DNA of 64,000 bases, taken from positions 1,488,001-1,552,000 of the forward strand of contig OZ017761.1 in NCBI GenBank assembly GCA_963969365.1. Reading direction: 5' to 3'. Positions 1 through 64,000 of the stretch are shown piece by piece. The stretch comes from Asterochloris sp. CNOR1. Its lineage: Eukaryota > Chlorophyta > Trebouxiophyceae > Trebouxiales > Trebouxiaceae. The notes under the pieces are model-generated. The model ran no database searches and was not told the origin of the DNA. It saw only the letters and a program-made list of their open reading frames with translations. Position 1 is the stretch's first letter. Every line of letters starts with the position of its first letter. Position numbers and translations under genes: made by a program.

Positions 1-1552
1 GCGCTGCACCAGGAGCCGACAGTGCCGGCCACACTGAACAACAGCCCACATGGCGGTGCTGCCAATGCACAGGAGCTGGCAGTTGAGGGGACCTCCGCTG
101 TCAGCTTAGATATAAGCGAGCACTGGATTCCCTTGAAAGTTGTAGCTTCCCTGGTCCTTTTCCTGGTAGCTGCCGTCGCCGAGATTGGCGGCGGATGGCT
201 TGTGTGGCAGGTAATGAGCAGCTTGTAACCTGACATCAAACAAATAAGGTCCCCAACAGCCCCTGTTGGTCCTGTTCCAGAAGGCAGCCTCAATACAAGC
301 AGTCTCAAAGGTGCAACTGCAGCTCTGCTTGGGTGCATCAAGGCAAGGCCTGCTCAAGCCTGCGCCAAAGTAACTGCCTGCTGCGTGGCAATGCAACCTG
401 TCATTTGGATAGACGCAGCCTGCCCTGATGCCACCGCATTGCTTTACTGCAGTGCAGGCCATCTGCAGCAATATTGCCGCCTGCTGTGCGTAGCATCTCA
501 GCTGCACCAAGTGCCCTGTGCTGCAGGCCGTCACAATGCTGCATCACGCTGGTACCCACGGGCGCCCGCTGCCCCATTGCTCTGCACCACAGGCTACCTG
601 CAGCAAAGAGGCCTCATGGTCCACAGTGATCATTATGTTGACACCAACTGCGCGTTCCTGCCCTGCAGGCCATTCGCGAGGGCAAGCCCGGCTGGTGGGC
701 CCTCCTTGGCTGCCTCATCCTGTGCACTTACGGCTTCATACCCACTGCTCAGCCAGTCTCTAACTTTGGCAGGTGGGCTGCTCCCGTTGACCATGGCTGC
801 CACCTGCTTCATCTGTGGCCTTTTCTTGATGACAGCTGATGCCGTGCTGCGCACAACTGCAATGTTTTGCGTTGGCGGCTTGCTGCCTATGGCGGGTTAG
901 CCACCCCTGCTGTGCACTTTGCTGAGCTGTCAACGTTGGTGCTGAGCTCACTTGCTTTGGGTCACCTGCTACTGCATCTCGAGTGCCCAGTTCTGCATTG
1001 GCAACTCCCTGGGCGAGACCAGCTTGTGTTTATGCTGTGTCCCTTGCTGCAGGATTTATGCTGTGTATGGCGGCTTTTTCATTTTTGCAAGCTACCTCTG
1101 GGTGAGTGCAGTCCTGTGAAGGCCCCACGCTGCATCATCCTAGAAGCTGAGGGCAGGCCAGCCCGTGCAGCACCCAACTTCTCAGGAGGATGCTGGTGGG
1201 TTTCAACACGCCTCAGGATTGTTTTGTGAGTGTGCCTGTCTGACATTGCTAGGCGTCTCATGACAAAAGGCTGCTGCGTGCAGGGCTGGGCAATTGACAA
1301 TGACAAGCCTGACCCTGATGAGCTTGCGACAGCACCTTGTGCTTGGAACAACGCCGGCTTGCTAGGAGGCTGATGAGAATGTTTGTTTGGCCTGACCTGC
1401 CTTCCCCTGGCTTGCTCCTCAACCTGCTGCTGTGTCCAAAAGAGCCATACATGTTGCTGCTGAGCCTGGTGCGCCTGTCTGCAGGTGACTGGATTGGCAC
1501 AGGCATAGCCCTGGCTGGCATCGCGTTGGCATGGTTCTGGCCTCGTGATTGA
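1..1552 (+). CDS. ynfA: YnfA/UPF0060-family small membrane protein, 5' end outside window
   Basis: Four exons align in order with the bacterial YnfA (UPF0060) four-helix inner-membrane family. Exon 1 (1-210) ends in helix 1 with AEIGGGWLVWQ. Exon 2 (669-772) reads AIREGKPGWWALLG and continues to TYGFIPTAQPVSNFG. Exon 3 (1053-1101) reads RIYAVYGGFFIFASYLWG. Exon 4 starts at 1284 (GWAIDNDKPDPD). The last exon (1485-1552) reads DWIGTGIALAGIALAWFWPR and ends in TGA. The reading frame is open back to base 1, so the true start lies upstream; the GTG at 22 is not a credible eukaryotic start. The roughly 40 residues before helix 1 are longer than in bacterial YnfA and could be a targeting extension (inference). 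The exon 4 donor is unresolved: no GT gives a phase that joins cleanly to 1485. Bacterial homologues have been linked to small-molecule efflux; the algal role is not established. Confidence 0.85.
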
Positions 1553-2300
1553 CAGACACCCCTGAGTCCAACTTTTGTATCTGTCTCTGCTCCATTGACA
1601 CAAATCGGCTCACACTTGACACATCCACCTGTACCTGTGGTCCGCATTGCACCTCAGTCTCACCTTAAAGACTTGATTGTGACTTTGGATTGCATCATGA
1701 TTCAATGAATGGACTGATGTTGACCGCTCTAATCATCTTGGGGAGGCAACGAGACTCTAAAGAGCTCCGCGCCATTTGCCTTCTTAGACCATTTGGCTGG
1801 CGTGAATCATGAGAAGGCGCTGGGTGCCCACCAGCTTGACAGGGCCCCCGGAATCCATCTGGCAAGTTGACCCTGAGAACTGCGAAATCTGCAGTCAGAT
1901 GCAAGACACTGAGCAGAATCCAGCTCCTCCTATCACAGAGTTCGCAGCTTATGTTGCCAGGTCGGTGGCGGGGCTTCCGATCATGCAGCTTTTGCTAGAA
2001 GAGATGCACATTTTAACCACTCTAACCACCATCTTGAATCATGTGGCTGTCCAGGCGGAAGGCAGAGCAGGCTGCCACAATGAGCCAGGTGCCGGCTAGC
2101 CAGGTGATGCCTTCCACAGTCACATGCTGACAGATGATCACATGACATTGCAGCTCTGGCAATGCCATAGGCACAGCCATGCACAGATCGTGGTCACGAG
2201 CTCAGCCAATGCCGCCCGCAGGTACGCCCTGGAGCAGGCGGCCATGCTGCACTGCCAAAGGTAGGTCAGTTTGAAGGGGTTCAGGGCTGGCGAACCAAGT
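1553..2300. other. Intergenic or unresolved stretch
   Basis: Only short, non-conserved ORFs on both strands. No recognisable protein, RNA gene or repeat was seen. Confidence 0.4.
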
Positions 2301-2305
2301 GGGGC

Positions 2306-5300
2306 ATGGGCACTGCTGAGGCTGCCGCTGCCTGCCACACTGCACAGGGTCTGAAACTCAGAAGGGCTGTTCAGAGCCACCAGTTGCAGGCCTCTGCAAA
2401 CAACTTAGGTCTCAGGCTGCACCAGCGGCGCTGGCCTGCCCTTGCTGCCCAGGCCGAAGCGCCGGCCAGTGCCAACACCTTAGCCTTGACTTTGCTGCAG
2501 GGGCCTCAGCTGATCAGGACCTGAACATTTCGACACTTCCCAGCTCAGGCACACCTATTGGTCCCAGTCTCCTGTTGCAGGTGCTAGAGCTCTGCATGCA
2601 GGCCTGGGCCGGACTTGTCACATTGCACTGGTATCCAAACTCAGCGCGTAGACGGCGGCTGCCCTCCATATTCACAGCCCCCCAATCTCAGCGCATGTGC
2701 GGCGGCTGCCCCTCCATTGTCACAGCCCCCTACTCCTGCTGTATTTCATGACCTCCCTTGCCATGCAGGCTCCCTGGCCACCAGATAGCATCAAGACGCC
2801 ACTCACGCTGTCAAACATGGCCTGCCTTCTTTGCAGGTGCCCCGTGCTGTGCACACAAGCCTGCATGGGGGCGCAGTGGGCAGAGATTTCACCAAGCTAG
2901 GGCCTAGCTGAGTATAGGTTACTCTGTGTGAAGGCCGTCCCCTATGATGCCCTGATGTCACAGCAGAGCTCTTTGCTCACGACCTGGCTTGTGTGTCCCT
3001 GCAGGTGCCTGCGCTGAGCACTGAGGCAATGCCTGCCCAGCAGTGCAGCTTCAACGTCATCACTTCATGCCGCATATGTACAGCCTGCCCTTGCTGCAGC
3101 TTCTCCAGTTCAACGCCAGACATGGCCCCTCTCATGATGGCCTGGCTCTCTGGCAGAATCCTGTGCTGACAGCTTGGCATACGCTCCCCTGCAGCATGGC
3201 TGACACTTCCTGTAGCTTTCCCTTCAGGTGCCCATGCTCGACACAGAGGTGGGAACTGCCCAGCAACAGCGCAGCACAGAACTGGGCACCGGTCACTGAG
3301 CATGGCCTGTCTTGGCCACTATCAAGGGGCAGAGACGGCCCCATCATTGTGGCCGGACATCCCGGCAAGAGTGTCAGTTTACTGTGAGGCTTGTGCTTGG
3401 CTTCAGGTGCCTGTGCTGTGCACAGAAGCGGCGGCGGATCAGCATCAGCACAGCGCAGAGGTGGCCACTCCCGGCTTCAGCAACCGGGTGCAACTAAGCA
3501 TGGCAGAGCAGAGCTCTCCTGCAGCGCCCCAGCTCACATGGCGCAGCACGCAGCTGCCCAACACTGTGGACAGTGTGTCAGGTGAGGCACTCTGGGAGCT
3601 GAGCAGGCGGCTGCGTGGAGCTGCAAAGCACTGCTCCTAGCACAGCAAGCAAAGGCCCAACACCATTGCCAGTATGTCAGGTGAAGCACTCTGGGATACT
3701 GCATTGTGCAGTTATACATCCTGCAGAAAGCCATTGTCAGCTGCATGGCATTGCTCCTCAGAGCAGCACACAGCGGTCCAACCTTATGGCCAGTGCCGCT
3801 GGTACACTGCAGCTGCAAATCAACATTACCTGCATGCAACTGTACTGACTGGACGAATCCGAAGCGCACAGGCTTCCGCAGCCGCTGCCTTCCCTAAGTC
3901 AATGTGGGGCACCTGCACAACGTGCAAGGAAGGGCTGCGTCAGGGTCTGCAGGCTGCTGCAGGCAGCTGAATGCACGCATTGAGGCAAAGCTCTTTTGCT
4001 CGGAGCGCCTGCAACCAAGTTGTTGGCCAAACCTTATCCATTCTGTCTGCCTGCAGGGAAGGGGCTGCTGAGGCAGGCAGGGACTGCCAGCCGGCAAGCG
4101 GGGCAGGCCTGCCATGCAGAGCCGGGGAGTGCATCTGAGGCTCCAGGGCAGCAGGGCTGGACCGGCCTGGCACCAGAGCTGTCGGTCTGCTCCCTGCAGA
4201 GGGGTCTGGCCCCTGCAGCTGGGCCAGCGCAGGTGGGCTTGAGGCTGCACCCGGCTGCTCTGTGCCGGCTGGCTGCCTTGGGAGGCCACAAAGGCCGGTG
4301 GCCCTGCTGTGTCTGCCCTGTGTGTCCTTGTGCAGCCCTGGCGCCAGAGCAGCGGTAGGAACCCCTGGTAAAGTTGGCCCTTGGTGTCTCAAAATCCAAG
4401 ACATGAATTGCTGTACCAGCACTTGGTGCCCTTGCTGTGCAAGACTGCCTTCTCATGTAGATGTGGCCTGATGCGATATCTCTGTATGTGATCAAACAGC
4501 ACAAGTAAGCGCACAGCTTGTGTTGATGGCGTCACACACATTCCACCCCAAGCCAGCATTGGCTGCGTTGTTGCAGCCTCGCAATGCTCTTCCCCACACT
4601 GCCTGCAGGGGTCGCGGCAGGCAGAGCAGATAACAGAGCCTGAGGCGCACCGGCAGCCGCTGCTGCATGGGGCAGAGCAGGATGCTGAGCCGCTGCACAT
4701 CTTGCCCAGCAAGTCCCAGGTGAGCAGCTGCACGCAGCAGCCGCATGCCCAGTGGAGAGCGCCGCTCAGCATCGTGACCTGCTGGCTAGTTGAGCATTGT
4801 GCTTTCGAGCTGCTGCACATCCCGCCCTGCAAGCAACTCCCAGGTCAGCACTGTCCTGGAGTTGTGATGAACCCTGTGATTCACTGACAGCCGGCCGCTT
4901 TGGTGGGCCAGCAGCGCATCATTACAGGCCACATTGCTTCCGCCGGGGACGTTGCTGGTGGCAGGGTTCTCTGCACCCTTTTCATCGCAGAGGCCGGCAT
5001 CACTCCCTGCTGCGCATGTGCAGGGATGGCACTTGCTTGTTGTTGCCACCATGCTGCAACTGGGCCAGGCTGCAACGCCACGATCTGTGCCGTGCAATCC
5101 ACGCTGCAGAGGCCTCTGACTGGGCTGCAGCATACAATAAGCATCAGAAGCTCACTGCCTTGCCCCACTCAGATGCTGGTGTGCATCTGTGGGCCTCTGC
5201 CTCGGCGGCAGCGTGCCACTCTGACCTGTCATCTCCCACCAGCTTCTTACATGTCTGCCCTGGGGCTTCGCATGTCTGCCTGTGTGCAGGCAATGTCCTG

Positions 5301-5829
5301 CCTTCCACACTCTGACCTGTCATCTCCCACCAGCTTCTGTATGTCTACCCTGGGGCTTCACATGTCTGCCCAAGTGCAGGCCATGTCACCTTCCCACAGA
5401 GGCCGCCTCTGCCCGCATCAGTCTCATGCTGTGTTCCAGGCATGTCCGCACCTGTGCAGGTGATGTCGCGTGCTCCCACAGAGGCCTCTGCCTGGGCCGT
5501 GGCACGCCAGAACCCACGCGCAGGGCTGGTCACGGGGGGCCACCAGGTCAGGGCGCCTCGCTTCCGAGCGCCGCACCCGCTGGTGCAGGCAGCTGCGCAG
5601 GTGGGGTCTCATACTGTCGGTGCCAACCAACATGCTTGCAATGACTGATGAGCAGGCAGCAGAGCAGGCAAGGCCTCGGCAGCACTGCACGCTTTCAGCT
5701 GCCCTCCCGCTGCCGCGGCGTGTCAATGTGGCTCGAGCGCTGTGTGGTGCAGAGCACTGCATTGACATGTTGGTGCAGGGAGGCTCAGCCAGCCCTGCAC
5801 TGCAAGCTGGCTGCTCATCGCTGCATTGA
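2306..5829 (+). CDS. Unrecognised multi-exon gene model (tentative)
   Basis: Several plus-strand blocks bounded by GCAG acceptors and GT donors look like exons, but no family is recognised. Examples: a block from about 3407 starting VPVLCTEAAADQHQHSAE and ending at a GTGAGG donor near 3582; 4606-4720, reading GSRQAEQITEPEAHRQPLL to ILPSKSQ before GTGAGC; 5478-5601, reading VARQNPRAGLVTGGHQV and ending before GTGGGG; and a final open block ending ALQAGCSSLH then TGA at 5829. Composition is Ala/Gln/Pro-rich. The area is full of tandem repeats that include exon-like segments, so some blocks may be duplicated or dead exons. It could also be the 5' part of the EF-hand gene that follows. Confidence 0.3.
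2640..2735. repeat. Tandem duplication, unit about 48 bp
   Basis: Two adjacent imperfect copies of a unit beginning CTCAGCGCRTRNRCGGCGGC and ending in a TCACAGCCCCC tract. Confidence 0.6.
2834..3475. repeat. Four spaced copies of an exon-like segment
   Basis: A segment beginning GCAGGTGCC and encoding V-P-x-L-x-T-E/Q-x recurs near 2834, 3001, 3225 and 3405, about 170-225 bp apart. Each copy follows an acceptor-like GCAG. Flanks are less alike than the core. This suggests duplication of a small exon with its acceptor. Confidence 0.5.
3555..3800. repeat. Tandem repeat, unit about 120 bp, 2-3 imperfect copies
   Basis: The motif CAGTRTGTCAGGTGARGCAC, followed by CTCTGGGA, occurs near 3570 and 3670. 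Degenerate CCAACAC/ATTGCCAGT segments mark the repeats and a third partial copy near 3778. Confidence 0.55.
4670..4850. repeat. Duplicated exon/donor segment
   Basis: Two related blocks about 120-130 bp apart share GAGC-GCTGCACATC-GCCC-GCAA-TCCCAGGT. The first reads EPLHILPSKSQ and the second FELLHIPPCKQLPG. Each ends in an AGGT donor-like junction. Confidence 0.45.
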
Positions 5830-7037
5830 GTCGAGCACCGTGTGATTCAGGCCACCACACCTGTTGGCGCACCTGGCTGCCGCATGCGGCAGTGAGGCTC
5901 CTGCCCCACTCATGCAGCACTCCTCTTACTGGTGTCTGCCTCCTGCCCATGCACTGCATTGACTGTGGGAACCCAAGAGGAACCGAGGTTTGCTGCCAGT
6001 TGTAATGCTGATGGCCCCGACAATGCACCATGCTTACACCTGCAGCTGAGTCCAGGCAGTCTCAGACACACACTGCTGTGCTTGCGCCTCCAGCAAAGCG
6101 GCAATGCAGACTTGGCAATCTCATGCATTCTGGCCTGAGCTTTTCTTCTGCTGCATGCAGGCCAAGGCTTTGGTGCAGGCCCAGATGGGCCGTAGTGCAT
6201 CTCCAGTACCTCCTGCACAAAAGTGAGCCCGCCTGCAATTTGCTTGTACATGCACCAGCACTGCAGCGCACTTTTAGGGGGGAGGGGGCTAGGCATTCGC
6301 CTTGTTGGTGTCGCCCTGCCACCCCCTCTCAGCAGGGAAAGCAGGCACAACACCAAGATGGTGCATCCCAGTATGCACTGCTGTGCTGTGGTTGTGCTTT
6401 CAAACAGAGGTCCTGCAAGTACCGCATGCCAGGCAGTGAGCCACTCAATCGCGATAGCCATCCTGAGCAGCACGGGACTCTGCAGGGCTGCTGGGGCTGG
6501 TCACACCAGCCAGACCACCATGCTCATGCAAGGCACAGTTGTGCAGGTTGAGTGTTGACCCCATCACCCACCTGGCGCCTCAACATGAGCCGGTGGCAGA
6601 GCTCTTCTTCCACCCAGTGGCGGGCCCGGTCAACCCCGCACAAGAGCGACCCCAGCAGCGCCACTATACGGGCACCCCCCCTGGCGCAGGGGCAGCGGAG
6701 GGGGCAACAGGCAGCCACACAGGTGGTCCATCAGGTTCAGTTCAGTAGCGCGCCATGTTGTGCGCTGGCCCCTCATCACCCAGTGTAACAGGCGGCATCG
6801 GCACAAACGGCTGGCAGCCAGGCAGGGGCAGAGGCTGCCAGCTCGGCTTGCATGTTGGGCCAACAGCTGCTCCCAGCTAGAAGTGAGCACCTGGACTGCC
6901 ATGGAGCAAGCTTAAAGCTCCCAGGACAGAGTCATTCAGCACAAGGCCTTACTGTGCTGGAAGCCTGCACTGTGTGCTCACCTCTGTAGCCAGGACACGA
7001 TTACAAAGCCAGCCATCAATAGATTCCTCAGAATGTA
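5830..7037. other. Unresolved stretch
   Basis: ORFs occur on both strands. A plus-strand segment near 6560-6748 (proline/glutamine-rich) could be a 5' exon of the following EF-hand gene, but no splice chain could be established. Confidence 0.3.
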
Positions 7038-10000
7038 ATGCCCCTCATGAGTGAGTGCAGGCCTCCTTGCGCAGGTGGCAGTGCAGCGGCACAGGGCACT
7101 GTGCAGGCAGCACCTGAGGAGGTGCGGCGGCCAGAGCCTGTCAAGTCTGTAGAGGCAGGACTGCTGGGCAGCAGGGAGGCGCCACCAGCCTGCACGGACA
7201 GACATGCCTCTGCATGGGCAGCGGCGCCGGGCGCAGGCCATGCGCGGGAGGCAGGTGCAGCAGCAGCCGAGGCAGCTGGGGGCAGCGACCTGAAGCTGAG
7301 CCTGCCAGCAGGCGCAGGGGCAGGCTGGGGCAGTGCCCAGCCTGAGGCCGTGCCGCCTTCCGGGCCCTGTGGTGGGCAGCAGCAGGAGCCTGCCTCTGCT
7401 GGACCCGGGGCGGCCGGGACAGGTGCCACTTTCGATTGTAGCCTTGCAGATGCTCACCAGGCGCAGCAGCAGCAGCAGGATGACGGCGCACAGCAGTGCA
7501 GCGACGGCGCTGCATTGCAGGCGGGGGGGTCTCAGGGCAGCGCAGCAATCCCGGATGCCAGCAGCAGCGCGAGCAGCGCCGCCTCAACTGCACGCTCCCA
7601 GGCGAGCGGCTCAAGTCACTCGGGGCCTTGGTCCAATGGTGATCTGCAGCTCAGCTCAGAGGTGAAGCATCTGCTCCCCATGCACGTTCATGCAGCATGC
7701 TGCAGCGTTCTGTGGCTGTCATTCTGTACCCCAAGTATGTGCAGGGCACCGAGCGTCTTCATGATGCCTCTGCAGGACTATGCAGCCCTGCTGCAGCGGT
7801 TCAGGCAGGTGTACACGGGCCCTGCAAAGGAGGACGTCACCCCGGAGGAGCTGGCAGACGACATGATGCGCTGCCAGTACAATGCGGCCGTGGATGCCCT
7901 GCAGGCTAGGTGGGCCAACATCTGGTCCCCCATCTGCTTGTGGCTGTGGACAGCAGCCTGTACACAGCCGGTGAACGCCCTCAAGGGTAAGTCAGGCAAA
8001 GCCCTTTGCTTGGGCATCCCGCCTTGCAAAAAGCCTTGAATGCGCTAGAGGACAGAAGGACCAAGGTACTGTGTGGCCCTTCTGGCCCATGGTTGTTGAT
8101 ATCACCATGCTGTGTGGCAATCATGGGCCGATGGCTGCTGACAGCAGCTTTTAGGGCACATCTGCCCCCTGGCTTGGGACAGCGGCCTGGCTGTTTGGTG
8201 GGCAGCGCGCTGGTACTTCAAGCATGGTCTGCAGACAAAAGTTGCCTTGAGGCAGAGCACGTCGGTATGTCAGAGCCCCTCCACTTCTGCAGGACATTCA
8301 GGCCCAGCTGCTGCCTATGTCGTGTGCTCTGCTGCTGCTCCTGCATGCTCAGGCGCGTTTGCAGCTTTCAGGGGTCCATCTTTGAGCTGCACTCCGACAT
8401 GCATGTCAGCCCCTGCCCCCTGCAGAGTTCATGAGCCCGGGGCTTCCACCCAGAGCGTCACCTTGTGGCAGGCTGAGTCCGCTGCCCTCCTGCCCCAACA
8501 GGGTCCACATGCCGATCTCCCACCCCTGTGCCTGATTCCTGACCCCCCTTAGGCATGGGGCTGTTCTCAGAAACCCTAAGCGCAGCGCAGGCCGCTGCCA
8601 TCTGCAGGGGCCGCAGTCCGGCTTTGGGAGATGAACAGCCTGACACGAGCACCAGGTGGTCATGCTGCTGCCTGCAGGGTCTACCAGAGGGGCTTCCAAC
8701 CGCTGTGCGCCTACTTCCAGGCCCATGACCGTGAGAGGTCGGGGACTCTGGCGCGCTCCCAGTTCAAGCGCGCACTGCTGGACCTCAACATTGGGAGGGC
8801 ACTTGATAGCATGACCGCCGATGTCCTGCTCAACCAGGGTGCGCATGGGACAGGGTCAAGGCAGTCAATCTGATGCTCTGTGTGCACTGCACATTGTGCC
8901 GGCAAGTGCTTGCGTGGCCAAGGTTGAGGTGAATCCCAGAGGTGCTCCTGTTTGACAATGTTTGGGAGTGCCCTCAATAAGCGGGACTGCAGATGTCCCG
9001 CTCAACCCTGGGGGCCTTGGCTTCTGGTCAAGGAACTGCACTTCATGGGGCTGCTTGCGTGCCTGAGTTGGTCAGCACGACTGTCAGGCCAGGCAGAGGC
9101 GGGACAGCGACTGTAGATCTCCTGCCAAATCATAATGGTCAACATCACTGTGCCCAGTAAAGTCGGAAAGACTCAGAGCATGCTTCGCACTGCTACGTCT
9201 GCTGGCAACATGTTTTGAGGATGCTTTTCTGGATGCTGTACGTGCTGTGTGCGCTGTCGGTAGGCTGTGGCATTGTGACTGCAGACATTCCGTCGTCGAG
9301 CATGCAGCCCCCTTTCTGTCGTCTATCACCCTGTGGCATTCAGGAGGCTGCCATGGCAGATGGCTTATTGACGTGCTTGCTTGCCCCCTTTTTGGCAAAA
9401 GCTACACGCCAATTGCCCTCCTCGCCCACCCCGCGCCTTTACCTCATCATAATCAGTAAGTGCCTGCCTGCAGTGGCAGAGGGCAAGAATGCCATTGACT
9501 ATGTGGCCTTCATGGCTGCGCTGCGCACAGGCTTGATTACTTATGTCCCCGTGAACAGGCAAGCTGTCAGTCACTCAGCTGGCAACTGCTTAGTGCTGCC
9601 GCCAGGCGCCTGTGCAAGGCAGAGATCTATGCTGTTCATGGTCAGCAATCTGCAGCAGCACATTGGCAAGCATGTCGTGACATTGCTGGAGTGCAGCCCA
9701 CCTGCGGAGCATTGAATGCAGCACAAGACACCAGACTGTGGGCCAGACTGTGCCCCTGTGGGAGGCCGCAGCGCAAGGTGGTGCTCAGCAGTGCAGCATG
9801 CGCCTGGACTGCCGGGCACCTGCAAAGGCTGTCAGCCGCGCATCAGCCACATGCTGTGCTTCTGCCTGTGCAGGAAGCTGCGGCACAGGGTGATGCCTGA
9901 CCCTGCCAAACCCCTGGGCACTGCCCGCAACCCCTCCAACCCGCCCTATGGCACCTTTACTGACGCTGAGACCAGCAAGGCTGCATATGAGGCACAGGTG

Positions 10001-12726
10001 GGGGTCCTGCTGCAGTCACGACCATGTTCTGGCACGAGCGTGGCGCATAGCCTGGCCTGCTCTTGTGCAGAACAATGCGCTAGTGCAGCAAGCGCGAGCG
10101 CTGAGAGCAGCGGGAGTACATATGACTCACAGGTCGGCATCTGGGGTCTCACCTGGTTGCTTCCCAAGCCGGACCTGTGTGATAGAATGCCCATGCGGGT
10201 GGTGGGACTTGTTGTGCGTGTGCACATGGGTGCTGGGCGCAGCCCAGGCCATCGGAGGTCAGGAGAATGTCAGGAAGGCTCAGGCTTACCAGCACCCTGC
10301 TCCCTGCAGGCGGGAGCCCCCCCAGGAGCCCCTGTCTACTGTTTGTAATCATATGGAGATACATTGTCCACCAGGTCCTAGAAATAAGCATCCGGCTGAA
10401 GTAAGCATCCGTCTTCGATTGGCTACTGCTTGCAGGTGGCTGGACGCAGGAGTACCTGTCTCACTATTGAGTGATGCTCTACCTGCAGTCTTGGGCAGAC
10501 CGGCACCTGCAAGGGCCATTGCTGCTCCTTGCAGGTGGCTGGGACGCAGGAGAGCCTGAAGGAGAAATTCCATCAGTTTGGTGAGCTTCTTCACCCGCAC
10601 CAAGCCATTGTATGTCTTAGGCAATCTGTAGATCCTGCCTTGCACCAGCTGCTGGGAAGTGCTGCAGCATAGACGTCAGCTTATAATCCAGCACAGGCTA
10701 GACTAAGAGGGCTGCTGCACTCTGTCAGGGGTGACAGCGCCTGTCAGACACGCACCTGTGGGTGCCAGCGTGTTGCCAGAATCCCTGAGGCCTGATGCTA
10801 GTGCGCACCCTCGCACTTGAGCATCAAGCTGCACTCTTCAGACTCCTTCCTTTGCAGCAACGGTGCAACCTGAGCACAGTGAGTTGCCCAAGCACTTGCT
10901 GCTGGCAGACAAGACCGCAATGCCTTGATAGCCCATAAATGCATTTGGATTTCTGAGGGCAGCTGTGCCTCCTCTAGGACTGCACTGCCCTCAAAATTGT
11001 CAGCGCCACATAAGTGCTGCCCCTACAGTACCGAGCATAACATCGCGTGCAGCTGCAGATACTGGTAGAGACCAGTTGGGCAAGTTCTTCAGCACCTGCA
11101 GGTTTCCTACAACTTCTGGATTAAGATGCATTCCTGAAATCTAACCTGCACGCTGTGCAGACTCAGATGGGGATGAGGCGGTAGACTTTGGCGAGTTCTT
11201 CAACGCAATGCAGCACCTGAACAAGCAGCGCTGCCTGAACCTGTCTGAGGGGGATATCCGCCTGATCTTCAGGAGCGCTGATCTGGACAAGAACGGAAAG
11301 ATTGACTACCGGTGGGTGGTGACAGTGGTGCTCAATCTGCCTTGGGGGATATCTCTGTGGGTGTGGTTGATGTGTAGGCAGGATGTGTAACCGGGGGCAC
11401 TGCTGTGGTGGACCTGTATATGCGGCTGCCATTCTGGTGGTGTAGAGCATGTGATGACGTCGCCTTCCCCTGTCTGAGGCGGCCATCAAGCTCTCTGCAG
11501 TGCTGACTTTGGCATGTGGGGGTCAATCTGAACTGGTGACTGCTACAGCACTGGACATGCCCGAGATTGAGATCTTGAGCTTCTCGACTGCTAGTGGGTG
11601 CTGCACTGCATATGAGGGCATGTGGGTTGAGTCTACCATTGTGAAAGTGAAGCTGATGCGACTGACTCGAGCGCGCTGCAATTGCTCATCATACTGCATG
11701 GCCTTGCCTGTGGTGTTTGGTGGGAGCGAGAAGTGTCTTGCTGAGTGGGAAGGACACCAAGATGGTGTCATGCTGCCAGAGGCATCTTGCCTCTGCTGGT
11801 AGTGCTGTCATAACGGGCTCTTTCTGCTGATGCCGTGCCTGCTTGGCTGCTGCCGATATGGACTGAGACCCTCCCTGCTGCACATGCAGGGAGTTCATGA
11901 AGAGTTTTGGTCTGGTGGGTGTGCTAGACCTGCGTTGCATGTCTGTCTGCCGCCCCTTGACTGCTGCTGTTGGCAACGCCAGACTATTGAAGAGGACCAT
12001 GATGCAGATCTAAAAGCATGGGAGGGCTGCAGAGCACTGATGCCAGCAATGTGCTGTTGTAGGGGGACAAGTTCATGCCAGAATTTCTGAAGCCCAAGCA
12101 GCTCAGGTACCGCCCTCAAACCAGCTTGGTGACGCTTTATGCTGCTTGGAGCCGTGCTCTCCTGCTGTGTCTGCTGGTCCTCGTCTCATGGAGCACGCTG
12201 CAGCGGCCTGCCCTGCTCATGTTGTGAGCTGAAGTGCGCAGCCGTCGTCTCTGTGGGGCCACTTTGCTTGTCCTGAGGTTTGTTGGGCATAGTCCCAGGC
12301 CTGTGCAGGACAGCAGTGCATGTACTACGCAGCATCATGACATCCGGAATGACTTGCACTCTTGACTGAGGTTGCCTGCCCTGCTGCCTGGGCAGGACAG
12401 CATTGTCTGAACTATGCAGAATTATGACATTTGAAATGACTTGCACTCTTGACTGAGGTTGCCTGCCCTGCTGCCTGTGCAGGACCACCCTGCAGGGGGA
12501 CCCCTGGCGCTGGTTCCCCCAGGACATCCCCCACAAGCACCCTCTGTCCCCCGAAGTGGTGCGCTGGCGCCCCTCCACATCTCTGCAGCAGGCCTGGCTC
12601 GCGAAGCAGCGGCGGGAGGTGGCAGATGGGCACCGCCAGCGCCACACTGCCAGGCTGCAGCCCCTGTGGGGAACCATCGACGAGCTGCCAGAGTGTGCCC
12701 AGCTGATGCGGGACATGCGGCACTGA
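7038..12726 (+). CDS. Multi-exon EF-hand calcium-binding protein
   Basis: An Ala/Gln/Ser-rich N-terminal region (7038 to about 7660) precedes a conserved core. Exons resolved by phase: 8678-8838 (FQAHDRERSGTLARSQFKRA, a degenerate EF-hand), joining to 9474-9558 (VAEGKNAIDYVAFMAALRTG, second half of another hand) and 9874-9997 (PDPAKPLGTARNPSNPPYG). Further exon-like blocks are at 10071-10132 and 10535-10579. 11161-11311 contains DSDGDEAVDFGEFF and ADLDKNGKIDYR, two canonical calcium loops, and joins in frame to 11890-11914 (EFMKSFGL). The last exon (about 12482-12726) reads DPWRWFPQDIPHKHPLSPEV and ends MRH then TGA. TGTAA, the usual green-algal polyadenylation signal, lies 29 bp after the stop. 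The intron at 9559-9873 uses a GC donor. Pairs of EF-hands plus long non-EF regions resemble flagellar or cytoskeletal EF-hand proteins, but the family is not identified. Start and several middle exons are uncertain. Confidence 0.6.
10432..10560. repeat. Duplicated acceptor-plus-exon-start segment
   Basis: TTGCAGGTGGCTGG(G)ACGCAGGAG occurs twice, at about 10432 and 10530, the second starting the exon at 10535. This creates two competing 3' splice sites about 98 bp apart. Confidence 0.55.
12301..12485. repeat. Tandem duplication, about 90-95 bp unit, ending in acceptor-like CAG
   Basis: Two adjacent copies run from CTG-GCAGGACAGCA through GACTTGCACTCTTGACTGAG and GTTGCCTGCCCTGCTGCCTG. The second copy supplies the TGTGCAG acceptor of the last EF-hand exon. 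Confidence 0.7.
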
Positions 12727-13056
12727 ATTGACCACCCAGATCACAAGTGCAAGCTGTAACGCTGCAGACACTATAGGGCATGTCAAGAGCTGCCAGATGC
12801 AACGCCAAAAAGGGCACTGAGTGATTAGATGTCGGCCACTAGTGGTAACAGTTGTGTCAGCAATAAGACAGGGGCCCACATTCAGTAGTTTGCAGCCTTG
12901 CTCAGAGCTTTCTAGACCTGCTGTGCACACAGCTCTGCATACTCCCAAGCAAGATGTTTTCCTTGGGCGTCTGCTTAATGAGTTGTGGTCAGGACTTGAA
13001 CTGGAAGAATTCCTTGACTGATCATGAAATCCTTATGGTTGGCTGTTCATGCTTGA

Positions 13057-13567
13057 TTAAAGACGTGCAGGCGCCAGCTTCATCCAGAAGGCCAAGGCAA
13101 TATAGTAGGCAGCCCTGTTCTTCTGGCTGGTGTCTGTGCGGAAGTGCAGGGCCTCAGGGTTGCTGAGGTGCAGATACATCTCTGCTCCGGTCTCTCTTGC
13201 TGACAGAAAGCATGAAGTACACTTGAGCAGAAGGCGGCCGCTGAGGAAAAAGAAGTTTCTGCCTGGTCTTCTTGCTGCCAGGGGCAAGGTGGAAGGCTAC
13301 AAGTGGTGCATGACGGGGCAGCAGACTGCTGCCCCTGGTGCTCCTAGGAAGAGCAGCACCTAGCGGTGGGCTGCAGGGAACCAGCCCCTCAGCTGGTGCT
13401 GCACACAGATGCGCTGGTACCAGCTGCAGCAGCTTGGCGGCCAGCACTGTAGGCTCAGCACCTGCCAGCCCTTCAGGCAGCAGAACCTGACAGATGGCAA
13501 TCCAGGCGCGCAGGCTGACATGCAGTTGCAGATGCTGAGCCAGCAGAGCAGGCCATGCAGGTGGCAT
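13057..13567 (-). CDS. Unrecognised small protein gene, 3' part clear
   Basis: The minus strand carries a convincing terminal exon ending at 13057, with HFRTDTSQKNRAAYYIALAF followed by WMKLAPARL and a stop. A CAG acceptor near 13198-13205 precedes it. Upstream (to 13567) an open frame rich in Leu and Ala (RAWIAICQVLLPEGLAGAEP) would be the preceding exon. The gene converges on the EF-hand gene, whose stop is 330 bp away. No family is recognised. The start and upstream exons are uncertain. Confidence 0.4.
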
Positions 13568-14108
13568 CCTCCGGCCTGACTTGTTATCTCTCCAGTGAGT
13601 TGCTGCCTAGTGGCTTGCTGGCGCTGGCGTTGTGCACGGCCCAGCGCAGGTGCTCAGCGGTTGCTAGTGGCTGGCAACTGCCCCAGTGTTGAGCCAGCCG
13701 GGTGCCTGTTGCCTGTCATGCTGCGCCTGGGCCAGCTTTCCTGGCACATATCCTGTTTCTCCACTGCCTGGCACGCTTCTGACAAGCATCATGCCACAGT
13801 TATGCTTGTTTGAGCATTACACTCAGTGTCATGTGAGAGCCTGCTGAACCGCTAAAGGGCGTCATCAGATGGTTTGAAGAGGCGCCCAGGGGCCAGCCAT
13901 CCCAATCAAGAGGTGCTGTTGACAATCTTCGAAAATCATTTATTTGAGAGACATTGCAAAGACCATTTGTGTGAGCCACTGCTTGATCTCGCCTCTCGTA
14001 GTCATCGATCAGCATGCTGGCAGTATGAGCCCTTTAGTAAGTCCTGCAGCTGCTGATAGTTCATTGCATGGTTCTCAGAGTGAAAACACCTGTTTGTTCT
14101 TCATGCAG
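13568..14108. other. Intergenic or unresolved stretch
   Basis: No convincing coding block. It should contain the 5' ends of the divergent flanking genes, but no promoter element was recognised. Confidence 0.35.
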
Positions 14109-16184
14109 GTCAGTGACTGGGGTGGCAACCATGCAGAAGTCAGTCTGGTCATGCGGCTGCTTACTGGCGCAGAGGCAGGCAGCATGGACCTTCCTAAGCA
14201 TCAGCAGCAGAAGAATACGCAGGCTCTCAGAAATGCCAGGCTTACCTGCACAAGCTGGTGCAGAATCGTGAGCTGTGAACGCGAGGCATGGGCTCCTGTA
14301 ACAATGGCCTTCTACCCGCACATTGCTAGGTTGCAGCGCAGCTTCCAGAATCTACAGGTCAGTCTCTTTGTAGGTGCCTTTGTACATGTGCATGCATCAG
14401 AGCATTGCCTGGCATAATCTGTGGCTTGCTAGGTGGTGCCTCTGCCATGTCTGGAGGTCTTCAGAAGCTCCTCACCGGCACTCTGCCCACTGAGTTCACT
14501 TTGGCGTCTGTGCCCATCGCTGATGCATCCCTGCAACTTTCTCATGTTCTTCTGAAAGGGTATGCCAATGCCTGCCTGCTTGACAGGACAGTCGTGCTGC
14601 CCCTTAGCCAAATGCTGCTGTCTGGTCCCTGCTGTTCCCAGCACTGCAAGCACCAAGTCGTCACTTCATTGCAGGAAAGGAGTCCCCTATGGCACCTGAG
14701 GCCCTGCTACTGTAATCCCAGCACCCTGGCAGCAGCCACACCTGACTTGCTGCCTGCTGGGTGCAGGATGTAGATCTGTCTGGTGTCCCTGATGCCCTGT
14801 GGTCAGACATCCACATGGTCCCCCTGGTTCTGCACATGCAAGGCCTGCCCAGGCTGCAGCGGCTGGACTGCGGCGGGGCGCTGCTGAAGCGCGAGGCGGT
14901 GCTGCGTCTGCAGGCTGCAGGCCGGCTGCAGGACCTGCGCGCCAGCAGGGTGCTGCAGCCTGCCATGCAGGCGTGCCCCATGCTCGAGGTGAACAGGCTG
15001 TGAGCCCATGCCTGCACATTAGGCTGGAGTCAATCCCTAACGTTGCCTTGCAGTTGCTTCAGGGTTGGGTGGCACCTTCTGTACCAGCGGCTTGCTCTCA
15101 CAGCAGACTCCTACAGGCTCAGCCTGTGGACCACATCACACTTTGCGCATGCCAGTCTGCCGCAGAGTGTTGTCCCACGAGATGCTGCAGGGGCTCACCA
15201 CCCTGCACCTGTGCATGAGGGGCTTCTCCTTCCTGGAGGCAGAGGGCTCCAAGCGATTCAGCAGCCTACAGAGGCTGCAGGACCTGCAGCTGGATAACGT
15301 CATGATGAGCCCAGCCACGCTTGCAGGCCTGCTGGCAGCCCTGCCCCAGCTGCAGGCGCTGAGCCTCAGCATCAAGTTTGCCACAGAGGTGCGGCCCAGC
15401 ACAGCCAAAGACATGAGCTCTCGTGCCCTGTCATCAGCTACATATGGCCATGGCTGCACGAGCTGTTGACAACAACATTGATTGCTTCTCCTGCTGCACT
15501 GGCAATGCACTGACAAACATCAGATGTCTGTGGCAGGTATGCAGTCCTCAGGCTGCAGAGCGGACAAGGCCAGGCGTGCTAGACGAGGCTGTTGCCTGCA
15601 TGTCATCGCTGACACTGCTCGTGCTGGACGTGATGAAGGCCCCCTGGTTTGCGGCAGCCCCCATTGAGGCCATCGCGGGCCTGGGCCAACTGCAGAGCCT
15701 AGCCCTGACAGGGTTTCGCGACCCCATGAATTTCCCCTCGCTCTCAACATTGACGAATCTGACCTGCTTGGTGCTGGACTCGTGCTTGCACCTTGCTGAC
15801 CTGACATTCACGGCACAGATGCCCCTGCTGCGCCAGCTCAACTGCAATCATGCAGTGAACCTGGCTATTGAAGGGGTCTCAGAGCTTACGGCCCTCTCTC
15901 TGTCTTCCTTTCACGCTTCGCACTGCGCATTCAGCAGGCCTTGGATTCCTGTGCTGGCAGCACTGACAAGCCTGGTATCGCTGGACATCTCAGTTGGCAA
16001 TTGGGGCAACAATGACATCATTGCTTTGTGCGTCTTGAAAGGTCTGCAGCGTCTCAACATCAAAGACTGCCCTGGTGTTGATGGAGCAGCCCTGAGCATT
16101 CTCAAGGACAACATCCCAGACCTTGTTGTTCAGTGCTCTGCCAGTGAGGCTGCTGACCCCTTTGCTGGCTTTCTGTCCTTTTGA
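14109..16184 (+). CDS. Leucine-rich-repeat protein with F-box-like N-terminus
   Basis: Exon 14109-14357 contains NARLTCTSWCRIVSCEREAW, the 'R..C..W..++' pattern typical of the end of an F-box. Repeats follow: 14767-14988 (LPRLQRLDCGGALLKREAVL), about 15120-15388 (LQRLQDLQLDNVMMSPATLA, LPQLQALSLS) and 15537-16184, with at least six LxxLxLxxC/N units (LGQLQSLALTG, LTNLTCLVLDSCLHLADLTF, LTSLVSLDISVGNW, LKGLQRLNIKDCPGV). The ending PFAGFLSF then TGA is clear. This architecture is typical of substrate-binding subunits of SCF ubiquitin ligases (family knowledge); a general LRR adaptor is also possible. The 15388/15537 junction keeps frame. The exon at about 14430-14560 and its joins are less certain, and the start codon was not identified. 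Confidence 0.65.
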
Positions 16185-16641
16185 GCTATTCTGCTCTGCC
16201 AGAACCCCTTCTGTCCTTTGTATTTACTGCCAGCTTGTGTCTTTGAAGCAGTGCTTTCTTGAACGAATACCTGCACACAAATGCATGAGCTGTGGACACA
16301 ACAGTGGCCACCGCTGGGATTGCATTTGCGGCCTGCACGGCAGGCTGTGCGATCATGATGCAGATCCCATGTGAGCACCACAGGATGCAGCTGAATTTGA
16401 GGGCACAGCAAGTTGGCGCCCTTGCCACGCAATCCTGGATGTTGCAGCTATCCGGCAGACAGCTGAATCACAGGAAACTGACAAACCTGAGGCCCGTTAA
16501 GGCACAGCAACAAGATGATCAAGCAGAAACGTTGCAGCAAGTGGACAAGTTTAGTGCCAGGAGCCAGGTTCAGCACCTTGCTGCTGCTTGACCAATTTTC
16601 TGTGCCTTTTATTGCATTTTCAAGTCTCAAGCGGCCTGCAG

Positions 16642-19600
16642 GGTGCTGCACTGGCACATCTGCCGGAGGATTTTGCCAGCTTCAAGCTGCCAAAGCTCAT
16701 GCGGCATGCTGCTGCTGTACGGGACCAGGGGCATCAATTCATCTCCTTCTCCCCCAAGGTGCTGCTGCTGAGCGCCTGCTGAGGCCTGCAACAGCACCTT
16801 GAAGCATGCCTCTGTGCTCTGCAGGTCTTCATTCCATTGACACGCATCTGCCGAGACTCATGTGGTTACTGTACTTTTGCACTGCCACCCACAGCTGGCC
16901 GACGGTCAGTACTGACGCTTGAAAAACTGCTTTCTGAGGAGACCAGGACCAAGTGTTGGGTGTGTCTGTCTGGTTGTCAGCTTCACCTGCATGTCTGAGC
17001 ACTTGTTGTCTTTGCAGGGCATACATGACCATGCAAGAAGTGCTGGCTGTGGCACAGGCAGGCGTAGAGCAAGGCTGCACTGAGGCTCTCTTCACGCTAG
17101 GTGCGCTGCACTTCACAACACTTGCTGTGCCTGTATACCCTGCCATGGCAAGCTTCATGGCCTGCGTGCAGGAGACAAACCTGAGCTGGCTTATGAAGAG
17201 GCAGCTCAGGAGCTGCAGGACATGGGCTATGCCAGCACACTGGAGTATGTGAAGGCAGCAGCTGCTGCCGTGCTGCATCAGACGGGGCTCCTGCCCCACA
17301 TCAACGCAGGTCTGTTTCGTGACCATGGAGCGGTGGTCTTGTTGTGTGCATGCTGGCAAATTGTGTTTGATGGAGCCTGCTATGGTCCTGGGCCGAGCTT
17401 TTGTTCTACCCTGCAGCTCATCTCATTAGCTGCACCCACTGATGCCGTATGGCACTAACTGGCATGTCTTGTTTTGCAGCTGAAGTGCTGAGCACATCTG
17501 AGGCGCTGCCTGATGAACTGCTGAAGTGCAGTCTGACCCCACGCACAGATATGCCATGACAGAGGGAATCATAGCAACCACTGCTTGTTTATTTGCAGGC
17601 GTGATGGACGAGGCAGCTGTGCGTTCTCTGAAAGAGGTGTCAGGCAGCCAGGGCTTGATGCTGGAGAGCTCCTCCCTCAGGCTCTTGCAGCCAGGAGGGC
17701 CCCACCACAATTGCCCAGACAAGGTGCACATCTGGTCATTGGCCTGCGTGCTTGCTGTAGGTATTCATTGTGTCTGTCAAAGCTGGTGCACTGTGTGGGT
17801 CAATGCCATTCCCAGCCCCTGGACGTCTCCACACCTGTGTACGGCTCACACGCCCCATGCAGCACCATCATCCCCAGCAAGATGCCTTAAGACCCACAAT
17901 GGCTGCAGGACCCAGCACTTCGGCTTGCCACCATTGAAGCGGCAGGCAGAGCGCAGGTGCCATACACCTCTGGCATCCTGATTGGCATTGGCGAGACCAG
18001 GGCTGAGCGTGTGGAGGCTCTGCAGGCCATAAAGCTTCTGCATGATGAGTATGGCCATATCCAGGTGAGCTGTTGCGCCCGGCAGGGCTTGCTCTCCAGC
18101 TCTTGACTGGCAAGGGCGGCCAGCAAGTCATGGGCAGTGCTAAGCTGACGCTCTGCAAAGCACCTGCCTTTTGTTGCCAGACAATCAGGGGAGGCCTTGT
18201 GCATGACGGCTTGGCTGGAGGTGTAGTCCATGGTTGTGAGCTGCCGTTGCATGCCAACAACAGCTGAATGGGTCCTGTGCCACAACGTTATCTGCAATCT
18301 TGCTGCAGGAGCTCATCATCCAGAACTTTCAGCCCAAAAAGGGCACCGCCATGGAGGCTGCCCCAGAGCCCAGCATGGAGGAGCTTCTTTATACTATTGC
18401 TGTAACTAGGCTGATGTTTGGCCCTGCAATGAACATCCAGGCACCTCCAAACCTGACACCAGGTGGGCCAGCGGTCATGGCCTGCCTCTCAAAGCTGCAG
18501 GCAATTGCTGCCGATGGTCAAGGCTGTGGTGTTCATGAAATTGGTCAAACAGCAGATTTCGCCCTGGCCTGCAGGTGTTGATGCTTCTGGGAGCTGGCAG
18601 CAGCTGCTTGCGGCAGGCATCAATGACTTTGGAGGCATGAGCCCTGTTACTAGAGATTATGTGAACCCAGAAAAGCCTTGGCCTCACGTCCAGCAACTTG
18701 CTGCTGCAACAGCAGAGGCTGGCTTTGTCCTGGTGCCAAGGTAGAGCCCAGCATACAACAGCCACTCATTTGTGCAATGCATGGCAGGAACCAGCAGCAC
18801 AGCAGGCAGCAGAGCTGTCATGCGCTCAGTAGCACAGCAGTCAACCTGTTGGCCATCATAGGCTGAGCCATCTGGTGCAACTGGCTGCTACAGGTGGATG
18901 CCTGCTGCCTGCAGGTTGACTCTCTACCCCAGCCACGCATTGGAGCCCAGCAGGTGGCTCAGCTCCCTTGGTGGTCGCAGCAGCGTGGCAGCTGCAGTGT
19001 TGCGCAGCATGGACACAGAAGGATACGCACGGGGCAGCCACTGGTACCCCGGTGCTCTCCCAGGCTTACAAGAGGCTGCAGAGCCCCACAACTCAGACCC
19101 TGAGCATTCAGCTGACAGCCCCGCTCACCAGGATTCCGAAGTAGTGACCGCCTTTCACGCAGCTGTGGCTGCTGCCAGGCTACAAGCCGGGGATAGCCAG
19201 GCACAGCTGGCAAATGAGGGCAGCACAGTGCACGAGCAACCAGCCGCCCTTGCTGCTGCTGCACAGGCAGGAAGCACCCCCTCAGCTGCCATGCAGGGCG
19301 GCATTGCAGGCATGGCCGGCCCCAAGGCCAGCACGCCTGTGCCGCGCAGGAAGGGGCCGGGCAAGCTCTGGCAAGTTTCTGTGGGCCAAGATGGGCAGAT
19401 GGCCGGCTGCCAGGGGCCAAGCCAGGTGGGCAGGACATCTTTTGTGTCTGGGTAGCCCACCACCTGGGCTCCGAGATGCTCCAGGGGCAGAGCACTGGGA
19501 CGTGCTGCTGGGGAGCCTGCAGGGGTGCTGTCAGAAGCACTGCTGCCATCAGCTCAGTGCTCTGGCAGCTGCGGCGTGGAGGGCAGTGCAGCACATGCGT

Positions 19601-22600
19601 TTCCAGCTGGGGAGTTGGGCCACGCGACTGTTCATTATTCCCAGGCATCTGATGCTGCAGGTCTCCCCGCACATTGCAGCCCTGCTGCAGCGTGTCATGG
19701 AGGATGGGCATGTTTTGACAGAGCCGGAGATGGTGCAACTGTTCGCCACCAGAGGAGCTGACTTTCATGTGAGCATCGCCTTGCAGCTGGCTGTGCAGTC
19801 TGCACAATGATGTTGCAGTGTGTCACTCTTTTGGCTTGCAATTAATTGCTGTGTGATGCAGCACAAATACTCTGATAGCGTGAGCCATGCAGAGCACATG
19901 GGGAAGTGAGCAGTCATCTTGCGGTTGCAGGCTGTGTGCCAAGCAGCTGACAGGCTCAGGGCCCGAGTCAAGGGCAGCATCGTGAGCTACGGTGTCAATC
20001 GTAACATGTGAGCCACTGCTGTCTGCTTCTGCGTATCCAACACGCTGTGCATCTGCTTCCATGGCAGGGATGATGCATATCAGGTCTCTTGCATATAGGA
20101 GGCCCCTGTACTTCAAGTTTTTCCTTCCTTGTGCATCGAAACTGCTACCCCCTGCAGGGCTAAGCAGCCCTGGAGTGCCCAGGTATCACGCTGCCCCCAG
20201 CTGTGCCCTGCACAGCAAGCAGTGCAGCAAATCAGACGCTCCATGATTGTTCTGCAGAAATTACACAAACGTCTGCTCCTACAAGTGCCACTTCTGCGCC
20301 TTCAGCAAGGGCAAGACCGCAGAAGGTTTGCGGGGTCCAGCATACCTCTTGAGCATGCATGAGATCAGCCGGCGCACTGCTGAGGCCTGGGAGAGAGGCG
20401 CCACAGAGGTCTGCATGCAGGTAAGCAGCTGCATGTGCCTGCAGGGTGCATGTGGCCTTCTTTGTGGTCAGCATGCAGAAAGCAGTGTGCTGGTGAGGCA
20501 TTTGACCATAGAGATTGAGCAGCCTTGGCAGAGGCCAACTTCATCCTGCTGCTGTGTGCTGTACTTGCAACGTCCTTGGACATGAATGAGGGCGCTGCAC
20601 AGGCCTGGAACCGGGGCCCTGTGGAGACCTGTGTGCAGGCCAGTCTCCACCGCGGATGTGGGCTGCAGCGCATTGATCTGGCCTCCACGCAACTCGACAC
20701 TGCAAGCTGCAGGGACCTTAGTCCCTGGAGCAGCAGGCAGCAGCAGCCACCCAAATGCCCAATGCGGCTCTCCGCAGGCCAAGCAACCTGTAGCTGCCAT
20801 AGGCAGGCGCTCCCATGCAATAATCTCAAATTGTTGGTTGGCCCTTCAGTGCGCCATGGCCTGCACCACCCTGTTTATGAGACACCTCGTCTGAAAGGGG
20901 TGAGGCAAGTGCACTTTTCATTTAAGCGCCTGACATTATGCCGCTGCACTGCAGGGTGGCATCCATCCAGACTTCACTGGGCAAGATTACCTGCACATTC
21001 TTCAGGCAGCCAAGGCTGGTGCTCCCAACATCCATGTGCATGCTTTCAGCCCACTGGAGGTCTCCCAGGGCGCCCACACCCTGGGCATCCCTGTGCCTGA
21101 CTTCCTGCAGCAGCTCAAAGCCGCTGGGCTGGGCAGCCTTCCAGGTGGGTCAACATCTGCTTTGTTGTGGGCTACCGGGGCTTCAACTGGCTGTGAAGCC
21201 AACCCTTGAGGGAGGGCTACACCTATTTGTTTGGGGCTGCAGGGCCTTCGTCTGGCTGTGTACTCAAGGCTGGGAGTGAAGGGGTGGGGCGAAAGAGGGT
21301 TTCTTTCGAGCTACGGAATCTTTGACTGGCTGTGAAGCCAAGCCATTCAGAGAGGGCTACATCTGCCTGTCTGGGGCTGCCGGGCCTTCTCTTGGCTGTC
21401 CACTCAAGGCTGGGAGTGGGGGAGGGGGCAGGGGGAAGACCACTCTGCATGCAGGAGTTGCAGACGCTGTCTGTACCTTGAGGTGCTGCCCTCACAAAAA
21501 CTGACTCGCTGCATGTCACGCAATTGACTCTGTGTCAGACATGCCTTGTTCGAGTGTGCAAATCTCTCGCTGGGTTTGGGTGTGCAGCAATCTTGATTTG
21601 TTGCGCGTCATGTTGCGTCATTGCTGCCAGCTGTCCCGCATATCTGAACAGGCCTGCTCAGTGGGAAGCTCAGGGCTCCAGAAGCCAGGTCATGCATGTC
21701 ATGTCCCAGCCTTGACCCTCACAGGTCATGCTGCGCAGGCACTGCAGCTGAGATCCTAGATGATGGCGTGCGGCAGGAGCTGTGCCCAGACAAGTTGAGA
21801 ACAGAGCCCTGGCTTCAGGTGACTGTGTCAGCGTTTGTCCCATTACATGTCTGCCCTTGTCTCAACGTGCAGTCAGCACTGAAGATGGCCTGACCACCAC
21901 ACCATGTCTTATCGCTGGCACCTGTGGGGACTAGGTGTCCTCCAGGATAGCTGCATCGCAGAGGATCGTGCACAGGGCTAACACACCTTGCTTACCAGGT
22001 GTGCCTCGCAGCTGTTGAATGGCAGACTGCCGCCTGCAGATGGTATAGCCAGCTCATAGGGCGCCACACACATGTTGCTGCCAATGGCCGGCTGCTTGCA
22101 AACTGCCGGCAATGCAAGTGTTACATCAAGACAACAAGGTGAGGTACAAATGCTGGAATGCACCTTCTGCCTGCCTGCAGGTGGTGCCGGCAGCACACTG
22201 AGTGAAGCCCAGCGTTCATTGCTGAGTCTGAGTGCGGCCTTCCTGATCACAAATGGCGCAGGCTCTGGGGCCATGCACTCGGGCAGCCGTCAAAGTCGGA
22301 CTGCTGCCTTACTGCCTGCAGGTGGTGGAGGCAGCGCACAAGGTGGGGCTTCGCACATCGTCAACCATCATGTTTGGGCATCTGGACAGCACAGCCTCCT
22401 GGGCACGCCACATCGCTGCGCTGCGGGACTTGCAGGCCCACACAGGAGGCATCACGGAGTTCGTGCCGCTGCCCTTTGTGCACATGGAGGCGCCTGTGTA
22501 CCTCAAAGGTGACGCCACCACCGAGCTTTTCATCTGCAGAGTCTATGGCGCTGCCCTTTGTGTACATGAAGGGCCTCATGATCATCTCATAGGCTGTGAC

Positions 22601-23488
22601 CTTTTTGTGCATGTCTGTTGCTTCAGCTGTGTGCTCTACTCATGCATGCAGGCAAGGCCCGCAGGGGACCAACCTTGAGAGAGTGTTTTCTGATGCATGC
22701 CGTGGGCAGGCTGGCGCTCACAGGCTTCATCGATAACATCCAGGCCAGGTAGGGCGCTGATCTTTCTGAAGCCCTGGTGCCTCAGGCACATCAGGGGTGT
22801 TTATTGAATGGACCAGCATTTGTGCTGTGATTCTTCATGAGTCCAGGGCTAACTTGCTGCTTGATCTGCCACTGAGTTGGCCTCACCATGTAGGCATCTG
22901 CCTGCACACCAGTCCAGGCGGGCAGCCCTGTGCTTCAACATGAACGTCTGGTGCATGTGCAACACAAGCACTTGGCTCTGCTGCACAGTGCACCCGCTCA
23001 CTGTGGAAGTTGGTGCCTGCAGCTGGGTGAAGATGGGCCCCGAGCAGGCAGGCAAGCTTCTGAATGCAGGTGAGGCTGCAAAGGTTGACAGGGTGCTCTG
23101 CGTCTTTGCTGGGGGCTTGCCCTCACCAGCTCCTGACAACTGCTTTTGAGCAGTCCTGGACATGTCTCATGGTCATGGGGCTGCTCCTGAGACGTCGAAG
23201 TGTAATGCTAGTCAAGCTGCAGGTCCCATAACGGGAGCAGGCCACATGACATGTTCACATGATGACGCAGGCTGCAATGACATGGGCGGCATTTTGATGA
23301 ATGAGACAATCTCCAAGGCAGCAGGGGCTGCTCATGGCCAGGAGCTGTCCCCTGAGCGCATGGTGGCACTTATCAGGGCAGAGGGCAGGGTGCCACGGCA
23401 GCGCACTTGCACTTACGAGGATGCCCCTGAGGGGCAGAAACAGAAATCCTTCCAGGCTGCTGAGCTGGCGCCTTTGGTCATGCAATAG
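16642..23488 (+). CDS. fbiC: FO synthase, fused CofG-CofH radical SAM enzyme
   Basis: Makes 7,8-didemethyl-8-hydroxy-5-deazariboflavin (FO), the F420 precursor and a photolyase antenna, from a riboflavin-pathway uracil intermediate and tyrosine using two radical-SAM centres. Eighteen exons join in consistent phase: 16642-16758, 16825-16952, 17018-17100, 17172-17309, 17599-17723, 17909-18064, 18309-18462, 18575-18740, 18915-19425, 19661-19768, 19931-20007, 20258-20420, 20955-21144, 21739-21818, 22322-22508, 22652-22748, 23023-23069 and 23271-23488 (914 codons plus TAG). CofG half: FIPLTRICRDSCGYCTFA (CxxxCxxC cluster), GLLPHINAGVMDE, YTSGILIGIGETRAERVEAL, GINDFGGMSPVTRDYVNPE. CofH half: NYTNVCSYKCHFCAFSKGK (second cluster), EAWERGATEVCMQGGIHPDF, STIMFGHLDSTASWARHI, TEFVPLPFVHMEAPVYLKG, MNETISKAAGAAHGQE. 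A roughly 170-residue Ala/Gln-rich linker lies between the halves. The 5' exon with the start codon (16190-16640) was not resolved. Confidence 0.93.
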
Positions 23489-24070
23489 TGAGCTGCTGTA
23501 CCCTCCCCATCAGCTCAACCATGACGCAGCACGCTGCCAATGTAGATCATCAGTGTAGTTGTCATCTTTTGAATGCTTGACTGTAGTGCCCCATGTTGCC
23601 TCATGCTACATTGACAGATCATTTCAGTATGGGCTGCATAGTCACTGCACTGTACAGCTAGCTTTCAGGTGAGCTTCACCCAGCAAGGTGCAGATCTCAG
23701 TGTCACAACTGGCTGCACATCACTAGTATTGACACAAGCCAGGCAATGGCGCTCTTGCCGCAACATCAAGCTCTGTACAGATGTCCTCATAACCCCATGA
23801 TTACAGAGCAGAAGCTCATGTTGTTCATGAAATCCAGAACCATTTGTCATTGCATTTCAAGTACGGGTCTCTAGCCATTGAATGAGGCGTATCTTAGAGT
23901 ACATTCTGCTTGGGGCTATGCAGAACTGCCTGCGCAGCGGCCCTTATATGGCTGTCAGCAGATCTGCGATTTGATTAGGTTGGGACAGCTTCCAAAGTGC
24001 TGGCACTGCATTGCTGATTTTAATGGGCTGACATCTAATTACTCATGCAGGCGACGCCACTGGCAGCTCT
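23489..24070. other. Intergenic stretch
   Basis: No coding block, RNA gene or repeat recognised after the FO synthase stop. Confidence 0.4.
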
Positions 24071-24850
24071 TCACCTGTCCTGTAGGGCCTGCTGTGTACA
24101 GCAGCCAGTAATTGATAACATGTTATGCATGACAGGAGTCTCTGGAGATGCAAGGTGTCGTGGCTGTACAGCTGCAACACTTTGCACTGCTTGTGCACCA
24201 TCATAGCTGTATAAGGCTGGATTCCACTCAGCTGCCTGCCCTTCATAGGTGGTGGATCTGCCGCGGCTGTCATTGGCCAGAGCCTGGCATCCCTTCGCTC
24301 TGAGAGCAACTGACTGATGAGCCGCAGCACCCTCAATGGCAGCTGTCATGCTGAGGGGCTGCTGCTCGAGTGACAGTTCCTGTTTGACTTCCTCTGTCTC
24401 CAGCTTTGCCCAGGCCATGGCAGTTGGGGCGGTGCTCAAACAATCCCACAGCTTCAAGGGTCCAGGAGCAGGGCCTGGCACAGCACTGTCACGCTGCGGT
24501 CTGGCTGACTGCTGCTGAGGGCAGGCTCAGCCTCTTTGTGCTGGGCCTTCAGCCTGTCATGAGCGCTCCCCAGTGCCCTGAGCTGAGCAGCATGGGCATA
24601 GTATGGCCGATGCCCTGGTCCCTGAGGTTGTGCAGGGGGCGGCTGCTGTTGGGCTAGGGCAGCATGAGCATGCTTGAGATGGCTCTGCAGCTTGCAGACC
24701 AGCTACTCTGTGCTGGCAAGTGCAGCCTCATTACGCTGCTGCTCAAGTGGTTTGGCCTCCTCCTGTGCCTTGGCGAGGGCAGCCTGGATCTTTACAAGCA
24801 AACCCTGCAGCTGGCCCCGCCGCTATGCTGCGCCTCGTTTCAGGCAGCTG
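24071..24850 (-). CDS. Possible coiled-coil protein (uncertain model)
   Basis: Minus-strand frames read GLLVKIQAALAKAQEEAKPL and EQQRNEAALASTE, then an in-frame TAG and LVCKLQSHLKHAHAAL (24840 to about 24600), heptad-like and rich in Gln/Glu/Ala. A second frame continues AWAKLETEEVKQELSLEQQP (24430-24350). An intron or a frameshift must separate the frames. The stop codon in the first block means that this is either misread splicing or a decayed gene. Transcription would run away from the transposon insertion to its right. Confidence 0.35.
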
Positions 24851-25224
24851 AGATCCTGGCAACCTGATGCTGGCTCTGCTTGCATTGCTGCACCCTTTTG
24901 CAGTGAGTTCTGCTGGCAGCGGCCCAGGTTGCAGTCCAGCCAACTGAGCTGGAGCGTCTGTGTACTTCTGAGCTGTGCAAGATAGCAGGCAATCCTGCAC
25001 CTGGAAGCGCGGGGCTGTCTTGGTGCGACGGTGAGCTGGCTTGCCGCTGAGTCCTGAATTTGCACTGATGGCACCCAGCTTCCCTGGCTAGAACCACATT
25101 AAGTTGGCCTACTGCTGCCAGCTTCAGATGAAGTGACTTGTTTGCTGTGTTGTACTGGTGTGCCCTGTCCAGCCAGGTAGGTCGAGGAGGACTTGGTTTC
25201 GATTTTCTCCCTTTTCCCGTCATA

Positions 25225-25230
25225 ACAGCC
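25225..25230. repeat. Left target-site duplication (ACAGCC)
   Basis: The six bases immediately outside the left inverted repeat, identical to 50986-50991 outside the right repeat. Confidence 0.85.
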
Positions 25231-25272
25231 ATATATTAGAATTATGCCGGTATAATGACACTGTCAGATTGG

Positions 25273-25460
25273 GTGTGTAAGCGGAGCACTTTGGAGACCA
25301 TATCTGACGGTTTCAAACAGCTCACCCACGTGTGTAAGCAGGCCACTTCTGGCAGTGGGCATGGACGGCTACCAAAGTTGTGTAGGCAGACGGCTTCTGT
25401 TGACTTCTGACAGCCTCCCCAACATTTTCAGAAGGTGTGTAGGCAGAGCACTTTGGACCC
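25273..25460. repeat. Subterminal repeats, four copies of TGTGTARGCRG
   Basis: Copies start near 25274, 25331, 25379 and 25437. The first and fourth extend to RGCRGAGCACTTTGGA. Mirror copies are present in the right repeat (about 50756-50942). Spaced subterminal repeats are typical transposase-binding arrays (family knowledge). Confidence 0.7.
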
Positions 25461-26339
25461 GCTTCCACCTGCTTCCAGGAAATGGCTGCACCTGTCATTA
25501 GGCCGTATGTTGTCATCATGGTGCCACGTCATTAGGCCGTGATTGCCTTCTCGGTGTATGTATGTAGGGTGGGCAGGTAGGTGGGGCTCGGAAAGGTGTG
25601 CGTAAGGCATGTATGTAGGCAGGTCGGAGAGGTGCACGTGCTCCCGCGGGGTGCATGTATGTAGGGGCAGGTGGGTGTCATTAGCAGACCACAGATGTTA
25701 CAGGGGTCTGTCAGCAGGTGCAGGAGTGTGCAGGGCCACCAAGTACTGCATACGCCGTATGACGTTCGCCGTATTACAGCCGTTCGTATTGTGTTGAGCC
25801 GTAGATAGTACGGTTAATACGGGGTTACGTAATGCAAACAACAGGCCTTTTTATGTGAGTAAAAAGAGCTTTGCTGTGGAAGCAGCAGGCTGTAGGCTCA
25901 AGGCCGAGACTCAGCAGGCTCCTCAACTGGCACAGGATCAACCCACTGCCACTCTGTGAACTCGGTGTCTGGCTTGTCAACTATGTTGTCGCACAGGCGC
26001 CTGCATGTGCATGGCTATCAAGGATCGAATGCACTTGATCCTTGGGTTTGTGCCTGGCCTGCCGTTGATCTGTGGTACGTTATCGATAAGGATGAATTGC
26101 CGTAACCTGCCATGCTGTTGGCAGGCTGCAGCAGCGTCTGAAGTGATTGACCGCAGGTTTGACTGCCCACAGCTGCGGGTTTTGGCTCATTTGGCCTGCT
26201 CCACGGTGGGACACCGTTTTTACCCGTATTCAGCCTGCGCAGCTGAAAATGGCGTTTTGGACGTATTGCCATTGAGAAGTTGCCGTATCTGGTGGCCCTG
26301 GGAGTGTGCGTGTATGTAGGCCTATGAGCGGCAGTCAAC

Positions 26340-26585
26340 TCATTCAGCCTCCTCCTCTTGGGACTGTGAGGGCCGCCCACCCACCATCCACAGGGCCATG
26401 TGCTTGTTGAGGCGCATCTGCTGGGCATGATACTTGGCAGTGAGGGTGAAGTAGCGTGCTATGCCACTGTCAAAGCTGTTGCGGGGTGTTGGGAAAGCCA
26501 GGTCTGTCTCACCAGTTGGCGGCATGTCATCGTCAAGCTCCATTTTGCGCTTCTTGCTGCTCTGGGACACCCCCTTAGCCTTCAT
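26340..26585 (-). CDS. TIR-encoded small basic/acidic protein, left copy
   Basis: Eighty-one codons from ATG at 26585, beginning MKAKGVSQSSKKRKMELDDD with a KKRK nuclear-localisation-like patch, and ending GGRPSQSQEEEAE then TGA. The middle reads FDSGIARYFTLTAKYHAQQM. The translation matches the right copy, which the element carries in opposite orientation. It could be the last exon of a longer protein: the frame is open upstream to 26603. No family is recognised. Transcription runs outward. Confidence 0.45.
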   Translation of the reverse strand: MKAKGVSQSSKKRKMELDDDMPPTGETDLAFPTPRNSFDSGIARYFTLTAKYHAQQMRLNKHMALWMVGGRPSQSQEEEAE

Positions 26586-26626
26586 AGCCCTGGGTTTCAG
26601 CAAACACGGTCATAAGGTGGAATTTG

Positions 26627-26868
26627 CAAAGACTGTGGCTACCACAGAGGCTAGAGAAGCATGTATGTACGTAGACATTGAGGGCCCTCTCGGAATGCTA
26701 TCCAACCAAAAACGCAAGGGGCTACGCTCTGGCAAGGACTGCAACAAGTGGCGCAAGGGCTACGTGATGTATGCAGACTTCGAGTCCACCCTGGAGCCTG
26801 AAAGGTGCCCAGCAACGTTGAAAGCCACCATGCTGCCTAAGTGCAAGCCTGCTGTGGCATTTACATAA
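26627..26868 (+). CDS. TIR-encoded inward ORF, left copy
   Basis: Open frame containing YVDIEGPLGMLSNQKRKGLR and KGYVMYADFESTLEPERC, ending AVAFT then TAA. YADFES-L-P resembles the exonuclease-I motif region of protein-primed family B polymerases and their relatives, but only this motif is seen, so no function is assigned. A one-base indel relative to the right copy changes the frame just upstream. Confidence 0.3.
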
Positions 26869-27507
26869 AGACTGCAGGGGTCATGCGGCATCTGACCTGC
26901 ATGACTGTGTCAGCGCTGTTTCAAGCATTGCGTCTGCGCCTCCTCCCCAATTGCTGCCATCGACAAGGCACCTGCACACTGCTCATGTAGAACACCTGCA
27001 GGAACACCTGCAAGTGACCAGCAGTGTGCGCCCAGCGCTTGAGGTGCAGCAAATCTCGTCATCATGTCAGGGCTGCTGTTCTTCTGTCTCCTGAAGTGCG
27101 GGCTTGGCTGTCCCTGAGCAAGGCAAACCTTGTGCATGCCAGTGCCACCGGCACGGTGCAGATGAGAGATACAGGACAACAGCGCCGGGCGCCAAGACAC
27201 AGGCCTTCAACTTTGTCCCCTTTCGTATGGCAGTAGCTGCTGCCATATGCATGAAAGAGGATCCAGTGCTGCGCATGATGAAGACCACTCCATCCAGGGT
27301 GGCTCTTGTGGAGCAGCTGGTGAGCACTCCTTCCTTTGGATCCCCTGCCATTGCGCCATGATGGCGTGGCTCTGCAGCACAGTCTGCACCCTGATCTTGC
27401 TCACCAGCAGCGCCTTCTGCCTGCACCCACCAGACGTCTCACAGAATGCAGTCAGGTGCTGTGCTGCAACTTTGACATCTCCTGTTGCATGCTGCATCCT
27501 ACCCCTT

Positions 27508-28189
27508 ATGACGCCTGTGATCTATGACGCCAACCTGGCAGTTATAGCCACAGCTGATGTGCTGTATAGTAAGCCAAGGTTGCTGAGGGAACAGCTGCTG
27601 AGCGGCACACATTGCTGCCTTGCCCAGGGGTCTGCTGTAGCAGCAGAGATGCTGCGCGGCCAAAGCAAGCCCGGCTTCCCCCCCCCCCCCCCCCCCTGCA
27701 ACCAGGCCAGCTATCCACCTGACTTTGGCGATTCCCTCATGGCACACCTGACTGGGTGCTGCTGCATGACAGTGTCCAAGACCTGCTCCTGGCCGTCTTC
27801 TGCATCCAGAGTTGTGGCCACCTCTGTGCGCTCAGGCAATGCATAGCACACACCATTGACAACATCTGTCCTGCCGTGCTGCAGCTGCAGCTGTGCGACT
27901 GCAGGCAATGGCAACCTGCTCAAGGCATGTTGCAGCAGTGTGGTGCGAGCTGTGGCCTAAACAACGCCGAGACGCAACTGCGAGGATTGGGTGTAGCGCA
28001 AGACTGGACGCTACAGTTGTAACTTACTCATAATAGACCAGCAAAGGGAGCTGCCTGCTGGTGTGGCCTGCGCGTCTCCTATCCCAAGAGTAAAATCCTG
28101 TGGTGTAGGGATTGCCATAAAAGTTCACGGAGTGCATATGATACAGCTGGTCAACTGGCACATCCTACACGACGTGCTTCTAGGGGACA
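27508..28189. other. Stretch between left TIR and Rep-like fragment
   Basis: Plus frame YDANLAVIATADVLYSKPRL (27523 on) and minus frame VVNGVCYALPERTEVATTLD (27870-27810) both look plausible, and neither is recognised. It contains an uninterrupted run of 19 C at 27678-27696. Confidence 0.35.
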
Positions 28190-29070
28190 CTACTGAAAAG
28201 GCAGCAAGCGCTTGGCCAATTTTTTTCCAAGGCCAGCTGGGGACATCCTGCTAGCATGATACATCATAGCGTCATGGTTGTCACTGGCAGCTGCGCCTTG
28301 AACACCACACCAGTGATACTCATCTGTAGCACCGGCCGATGGGCCAGTGTCAAGTGCTGTGCCGGCACTATCTGTAAGTTCCCGTGTCAGTGCTTTAAGT
28401 TCCTGCTCCTCTGAGTCTCTCAGTTTGGGCCGAGCCTTGGCAGCAAGACCTTCTGGTATGGTCAACACCAACGCTGTGGCAGCTGCTTTTGCCCTCATCA
28501 GCTCCCGGCAGGTGTCGCCATGGCGTTTGCACCTTGTCAAGTGGTCCTGGAAGGAGATGCCGGCTATTTCGTACAGCCTGCAACAGCACCACCATAAGCA
28601 TATCAGCACACAATTGAGTGGTCTCATGTAACTTTGATGACTTGAGGACTCTACACAAGCTTGCTCCTCACAGTGGACCCCCATCAAGACTTCAAGCTGC
28701 AGCAGACCGTATGAACCAAACAACCAAGAGCTCACTCGTATGAACTCTCCCGAAGAAACTCAACGGTAAGCTCGAATGTGCCTTGTCCAGAGAAGCGGGC
28801 AGTCCGCCTCAGTGCCCAGTACTTCTGCTCATAATTGGCCCCTTCACAGTAGACAGGGCCACCACGCTTGAATGGGTCAAAGCGGTAGCTCTCCAGCTCC
28901 TCATAGGGCGTTGGTGTGACGAGGATGCGTGCTGCAGACTGTGTTCTGTAGTCAATCACCTCAATCCAGTACCAGTTCCACATATTTTTCTGGCCAGTTT
29001 GCCTCCAGATTGTAACTTCCTCTCGCAGGCTTCTGTTGGGCCCTTGCAGAAACTTCATGGGGCGCTTCCG
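28190..29070 (-). pseudogene. C-terminal fragment of HUH/Rep-like protein
   Basis: Two minus-strand exons: 29070-28736 and 28577-28190, joined in phase. The first begins QRKRPMKFLQGP and LREEVTIWRQTGQ, matching the end of the Rep-like gene at 39210-39270 (QRKRSMKYLQGP, LREE), and continues WYWIEVIDYRTQSAARILV and FDPFKRGGPVYCEGANYEQK. The second reads LYEIAGISFQDHLTRCKRHG and DTCRELMRAKAAATALVL, ending LAKRLLPFQ then TAG. Homology to the N-terminal half ends at the boundary of module A, so the N-terminus with the HUH motif is missing here. Confidence 0.5.
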
Positions 29071-29093
29071 CTGGTCAGGAAGTTACAATCTGG
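29005..29093. repeat. 17-bp perfect inverted repeat at module A breakpoint
   Basis: Arms CCAGATTGTAACTTCCT (29005-29021) and AGGAAGTTACAATCTGG (29077-29093), spacer 55 bp. The left arm lies in the minus-strand Rep fragment (codons EVTIW). The right arm opens module A. This is what an inversion or fold-back event within the Rep gene would leave. Confidence 0.8.
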
Positions 29094-29265
29094 ACGTGGC
29101 AACCTTTCAATAGCCAAGCTGAGGCAGCACTATGAGGAGGCATTCATCAATCTGTTTGGGGCCTACCCACCTCCTAGATGGACGGCTAGTCGCGCGCCAG
29201 TAACGGCATGTGTCAGTTACAACCTGCCGGCAGCTGTTGTTGCTGATGTGATGAAGGCCAGATGA
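29084..29265 (+). CDS. Short conserved tail ORF, module A copy
   Basis: Reads GRGNLSIAKLRQHYEEAFIN then NLPAAVVADVMKAR and TGA. The module B copy differs by mostly conservative changes, which suggests protein-level constraint in this frame. It lacks a start and may be a displaced exon. No family recognised. Confidence 0.35.
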
Positions 29266-29730
29266 TGCACGTTGTATGACTTTGTAACTGATGCATAGAT
29301 TGCGCGAGTACAACCATTTTCAAGCCCCCAGGAGGTCCTCTTTTGCCTCCAGGGAATCAAGTGTAGCTGATGCTGGGCCCAAAAATCCACCACATTTGTT
29401 GGTCAGGCCAGCTCCCTCAGGTTGATACATTCAAGTGAAGTTCATGTGTGGTGGAACTTTGTTGTGCGATGGCTGGCCAGAAATATTTGATTGGGCCCAG
29501 AAAAAGGGTTACGCAGGAGTGCAGATCCTCGATATATGTAGACCAAGAGTGTTTCAAGTGTAGTCTGTCCCCCAGATGGCATGTGGTTTTGCGGGGTGAC
29601 ATCTCACTTCCTGAGTGACATATTACACCGATCAATGAAAATATAACCTTCAGCACAGAATCGTGACCTGTTCATTTAGATGGCGTCAGGAATCGTCAAC
29701 GCAAGTTTCATCAAACAATCAGAGGCATGC

Positions 29731-32711
29731 TCAGACACTCTGCTTACGCTTGCCAAGCAGCTTGGAATCACTGCTGTACCTGCTGCATAGCTGCTGCAGT
29801 GAGCCAATTGTCCTGGTGGCGGTGATGCGCTCACGTTCCATTTCTAATGCCCCAACCACAGCAGCCATGGTGCTTCCCAAGGCATCCATGCGGTTTCTGA
29901 CCTCAGCAGCAAGGCCATTCTTGAATCTCGAGAAGGCCGTGCTGCTGGCCCTTGCTACCTTCTTGCTGCCATGCCACCTGCGGAGGTCTAAAGGCACCGC
30001 TGAGATCTTGGAGAACGCCTAAAATCCTTCTTGGACTGTTTCAAATTCTGAGAGCTTCCAGACCTGCAGCTCACAGGGGGAAGTACAGTCAGACCAGTAC
30101 ACAGGCGCTCAAGCTGCAAGGCAATAAACCACACACCTGCTTCTCGAACAAAAAGGAGTCCCTCTCATCTGAGGCGCTCAGCGCACTGAGGGACTGAGGC
30201 GGCAGAGTAACGCCATAGCTGGCCTGTGGAGCCAGAGGCACCCATGGGATGGGTTTGGCTGATGCTGGGGCCTGGACACCAGAAAGAGGCACCTGAGGCA
30301 GCATCACCACCAGGGCCAGAGGCATGGCCTCCTTTCCACTCAGCGTCTTGAAGAAGGAAGCCTGCGACATGGAAGGGCAAAGGGCAATGCATGTTTGACT
30401 ACAACACCTAGGGGCTGCAGCGCTCACCGTTGGGTTGGTGAACAACAAATTCCTGTCGCTGAGAATCGCCTCAGCAGCAACGTGTTTGTCCCATGTCTCC
30501 TGCCGCAGCTGCTTGCCTACAGCGCTCTGCAGAAGGCGATTAGCGGCTGGCGGGATGGTGCGAAGCCACTGGTCCCCATATGAATCAATTTTTAAGCTGG
30601 CATTCTGCACAAACACTTGCCGCAGGTGGTCGATGGCCCTCAAGGGCGCCAGCAAAGGATGTGCAGGGTGGCATCGGCATGCCAGCTTGGCGCAGTAGCA
30701 CCGTCAAGCCTGAGATGATGCGGTCCAGCACATCCTCCTCAGCCTGCAGAAGACAATCAGATCAGTCCCCCCCTCCCCCAATTGTGGTGATGTGTGTGAG
30801 AAGCACTGGCACTGCAGTGACCTTACCATGAACTCAGCCTGACCCAAACGATGATTCTCGTGCCACTCCTGTCCCCACCCAGCCAGCCTGTGGGCTGTGT
30901 CTGGGTCAAAGATGCAGTACAGGTCTGTGGTGTCGGACTCATGCCTGCAAGGCAAAACACTGGTCAGCTGAGGACAATACTGTTCAGAATGCACAGCATG
31001 GCCTGAGTTGCCTACCTCGCCGCCATCTTGATCTCCGCTTTGTTGATGCCCACGCTCTTAGCCGCCTCCACACCATGCTTCTTAAATTTGTGGCTGACCT
31101 CCCCTTTAGCTGAGTACCCATCAAGCCTGCCACAGGGCACGCCTGCAGTGTAGCAAGCCACAGATGTCACCAATAGCCATGTCCGAAAGCTGCGGCATTA
31201 ACGCACTGGCTCACCAGCAAGTTCAGAAGCCTGCCGAAGGTGTACGTTGAGGGTCTCCCCACTCATGAGCTGATTCCCCTGCATGCTAGGGGCGGCAACA
31301 ATGAACTTGGCCAGATCCTCAAGTTTGATGCCCCTGTGGAAGGTGGCGACAGCCAGGTCGGCAAGCGCTGCCTGAGGACAGATGCGATGGTCCCGGTACC
31401 TGTGGCAGAAGAGACATGATAACTCAGAACACACTGCAGCACACTGCCCAACTGCGCCTGACAGCAGGGATGCGCATACCTGACGACACCAGGAATATCC
31501 ACTTTCCCAGGCTTCACAGTCTTTCCCTGCATGCTACCAAAGAGGATTGCCACAGAGGGCACTGGGCCCACATTATCCTGCGTCCTCAGTGCCAGGCAGC
31601 TCCAGGGAAGTTTGCGCAGGTCATCAGAGCGGCCCAGTGTGGCTGGCATGAACGTCATTGCCATCCTCAGCAGATGGTCCACTGCCATTGCTTCTGCTGG
31701 AAAGCTGCTTGCAGGGACTGGCGAAGCTGCTCTGCACTCAGTGCGGCACCCACCTGCAGATGCAAGCAACCAGCTGGGGTCAGACACGCCATCATTCTGT
31801 TTGCACAACATGCTCTGACCAGGCCGATACCCACCTGAGCGGCAACTTGAGCAGTGAGGTTCTCAGCCTGCATCTCCTTGCCATGTGCACGGACCAAGTC
31901 CCTGACCGCCTGGATTTCCAGGGGTGCAAGAACATCTGAGGTGATGCGGCCCTCTGAGTACTACTCTCTGCGGACTTCCTTGAGGTGGCATAGATACTCA
32001 CTGCATGCACCAGGCCAAAGTTGGGGAGGGCAGGACAAGAGCGCAGCTCAAACACAGCAGTGGAGTGGCCTCTTACCCAATACTGCTGAACGAGTAGCGA
32101 GCACCATTCTGTTGCACTGCCTCATCCACAAGCCACATCGAGATCTCAAAAATCTTGGCCTGAGACATGAGGTCGCCATCGGGGAACCGGTGCGCCTCTT
32201 GCTCACAGTATCTCTGCAGAACCACATGTGTGTGAGTGACATGGCCTTGGAAGCCTCAAGGGGGCCATAAGAACAGGAGTAAAGCCCATGCAGCGCCTAC
32301 CCTCCAGAGCTTGGCAGCTGATTTTTCAGCCTGGACCGTGTTCTGTGGCTTAGCCGCACCATGACGGGCATTGATGAGCTGGGTGAGCTGTAGGATACGA
32401 GCTTCCTCCTCAGGAGCGTTAGGCATTGCTGCTGCCAAGCCAACTGCTGCGTCTGAGACTGGTGCTCCATTCTGCTGGCCCAAAGTCTCTAAATTGTGCA
32501 CACCAGGGGCAGAGGCCGGCACTGGCTGGAGATCATCCACCACTCCAGACAGGTGTCTGCAGGCTTGATCAATTGCCGCTCCGAGGGAAGGGGGGCTGTT
32601 TGGGGAGCAGCTGGCATGCAGTTGTGCTGTGTAGTCGTCAGCTAGCCCCAGGCTGATGACATGGTTGATGTAGCTGCTGTACTCAGCAGATGGCACCTGG
32701 TAGTGCTGCAT
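29731..32711 (-). pseudogene. Crypton-like tyrosine recombinase, module A copy, two in-frame TAGs
   Basis: Homologous exon by exon to the intact module B gene. Start ATG at 32711 (MQHYQVPSAEYSSYINHV). The conserved core is present: GRSDDLRKLPWSCLALR, RDHRICPQAALADLAVATFH, VSHKFKKHGVEAAKSVG, HESDTTDLYCIFDPDTAHRL. Two nonsense codons: exon 3 has TAG (31966-31964) where module B has CAG, between VRRE and YSEG; and the last exon has TAG (30022-30020) where module B has GAG, after ETVQEGF. Splice sites look intact. The first stop precedes the whole catalytic domain, so no active full-length product is expected without readthrough. Confidence 0.75.
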
Positions 32712-33288
32712 GAGGATCGATCTGGTTTGGCGCGCTAGGCTTATTTGACCTAGCAATTAGGTCGGGAGGCGAACCTGGCAGCTGGTGACAGGAAGCCTTC
32801 CAGCAGGAGAGTCGCTGTGAAAGCAATCCAGTACCTCATTCACAACGCCCACTGACACTTAGGTGCCCAGGTTTTGTGCCTCAACACAGGAGGCAGCTGA
32901 GCTGACATTCAGGTCCAGATGGTCTTGTTTATCTCTGAAGCTGAAAACTGGCTTCTGCTGGTCCCTGAATGTTGTTGCCAATGACGTTGCAGGCACACTG
33001 CGCAAAATTTTAGGTGAAGCAGACTTGTTTGGCAAAGCAGGCCTGTGTCAGGGTGAGGCTGAGCTGGGGTGCCCACCACTGGCTTGCTTGGCTTGTGCCG
33101 GTCGTCTGGCAGTTTGCTCGGTGATCCACATTTGCTGCGGCTTGACATTCGTCTGTATAGGGTAGCTGGAAGCTGCTGACTGTGCTCTTCAGCTGGACTG
33201 CTCCAAAAGTTGCCAGTCACATTGGGACCATGTGCAGCAGCAGTCAGCTGTCAAGCATCCTTTGTTGGTCTGTTGCAGGGCATCTGGG
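32712..33288. other. Spacer between divergent recombinase and cargo genes, module A
   Basis: The recombinase and kinase-like genes diverge here, so it should hold both promoters. Sequence from 32765 no longer matches module B. No TATA or other motif is convincing. Confidence 0.35.
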
Positions 33289-36200
33289 ATGGCAGCTCTT
33301 GAGGACATCTTCCGGGGCCTCTCAGGGAACCTGCAGAAGATTCGGGAGATGGGCTACACCACAGTGGAGCATATTGAGGCTGCCAATGTGGACGAGCTGA
33401 CTTATGGCACAGAGCTGACCCGGCCTGATGCACGTGTGGCACAGCTGAGGGCTGTGAAGGCACAGTCTGGCCAAGGTACGCATGGACTCACAGTTGGGCC
33501 TGGGCCTGGGTGGGTGGGCAGCATGGCTGGCTGAAAAGGATGAAGCCATAGCACCAAGGTGCAAAGAGAGGTACATGCAGGCAAAGGAGGTGCTTGACAG
33601 CTTCCGAATGACTTGGGTGGCTGGAGGTGAGGGTACCCACCAGGGCTGCCATGTCTGACCTGCATGGCGTGCGGCAGCAGGGGGTGCGCCTTGCGGAGGC
33701 ACTGTCCAGGGTGCTGCCACCAGGGCTGGCAGAGGCCCTAGAGCTTGGGCATGCAGGGCACATCAGGGCCTGATCTGTCCACTCCACCAGGGCTGCACCA
33801 TCGGGGTGCAGGGTAAGCAGTCCTCTCATTCAGCCTTGTATGCAGTGATTAAGAAGCGTGAGTGGTGATGCCTTCACGCTGAGTGTGGATGCCTTGGAGC
33901 CTCACCGGGCCCAGGAGATGTGAACGTCGTGAGCTCTTTACAGTGCGCCATAAGTGCGAAGACTCAAGGTTGCTGAGCTGCTCGTCATGTGCTGTGCGTT
34001 CCTGTGATGTGCGGGATACCAGAGTCATGGCCAGGCCTCGGCATGATAATGGGATTCCTCAAGTGGGCTGCAGCTCGTGTGCTGGCTCACCTGGTGGGGA
34101 CCTGCCCAGGCGTCCATCTTTGTCTGGCAGGGCGACATGTTCCCCAATCGCCAATTGCATGGTTCAACCTGCATGTCATTTGAAGGGGAGCCTGTGCGTG
34201 AGGGGTGTCCTGCATGATGTGCGGCAGCAAGTGGGTGCATTTAACTCTCTAAGGACCTGTTGACCAGGTGAGAGTGTCACTTTGCAGGAGAAAGCATTTG
34301 AGTTCTCCAGCTGTCACCGATGGGTGCAGTCAAGCCTGAGCCTGCGTGTGGGCAATTGCTTGCTGGGGCTTTTGGCTCAAGGCAACAGAGCTATCGTGAC
34401 AGGCACTTGCTGGAGGCAACATCTGCTGTCAGCGTTGCATGGTCCTGGTTGCCCCAAGATAAGGAGAGACACGCTGTAGGAGGGGCTTGTTGAAGCAGCC
34501 TCCCTGCTGCAGGCGGCAATGGAGAGCTTCTAGAGCAGCTGGGCCAGCTAAAGTTTGAAGTAAATGACCTCAAAATAACCATCAATCGTGCAGCAAGCAC
34601 ATCCCAACGAGAGGCAGAAATTGGGAAGGTAAGGGCATGTTGCCATGAAGCAGCAACTCTCTGCTTGAATTGATTGCACCTTTTTGCACAGCCTGCAATC
34701 GACTGCCCATAACTCATGTAGTAGAGATGTAGGACTTGTGTGTGACTGCAGAACCGCAGAAAGCAGATCAGAAATTCCAGATTCTCTGAGGCTCTCCCAG
34801 AAGTCCCTGCAGCCAGCATGCAAGCGGTGGTGAATACACTGAAGGAGCTTTGGGGCCTGCCTCCTGCTGCACGATCTTCGACACGACATCGAGGTGTGTG
34901 TCACATTGACTGTTGTGTCTGCAGCACAGCTCTCCCTTTCAGCAGATGCCAGTTGAGTGCTGCCTTTGTTGTGCAGCTGCAAACTCACATGCCTGCCTGC
35001 ACAGTGTGCGCCCTAGCAAGTGCCTTTGCTGACAGCAGCAGGCATTGCCACCTGCAGCAGCCTCAGCAGAGACAGACGCCCCTCTGCGCCTCATCACCAT
35101 GCGGCGGAAGGGGAGTGAGGAGCTCAGGGAGGCAGCACACATGCAACCTGCAGCAATGGAGCTGCTCGGGGGGATGCAGAAAGCACTCGACAACAGAACA
35201 GGGTTGGTGCTGGCAGACACCCATGCCAAGAAGTACCTGCGCAGCCCCGACAAGAAGATTGACTGCTCTGGCCTGGCTGGCAATGATCGCCTCTGGTCGC
35301 AGCTGGTTGTGCCCATTGAGTTCAAGCTTGAGGAGAAAGATGCAGACGCCGCGCTTGGGCAGCTGCTAGAGTCTGCCAGCATTGTGCAACGCCAGCAGCC
35401 AGAGCGAAAGTTCATCTATGCCGTCAGCATCACCATGGACTCAGTTGAGGTGTTCTGCGTGCACTTTGGGCCGCTGGCAGCCTTTAGCGGCATCCAGGGC
35501 AGCGGCCTGCTGCCACTCAGGCTGCACCCAGACTCTCCTGGCCTGTGCATGCTGGCGCGCGTCGTGGCTGCCCCGCTGGGTCACCTGGGCTTTGAGCCTG
35601 CAATCCTGCCAGAGGGCTGGCTGGGGCCCCACAAGTTCAGGTGCACCCAGCGCCTTGCAGTTCGCTCTGAGTCAGCTGACACCCCCCTCAGGCCAAACAG
35701 CTCTGTCTTCAAGGCAGTGCTGCCAGAGTGCGGCGACAGTGAGGCGGTGCTCAAGCTGGCTGTGAATGACAAGGAGGTGGGCTTCCATGTCCGTGCATTA
35801 CTGCTGGCATGAATTTGTCTTGGTTGGGGACCAGGTGTTCCTCGTACTGTCTGTCGAGCAGGCCAAAGCCCTGCAGCTGGTGCCACACGACAGCAGGCTC
35901 TCTGGTTACTGTTGGAAGCCAGTACCAATGCAGGGCTGTGCTGATGAATGTATTGGCATCATGGACAGGGCCTGGCATTGAGAGTTCATTTTTGCTTGCC
36001 TCTGTGCAGGCCAGAGTCCTGCAGCTGCTGCCGCCAGACGCCCCGCACCTTGTGCATCTCCTGGCAGCTGGGAACTTCCGCCACGGCGACACTCTCTGGG
36101 ACGCTGTGCTGGTGGCGCCATTTGTTGCGCTGCTTGAAGCAAGCTTGTCTGTGCAGCAGATTGCCCGGGTCACCTTTGACATTGCTGCTGCGGTGGACCA

Positions 36201-36828
36201 GCTGGCCGACCTGATGATTGTGCACCGAGACATCTCGCCAAACAATATTGGCTACCAGGCTGACGGGCACGGCTGCCTCTTTGATTTTGGTGCTGCAAAG
36301 GTGGGCTCACTCAGGACGGACTGCTGGCATTGTGTAATCAGTCTCTGACCCCTCATGTGCGCTGATCTGCAGACAGGTGAAGCAAGCACATATAACCTGA
36401 CTGACTTGCAGGTGATGGACAGCTCAGGTTCTCAAAGTCCTGGCCAGATCCTCACAGGCACGCCCATATACATGGCCATTGATGTGTTGATGGGCCAAAG
36501 CAGCACTCCCAGCACCGACTTGGAGTCCCTATTCTACTCCATCCTGGCTGTTTGTGTTGGTGGACGCCACAGCGATCGTGGTGCTGGATTCGCCAATGCC
36601 CCGAAGGTGGCAGCAAAACTGCGCCGTGGGGGAATGCTTGCACCTGAGCTAGAAGAGTTGCAGTACGCCCCACAGGACAAGCATGCCTTTCTGGAGACCT
36701 TGCACAATGTGTTTTTCCCCTTTACAACACCTAAAAAGGGCAAAGCCCCATCTCGTTTCCACTGCAATGATGTCTCGCCTGAGGATGTGAAGGAAGCTTG
36801 CAAGCAGTTCATGAGCCCAAGTGTGTAA
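33289..36828 (+). CDS. Cargo A: nuclease-like segment plus FunK1-like protein kinase
   Basis: Exon 33289-33475 begins MAALEDIFRGLSGNLQKIRE. Further exons at about 34514-34629 (LLEQLGQLKFEVNDLKITIN) and 34749-34891 lead to a large exon at about 35042-35776 with PDKKIDCSG, VVPIEFKLEEKDADAALGQL and ESASIVQRQQPERKFIYAVS. The D..E-x-K..Q spacing and the FunK1-type 'piEfK..Ql..Q..RkF' pattern are visible. The kinase catalytic exon (36010-36300) has LMIVHRDISPNNIGY (HRD loop) and LFDFGAAK (DFG). The last exon (about 36373-36828) has LTGTPIYMAIDVLM and STDLESLFYSILAVC, the FunK1 'DLES.FY' signature, and ends in TAA. FunK1 kinases are mainly fungal; REase plus kinase is a known Crinkler/CR-effector architecture. 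The join around 35777-36009 and the 33640-33770 segment (stop after GHAGHIRA) are unsettled. Confidence 0.65.
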
Positions 36829-37378
36829 ATTCTGGCTGATCATCATCTATGCAGCACACATGCTTCTTGAGGCTTGTACTGAGCCCTGTATGCGAGCTGT
36901 CCATGTCAATGTCCACCAGCAACCACTGCCGAGCAGAAAGTCTTCTTTGGCTCAGGTCACACTGATGTGGAAACTCTGGTCTATTGCCTTGAGCTCTCAA
37001 AAGCCCCTGGGCGCTTTTACATTCATTTTTGGGAGGTGTTGGATGTCAACAACAGCAAGAAACAACACAACTTCAAGCCGCTGGCGCTCAAAGCTTGTGC
37101 AGCATAGGCCACAAGCAACTCTGGACACCTTCAAGTCACATCTGCATGTGATTTAGTGACATTTTGCGGGGTGTCATATAGCATGTGATAAATGACCTAA
37201 AGTAAGCCATGTAACACCCTGCGACAAGGCGTGAAACTTAAAGGGCTGCTTCGCGGCAGAGCTCACTCATGGTGCTTATGCCCCACCTAGACTTGCTGAG
37301 TGATGATTGATTTGAAGTATGCAAAAGGAAAGTCAATGAGCTGCCCTCCTGACCGGCACCCCGGTTTCACTGGCCACC
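36829..37378. other. Non-coding stretch after cargo A
   Basis: Contains TTGCGGGGTGTCA at 37164-37176, a motif also seen near 29590 and 46679 in the element, followed by ATGACCTAAAG, also repeated near 46710. Otherwise nothing recognised. Confidence 0.45.
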
Positions 37379-37735
37379 ATGCCATTCCGCTGCCCTGCCT
37401 GCCACCACTTCAGTGACCTGCGGGGACACTTCGTAGCACACATGAAGCTGCGCAAAATTAATTGCAAGGGGTGGGACCTCCTGACAGACGCTGAAAAAGA
37501 CCCAGACAGCAACTGCATCACGAAGCAGGAATAGGAGGAGGCACTGGCTGCAGCAAAGGCGCAGAAGGTGTGTTGTGGAAGCTGGCATTCCGCTCACAGA
37601 GGGCCTTGGCTCCAGCAGGCCCACAGCTCTCACTGTCCTGCAGAGAAACCAGGAGGAGGCGGACCAGGCCAAGCTGAGTGCTCAGGCGTCAGCAGCTGTG
37701 TCACAGCCATCACGCATCAGCTTCAAGGACATTGA
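37379..37735 (+). CDS. Zinc-finger-like exons, possibly 5' part of Rep gene
   Basis: From ATG 37379 the frame reads MPFRCPACHHFSDLRGHFVA followed by HMKLRKINC, a C-x2-C...H-x3-H finger-like pattern, then DLLTDAEKDPDSNCITKQE, an in-frame TAG, and EEALAAAKAQK before a GTG donor (37569). A second exon-like block (about 37641-37735) reads QEEADQAKLSAQASAAVSQP then SRISFKDIE before GTGAGC. Gene order suggests upstream exons of the HUH gene at 38447. The TAG means this copy is damaged unless it is spliced around or read through. Confidence 0.4.
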
Positions 37736-37764
37736 GGTGAGCAGAGGATGTGACCTGTTATATG

Positions 37765-38350
37765 GGTAGGTGAGTGCACCAAAGTTGCCAAATTCCAGGG
37801 GAGGAGGGGCTCATGTCTTCCAGTGATTGTCCTGCTCAACACAGTCTGTGCTGAAGTAGATGAAGCTTCAGTGGCTGGGCATCACCAAAATCACCAAATC
37901 CAGGGGACGGGGGCTCATGTCCATCCCTTTTGCTCAACATCAAGTTGTGCTAGGACGAACAAAGCTGGTCTGGGCAGGCATTGTCACCATGAACACCAAG
38001 AAACAGAAGAGGAGGGCTCATGCAGGCGGGCCGATCCTTCTTGATTGACTTCAGTCTTTGCTGAAGCAGACAGAGCTGAACCTTGCAAGCACCACCACAC
38101 TCACTAAAAGTCAGGGGAGGGGGACCTCATGTCAGGAGGGGTGGGGGCTCGTATGCCCTTGTCATGTGCTCCTGTCCATCCCTTCTGCTTGACGTGAATC
38201 TGTGCTACCCCAAATACAGCTGGTCTTGACCGGTGAGCATCACCAAATTCACCAAAAGTCAAGGGGGAAGGGCTTGCATGCGCGTGCCAGTCCTTTCTGC
38301 TCAGCATTTGTCTGTGCTCAGGCAGACAGAGCTGGCTACTTTCTTAGAGC
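37765..38350. repeat. Minisatellite-like tandem repeat, 4-5 units of about 105-160 bp
   Basis: Degenerate units carry CATCACCAAA-TCACCAAA, GGGGA-GGGGCTCATG, TCC-TCCCTTCTGCTCAACAT and AAGCTGGTC-type segments, recurring about 37775, 37885, 37985, 38090 and 38235. It probably lies within an intron of the Rep-like gene. Confidence 0.65.
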
Positions 38351-38500
38351 AGGCTACGATGAAGTCTAAGCAAGGCAGCAGCTCGAGGATCAATGGCAAC
38401 ATTGAACTTACTTAGAGCTTTTCAATCTCACTCCATAGGAAAGCAGGCTATGATGAAGTCTAAGCCAGGCAGCGGCAAGAGGCAAGACCGCAACTTTGAG
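38350..38500. repeat. Duplicated exon start of the Rep-like gene
   Basis: GCAGGCTA-GATGAAGTCTAA followed by GC-AGGCAGC occurs at 38350 and again at 38446, about 96 bp apart. The second copy continues into the open HUH exon. The first runs into a stop at 38413-38415. Confidence 0.65.
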
Positions 38501-39286
38501 ATTGTTGTCAACCACATCACCATTAATGAAGACCAGCTGCCTCAGTTCTCGCGCCAGAGCATGGCGGCTCTGAAGGATGTCTTTGGACACAACATCAAGA
38601 AGTACTCAGGCACTCTTCACCACAAGCCAGGCAACGAGCATGTACATTTCCTTGTGATGTCTGAGGCTCCCAGGACCTACAGCGCTGTCAAAGCTCGTAT
38701 TGTTGACTCCATGGCACTCATATTTGGCACAGAGAGTGGGCTGGTGGAGGTCAAGATGTTCAATGAGTTGAAAGCAGAGGCTGGACCGGCTCACGGCTTG
38801 AAGGGGCTTGGCGACTACAGGTCGCTGTACGTGAACAACAACGACCATCCAAATCACCGCCCAAAGGATGCTGAGCACCGGACAGTGGAGTTCATGTGCA
38901 GTGGAGAGTGGGAGATCTCGCATGGAGGCGCAAGAATTGGTTCTGGGCGCCAAGGCCCAGTGCAAGTGGCCACAGCAGCCATCAAGGCAGGAACTCCAGA
39001 ATTTGCATGCAAGACGTATGAGGAGTGCCAACGTCTGCTGAAAGCTGCCGCAGAGAGTGTGGGTTGCACAGGGAGCGCCTTGCCGAGTGTGTTGGCCGAG
39101 AGCTCTTTTGGTACTGTGCCAAAGCGTAAGGAAGGCGACCTGATTCGCAACCCTGCCTATGATGAGGACGAGTTCAAGGCCCTCCCAAAGGAGCAGCAGA
39201 CTATCCAGCGGAAGCGCTCCATGAAGTACCTGCAGGGGCCCACCGGATGCCTGCGAGAGGAACTGGTGGTTCGTCATGAATTTTGA
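38447..39286 (+). CDS. HUH endonuclease (Rep)-like protein, truncated at C-terminus
   Basis: The open exon begins at an AAAGCAG acceptor and reads MMKSKPGSGKRQDRN. Three Rep-type motifs appear in the right order: motif I-like FEIVVNHITIN, motif II NEHVHFLVMS (His-hydrophobic-His) and motif III-like DYRSLYVNNNDH with a candidate nucleophilic Tyr. The frame continues to RKRSMKYLQGP and LREELVVRHEF then TGA. By comparison with the inverted fragment at 28190-29070, the natural protein continues past LREE, so this copy stops early just before module B. HUH transposons (Replitrons, Helitrons) are known from green algae. Assignment rests on motif spacing alone; a non-Rep protein with a chance H-V-H is possible. 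Confidence 0.5.
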   Translation, partial: AMMKSKPGSGKRQDRNFEIVVNHITINEDQLPQFSRQSMAALKDVFGHNIKKYSGTLHHKPGNEHVHFLVMSEAPRTYSAVKARIVDSMALIFGTESGLVEVKMFNELKAEAGPAHGLKGLGDYRSLYVNNNDHPNHRPKDAEHRTVEFMCSGEWEISHGGARIGSGRQGPVQVATAAIKAGTPEFACKTYEECQRLLKAAAESVGCTGSALPSVLAESSFGTVPKRKEGDLIRNPAYDEDEFKALPKEQQTIQRKRSMKYLQGPTGCLREELVVRHEF

Positions 39287-39343
39287 GAGGCGCACCCTCC
39301 TGACTTTCATCGATTCAGGCTGCTTGAGCCTGTCAGGAAGTTA

Positions 39344-39523
39344 CAAACTGGACGTGGCAACCTCTCAATTGCCAAGCTGAGGCAGCACTATGAGGAGGGA
39401 TTCATCAATCTGTTTGGGAAGTACCCACCTCCTGGATGGACGGCTGGTCGCGCGCCAGCAAGGGCAAGTGTCAGTTACAACCTGCCGGCAGCTGTCATTG
39501 CTGATGTGATGAAGGCCAGATGA
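39344..39523 (+). CDS. Short conserved tail ORF, module B copy
   Basis: Reads GRGNLSIAKLRQHYEEGFIN through NLPAAVIADVMKAR, then TGA. It corresponds to the ORF at 29084-29265, with conservative differences. No start codon of its own. Confidence 0.35.
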   Translation, partial: QTGRGNLSIAKLRQHYEEGFINLFGKYPPPGWTAGRAPARASVSYNLPAAVIADVMKAR

Positions 39524-39913
39524 TACAAGCTTGTTTATAAGATCATGAAAGCATTTTTGATACACCATGCCACAGCACAGGTGTGGGAAGCGCACCCACG
39601 TACCCACACCTGATGACTTTGTAACAGATGCACAGATTGCGCAAGTGCAGCCCTTTTCAAGCCCCCAGCAGGTCCTCTTTCGCCACCAGGGATTCAAGTG
39701 TAGCCAATGCCAGGTCCATAAAGCCACCACATGTGTGACATGTTTGAGTCAGGCCGGCTCCCTCAGGTTGATATTTTCAAGTGGAGTTCAAGTGTTGTGG
39801 AACTTTGTTGTGCAGTGGCAAGCCAGAAAATGTTTGATTGGCCCAGAGAAAAGGGTTACGCGGGAATGCAGATCATCGATTCATGTAGACCAAGAGTGTT
39901 TCAAGTGTAGTCT

Positions 39914-39945
39914 GTCAGGGGGCAAGCCTTTGAGGCTTGCCCTCC
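39914..39945. repeat. Short hairpin unique to module B
   Basis: GGCAAGCC-TTTGA-GGCTTGCC, with flanking G/C extension, forms an 8-11 bp stem with a 5-base loop. Module A lacks it at the matching position (about 29570), so it is an insertion or deletion between modules. Confidence 0.55.
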
Positions 39946-40098
39946 TGCATGAAATGTGATTTTGTGAAGTGAAATGCCACTTTACGAGTAAAATGCTACA
40001 CCACTCAGTAAAATATGACTTTCAACAGAGAGATGTGACCTGTGCAGGTAGATGGCGGTAGGTTGTGAATGCAGGTCAGCAAGCAATCAAAGGGTTGC

Positions 40099-43088
40099 TC
40101 AGCCGCTCTGCTTACGCTTGCCAAGGAGCTTGGAATCATTGCTGTACCTGCTGCATAGCTGCTGCAGTGAGCTGGCTGTCCTGGTGGCAGGGAGGCGCTG
40201 ACGTTCCATTTCTAAAGCCCCGACAACAGCAGCCATGGTGCTTCCCAAGGCAGCCATGCGGTTCCTGACCACAGCAGCAAGGCCATTCTTGAATCTCGAG
40301 AAGGCCGTGCTGCTGGCCCTTGCATCCTTCTTGCTGCCATGCCACCTGCGGAGGTCTGAGGGCACCGCTGAGATCTTGGAGAACGCCTCAAATGCTTCTG
40401 GGACTGTTTGAAATTCTGAGAGCTTCCAGACCTGCAGCTGAAAAGGGAGAAGTATAGTCTGACCAGTATACAGGCGCTCAAGCTGGAAGGCGATTGACTA
40501 CACACCTGCTTCTCGAACAAAAAGGAGTCCCTCTCATCCAAGGCGCTCAGCGCACTGAGGGACTGAGGCGGCAGAGTAACGCCATAGCTGGCCTGTGAAG
40601 CCAGAGGCACCCATGGGATGGGTTTGGCTGATGCTGGGGGCTGAGCACCGGAAAGAGGCACCTGAGGCAGCATCACCATCGGGGCAAGAGGCATAGGCAT
40701 GGCCTCCTTTCCACTCAGCGTCTTGAAGAAGAAAGCCTGCAACATGGAAGGGCAAAGGTCCAGAGCAATGCATGTTTGACTACACCACCTAGGCAGCACT
40801 CACTGTTGGGTTGGTGAACAACAAATTTCTGTCGCTGAGAACCGCCTCAGCAGCAACGTGTTTGTCCCATGTCTCCTGCCGCAGCTGCTTGCCTACAGCG
40901 CTCTGCAGAAGGCGGCTGGCGGCTGGCGGGATGCTTCGGAGCCACTGGTCCCCATACGAATCAATTCTCAAGCTGGCATTCTGCACAAACACTTGTCGAA
41001 GGTGGTCGATGGCCCTCAAGGGCGCCAGCAAAGGATGTGCAGGGTGGCATCGCATGCCAGCTTGGCGCAGGAGCACTGTCAAGCCTGGGATGATGCGGTC
41101 CAGCACGTCCTCCTCAGCCTACAGAACACATTTGGATCAGTCACCCCCTCCCCAGAATTTGGTGATTCTTGTGAGAAGCACTGGCACTACAGTTACCGTA
41201 CCTTGTAATCAGCCTGGCCCAAACGATGATTCTCATGCCAGTCCCGTCCCCAACCAGCCAGCCTGTGGGCTGTGTCCGGGTCAAAGATGCAATACAGGTC
41301 TGTGGTGTCGGACTCATGCCTGCACAGGCAAAACAATGGTCAGCCAGCTGGAGACAATACTGTTCAGAATGCACAGCATGGCCTGAGTTGCCCACCTTGC
41401 CGCCATCTTGATCTCCGCTTTGTTGATGCCCACGCTCTTAGCTGCCTCCACACCATGCTTCTTGAACTTGTGGCTGACTTCGCCTTTGGCGGAGTAACCA
41501 TCAAGCCTGCCACAGGGCACGCCTGCAGTGTAGCAAGCCACCATTTTCATCGACAGCCGTGTCCAAAAGCTGCAGCATTGACGCACTGGCTCACCAGCAA
41601 GTTCAAAAGCCTGCCGAAGGTGAACGTTGAGAGTCTCCCCACTCATGGGCTGGTTCCCCTGCATGCTAGGGGCGGCAACAATGAACTTGGCCAGATCCTC
41701 AAGTTTGATGCCCCTGTGGAAGGTGGCGACAGCCAGGTCGGCAAGCGCTGCCTGAGGACAGATGCGATGGTCTCTGTACCTGTGGCAGAGGAGGCATACA
41801 AGTGAAAACACACGGCAGCACACAGCTCAACTACGTCTGACAGCTTGAACGCGCATACCTGACGACACCAGGAATATCCACCTGCCCAGGCTTCACAGTC
41901 TTCCCCTGCATGCTACCAAACAAGATTGCCACAGAGGGCACTGGGCCCACATTATCCTGTGTTCTCAGTGCCAGGCAGCTCCAGGGAAGCTTGCGCAGGT
42001 CATCAGAGCGACCCAGTGTGGCTGGCATGAATGTCATTGCCATCCTCAGCAGATACGCCCACTGCCACTGCTTCTGCTGGAAAGCTGCTTGCAGGGACTG
42101 GCGAAGCTGCCCTGCGCTCAGTGCGGCATCCACCTGGAGATGCAAGGAACAAGCTGGGGTCAGACACACCATCATTCTGTTTGCACAAGACGCTCTGACC
42201 AGGCCGGTACCCACCTGAGCTGCCACTTGCGCATTGAGGTTCTCAGCCTGCATCTCCCTGCCACGTGCACGGAGCAAGTCCCTGACTGCTTGAATCTCCA
42301 GGGGTGCAGGTACATCTGAGGTGATGCGGCCCTCTGAGTACTGCTCTCTGCGGACTTCCTTGAGGTGGCATAGATAATCACTGCATGCACCAGGCCAAGG
42401 GTTGGGAAGGGACGTGAGCGCAGCTCAGACACAGCAGTGGAGGGGCCTCTCACCCCACGCTGCTGAATGAGTAGCGAGCACCATTCTGCTGCACTGCCAC
42501 ATCCACAAGCCACACCGAGAACTCAAGAATCTTGGCCTGAGACATGAGGTCGCCATCAGGGTAACGGTGCGCCTCCTGCTCACAGTATCTCTGCAGGACC
42601 ACATGTGTGTGAGTGACATGGCCTTGGAAGCCTCAAGGAAGCCATAAGAACAGGAGAAAAGGCCATGCAGTGCCTACCCTCCAGAGCTTGGCAGCTGATT
42701 TTTCAGCCTGGACTGTGTTCTGTGGCTTAGCCGCACCATGACGGGCATTGATGAGCTGGGTGAGCTGTAGGATACGAGCTTCCTCCTCAGGAGTGTTAGG
42801 CATGGCTGCTGCCAAGCCAACTGCTGCGTCTGAGACTGGTGCTCCATCCTGCTGGCCCAAAGTCTCTAAACTGTGCACACCAGGAGCAGAGGCCGGCACT
42901 GGCTGGAGATCATCCACAACTCCAGACAAGTGTCTGCAGGCTTGATCAATGGCCGCTCTGAGGGCAGGGGGGCTGTTTGGGGAGCAGCTGCCATGTAGTT
43001 GTGCTATGTAGTCCCCAGCCAGCCCCAGACTGATGACATGGTTGATGTAGCTGCTGTACTCAGCAGATGGCACCTGATAGTGCTGCAT
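40099..43088 (-). CDS. Crypton/Ndc10-like tyrosine recombinase, intact copy
   Basis: Ten exons (43088-42678, 42590-42454, 42380-42215, 42133-41859, 41779-41595, 41522-41396, 41319-41202, 41118-40804, 40736-40506, 40431-40099) join to 2298 nt, 765 codons plus TGA, with all GT..AG borders. Catalytic pattern: first Arg in TLGRSDDLRKLPWSCLAL; VRYRDHRICPQAALADLAVA resembles the 'R..CP..AlA.lfa.FH' segment of fungal Crypton/Ndc10-domain recombinases; SHKFKKHGVEAAKSVG corresponds to the H-x-x-R box with Lys for Arg; and ARHESDTTDLYC matches the 'GH.S..TT..Y' nucleophile box, with Tyr 8 residues after His. The C-terminus (SDLRRWHGSKKDARASSTAF, SRYSNDSKLLGKRKQSG) is basic. Likely catalyses DNA cutting and joining for this element or for a nested ancestor. 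Start chosen at the first ATG in frame; an upstream exon is possible. Confidence 0.75.
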
Positions 43089-43347
43089 GAAGGGGTGGGT
43101 CGATCTGGTTTGGCGCGCTAGGGTTATTTGACCTAGCAATTAGGTCGGAAGGCAAGGTAATTTCGAAGTTTTGGGAGGTCAGCCTTTCGCTGGTCAGCAT
43201 CTCAATCATGGCTGGACATGGGTCCCCGTTCCAGGTAAAGATCCTCAGCATGCTTCCTTGGTTGTACTGGCAGCTTGGGATGCTTGCCAGAGACCTCTGC
43301 CAGTGCTTTCAGCCTTTGCTTTAGCTTCTTGGCATCCAGGACGTTGC

Positions 43348-45775
43348 ATGCAGGATGAGCTGGCTCTGGTCAGGGAGGACCTGCACACCCTGCGCCAGCA
43401 GCGTCGCGGAGAGGCCGCAAAGCCGCAGCAGAATGACAAACTGTTCAAAACACTGGACGAAGACATTCACGAACTGGCTGCTAAGGAAAAGCTGCTCATG
43501 GAGATGCATGCCAAGTGGCTCGAGGCACACCCTCCAGGTGAGCAGTCGTTCCGGTCAGCCTGTCTCACAACAAACAGAGCCGCGCAAGCTGGATGTGCTG
43601 GAGCAGTCTGATCAGTGGCTTGCCAAAGGGCTGGCGGAGGCCCTAGCGCTTGGGCTTGCAAGACACATCAGGTTTAGCTCTGTCCACCCCACCAGGGCTG
43701 CACCATCGGGCTGCAGGGTAAGCAGTCTTTTTAGTCAGCATTTTTTGCAGTGATTGAAAAGCGTGAGTGATGATGCCTTGACGCAAAGTGTGGATGCCTT
43801 GGAGCTTGAGCGCCCAGGAAATGCAAACCTCATGAGCTCTTCTCAGTGCGCCGCAAGTGCAAAGACTCAAGAATGCTGAGCTGCTTGTCATGGTAGAGGC
43901 CACCATGGCGATCATGTGCTGTGCCTTGTTGTGATGTGTGGGACACCAGGGTCATGGCCAGGCCCAACATCCAGAGTCATCCAGCTGAGCTTGCTTTAAA
44001 CGGGATTGTATGTTTGCAGGTGCACTCAGCGCAACATTGCTCTCCCGTGCAGCGATAGCAGGTCCTAGCTCTCTTGGAGGTGAATGCCAATGTTTTCTGG
44101 CGTGGCATGGTTGAGTACTTTCCTCTGACATCAGGTCCTTCCTGCAGACGGCTTTGGAGAGTTTGTGAAAGCTCTGTCATCCGAGCTGCTGGGTCCGCTC
44201 ATGACCTGTTTGCGAGCTGCAATGAAGGATGAGTTGAACCTTCAGGCCTCATCATGCAACAGCACCAACATGTTTGAGGCTCTGAAGCGCCTCGGCTTGA
44301 CAGCTTGCCGCAACCTGGCAGTGCCTTGCTGCCTGGCGCCAGACAAATCATTGATGCCAACCGCACTCCGCAAGTTCAAGTGAGACCCCTTTGTGCAGAG
44401 GACGCCTCTCCATCCCCTTCGTCACGCTCTTGTTGTGTATTGACAGGTACGACGACAATCCTTCTGGTTTGCAGGTGGGTGGGGTCTGAGACAAATCCAG
44501 TAGATGTCAAAGCAGGTGTCCAGTGGCTGAAGGACCACATTGCCCTTGATGGGCAAGATGTTCTGGCCATCACCAATCAATCATTTCTGAGAGCTAGCTT
44601 CCTGGACGCCAATATGGTCATCAACGGTAGCAAGACAGACTTTGTGGTAATCTCAGCTCAGGTGGGTGGATGCCTGCATTGGTCCCACATCTGCACATCA
44701 TTAATATGTCCAAGGTAGGCACTGGGTGGCTTGCTCATCATTAAGGCTACGCACCTCATATCTTGCAATGCAGGCAGTAGAGAGGCTGCATTTGAGGCCA
44801 GGCCAGCAGCCAAATGAAGTTCAGCTGCTCAGGTTGCTGAGGTACATAGCAGGATTCTATGAGTCAAAGACCACCAAGCGCTTGGAAGGTGAGTAGCTGG
44901 GCTGACTCCAGAGGCATGGACTCTAATGATCTGGGAGGACCCGCATGCCACTGCATCATATGTTCAGTTGCAGTGCAAAATGCAGCAGCCACTCCAGCTC
45001 AGCTCTTGGAACTCTGCTGCAGAGCGGGGTGGCGTAGGCTGCATGTGGACGCAGGTGGCTGCTCAAGCCATAGCCATTCAGCAGATGCGCCTTGTTGACT
45101 GCAAGGACATCGAGAACAGCAAGGTGCCTGTTTTTGGAGGGGACTTCAATGACCACATGATTCTCCACCACTCTGACCAGGAGCTGCACCTGATGTACCA
45201 CAAGCCCAACGATGCTGAACGGCGTGTGGCTGTGGCTTGCATGCGGCACTTGCTGACAGAGACGGCAGCTAAGATGCCATCAGGTAAGGAGTGGTCTGCC
45301 AAACTGCTGATCTGAATGCGAAGCATGCAGTGGCGCCGTTCTTTAAAAGCATCACAGACTTCTCAGGTCCTGATAATTTCTCGCAGGCGATGGCCTGGCG
45401 GCAGGGGAGGAGAGCGGCCAGGATGATGAGCTGTTGCCAGATGCTCCTGGTGGCAGCTCGGAGGATGGGGGCCCCTCAGGGGAAGCTCATGGGGATCCTG
45501 GTACCTCCAGAGAAGCTGCTGGAGATGCTGGTGGTACTCAGGCCAAGCCCTTTACCCGATCAGCTGCAGCCAAGCGCACAAGGCAGCGCCTGAATGCCAT
45601 GCTGGGACCTCAGGTGGATGCCGAGTACAGTACAGCATTGAACAGGCTGTTGCGCAACCCAGAGGGACATAAATCATTGGGCATGTCCTGCCCACCTCAC
45701 AGCATTGAACACACGCCATTTAGTGAGCAGGTTAGATCTTGGACCATTGCTGCCAACAGCCAGGACCTGAGTTGA
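43348..45775 (+). CDS. Cargo B: Crinkler-type protein with nuclease-like segment
   Basis: Begins MQDELALVREDLHTLRQQRR then KLFKTLDEDIHELAAKEKLL, a coiled coil, to a GTGAGC donor at 43538. The segment LAKGLAEALALGLARHIR (about 43620) is shared with cargo A. Exons at about 44150-44381 (FVKALSSELLGPLMTCLRAA) and from about 44475 read KWVGSETNPVDVKAGVQWL and NMVINGSKTDFVVISAQ. A following exon reads YIAGFYESKTTKRLE, and a later one QVAAQAIAIQQMRLVDCKDI then FGGDFNDHMIL. D...E-x-K...Q spacing resembles the PD-(D/E)XK modules of CR effectors. The C-terminus is acidic, then KPFTRSAAAKRTRQRLNAML, ending SQDLS then TGA. No kinase motifs seen. Exon borders are partly inferred. Confidence 0.5.
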
Positions 45776-46288
45776 TGGCCCATCACTGATGTACATGTCA
45801 TGCTGTCTCAGCCTGGCACATCCTGTCTGGGCCTCGTGCAGGACGCCTTGCCCTTCTTTGAACTCATGTGCTCAATCATACAGTACGCCTCTGTGAACCA
45901 TCGATGAAGCACAGGCACCTTTGAGAAGATGGGTGCTGGGGTTGACGCAGTGTAGACATGCATGAAGGCATCCACCAGATCATCTTGGCTATATGGCTGA
46001 CAGATAAAAGCAAGCACCTTGCAGTACAGCTTGAACTCTATTAGGCCCATGGGTCACACAAGCCAAGCTGTTCAGAGGAGGTCAACAGCGAGGTTTGCTG
46101 TTATCAATTTTCAGCAGGCCAATCACCCGGGCCCATGTCCACAAGCACATCCTGCATGAGGACGCCTCCCTTCAAGCAGACACTGAGGTGAAAAGGCAGT
46201 GCTGGTAGCGTGTGAAGCTGCTGGCTGTTCTGAGATTCCTCACTGTATTGCAGATTCAGTGTGCTGCCGATGCTCTGTGTCCTTTTTT
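45776..46288. other. Stretch after cargo B
   Basis: The minus strand has an 80-codon frame (46050-45808, IEFKLYCKVLAFICQPYSQD) that is not recognised. No other feature seen. Confidence 0.3.
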
Positions 46289-46530
46289 TGCAAGCTGCAT
46301 CCAGCACATCGGTTACCACTCATGAGCTTTTCCCGCTGGAGCAGCAGATTGAGGTTGTGGAGGGCAAGATCAGCATGGTGGAAATGGATTTCTATGAGCT
46401 GCGCAGCACCAGCCAGAATGGCTGGCAGAATAAGTCTGGTGACCTGCATGGACAGGAGAAGCAGCTCCGCATTGGAGAGGAGCAGGTGTGCATGGAGAAG
46501 CTGGTCCTGCTGCATAAGCTAGGGAAATAA
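46289..46530 (+). CDS. Short coiled-coil ORF or terminal exon
   Basis: Frame reads HELFPLEQQIEVVEGKISMV and KQLRIGEEQVCMEKLVLLHK, then LGK and TAA. Charged heptads suggest a coiled coil. It may be the last exon of a cargo gene or a remnant. It sits after an AG acceptor-like site with no start codon of its own. Confidence 0.35.
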
Positions 46531-46624
46531 CAGCTGTCAATGTGGAGGCTCACTGAAGGTAATCCGTGGCTAATGAAGGCCTGTAACTAAGCAACTAGGT
46601 GGACCACCGAGCTGGCATCAACCT

Positions 46625-46725
46625 CTCAGGGTCGACTTGTCACAGGGTGTCACATGGCCTGTAAATATGATGCCCTGTTGCGGGGTGTCACATGGCCTGT
46701 GATAATATGACCTAAAGTCACCAGC
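46625..46725. repeat. Repeated GGGGTGTCACATGGCCTGT motif
   Basis: GGGTGTCACATGGCCTGTRA occurs twice, near 46637 and 46683. The second is followed by TATGACCTAAAG, as near 37195. Single relatives are near 29591 and 37166. Position between genes suggests an element-specific regulatory or UTR sequence (inference). Confidence 0.5.
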
Positions 46726-46800
46726 GACCTTATAGCTGCAGGTCAATGGACTGCTGAGCGGCTTTTGTCTTGAGGTTTTGAGCTCTTCAGGTGCTAAAGC

Positions 46801-47670
46801 ATGCGCTGGGACATCGAGCAAGCCGGGCTGCAGCTGCTGAGCTGCATGCATGTGGACCACTGCAAGGCGGAGCTCTGGTCCGGCAGGCTGCAGGAGGGTG
46901 GCAAGGTCTATGAGGTCCGGCCCAAGGAGTTGATGTCAGGCCCACTTGCCCGCCGACCTGACTGCATCCCTCTGCCTGCAGGTGGCAGTTAAGTGGTTGC
47001 CAGACATTGGCAGTGGCCCAGATGTCATGCAGCGCTTCCTGCAGGAGATCAACCTGCTGTGCCATGCCACGCTGCGATGCCAGCGGGTGTGCAAGGTGCA
47101 TGGGACCTGCATCAAGGAGGAGCGCATCTGCATCGTCATGCAGCTCTATAAGGGCTCCGTTGCACAGCTAATGGCCCAGCAGCAGGGTGAGCTGTGCTCG
47201 CTCCTTGCAGGCAGGTGCCTGCTCAGCCTCAGTACGTCTTGACCCATGGACTGTGGCACACGTGCAGGAGTCCCTCTGCCGCTGGAGGTGGCGCTGCGAT
47301 GGGGCATAGACGCGGCCACCGCTCTGGCAGAATTACACCGGGAGGGCGTCCTCGTGCTGGACGTCAAGTAGGCTGCTCTTTTAAGGTTCTGGCAACCTGG
47401 CCTGCTCTGTGGGATGCAGATATATGCTGTCACCTGCCCCAGCGATGCATGCAACAGCATATAGGCCCCACCATCTCTGGTGGACTCCAGGCCATTGTCT
47501 GCCCTGCAGGCCTGCCAATCTGCTGCTTGACGAGCTGGGGAATATGGTGCTGGCTGATTCGGGCATCTTGCGCATGGTGGATACGATCTCTCAAGTGTGG
47601 CCTGTGCAAAGCTGGGCACTTTTGGCAGGGGGTACAGATCTGAGACATTTTGATGCGGAAGTACCCTGAT
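46801..47670 (+). CDS. Protein-kinase-like gene, probable pseudokinase
   Basis: Exons 46801-46914 (MRWDIEQAGLQLLSCMHVDH), 46982-47186 (VAVKWLPDIGSGPDVMQRFL, CIVMQLYKGSVAQLM), 47268-47367 (LRWGIDAATALAELHREGVL then VLDVK) and from 47510 (PANLLLDELGNMVLADSGIL) join in phase. The N-lobe Lys (VAVKWL) and a catalytic-loop-like LDVKPANLLLDE with Lys and Asn are present. HRD is replaced by VLD and DFG by ADSG, so the catalytic base Asp is kept but the HRD His-Arg and DFG Asp-Phe-Gly contexts are altered. The 3' end is unresolved. Unlike cargo A, it resembles a plain Ser/Thr or RIP-type kinase. Confidence 0.6.
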
Positions 47671-48691
47671 GCTATCCTTGCAGATCTGGCTCAAAGCCTG
47701 CACATGCATGTTGTTGACCTGTTGTGCACTCATACAGGTCTGGCCAGACTGGGCGGATGCACAGCCCTGCGAAGGCGCAGACCTGCACATTCATGTGCCT
47801 GTCCAGTTTTGTCCAAAGCCTGCAGGAGCCTAGATCTGTGCCGGTGCAGTTAATGGCCACTGGCACAGCATGATACAAATCTGTGGAGCCCCGGAGGTTG
47901 CCCAGAACTGTGCAGATACCCCAAAGTCTCAGTTCTGTGCATTCCAGCATTATTGGTCAAAAGCAGGAACTTTCACACAGTTGTTGCTAAATGTAGATCA
48001 TGTAACCAGTTGAAGAAGGTATCACAGGCTGCAGATGCAGCTTGACTCGCACAGCTAAAGCTGCTGCACTCAAAATTTAAATAAAATGTAGCTGCTGTTC
48101 CCCAGACACTCCTTGGGCTCTCCACCACTGGGCCTGCTGTTGGCAAGACGAACTGCTGAATGCCGTCATATGAGTGGGGTAGCTTTTACTGTGAGCTGGC
48201 TAAGCAGTGGCCAAGCTCTCACTGCACTGATGTAAATCTAAAGGCCTGCAGCAGGCCACAGACAAGTCAGGGCACTGCCAGCAAGGCCTGGAGCCAACAA
48301 TTTGTGTTTCGCCCAGAGGGCACATGCTGCCACAGCAAGGTGCCCACATTCACAAGCTCAACAAGACTGTCACAATATATGCAATAAGCAGTCAACACAC
48401 CTCAGCACCTGCTGCAAACCCTGATATTAACAGCAAAGCTGAGCAGCTGCAGGCACAAGCAGTTGATTGTGACGTGGTGGGAGTGCCTGCCGCACCTTCG
48501 GCTCAGACAGAGTCTGTGATGTGAGTATGTCAGCTCTGCTGCTCTGTCTTGCAAAGCAGGATTTTGTACTCTTGCTTCCAGACCTGCAGCTGATCAGACT
48601 GGTGCGATATGTGTCGCACTGACCCTGAGGTACCTTCGCACCTGCAACCAGAAGGCATGCAGGTGATTCGGTGAAGTATGGGACCATGCAC
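47671..48691. other. Stretch between pseudokinase and right TIR
   Basis: Short ORFs only. One plus frame (48324-48524) reads NPDINSKAEQLQAQAVDCDV and is not recognised. The kinase's 3' exons may lie here. Confidence 0.3.
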
Positions 48692-49332
48692 AAGGGGTAG
48701 GCTGCAGCATGCAACAGGAGACGTCAAAGTTGCAGCACAGTACCTGACTGCATTCTGTGAGACACATCTGGTGGGTGCAGGCAGAAGGCGCTGCTGGTGA
48801 GCAAGATCAGGGTGCAGACTGTGCTGCAGAGCCACGCCATCATGGCGCAATGGCAGGGGATCCAAAGGAAGGAGTGCTCACCAGCTGCTCCACAAAAGCC
48901 ACCCTGGATGGAGTGGTCTTCATCATGCGCAGCACTGGATCCTCTTTCATGCATATGGCAGCAGCTACTGCCATACGAAAGGGGACAAAGTTGAAGGCCT
49001 GTGTCTTGGCGCCCGGCGCTGTTGTCCTGTATCTCTCATCTGCACCGTGCCGGTGGCACTGGCATGCACAAGGTTTGCCTTGCTCAGGGACAGCCAAGCC
49101 CGCACTTCAGGAGACAGAAGAACAGCAGCCCTGACATGATGACGAGATTTGCTGCACCTCAAGCGCTGGGCGCACACTGCTGGTCACTTGCAGGTGTTCC
49201 TGCAGGTGTTCTACATGAGCAGTGTGCAGGTGCCTTGTCGATGGCAGCAATTGGGGAGGAGGCGCAGACGCAATGCTTGAAACAGCGCTGACACAGTCAT
49301 GCAGGTCAGATGCCGCATGACCCCTGCAGTCT

Positions 49333-49566
49333 TTATGTAAATGCCACAGCAGGCTTGCACTTAGGCAGCATGGTGGCTTTCAACGTTGCTGGGCACCTTT
49401 CAGGCTCCAGGGTGGACTCGAAGTCTGCATACATCACGTAGCCCTTGCGCCACTTGTTGCAGTCCTTGCCAGAGCGTAGCCCCTTGCGTTTTTGGTTGGA
49501 TAGCATCCCGAGAGGGCCCTCAATGTCTACGTACATACATGCTTCTCTAGCCTCCGTGGTAGCCAC
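49333..49566 (-). CDS. TIR-encoded inward ORF, right copy
   Basis: Right counterpart of the frame at 26627-26868, with the same KGYVMYADFESTLEP segment and stop. Upstream the frame differs: here the other reading is ICKDCGYHGG, a possible CxxC knuckle. Confidence 0.3.
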   Translation of the reverse strand: MATTEAREACMYVDIEGPLGMLSNQKRKGLRSGKDCNKWRKGYVMYADFESTLEPERCPATLKATMLPKCKPAVAFT

Positions 49567-49616
49567 AGTCTTTGCAAATGTCCACCTTATGACCGTGTTT
49601 GCTGAAACCCAGGGCT

Positions 49617-49862
49617 ATGAAGGCTAAGGGGGTGTCCCAGAGCAGCAAGAAGCGCAAAATGGAGCTTGACGATGACATGCCGCCAACTGGTGAGACAGAC
49701 CTGGCTTTCCCAACACCCCGCAACAGCTTTGACAGTGGCATAGCACGCTACTTCACCCTCACTGCCAAGTATCATGCCCAGCAGATGCGCCTCAACAAGC
49801 ACATGGCCCTGTGGATGGTGGGTGGGCGGCCCTCACAGTCCCAAGAGGAGGAGGCTGAATGA
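49617..49862 (+). CDS. TIR-encoded small protein, right copy
   Basis: ATG at 49617; identical in translation to the left copy at 26585-26340 (KKRK patch, acidic end QSQEEEAE). Both copies point outward from the element. Two identical copies are expected from recent duplication or gene conversion of the TIRs. Confidence 0.45.
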   Translation: MKAKGVSQSSKKRKMELDDDMPPTGETDLAFPTPRNSFDSGIARYFTLTAKYHAQQMRLNKHMALWMVGGRPSQSQEEEAE

Positions 49863-50985
49863 GTTGACTGCCGCTCATAGGCCTACATACACGCACACTC
49901 CCAGGGCCACCAGATACGGCAACTTCTCAATGGCAATACGTCCAAAACGCCATTTTCAGCTGCGCAGGCTGAATACGGGTAAAAACGGTGTCCCACCGTG
50001 GAGCAGGCCAAATGAGCCAAAACCCGCAGCTGTGGGCAGTCAAACCTGCGGTCAATCACTTCAGACGCTGCTGCAGCCTGCCAACAGCATGGCAGGTTAC
50101 GGCAATTCATCCTTATCGATAACGTACCACAGATCAACGGCAGGCCAGGCACAAACCCAAGGATCAAGTGCATTCGATCCTTGATAGCCATGCACATGCA
50201 GGCGCCTGTGCGACAACATAGTTGACAACCCAGACACCGAGTTCACAGAGTGGCAGTGGGTTGATCCTGTGCCAGTTGAGGAGCCTGCTGAGTCTCGGCC
50301 TTGAGCCTACAGCCTGCTGCTTCCACAGCAAAGCTCTTTTTACTCACATAAAAAGGCCTGTTGTTTGCATTACGTAACCCCGTATTAACCGTACTATCTA
50401 CGGCTCAACACAATACGAACGGCTGTAATACGGCGAACGTCATACGGCGAACGTCATACGGCGTATGCAGTACTTGGTGGCCCTGCACACTCCTGCACCT
50501 GCTGACAGACCCCTGTAACATCTGTGGTCTGCTAATGACACCCACCTGCCCCTACATACATGCACCCCGCGGGAGCACGTGCACCTCTCCGACCTGCCTA
50601 CATACATGCATTACGCACACCTTTCCGAGCCCCACCTACCTGCCCACCCTACATACATACACCGAGAAGGCAATCACGGCCTAATGACGTGGCACCATGA
50701 TGACAACATACGGCCTAATGACAGGTGCAGCCATTTCCTGGAAGCAGGTGGAAGCGGGTCCAAAGTGCTCTGCCTACACACCTTCTGAAAATGTTGGGGA
50801 GGCTGTCAGAAGTCAACAGAAGCCGTCTGCCTACACAACTTTGGTAGCCGTCCATGCCCACTGCCAGAAGTGGCCTGCTTACACACGTGGGTGAGCTGTT
50901 TGACACCGTCAGATATGGTCTCCAAAGTGCTCCGCTTACACACCCAATCTGACAGTGTCATTATACCGGCATAATTCTAATATAT

Positions 50986-50991
50986 ACAGCC
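50986..50991. repeat. Right target-site duplication (ACAGCC)
   Basis: Matches 25225-25230 exactly. Removing the element and one copy restores a continuous host sequence. Confidence 0.85.
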
Positions 50992-51095
50992 TATTCCCGC
51001 TGTGACAGCACTGTAAGGCCACACTGAGCACCCATAGGAGGCTCTGAGGTTATAGGCAGCCGCTCGTGTGACAAGACATCTTTCTCTCCGCCAGC

Positions 51096-51556
51096 GCAGT
51101 GATAGAAGCGCAAGGGCCTGTGGTCAGGGCCACTGCACTGCTGACTTACTTTGCAGGTATAGGGCTGCTGCTGGGTGCAGCCATTTTTGGCCACAGCAAC
51201 ACTTGTGGGATGGCCACCCTTGCTGCCAGAGTCATGTGCATGAAGAGGAGGTCTCAGTGGCCATCAGCCTGCAAGAAACTGCAGGCAGAGGCATAGCTCA
51301 CATTACAGTGCCCAGCCTGCCTTCTCAGTGAGCAGCTGAGCTGCATCACGCATGAGGTTTGCATGCTGTGTTGACTGATCGTGCCCTTTGCCTGGCTGCA
51401 GTGCATGTCTTGTTCTTTCTAGTGCAGACTTAAACCTTTGCTTTTCAGGCATGGACTCAGCAGAGGCCTCTAAGATGCTTTGCAAGCTGGAGCAAGTGCA
51501 GGCACAAGCCAAGCAGAAGTTCTTAGATGAGACAGACCCAGAGATTTTTCACTGAC
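51096..51556 (+). CDS. Exons of an unrecognised host gene with one membrane segment
   Basis: From about 51096 the frame reads VIEAQGPVVRATALLTYFAG then IGLLLGAAIFGHS, a hydrophobic helix. A separate exon from 51451 reads MDSAEASKMLCKLEQVQAQA then KQKFLDETDPEIFH and TGA at 51556. The two may belong to one gene. Its 5' end lies within 110 bp of the transposon, so the insertion may have displaced its promoter. Family unknown. Confidence 0.35.
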
Positions 51557-51825
51557 GCTTGGCCATCGTGGAACGTGCATCGCAGCGCCTAGTGATGTGG
51601 CATACGTACCACCATGATCCAGGTCCAGTCTTATGCCTTGTGTCTGCCAACTGCTCTAGTGGGGGATTACACATCTGCAGCCATTTGGGCACTTCATGGG
51701 AGGCACCAGACTCAGCGCAGCCATACTACATCAGCAAACTGCAGGACATCAATGTCCATTATGGTAGAGTGTCTCTCCTTTAGGCGCCTCTACTGCGGTG
51801 TAGTCCGAAGCATCACGGTCACGTG

Positions 51826-51895
51826 TTGCTTCTTGCTACGGGTCACAAGCGGTCATGCCTATGGCAAATAGCAGGTGACCCGTAGCAAGAAGCAA
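51826..51895. repeat. Perfect 21-bp inverted repeat (hairpin)
   Basis: Arms 51826-51846 and 51875-51895 are exact reverse complements (core TGCTTCTTGCTACGGGTCAC), with a 28-bp loop. Could be a small MITE-like remnant or a transcribed hairpin; nothing around it decides. Confidence 0.8.
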
Positions 51896-52128
51896 AGCAG
51901 GTGCACTCGCCATCCCAATGTGTCTACACTCCTGCAATGCAGGCTTGCATCATCTCCAACTTTCCAATCAAGGTGAGCTTCTGCTGAGCGCATTGGCCAG
52001 CCATGCAAGGAATCATTGCCCTGCCTATAATATAGTTTCCCATTTAAGCAAAGCATGCTATCTGAGCCACCATTCCTGTTGCTTTGATGCAGAGTCTCAC
52101 CTGCTTCCCACACATCTGTGGCTCATGC

Positions 52129-52351
52129 AGATATATTCCAGATGATTGAAGATCAGTTTCCAGAACTGGAGCGGGACAGCAAAATTGAGTGGCCTCCCAT
52201 CCGTCAAATGTTCTGCAAGCTGATGGGTCTGAGGTCAGTCAGAGGCGAAGAGGGAACCTTCTCCAAGGGAGACTGCTCAGCCAGTGATGCAAGAGTGTAT
52301 GGCGCAGAGGCCGCTAGAACTCTCAGGCAGGCGTTTTGTTGTGGGGGCTGA
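52129..52351 (+). CDS. Unrecognised exon
   Basis: After a CATGCAG acceptor the frame reads YIFQMIEDQFPELERDSKIE then WPPIRQMFCKLMGLRSVRGE, ending in TGA or at an internal donor. Amino-acid composition looks genuinely coding. Family unknown; it may be linked to the exons at 51096-51556. Confidence 0.4.
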
Positions 52352-53305
52352 AGAGCCTGAAAGCATGTGACAAGGCCAAACTTCTGCAGGGCATGCATGC
52401 CTAGCAGATGTCTGGCCTTGCTACAAGCCAGGCACTGAGTACAGCTTTCCAGTTTGCTACTTGAAGTAGTAATGTCAACCAGCCTAGTTCAATCATTCCA
52501 CTTTGGTGTTGTTGGTGCCTTGCTTGGTGACACTGATGCCCTGCTTGGTGACATTGTCTGGAAGCCCGCATCAGGGTTCAAGATGGGGAATGCTCTCATA
52601 GCAGGCAATGCCTCCTGACTTTGGTGCACGGTATTAATTCACTGCTCGTCTTTACTGTCTGCACCTTCATCTCACCTGTAAGCACCCCTTTATGTGTTGA
52701 TTGGCGTTTGAATGAAGACCCTCACTGGACTGTGTACCTTGTAGAAAGCATTAATGTTTGCGAAGGGCATGACATGTGTGGAAGCAATGACTTGCTGCAG
52801 TTGTGCACTGCAGAGAGGGGATGGGCATGACCTGCACTGCAGTGGGGTGGATGGATGGGGCATGACATGCACCTGCATGGAAGTGCACCTGAAGCATCTG
52901 CTCTCCACCCTGCACTTCACCCAGCACTTCAAGCTTGACTTTTGCAGCATCATTATCTGATCGACTCCAAGAAGGCAAGTGGTGTCGCATAGGCACTTTG
53001 GATGCCCATTTGCTGAGCATCAATCCCGGAAAACTTGCCACACTTGCTGGGAGGAAGCGCTCTGATCGGCCCAGCCAGCTTGTAAATTTAGCTTCTTGCA
53101 GACGGTGTCGTGCCGCCAGGCATGGCAGCCCTCTGGAATGGCGGGGTGGCTCAGCATGCAGGTAGCATCCCAGTTCTCGATCTGCACTGCAGCCATGATG
53201 AATGACCAGCACTAAACCCAACATGTGTCTCAGACAAGACTGTCTGCGCAGCATGTCACAGGCTGTCAAGCAACTGGTTGGACTTAATCCTGCTGTCCCG
53301 TGCAG
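52352..53305. other. Unresolved stretch
   Basis: No supported gene. Local short repeats are seen (GCTTGGTGACA(C/T)TG at about 52520-52560; GGGCATGACNTGCACTGCA-like at about 52765-52870). Confidence 0.35.
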
Positions 53306-56300
53306 GGCAGTCTGTCTGCGTCTGCCCTGTGTTCCTGGGGAGACGCTCAACGCGATCTGCAGCCAGCCCTTTAGTGAGCTCCAGGCAAAGCGTGGCTGCA
53401 GGCGCGGAGAAGCGCAAGAGCTCCATTGGGCCCATGCTGCGTCCGCCTGGGCCTGCCTCTATCTATCCTGAGTGAGCGATGTGCATGTTCGGCAGGGCCA
53501 AGCTGGATGAGGGTCGGGGCCGAAGTCGCAGATGCCTGCTAGTGGTGCTGTCCCTGCAGCACATTGCTTGGGCGAGGCTGCCTCGTCAGCCAGCACGCCT
53601 AGCCCTGCAGCAGAGCGCGATGCGCTTGTGGCCATACATGCTGGTGCACAGCCAAGGTGCACCCTGAAAGCTTAGCCTCGGGACCCGCCCTGCAAAAAAT
53701 GTGGCATCTGTTCAACCAGATGCTGCAGGCACGTGCGCCTGCGATCCTTGCTTAACTTGTTGGTGTCACTTGCAGGCATGAGGGCAAGACCCCCATTGAC
53801 TACATGACTGATGAGGAGGTCATGGAGCTGCACGACGCTATCATCAAGCAGGATGAGGAGCTTCGTAAGCAGGTAAAGTTTTGGTTGTGGGGAGTGGTTT
53901 GCCCTGTTCCTGTGCTCCACATGCTGTGTGGTTGCCCAGCATGCACGGCGGTTCAGATGCACTGGCCTTTCAGCGCTGCGTGGACATTCCTGGACGGCAT
54001 GCTGCCATCCTTAGTGTCAGTGCATGAGGCACCAATGTACACGCCAGCTCTCCCTGCCTGAGGATGCAGTCTGGCTACACACAGATGCCTGCCTGCATGC
54101 CCCTGACTGTGGCGGGTAGCAAGTCTCGTGCCCTGCCAAGCACTACCGCTTTCCGTGTTGTTGGGGCTGCCAGGTCTGAGTTCATCACTGTTGCCCATCC
54201 CTCATGGTGACGCATGAGGCTGCTGCCAGCATGGGGGTGCAGGGCACAGTGGATCTTTTTGCTTCCAGCCTGCACATCTTTGCTGAAAGCAGATGTGCTG
54301 GGATGCAGGCGCAGGCCGGCCATGGAGACATGGGAAGGTCTCAAGCATGCTCTGCCCAGCCTCCACACCAACTGATGGGCCTTATGCCATGCAGGCGGAG
54401 GCTAGCATGGAGACGCAAGGCATTGTCGAGCCCCCACCTGAGTGGAACAGACCTGATGAGGGCAACCCCAACATGCCACGCAGGCCCCCGGAGTACCAGC
54501 CCCCCCAAGTGAGTCACTTCCTGCCTGTGTGTTGGTCCTGTGGACTGCTTGGCCTGTCAGGGCAAGCAAGTCTGCCTGCAGACTGTGCTGTCTGTGCCTG
54601 GGTTCCTTCGTCCCAATTTCTCCACGTCCTGGGGCACAGCAGCTGTGAGTGCTTGCAGCTCGCCCTGCACACAGCTTGCAGCTGCACCGCACAAGTGCCT
54701 AGCTGAACAGCGTAAAAGTTGGGTTCCTGCAGACTGCACCGCACAGGGACCTCTCAGCCGCCTTGTGGACCCCCGGGAGCATGCAGTCTGCCCGTCTCCA
54801 AGCCTTTGCATGGCCTGACGTGATATGCTGCTGCCTGCAGACTCCACCATGCAGGGAACCCTTAAGCGCCTTGTTGACCCCGAGAGAAGCCTTTGCATCG
54901 CCTGATGTGATATGCTGCTGCCTGCAGACTGCCCCTCGCAGGGGCCCGTCCACCCCCGAGTTTGACCCCCCAGGGCGCAGCCGTCCTGCACCTCCAGACC
55001 CATCCAACCCGCCCATGAGACCTCTGCCTCCTGATGAGAAGCCCAAGATCCCACCCAACGAGAGGTGAGGTTTCTTGGTGCATGCAAGCTTCGTGCTACT
55101 GCTGAAGACAGACATGGCAGCTAGGGTTCTCGGTGCAACCACTCCTGTCTGGTGTCTCGAGGGCATCTTTGCAAAGGCACATGTAGCTCCCTGCCAGCAG
55201 GCAGCGCAGCACTGTGGGACCTGCTTGTCAATCCTTGCAGCTGCTATGCTTGACGCCTCTGGCGATCCTGCTTGGCACAGGTCCAGCGCGCAAAAAGCGG
55301 CTTCCTCATGCGGCAGCAGCCTGCAAGAACCTGCTGCACAAGGGGCTCATCCCTTTTGCAGCCAGAGTCACAGCTTGAACAGTACTCTGTGCCAGAGGAT
55401 GGCATAGGAGCGCCGTCTCAGCGTTGCTGTTGCAGGCAGCCGGCATTAAATCCTGCAAGGTGCCTGGCGTGCAGGGATCCCCTCCGTAAGGCTCCAGAGC
55501 AGATGCCTGGCCCAAGCCGCCGCAGCGACGAGGAGACTCAGCCGCGGCCTGGGGAAGCCAGTGCCCATGTGCAAGTGGGCGAGCTGTGAATGAAGCAATT
55601 GCTCTTGAGTGCCTCGCCCTCTCACCCCCATGTAATACAATTTTGTGCTCAAAGGGGGGTGGGAGGGAGGGGACAGGGTCCATGTGACATTGTGATAGGG
55701 CGGGGCCTGGCTGCAGACAATACAGCAGTGTATCACAGGTCCTTAAGAGACAAGCAGATAGCGCCCTCTCGCCAGTGCAACAAGGCTGGGCAACCTGCAT
55801 GGAGAGCAAAACATGCGTCAAGACCCAGGCCTTCTCCTCTGCACATTTACCCCTACTGCCAGCAATTGGTTCAGGAACTGGTACCAGACTCTTAATGTTA
55901 ACCAGCTCTCGCGCATATGTTTGTTGCACAATTGCGCTCTGTACTGTGATGTTGCTGACCGCATTCCACGCTCTCCTCATCATTGTTGATAATGGCAATA
56001 ACTGGCACATGCAGCCTGCCTTAAGACTGTGGCTTGGCTTCAGGACACAGCATGGGTGCCTTCAAGTTGCAGCATCATGATGCCTGACAGGGACATGTTC
56101 TGATCACCATCACCACTGTTGCACATGGTCTCCACACTCAGTCACTTTAGCTTGTGCAGGAGGAGGAACAAGACAATGCAGGAGAGGAGGCAGGTCCTGT
56201 GCTGTCAGAAGAGGACCTGCAATATGTCATGACTGAGGAGCACATGCAGCCTGGCGGGTGAGGCAGCAGGGCATATCTAAGCCAATGCGTGCTGGGGATC

Positions 56301-59300
56301 ATGCTGCAGCTGGCTGTGCAGTGCAGCGGGCAGCATGCACTCGGCGCTGCAGCAGGTCCCCGACCAAGTTGCTCACTGCATACCGCTGGTGCACTGCTTG
56401 ACAGCATGCGGAGGCCAGTGCACACCTGCGGCTGTGGCGTGGCCTGAGGATGAGGGCAACTGTTGAAGCTGGAGACACCCAGTTGACCCGCCTATCAGCA
56501 GAGATTGTCTGTAAAGCAGCCTCCATCAGACCGCACAGCAGTCACTGCTGCTGGAGCAGAAGATGCTGGATACTGAGGTTTGCCTATCATAGAAGTCCTG
56601 CCTGGCAGATTCTGCCCCAATTCACAGCATCTGACGGTGCAGATACCCAACCACCTCTGCCGGGAAGCAATTACACCACCATGTTAGTTGAAGCAGCAGC
56701 CAAGGGTTGCTGCATTCTGCATATCACCTCTCCCTCAACATTGTGCAGACATGCAGAACAGGCCCTGTGCAGTGACCCTGCCTGAGCATGGCCCCTCTTC
56801 GCAAATGCCCTGTTCCTCATCGTTGCTCTTTGCACCTGCTCTGCCATGAAGTGTGCTAGGCTGCGCAGGATTGGAGACTTTGTGCATCCTGACGCCATCA
56901 AGGAGAAGCTGGAGACCTTCTTTGACGGCATGACGGATGCTGAGCGGGAGCATTCCATGATCTGGCAGATGTGGGGAGGTCGGCACTGTTCTTGCTCTTG
57001 CTTTTCAATGATGCTGATCCCCTGCTGTATAGTGCAGCATGAGCTTTCGCTGCGCAGTCTGCAAGAGTCTTGTGAGCAAGGCAGGGGGAGGCCAGGTGCT
57101 CGCGCTCTGCTCAGCACTGGTGTGCTATAATTACCGTTGAGCATTTGCTCTGCAGCAATGCCAGGGGTCACGTGACGTCGGGGGAGTGGCAAGCGCGGTC
57201 GCATTAGCTTTGCCTCACTGCATGCCTGAGGATGCTTTGGGCCTCTGGAGGGATTGACAACAGAATCACACAGCCCTGTGCTTTACTGATGGCTGCCCTG
57301 GTGGGCTGACTTGTCCCTCAGACTGACCACCTGCTGTGCATGCAGGCAACGAGTTTGGCACCATGGAGCCTGAGGATCTGCAGCGCCTGTCAGAGCAGAT
57401 TGCAGTGGAGGCCACCGAGTCTGGCGTGCTGCTGAAGCCACGTACAGCCACAGGGAGCGTTGTAGGCAAGCACGAGCGCGCTGTGAAGCAGGGGCAGGAT
57501 TGCGGAACTGTGGGACATTGCCTTGGTGTGGGGTCAAACCCTGCCCTGCAAAATCGGCCAGAGCAGTTCGCAGTGGAAGTCACAGAGCCAAATATGGCGC
57601 TTGATGATGGCTCACATCTTGTCAGAGGCAAACTTGTCTTGGGCCAGCCTGCCCATCTTGTGATCTGGGGGCAGGATGCTCGACAGTAAGACAGCGTGGT
57701 GGATGTCAAAAGGTTTGCATTGCCTGTCAGGCCAGATGGGCTGGGGCACATGGAGTTGGGTGTGGTCCTTGGTCAAGGGTTTTGGTCCAGCCACACTGAG
57801 TGGTGTGCAGCCATCGTCCCCGGGATGGGGGGGTGAGGGCTTGAGGGCGCCTGGAAGGGAGGCGGCCAGTGCTGCTTGGCAGATGGACAGCCGTGAGAAC
57901 TGGTGCGCAGTCCTGCTGGTCAAGGCAAGCAGTATCCCATGGCCAGATTGTGTAGAGAAGCTCTTCTGTTAGGGCGTGGGAGCCTTCTTTGCAGCAGTCT
58001 CTGGCAGCAACAGGAGGCCAGTCCTGACTTAGGTCCGGCACCAGGACTGCTGCATATCTCGCTTACAGCTACAGGGAGATGCCGATGCCTGCATCTCATT
58101 TGCCTGCTGGGAGCACCCTCGCCGTCCTCAGCCCATGCGCCAATGGCTCAGCCATTGCTTTGTCAGAGCACCTTGTCTATGTGCAACACTGAAGTTTTTG
58201 TGCTGTGCAGATGACCCTGAATTCAAGGCTGAGGCGGAAGCCCTGGACTGGGAGGGCATGGACTTTGGGGATGAGCTGGAGGCACAGGTAGGGCTCTGGC
58301 AGGCCACATGTGCACAGATGTGAACAGCGCTGTTCCATGTTGCTGCTGTCTGATCTGCTCCAGCAGAACACGGCCAGGAGGCATGCTGGTGGTACCCTGC
58401 AGCGCAGGCAGTGCGGCAGGGCCTTAGCAGCAGCTTACGTCTGCATGAGCATAGGCTTACATGTACCCAGAAAGCAGCATCACAGGGCTTGTGGGCAAGG
58501 GCTGCCCACAACAGCTGACACCATCTTGTCTTCTGAAGGCGGCACAGAGTGCAAGACACCGATGCCCCAGTGCACTGCAGGGATGCAACAGCATCGCTTC
58601 TGCACCGCTCACCCAAAGGCGGCGGCAATCCACAAGCAGCTCCTTGCGATGCCTCAGAGCACCTCTGGGTTCCAACAGCTTGTTTTGCCTAGATTCCCTG
58701 CAGGTGCAGCCCGTTACCCACACACAGCTGCTGGCAGTGCCACAGTGCACCTCAGGATTCTGATAGCACCCTCTCCCAGACATGCATAAACCCCAGATTG
58801 GCTTGCCTGCAGGTGGCAGCCGTACACAAGACAGCCCTCTACGATGCCTCAGTGCAGCATGAGGCCAACCTGGCAACCAAAAGAATTCTCAGCGAGTATG
58901 CAGATGCAGTGGAGGCAGAGGATTTGATGCAGGAGATAGCTGAGGCTGCTGAGAAGAAGCTGGCTACCGGCGAGGGGCCTGAGGACAGGTGCGCTTTTGG
59001 CTGTGTTGGACGAGCTGACTCCCTGAAAAGTCAGGCTTGGGGCCTACGGTCACGATCGTGTGGCTGGATGACGACTGACCGCTGTGCAGAATTCGGCTGC
59101 CGGCGGTTGAGTTGGGCGGGGCCAGCGCCAAGCAGCAGGACCAAGACCTTGGGGAATGTTTATGTTCTCTGTCAGGGTGGCAGAGCAGGCTGTGGCTAGC
59201 AGGTAGCTCAGGCTGCTGCACAGGGGTGCAAATGCGGCAAGGGGCCTGAGCAGTTAAGAGCACCGCACTAGGACCCGGTAGTCCTCAGCCCAATACTGTT

Positions 59301-62300
59301 GTCTGGAGGGATGGCCGCACAGCAGAGGCACATGAAACCTTTTGCTTCCCAACAGGTGACCCAGGCTGCCGGGCAGCAGCAGGGGCGTAAGCAAGGGGCC
59401 AGTCCCGACCAGGACACGCAACAAATGCACAGGTGTCCCGAGGGCTCTGGGAGTGTTGAGATGAGCAGCGCAGGACAGTGCCTGACCCCGTGCATGAACT
59501 GCTGGCCTCTGGGAGGTGTGTTGGCTCATGTGCAGGGAAAGTCCTACAAGGTTTGTGCTGTTGAACAGGACAGGCCTCCAGACCTAATGCACTGAACCTG
59601 CTCAAGACCCCAGATTGAGTTTGAGGCCTGCAGCTTGGTCAACAACTGTGGTAGACAACTTAAGTGGTGCAGCATGTCCCTCACCCTCCTGCTGCTGCCT
59701 TCACAGCATTTATGTTAGTATTGGTTGGCCTTAGATACAAAGGAGCTGTCACGCTGGACATTCTTTCAGGACGCTGCACCACCCCTCATAGTTCAGGCTG
59801 TGCTGGGCACTAGGTGCCTGCCTGAAGTGCCCAGTGAGGAGCTGCACCACCCTTAGCAGGTACCTCTGAACTATGACAAAGAGTCAGGCCCTGCAGATGT
59901 GCACAGTCAGGCAGATGCAAAGAGGCAGACTTTTCATGGGTCCTTGACTACTGTGCACAAAATTTGCCTCTATACTTAGTACTTATTCACGGCGCACATG
60001 CCAATGGGCAGCTTAGCTACGGGCAACATTGCCCCGTTGCAGTGAGGAGCTTGACAGGGAGGTACCCCTGGACAGCGATGATGAGTCAGAGCCTGCAGAG
60101 GAGGGCAGCAAAGCAGAGGCGGCTGCGCGTGCTCAGCGGCGGCAGCAGTGGGAGCAGGCCAGGCAGATGGCCGTGGCTGCGCAGGCGTTCCGGGCAGAGC
60201 AACGGGCACAAGCGCAGGCGCGGGCTCAGGGGGGGGAGGCCACGGAGGAGCAGCAGGAACAGGGGGAGGAGCCGGAGGGGCAAGGGCTGCCGCAAATGGA
60301 TGATGAGGACGACCTGAAGGGGCATGGGCTGCCGAATTGGAACCAAATGGATGATGAGGAGCGGGTGCGCTGGGGTGTGGTCACTGCACGCTGAACCCTT
60401 CAGTGACAATCAAATGCATGGGTGGTGCCCTCAGGCGTGGAGTCTGCTTGGAGCATATGGCGCTATTTCTGGCAGCAATGCTGTGTTGTGTTGTGAGTTT
60501 GCAGTGGTGGGGTGCCACTGCGGGGTCCTGCGGGGGCGGGTGCTTTGTGGTTCATGCTGCCGCTGGATACGTGAGTCGGTCAGGGAGCTGTGGCCCCTGG
60601 GGTGTGGGGGTAGCGCAGGGTCACAGGGGTGCTTCTCTGGGTCAAGCCTCTGCCTGGGCTGCTGTGCTGGGTCTGCTGGCATGCTGGTGGCCTGCGGCTG
60701 GTGGCGCGGCGCACTTGCACAGGACAGGTGCTGAGTACTGTGTGGTGCGTGGTGCAATGCCTTACCCATGCAGGATCGGGTCGTGATAAGCTTTGCCCTG
60801 CATGATGGCAGGGTTGACCTGATGGTTGGCATGCCGAGCAACGGCTGCAAACGTCAGGGGACAGCTCCAAGGCTAGCCAGCAGCTCACCAGCGTTGATCT
60901 GGCCCATGCTGGCGGCCTGAAAGTCAAGGCACAGACCGCCGGGGCACAGTGGGCATGAATGCAGCGCTGCTTGTGCAGGTGCCGTTCATCTGGCTCACCA
61001 TTCAATTTTGCTGGCAGCAGGAGGGCTGGTCGGACGGAGGTATCCCAGCCATTGAAAACCTAGGAAGGACTTCCGGTGTCCCTGCGGGTGTGTGTACTTC
61101 AGCCTTGCTGGCTGCAGGAGGACTGGCTGGAGGACTTTGTCTCAGCCACCATGAAAGAGGAGGGCATGGTCAGTGACGGTGACGAGGAGGGCGGCGATGC
61201 AGAGAGGCAGCAAGAAGGAGGTGAGGGCAATGATCAGGCAGGCGCACAGGGGGCAGATGCACAGCCACGGGCTTGAGCCAGCGGCAAAGCTCTCTTGTCA
61301 TGGATTGCGTGGCAGGGCTGCCTTGCCTGAGTAGCAGCACTTGCCTCACTTGACAGGGGCGCAGAGATGCTGAAGGAAGAGAAGGCCAGAGGTTCATCAG
61401 GCTGGTGAAGAGGGTGAGGAGCCGAGAGGTAGGCTGAGCAGTGGGACTGGTGGCACTTTGCAGATCATGGCAGGGCTTGCCTTGTGTGACACGGCATCAA
61501 TGCCAAAGGACGGGGAGCACTGAACTGGGCCTTGCAGGGCTGTCACGCCAGCAGTGAGGCTTGGCATGGCGGTGCTTGCTGTGCACAGCTGCAGTCGCTC
61601 ATTGCCATCATGGCAGGGCATTATGTGGTGCAGACTGGCAGTGTACAGGCTGCTGGGCGCCCTGTAGGCTGGCTATGAGCAGCTGCACAACTATAAGCAG
61701 CCCTGGAGACTGCTGAAAGGTGGCCCTCCCTGGCAATTGCATTGTCTTCGCTGGACTCAGCCCAAGTATGCGTCTGCAGAGCAGGGATGGGTTGTGGTAA
61801 CCTGCCTTTGCTTTCACTCAGGTGCCTGCTTTCCACACAGTGGGCCTGTGTGTGCTTGCTGCAGGCAAGAATGCCAAGCAGGGTGAGGAATAGCAGGAGC
61901 AGTTAGTAGGGGTCAGGGAACTCTCTGATGCCGTCCCTGCAACATGGGAACCCCTGAAAATGGTCCTGCATGTGCCAGGGTTTAGTGAAACTGAGGTTTG
62001 CCCGAAGCTACTCAGTCCTGTTGCCCATGTGCAGGGCGCACGGTGTCCAAAGCTGCTGAACAGCAGCAGGACGGCGGGGATGACCTGGACTGGCAGTTCC
62101 GGGGTTCAGGGGAGCAGTATCCCATCTCCTTTGTAGACAACCCGCCAACAGAGGCTGAGCTGGAAGAGGTAGGCTTGTTGGCTGCGTGTAAGGGAAGGCA
62201 GAAGCAACGCCCAATGCTGAGGGAGACGTCTTCAGGGAAAGAGCTACCCCGTCTTGTGTGTGGACAGCTCGCCAGAGGCTGACCTGCAGGGGAGTCCTCT

Positions 62301-62814
62301 GGTTGCATATCTGCTCTACAAGGGTGGAGTGGGTTGCTGCCATCTTTGGATGTGAGTGCCTTCTGGGCAATGCTGCGGCTGGCGGGCACACTGACGCCAA
62401 GCTGAAAGAGGTGGACTTGCTGGCTCTACGTGGAGCACAGCTGTGTGGGCTTAGCTGCAAGTATAGGCTGAGGCCTGCTCCAGAGGCTGAAGTTGGCATC
62501 AGGCAGGAGGAGATAAGGTGCAGCGGCTATGACGCAGATGTGTTGCCTGCACCGCAGGTCAGGGCTGACGCACCTACATGCAGCTGAGTTGTGTGGAGAG
62601 TCCTGAGCATGGACTCAGGCCCAAGCGTGCTGCTGCTGCAGGCTGAGGCCGCCATGGAGCAGGAGTTGGAGGAGGTGGGCTTCAAGGGTTACGATGAGGC
62701 CGATGTGTGGCCTGAGCGCCCCGAGGACTCTGCACGGCAGCTGGAAGAGGACATGGAGCTGGTCAATGAGCTGTGGGACGAGAAGGGCGAGGGGGAGCCC
62801 CTCTCGCAGGAGTA
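53306..62814 (+). CDS. Acidic low-complexity protein, possibly plastid-targeted
   Basis: Exons join in phase from 53306-53471 (RRSTRSAASPLVSSRQSVAA, Ser/Arg-rich and acid-free like a transit peptide, to RPPGPASIYPE) to 53776-53872 (HEGKTPIDYMTDEEVMELHD). Then 54395-54508 (GIVEPPPEWNRPDEGNPNMP), 54929-55064 (PDPSNPPMRPLPPDEKPKIP), 55476-55566, 56160-56259 (LSEEDLQYVMTEEHMQPGG), about 56862-56977 (IKEKLETFFDGMTDAEREHS), 57347 on (FGTMEPEDLQRLSEQIAVEA), 58210-58287, 58813-58988 (LATKRILSEYADAVEAEDLM), 60041-60369 (long E/Q/A stretch, LPNWNQMDDEERVR), about 61112-61220, 62035-62168 (DLDWQFRGSGEQYPISFVDN) and 62641-62814 (FKGYDEADVWPERPEDSARQ to EPLSQE, TAA). Repeated acidic blocks with Trp/Pro motifs suggest a scaffold or nucleic-acid-associated plastid protein. 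No family recognised; some exons may be missing, and the start is upstream of 53306. Confidence 0.55.
54725..54932. repeat. Tandem duplication carrying a splice acceptor, about 95-100 bp
   Basis: GACTGCACC-CAGGGA-C, CGCCTTGTGGACCCC-type and GATATGCTGCTGCCTGCAG segments occur as adjacent copies ending at about 54840 and 54930. The second acceptor starts exon 54929; the first gives an alternative. Confidence 0.65.
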
Positions 62815-63015
62815 AGGATGTCTGTGTGGATGCATCGGGGCAAGCATTGACGTGGGGACTTCTGTCAATGTGAACCAGCTGACATATTTGTTGGCGGAGC
62901 CCAGTGGTGGCCTGGTGGTGTTGGGCCCCAGCTGCTGCTTGTTGGACGCCGACCTGATTAGGCAAACGTGGGACGAGTGGGGAGAGAGGGAGCCTCTCTC
63001 GCAGGAGTGGGTGTG
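62780..63015. repeat. Partial duplication of the last exon's 3' end
   Basis: GTGGGACGAG...GGGAGCC-CTCTCGCAGGAGT occurs at the coding end (62775-62815) and again at 62968-63010, with changes. The second copy has no TAA at the matching place. Confidence 0.55.
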
Positions 63016-63678
63016 CTTGTGGAGGGGTTGGACTGACTGATGTGGTCAAGATGTGCTGGTTACGTCAGGCGGGTGGCTGCAGTGGGACAGGAGGGGGCCA
63101 GGGCATTCCTCATGCAAGAGAGGGCTGTTAGTGGACCTGTGCTGTGGCTGCAAGGCTGAGGTGCCGGCTCATGGCTGGCAGCATTGGCAGGGCAGCTGCT
63201 GATGTGAGGCGGTAACCTGTGATGGCGCCTGGGCTGCTTAGCTGGGCTTTGAGGCAAGACCCTGCTTCTTCAGGGCTGTTGTGAGCAGCTTGGGGGCAAG
63301 GGCCGCTGTTTGGCCCTGTGAACTGCAGGGACTCGGTTGCCTTACTCTGCTTTGGACGAATCCCAAATCGCCAGCCTTGCAACAGACTGGAGCACAGTGG
63401 ACTGAGCTTAGTGGTGTCTGGGGAAATGCTCAGATTGTGCACACAATCCTGTGTGAGAGCAGAGGTGCTTGCCGGTGGCAGGAATGATGTGCCAAGCTGC
63501 TCTCCCCTCAGGGTATCTGTGACGCTGCAGCCAGCCTGGACAGCCAGCCTGTGCCACAGAAAAAGGTTGTCACGATCTGTACCTGGTTGGCCTGTGGTGG
63601 CCACCTATGCAAACTGTCCTGCCGGAAGCCTCACGATTGCCGCATTTCATAACAACAATCTGCTGCACTGCAGGGATC

Positions 63679-63774
63679 TGGTTTCCACCTATGTGGTCTG
63701 GTGCAACAACAACTTCCACTGGCCAGGCCTGATCGAAGTGCACCAGGGCTATGGCGGCCTCCCCATGGTGCGCG
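63679..63774 (+). CDS. Possible exon of a further gene
   Basis: After an ACTGCAG acceptor the frame reads DLVSTYVVWCNNNFHWPGLI then EVHQGYGGLPM, before a GTGCGC donor-like site. It looks coding (Trp, Asn, Tyr-rich) but is not recognised, and the gene would continue past the window. Confidence 0.35.
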
Positions 63775-64000
63775 CCAGCCCACGCAGCATATGCTGCCTG
63801 CTTTGTCCGCTCCTACCTTGCTGTACTGCTGGCCTTTGCATGCGTGGTATGGCAGAGGCTGCTTGATCAGAGGCTAAGAAGCATTGTCCTCAAGGGTGTT
63901 ATGTCTGGAGCCCTTCAGGTTTGCCTGCACAGGTGCTACGGCTGCCCTTCAGCAAACACTGACTCATGCAACATGTTCTGTCGAGGCATGGGCGGCAAGC

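What the first reader, a model, noticed from the sequence alone, without database searches (positions are those of the whole stretch)
25225..50991. A 25.8-kb giant transposon with 2.3-kb inverted repeats and a 6-bp target duplication in an algal genome
Both ends and the ACAGCC duplication are read directly. The cargo (two recombinase modules, an HUH-like gene, effector-like kinase and nuclease genes) is unlike any single described class: Cryptons lack TIRs, and HUH elements do not make such duplications. The near-identity of the TIRs suggests recent insertion or ongoing conversion.
Basis: partly seen in the sequence, partly recalled or inferred. Interest (0 to 1): 0.92.

Follow-up and report, generated by a model that had tools for sequence, protein, structure and literature searches.

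The report
Nested transposons inside an inverted-repeat element
A 25.8-kb mobile element in a green-alga genome is real, but it is a stack: an inverted-repeat transposon holding two copies of another, unusual transposon family that pairs a recombinase-like gene with a nicking-enzyme-like gene and carries exchangeable cargo genes.

Summary
In detail: 25231-50985 is bounded by 2.28/2.30-kb inverted repeats (98.8% identical) and the direct repeat ACAGCC. Three more elements with the same termini lie in this 56-Mb genome, each with its own 6-bp duplication, one offset by 1 bp. The reading as one giant transposon does not hold. The "two recombinase modules" and the HUH-like gene are two copies (A, B) of a separate family with 42 left-end matches. 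They sit head-to-tail inside an outer element whose 6-kb copy (C1a) lacks them. B (37194-46714) has GACCTA at both ends, a HUH-like gene, a convergent tyrosine-recombinase-like gene and cargo. Nine copies, B included, could be paired end to end, 7.9-11.1 kb. Cores of 12 elements are 88-99.6% identical, yet 41 of 66 pairs share no alignable cargo. Best reading: a Crypton-like circular integrator with a relaxase-like protein and swappable effector-like cargo, nested in a Polinton-signature, apparently non-autonomous element. HUH and YR identities rest on motifs and sub-threshold profile hits; both AlphaFold models failed. The host is probably Asterochloris.

The parts
25225..25230 (.). left copy of the 6-bp target duplication ACAGCC
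25231..27510 (+). left terminal inverted repeat of the outer element (2280 bp)
26455..26865 (+). ORF in the outer repeat holding YVMYADFESTLEP; resembles a protein-primed PolB ExoI motif by recall only; decayed, no Pfam hit; 13 of 14 genome matches lie in the four outer elements, the 14th has E 0.19
27511..29010 (.). outer element, left internal part, shared with copy C1b at 96%
29017..37199 (+). nested element A: left end lost or rearranged, recombinase-gene remnant, kinase cargo, right end at 37199
29734..32756 (-). element A tyrosine-recombinase-like gene, about 90% identical to B, with disrupted exons
32747..32763 (.). palindrome GACCTA-N5-TAGGTC at the core/cargo boundary of A
34746..36825 (+). 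FunK1-type kinase gene (Pkinase_fungal, PF17667; one exon above the cut-off), cargo of A; the last exon is also in C1b (97%) and at C7 (95%) beside another HUH/YR copy
37194..46714 (+). nested element B, complete between two GACCTA copies, tandem with A
37194..37226 (+). left end of B: GACCTA plus a 21-bp arm inverted relative to the right end (18 of 21 match)
38363..39283 (+). HUH-like ORF of B, 307 codons; stops about 79 codons before the C4 copy's 386-codon frame
40102..43139 (-). multi-exon tyrosine-recombinase-like gene of B; a hand-joined exon query matched Asterochloris gene models, the best over its whole length
43130..43146 (.). palindrome GACCTA-GCAAT-TAGGTC upstream of the likely start codon of the recombinase-like gene; core similarity ends just beyond it
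43156..46633 (+). cargo of B, absent from C1b; no alignable sequence with the cargo of the 99.2%-identical C4 and C9 copies
46634..46714 (+). right end of B: two degenerate roughly 37-bp repeats then GACCTA
46715..48688 (.). outer element, right internal part, shared with C1a and C1b
46934..47239 (+). protein-kinase fragment (PF07714, above cut-off) in the outer element; the C1b counterpart also matches PF07714
48689..50985 (-). right terminal inverted repeat of the outer element (2297 bp)
50986..50991 (.). right copy of the 6-bp target duplication ACAGCC

Best explanation
A composite. The outer element (about 8 kb without inserts; the C1a copy is 6.06 kb) has 1.7-3.1-kb inverted repeats and makes 6-bp duplications. 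It was probably mobilised in trans by a DDE/retroviral-type integrase not found inside it. Element A (9.1 kb in C1b) inserted at a GACCTAAAG in the outer element; since the window copy and C1b carry different duplications, outer plus A probably moved together, though separate insertions at the same site cannot be excluded. Element B (9.5 kb) then integrated at A's right-end GACCTA. A and B belong to a family with terminal GACCTA direct repeats, 18/21-bp inverted arms beside them, a recombinase-like gene and a HUH/relaxase-like gene. Inferred mechanism: the recombinase excises a circle by recombination between the two GACCTA copies and inserts it at another GACCTA. The HUH protein nicks and replicates the circle (rolling circle), raising copy number. 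Variable cargo is exchanged between the palindromic GACCTA site at the core/cargo boundary and the terminal GACCTA. Shown: nesting, termini, direct repeats, tandem copies, cargo turnover, purifying selection on the HUH ORF. Inferred: circle, enzyme activities, cassette route, outer enzyme.
For: Outer elements and duplications. Independent HUH/YR copies: 137 HUH match rows and 159 rows for one YR exon. Nine of 42 left ends pair with both a core-side end and a right end, 7.9-11.1 kb, B and the C1b insert among them. GACCTA exact at 19 of 24 right ends and 13 of 19 left ends by script; one right-end miss (C14c) was a search miss, its sequence shows GACCTA. Outside GACCTA the flanks of 8 elements match for 0 bp (5), 1 bp (2) or 3 bp (1), against 3 of 56 mismatched pairs with 3 bp or more. 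Tandem joins also at C9 and C5. One-sided empty site: C1a has the same right flank after GACCTAAAG without the element. Of five GACCTA on the + strand in 29000-47000, four are module boundaries. Cores 88.2-99.6% identical over 66 pairs of 12 elements while 41 of 66 pairs have no alignable cargo in the stretch compared. HUH dN/dS 0.31-0.48 in the 18 of 21 pairs with dS above 0.09. Sub-threshold HUH-family hits: MobL 4 of 16, Rep_OBD 2 of 16; MobP2 and MobP3, one each of 5 HUH proteins. NDC10_II 4 of 17 for the recombinase. Candidate catalytic R, K, H, H and Y positions conserved in most rows.
Against: No hit of the expected kind reaches a curated cut-off for either enzyme and PHROGs gave none. 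Unrelated families scored as well or better: DUF4630 in 3 of 16 HUH proteins; Bin2_C (E 0.0008) in one YR protein and REase_MTES_1575 in two. AlphaFold means are 51.7 (HUH half below 50) and 34.0, and the fold search had no match at E 0.001 or better. No convincing PDB sequence relative. No circle seen. C1a's left flank at the site does not match C1b's, so the empty site is one-sided. The window's own HUH frame stops early and A is decayed. HUH dN/dS is 0.55-0.73 in the three closest pairs. Several GACCTA ends are degenerate. No transposase of the outer element was recognised. A target-specific enzyme that duplicates GACCTA would leave the same footprint.
Confidence: 0.7

Rival explanations
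1. One integral giant transposon whose HUH and recombinase genes are its own machinery.
For: The unit is bounded by near-identical repeats and a duplication. Three of four outer elements hold HUH/YR-derived DNA, and A may have moved with the outer element (different duplications in C1b and the window).
Against: C1a has the ends and a duplication but no HUH/YR DNA. HUH/YR units occur at dozens of other loci with their own ends. B's core is 99.2% identical to copies at C4 and C9, whose fetched 10-kb stretches show no match to the outer repeats.
Confidence: 0.05
2. The nested family is a Replitron-like element: the HUH protein does the transposition and the YR-like gene is an acquired accessory or resolvase.
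For: HUH-like ORF conserved under purifying selection. Short direct terminal repeats of 6 bp fall in the 5-11 bp range described for Replitrons (passage). Green-alga host.
Against: No 4-bp or longer target duplication outside GACCTA in 8 elements, length 7.9-11.1 kb against 0.9-4 kb described, and a GACCTA shared by element ends and target is the footprint of site-specific recombination. A direct comparison with Replitron transposases was not possible (paper not held).
Confidence: 0.2
3. The outer element is a decayed Polinton or Polinton-like virus whose long repeats have spread into former coding sequence.
For: 6-bp duplications and repeats of 1.7-3.1 kb evolving in concert fit what PMC12220804 passages say of rve-integrase elements. 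The repeat holds a YADFEST motif that I recall from protein-primed PolB.
Against: No Pfam hit to PolB, rve integrase, ATPase or capsid among the ORFs scanned, which are only part of the ORFs. The PF03175 genome search was blank but so were its controls. The repeat ORF shows pN/pS 0.69, no clear constraint.
Confidence: 0.35
4. GACCTA is a target-specific duplication made by an unrecognised DDE-type enzyme rather than a recombinase core.
For: Same sequence outcome: one GACCTA in the empty site, two after insertion.
Against: A recombinase-like gene is conserved in the element. Tandem joins at the end of another copy occur three times (window, C9, C5), and inverted arms flank the core.
Confidence: 0.1

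Closest known systems
Crypton (YR DNA transposons; PMC3212892, passages seen)
   Same: Recombinase-like gene, short (6-bp) terminal direct repeats taken as recombination substrate, no other target duplication, sub-threshold NDC10_II similarity.
   Different: Also encodes a HUH-like protein and roughly 2-4.5 kb of hypervariable cargo; 7.9-11.1 kb; inverted 21-bp arms at the ends; no GCR1_C hit.
Replitron (described in a PMC10741241 passage; original paper not held)
   Same: HUH-like protein, green-alga host, short direct terminal repeats.
   Different: About twice or more the length described, carries a YR-like gene, no clear duplication outside the core.
Bacterial ICE/IME (recalled; titles and abstract starts in the listing)
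   Same: Works like one in outline: YR integrase plus relaxase-like HUH protein plus cargo, tandem accretion at the attachment site.
   Different: Eukaryotic host, no conjugation genes seen, no demonstrated circle.
Starship (fungal giant YR elements; abstract start)
   Same: YR element carrying varied cargo.
   Different: Much smaller here, HUH-like gene present; relation of the recombinases not tested.
Polinton/Maverick and Polinton-like viruses (PMC12220804 passages)
   Same: The outer element shares the 6-bp duplication and kilobase inverted repeats.
   Different: No PolB, integrase, ATPase or capsid gene detected in the ORFs scanned.
MarCry-1_FO composite (PMC3212892 passage)
   Same: A Crypton carried inside an element with inverted repeats and duplications.
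   Different: Here two tandem copies in a long-repeat element with 6-bp rather than TA duplications; no fused transposase found.
CR/Crinkler effectors (PMC5289972 passages)
   Same: Cargo of A is kinase-bearing and several other cargo ORFs show ExK-like nuclease motifs by eye; REase-kinase pairs are described for CR C-termini.
   Different: No Pfam Crinkler hit; function untested.

Membership tests
Crypton | encodes a tyrosine recombinase | tested here: inconclusive
   Motif positions conserved; NDC10_II sub-threshold in 4 of 17; no Phage_integrase or DUF3504 hit; AF2 model failed.
Crypton | short (4-6 bp) terminal direct repeats | tested here: met
   GACCTA exact at 19 of 24 right and 13 of 19 left ends by script.
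Crypton | no target duplication | tested here: met
   None of 4 bp or more outside GACCTA in 8 of 8 elements; one 3-bp match.
Crypton | circular intermediate integrated by recombination | not testable with these tools
   Only indirect: tandem copies and a one-sided empty site.
Replitron | HUH endonuclease | tested here: inconclusive
   HVH motif and two Tyr conserved; HUH-family profile hits all below cut-off; AF2 model poor.
Replitron | 0.9-4 kb with 2-8-bp TSD | tested here: not met
   7.9-11.1 kb in 9 paired copies; outside GACCTA 7 of 8 elements match for 0-1 bp, one for 3 bp.
Replitron | phylogenetic placement with Replitron transposases | not tested
   Reference sequences not available.
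Helitron | HUH fused to SF1 helicase | tested here: not met
   The 386-aa ORF and its relatives have no helicase hit.
Polinton/Maverick (outer element) | 6-bp target duplications | tested here: met
   3 of 4 exact, 1 of 4 offset by one base.
Polinton/Maverick (outer element) | long terminal inverted repeats | tested here: met
   1.65-3.09 kb aligned in 4 of 4 elements.
Polinton/Maverick (outer element) | PolB, rve integrase, ATPase, capsid genes | tested here: inconclusive
   None among the ORFs scanned, which are only part of the ORFs; the elements may be non-autonomous.

The most novel reading that the evidence does not exclude
A previously undescribed class of eukaryotic integrative element that combines a tyrosine recombinase with a HUH relaxase-like protein, integrates at GACCTA, accretes in tandem, and swaps effector-type cargo cassettes between GACCTA sites while the core stays nearly identical: a eukaryotic counterpart of bacterial integrative mobilizable elements.
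Probability: 0.4. Interest if true: 0.88.

Novelty: new variant of a known kind. Interest (0 to 1): 0.7.

Why it matters
If the pairing is real, a eukaryotic DNA transposon unites the two enzyme types that bacterial integrative elements use for integration and for single-strand processing, with cargo that turns over while a 6-kb core stays 99% identical. That gives a natural system for asking how eukaryotic elements acquire and exchange effector-like nuclease/kinase genes, and how lichen-alga genomes gain them. It also shows how stacked insertions can look like a single giant element of a new class.

Tried and rejected
Rejected: one giant element (C1a lacks the inserts; free copies elsewhere). 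Rejected: the HUH/YR unit ending at 43155. Similarity stops there, but kinase co-occurrence near other copies and the conserved right terminus showed that it continues through variable cargo. Rejected: a simple tandem duplication as the cause of the 10.4-kb spacing; it is two tandem elements.

Led nowhere: PF03175 genome search (controls silent); PDB sequence searches; viral-contig scans with the repeat ORF and with the HUH alignment; AlphaFold of HUH (mean 51.7) and YR (mean 34.0) and the fold search; PHROGs; Rfam at gathering thresholds (nothing). The first hint of constraint on the repeat ORF (0.14 against C1a) was not upheld by C1a against C1b (pN/pS 0.69). GCR1_C similarity of the YR C-terminus, suspected from memory, had no Pfam support. 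The ExK-like nuclease motifs in cargo and an HNH-like ORF in C14 are by eye only; Pfam gave nothing significant. In one search, 3 of 19 left ends and 1 of 24 right ends were not found by my search expression and count as misses. One search used only 52 of the YR rows, some picked near HUH loci (39 of 46 convergent); one search repeats the count with 150 rows typed from the listing (40 of 46), and the report uses that. One search used 40 of the 53 right-end rows (neighbouring overlapping rows dropped).

Literature: passages only from PMC10741241, PMC13231165, PMC3212892, PMC12220804, PMC3627910 and PMC5289972; search listings and abstract starts. No description of a HUH+YR eukaryotic element or of Asterochloris Cryptons appeared in the rows listed (open-licence papers only; one search listed 15 of 477, 15 of 42).
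Full report
OBSERVATION. The region 25231-50985 (25,755 bp) is flanked by ACAGCC on both sides and ends in inverted repeats of 2280 and 2297 bp, 98.8% identical. In the host genome (56.4 Mb, 21 contigs; window = C16:1488001-1552000) a terminal pattern with up to 3 mismatches finds both ends of four elements and nothing else: the window copy, C1b (C1:741521-758377), C14 (C14:755269-772224) and C1a (C1:24154-30213). Their flanking 6-mers are ACAGCC, AGCATG, GGTCAT and AAAGCA, the last offset by one base. Repeats within an element are 94.3-99.9% identical, between elements 78.6-91.0%, so they are converted or copied together. Partial relics lie at C12 and C8.

ANATOMY. Direct repeats 10.4 kb apart pointed to an internal duplication. 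Comparison with the other elements and with free copies showed something else. The HUH-like ORF (38363-39283) gave 137 match rows genome-wide and one exon of the minus-strand gene 159. Free copies align with the window from about 37194 on, with 99.2% identity at C4 and C9, and with unrelated flanks. At first the unit seemed to end near 43155, because similarity stops there in the ten free copies compared (one of them, L029, ends earlier). Two observations moved the boundary. A kinase like that of the window also sits 4.4 kb past the core end at C7 and about 4 kb past the inferred one at C8. And a conserved terminus like TTGCGGGGTGTCACATGGCCTGTGATAATATGACCTA occurs at 46634-46714, at 37150-37199 and downstream of other copies.

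The window therefore holds two such elements head to tail. A runs from about 29.0 kb (left end lost, with an inverted scrap of HUH gene) to 37199, with a decayed recombinase gene and a kinase cargo (PF17667). B runs from 37194 to 46714. Both meet at one GACCTAAAG. C1b carries an A-like element alone; A and C1b's insert have related cargo (828 of 2000 bp at 92%), and the right junction with the outer element is the same in C1b and the window. Because the window copy and C1b have different target duplications, outer plus A probably moved together. I cannot exclude that related elements entered the same GACCTAAAG site twice. C1a, with no insert, has the same right flank after GACCTAAAG; its left flank does not match C1b's, so this empty site is one-sided. 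C14 holds broken HUH/YR pieces, some inverted.

THE NESTED FAMILY. Of the 46 best HUH rows, 40 have a convergent recombinase row within 10 kb downstream, none a same-strand row on either side, and 5 an opposite-strand row upstream (against 150 YR rows typed). Of 42 left ends, 17 pair with a core-side end, 12 with a right end, and 9 with both, giving 7.9-11.1 kb; the nine include B and the C1b insert. Tandem joins also occur at C9:1465120-1465281 and C5:327025-327177. GACCTA stands at 19 of 24 right and 13 of 19 left ends (script count), and beside it are 21-bp arms that are inverted repeats of each other (18 of 21). No duplication of 4 bp or more lies outside it in 8 elements tested; one has 3 bp. 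A second GACCTA, within the palindrome GACCTA-N5-TAGGTC, sits at the core/cargo boundary (43130 and 32747). In 29000-47000, four of five + strand GACCTA are these module boundaries.

CARGO. Among 12 elements (66 pairs) cores are 88.2-99.6% identical. In 41 pairs the cargo stretch compared (same strand, first 1.2-2 kb) has no alignment; 24 pairs align for 33-681 bp at 68-88%; A and C1b align for 828 bp at 92%. B shares 99.2% over 5.9 kb with C4 and with C9, and no alignable cargo with either; C4 and C9 themselves are 99.6% identical with 322 bp of cargo at 76%. For C5, C14 and C11 I had only 1.24-1.35 kb of cargo. Cargo ORFs show, by eye, ExK-type nuclease motifs and small N-terminal modules; Pfam recognised only the kinase. 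REase-kinase pairing is described for CR/Crinkler effectors (PMC5289972 passages). Function is untested.

ENZYMES. HUH: H93 invariant and H95 nearly invariant (one row has Tyr), two tyrosines invariant, in 16 proteins 60-92% identical to the first; dN/dS 0.31-0.48 in 18 of 21 pairs, 0.55-0.73 in the three closest; sub-threshold hits to MobL (4 of 16), Rep_OBD (2 of 16), MobP2 and MobP3 (one each of 5), all HUH families by recall. An unrelated sub-threshold hit, DUF4630, occurred in 3 of 16. The AlphaFold model is poor in the HUH half. Recombinase: a hand-joined exon query matched 22 proteins, all gene models coded Astpho2, the best over its whole length; R280/R285, H378, K381, R403/H404 and Y412 (P0073 numbering) are conserved in most rows without gaps (their catalytic role is my reading); NDC10_II is sub-threshold in 4 of 17, while Bin2_C scored better in one member; the AlphaFold model failed. 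In one search, 11 of 72 HUH relatives carry a source name and all 11 are coded Astpho2, which I read as Asterochloris; 61 are unnamed. The host is therefore probably that genus or a close relative.

OUTER ELEMENT. 6-bp duplications plus kilobase repeats fit rve-integrase elements such as Polintons (PMC12220804 passages), and the repeat holds a YADFEST motif that I recall from protein-primed polymerases. But no hallmark gene was found in the ORFs scanned, which are part of all ORFs, and that ORF shows no clear constraint. I leave it as an unassigned, apparently non-autonomous TIR element with a Polinton-type signature.

MECHANISM AND NOVELTY. The footprint of the nested family (constant 6-bp direct repeats, no other clear duplication) is what Cryptons leave (PMC3212892 passages). 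Tandem accretion and inverted arms fit site-specific recombination. The added HUH-like gene and the cargo turnover make it work, in outline, like a bacterial integrative mobilizable element: excise a circle, nick and replicate it, reintegrate. I file it as a new variant of a Crypton-like kind, not as a proven Crypton, because the recombinase fold was not confirmed. A Replitron-type reading is the main rival.

Noticed in passing
L051 (C5:3193040-3193460) and L052 (C5:3203528-3203950): Two left ends of the nested family stand head to head about 30 bp apart, the spacer resembling the right-end repeat; the two loci look like inverted copies of each other.
   Followed up: partly
window 50428-50463: A 14-bp unit repeated 2.6 times in the right outer repeat, matching a 14-bp length step between the two repeats.
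   Followed up: no
L012:4751-5707 (-): Copy C14 carries a 319-codon open frame with an HNH-like cysteine pattern by eye; Pfam gave nothing significant.
   Followed up: partly
P0072: One Asterochloris gene model joins part of the HUH protein to ankyrin-type Pfam domains, perhaps a fusion or a model error.
   Followed up: no
window 12299-12485 and 54800-54962: Two-copy 87-bp-spaced tandem repeats outside the element.
   Followed up: no
C8:2753780-2754075 and C12:2158837-2158937: Short relics matching parts of the outer repeat without its ends.
   Followed up: no
L061-L081, right-end loci of the nested family: Right ends carry one to three or more degenerate copies of a roughly 37-bp repeat, possibly recombinase binding sites.
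   Followed up: partly
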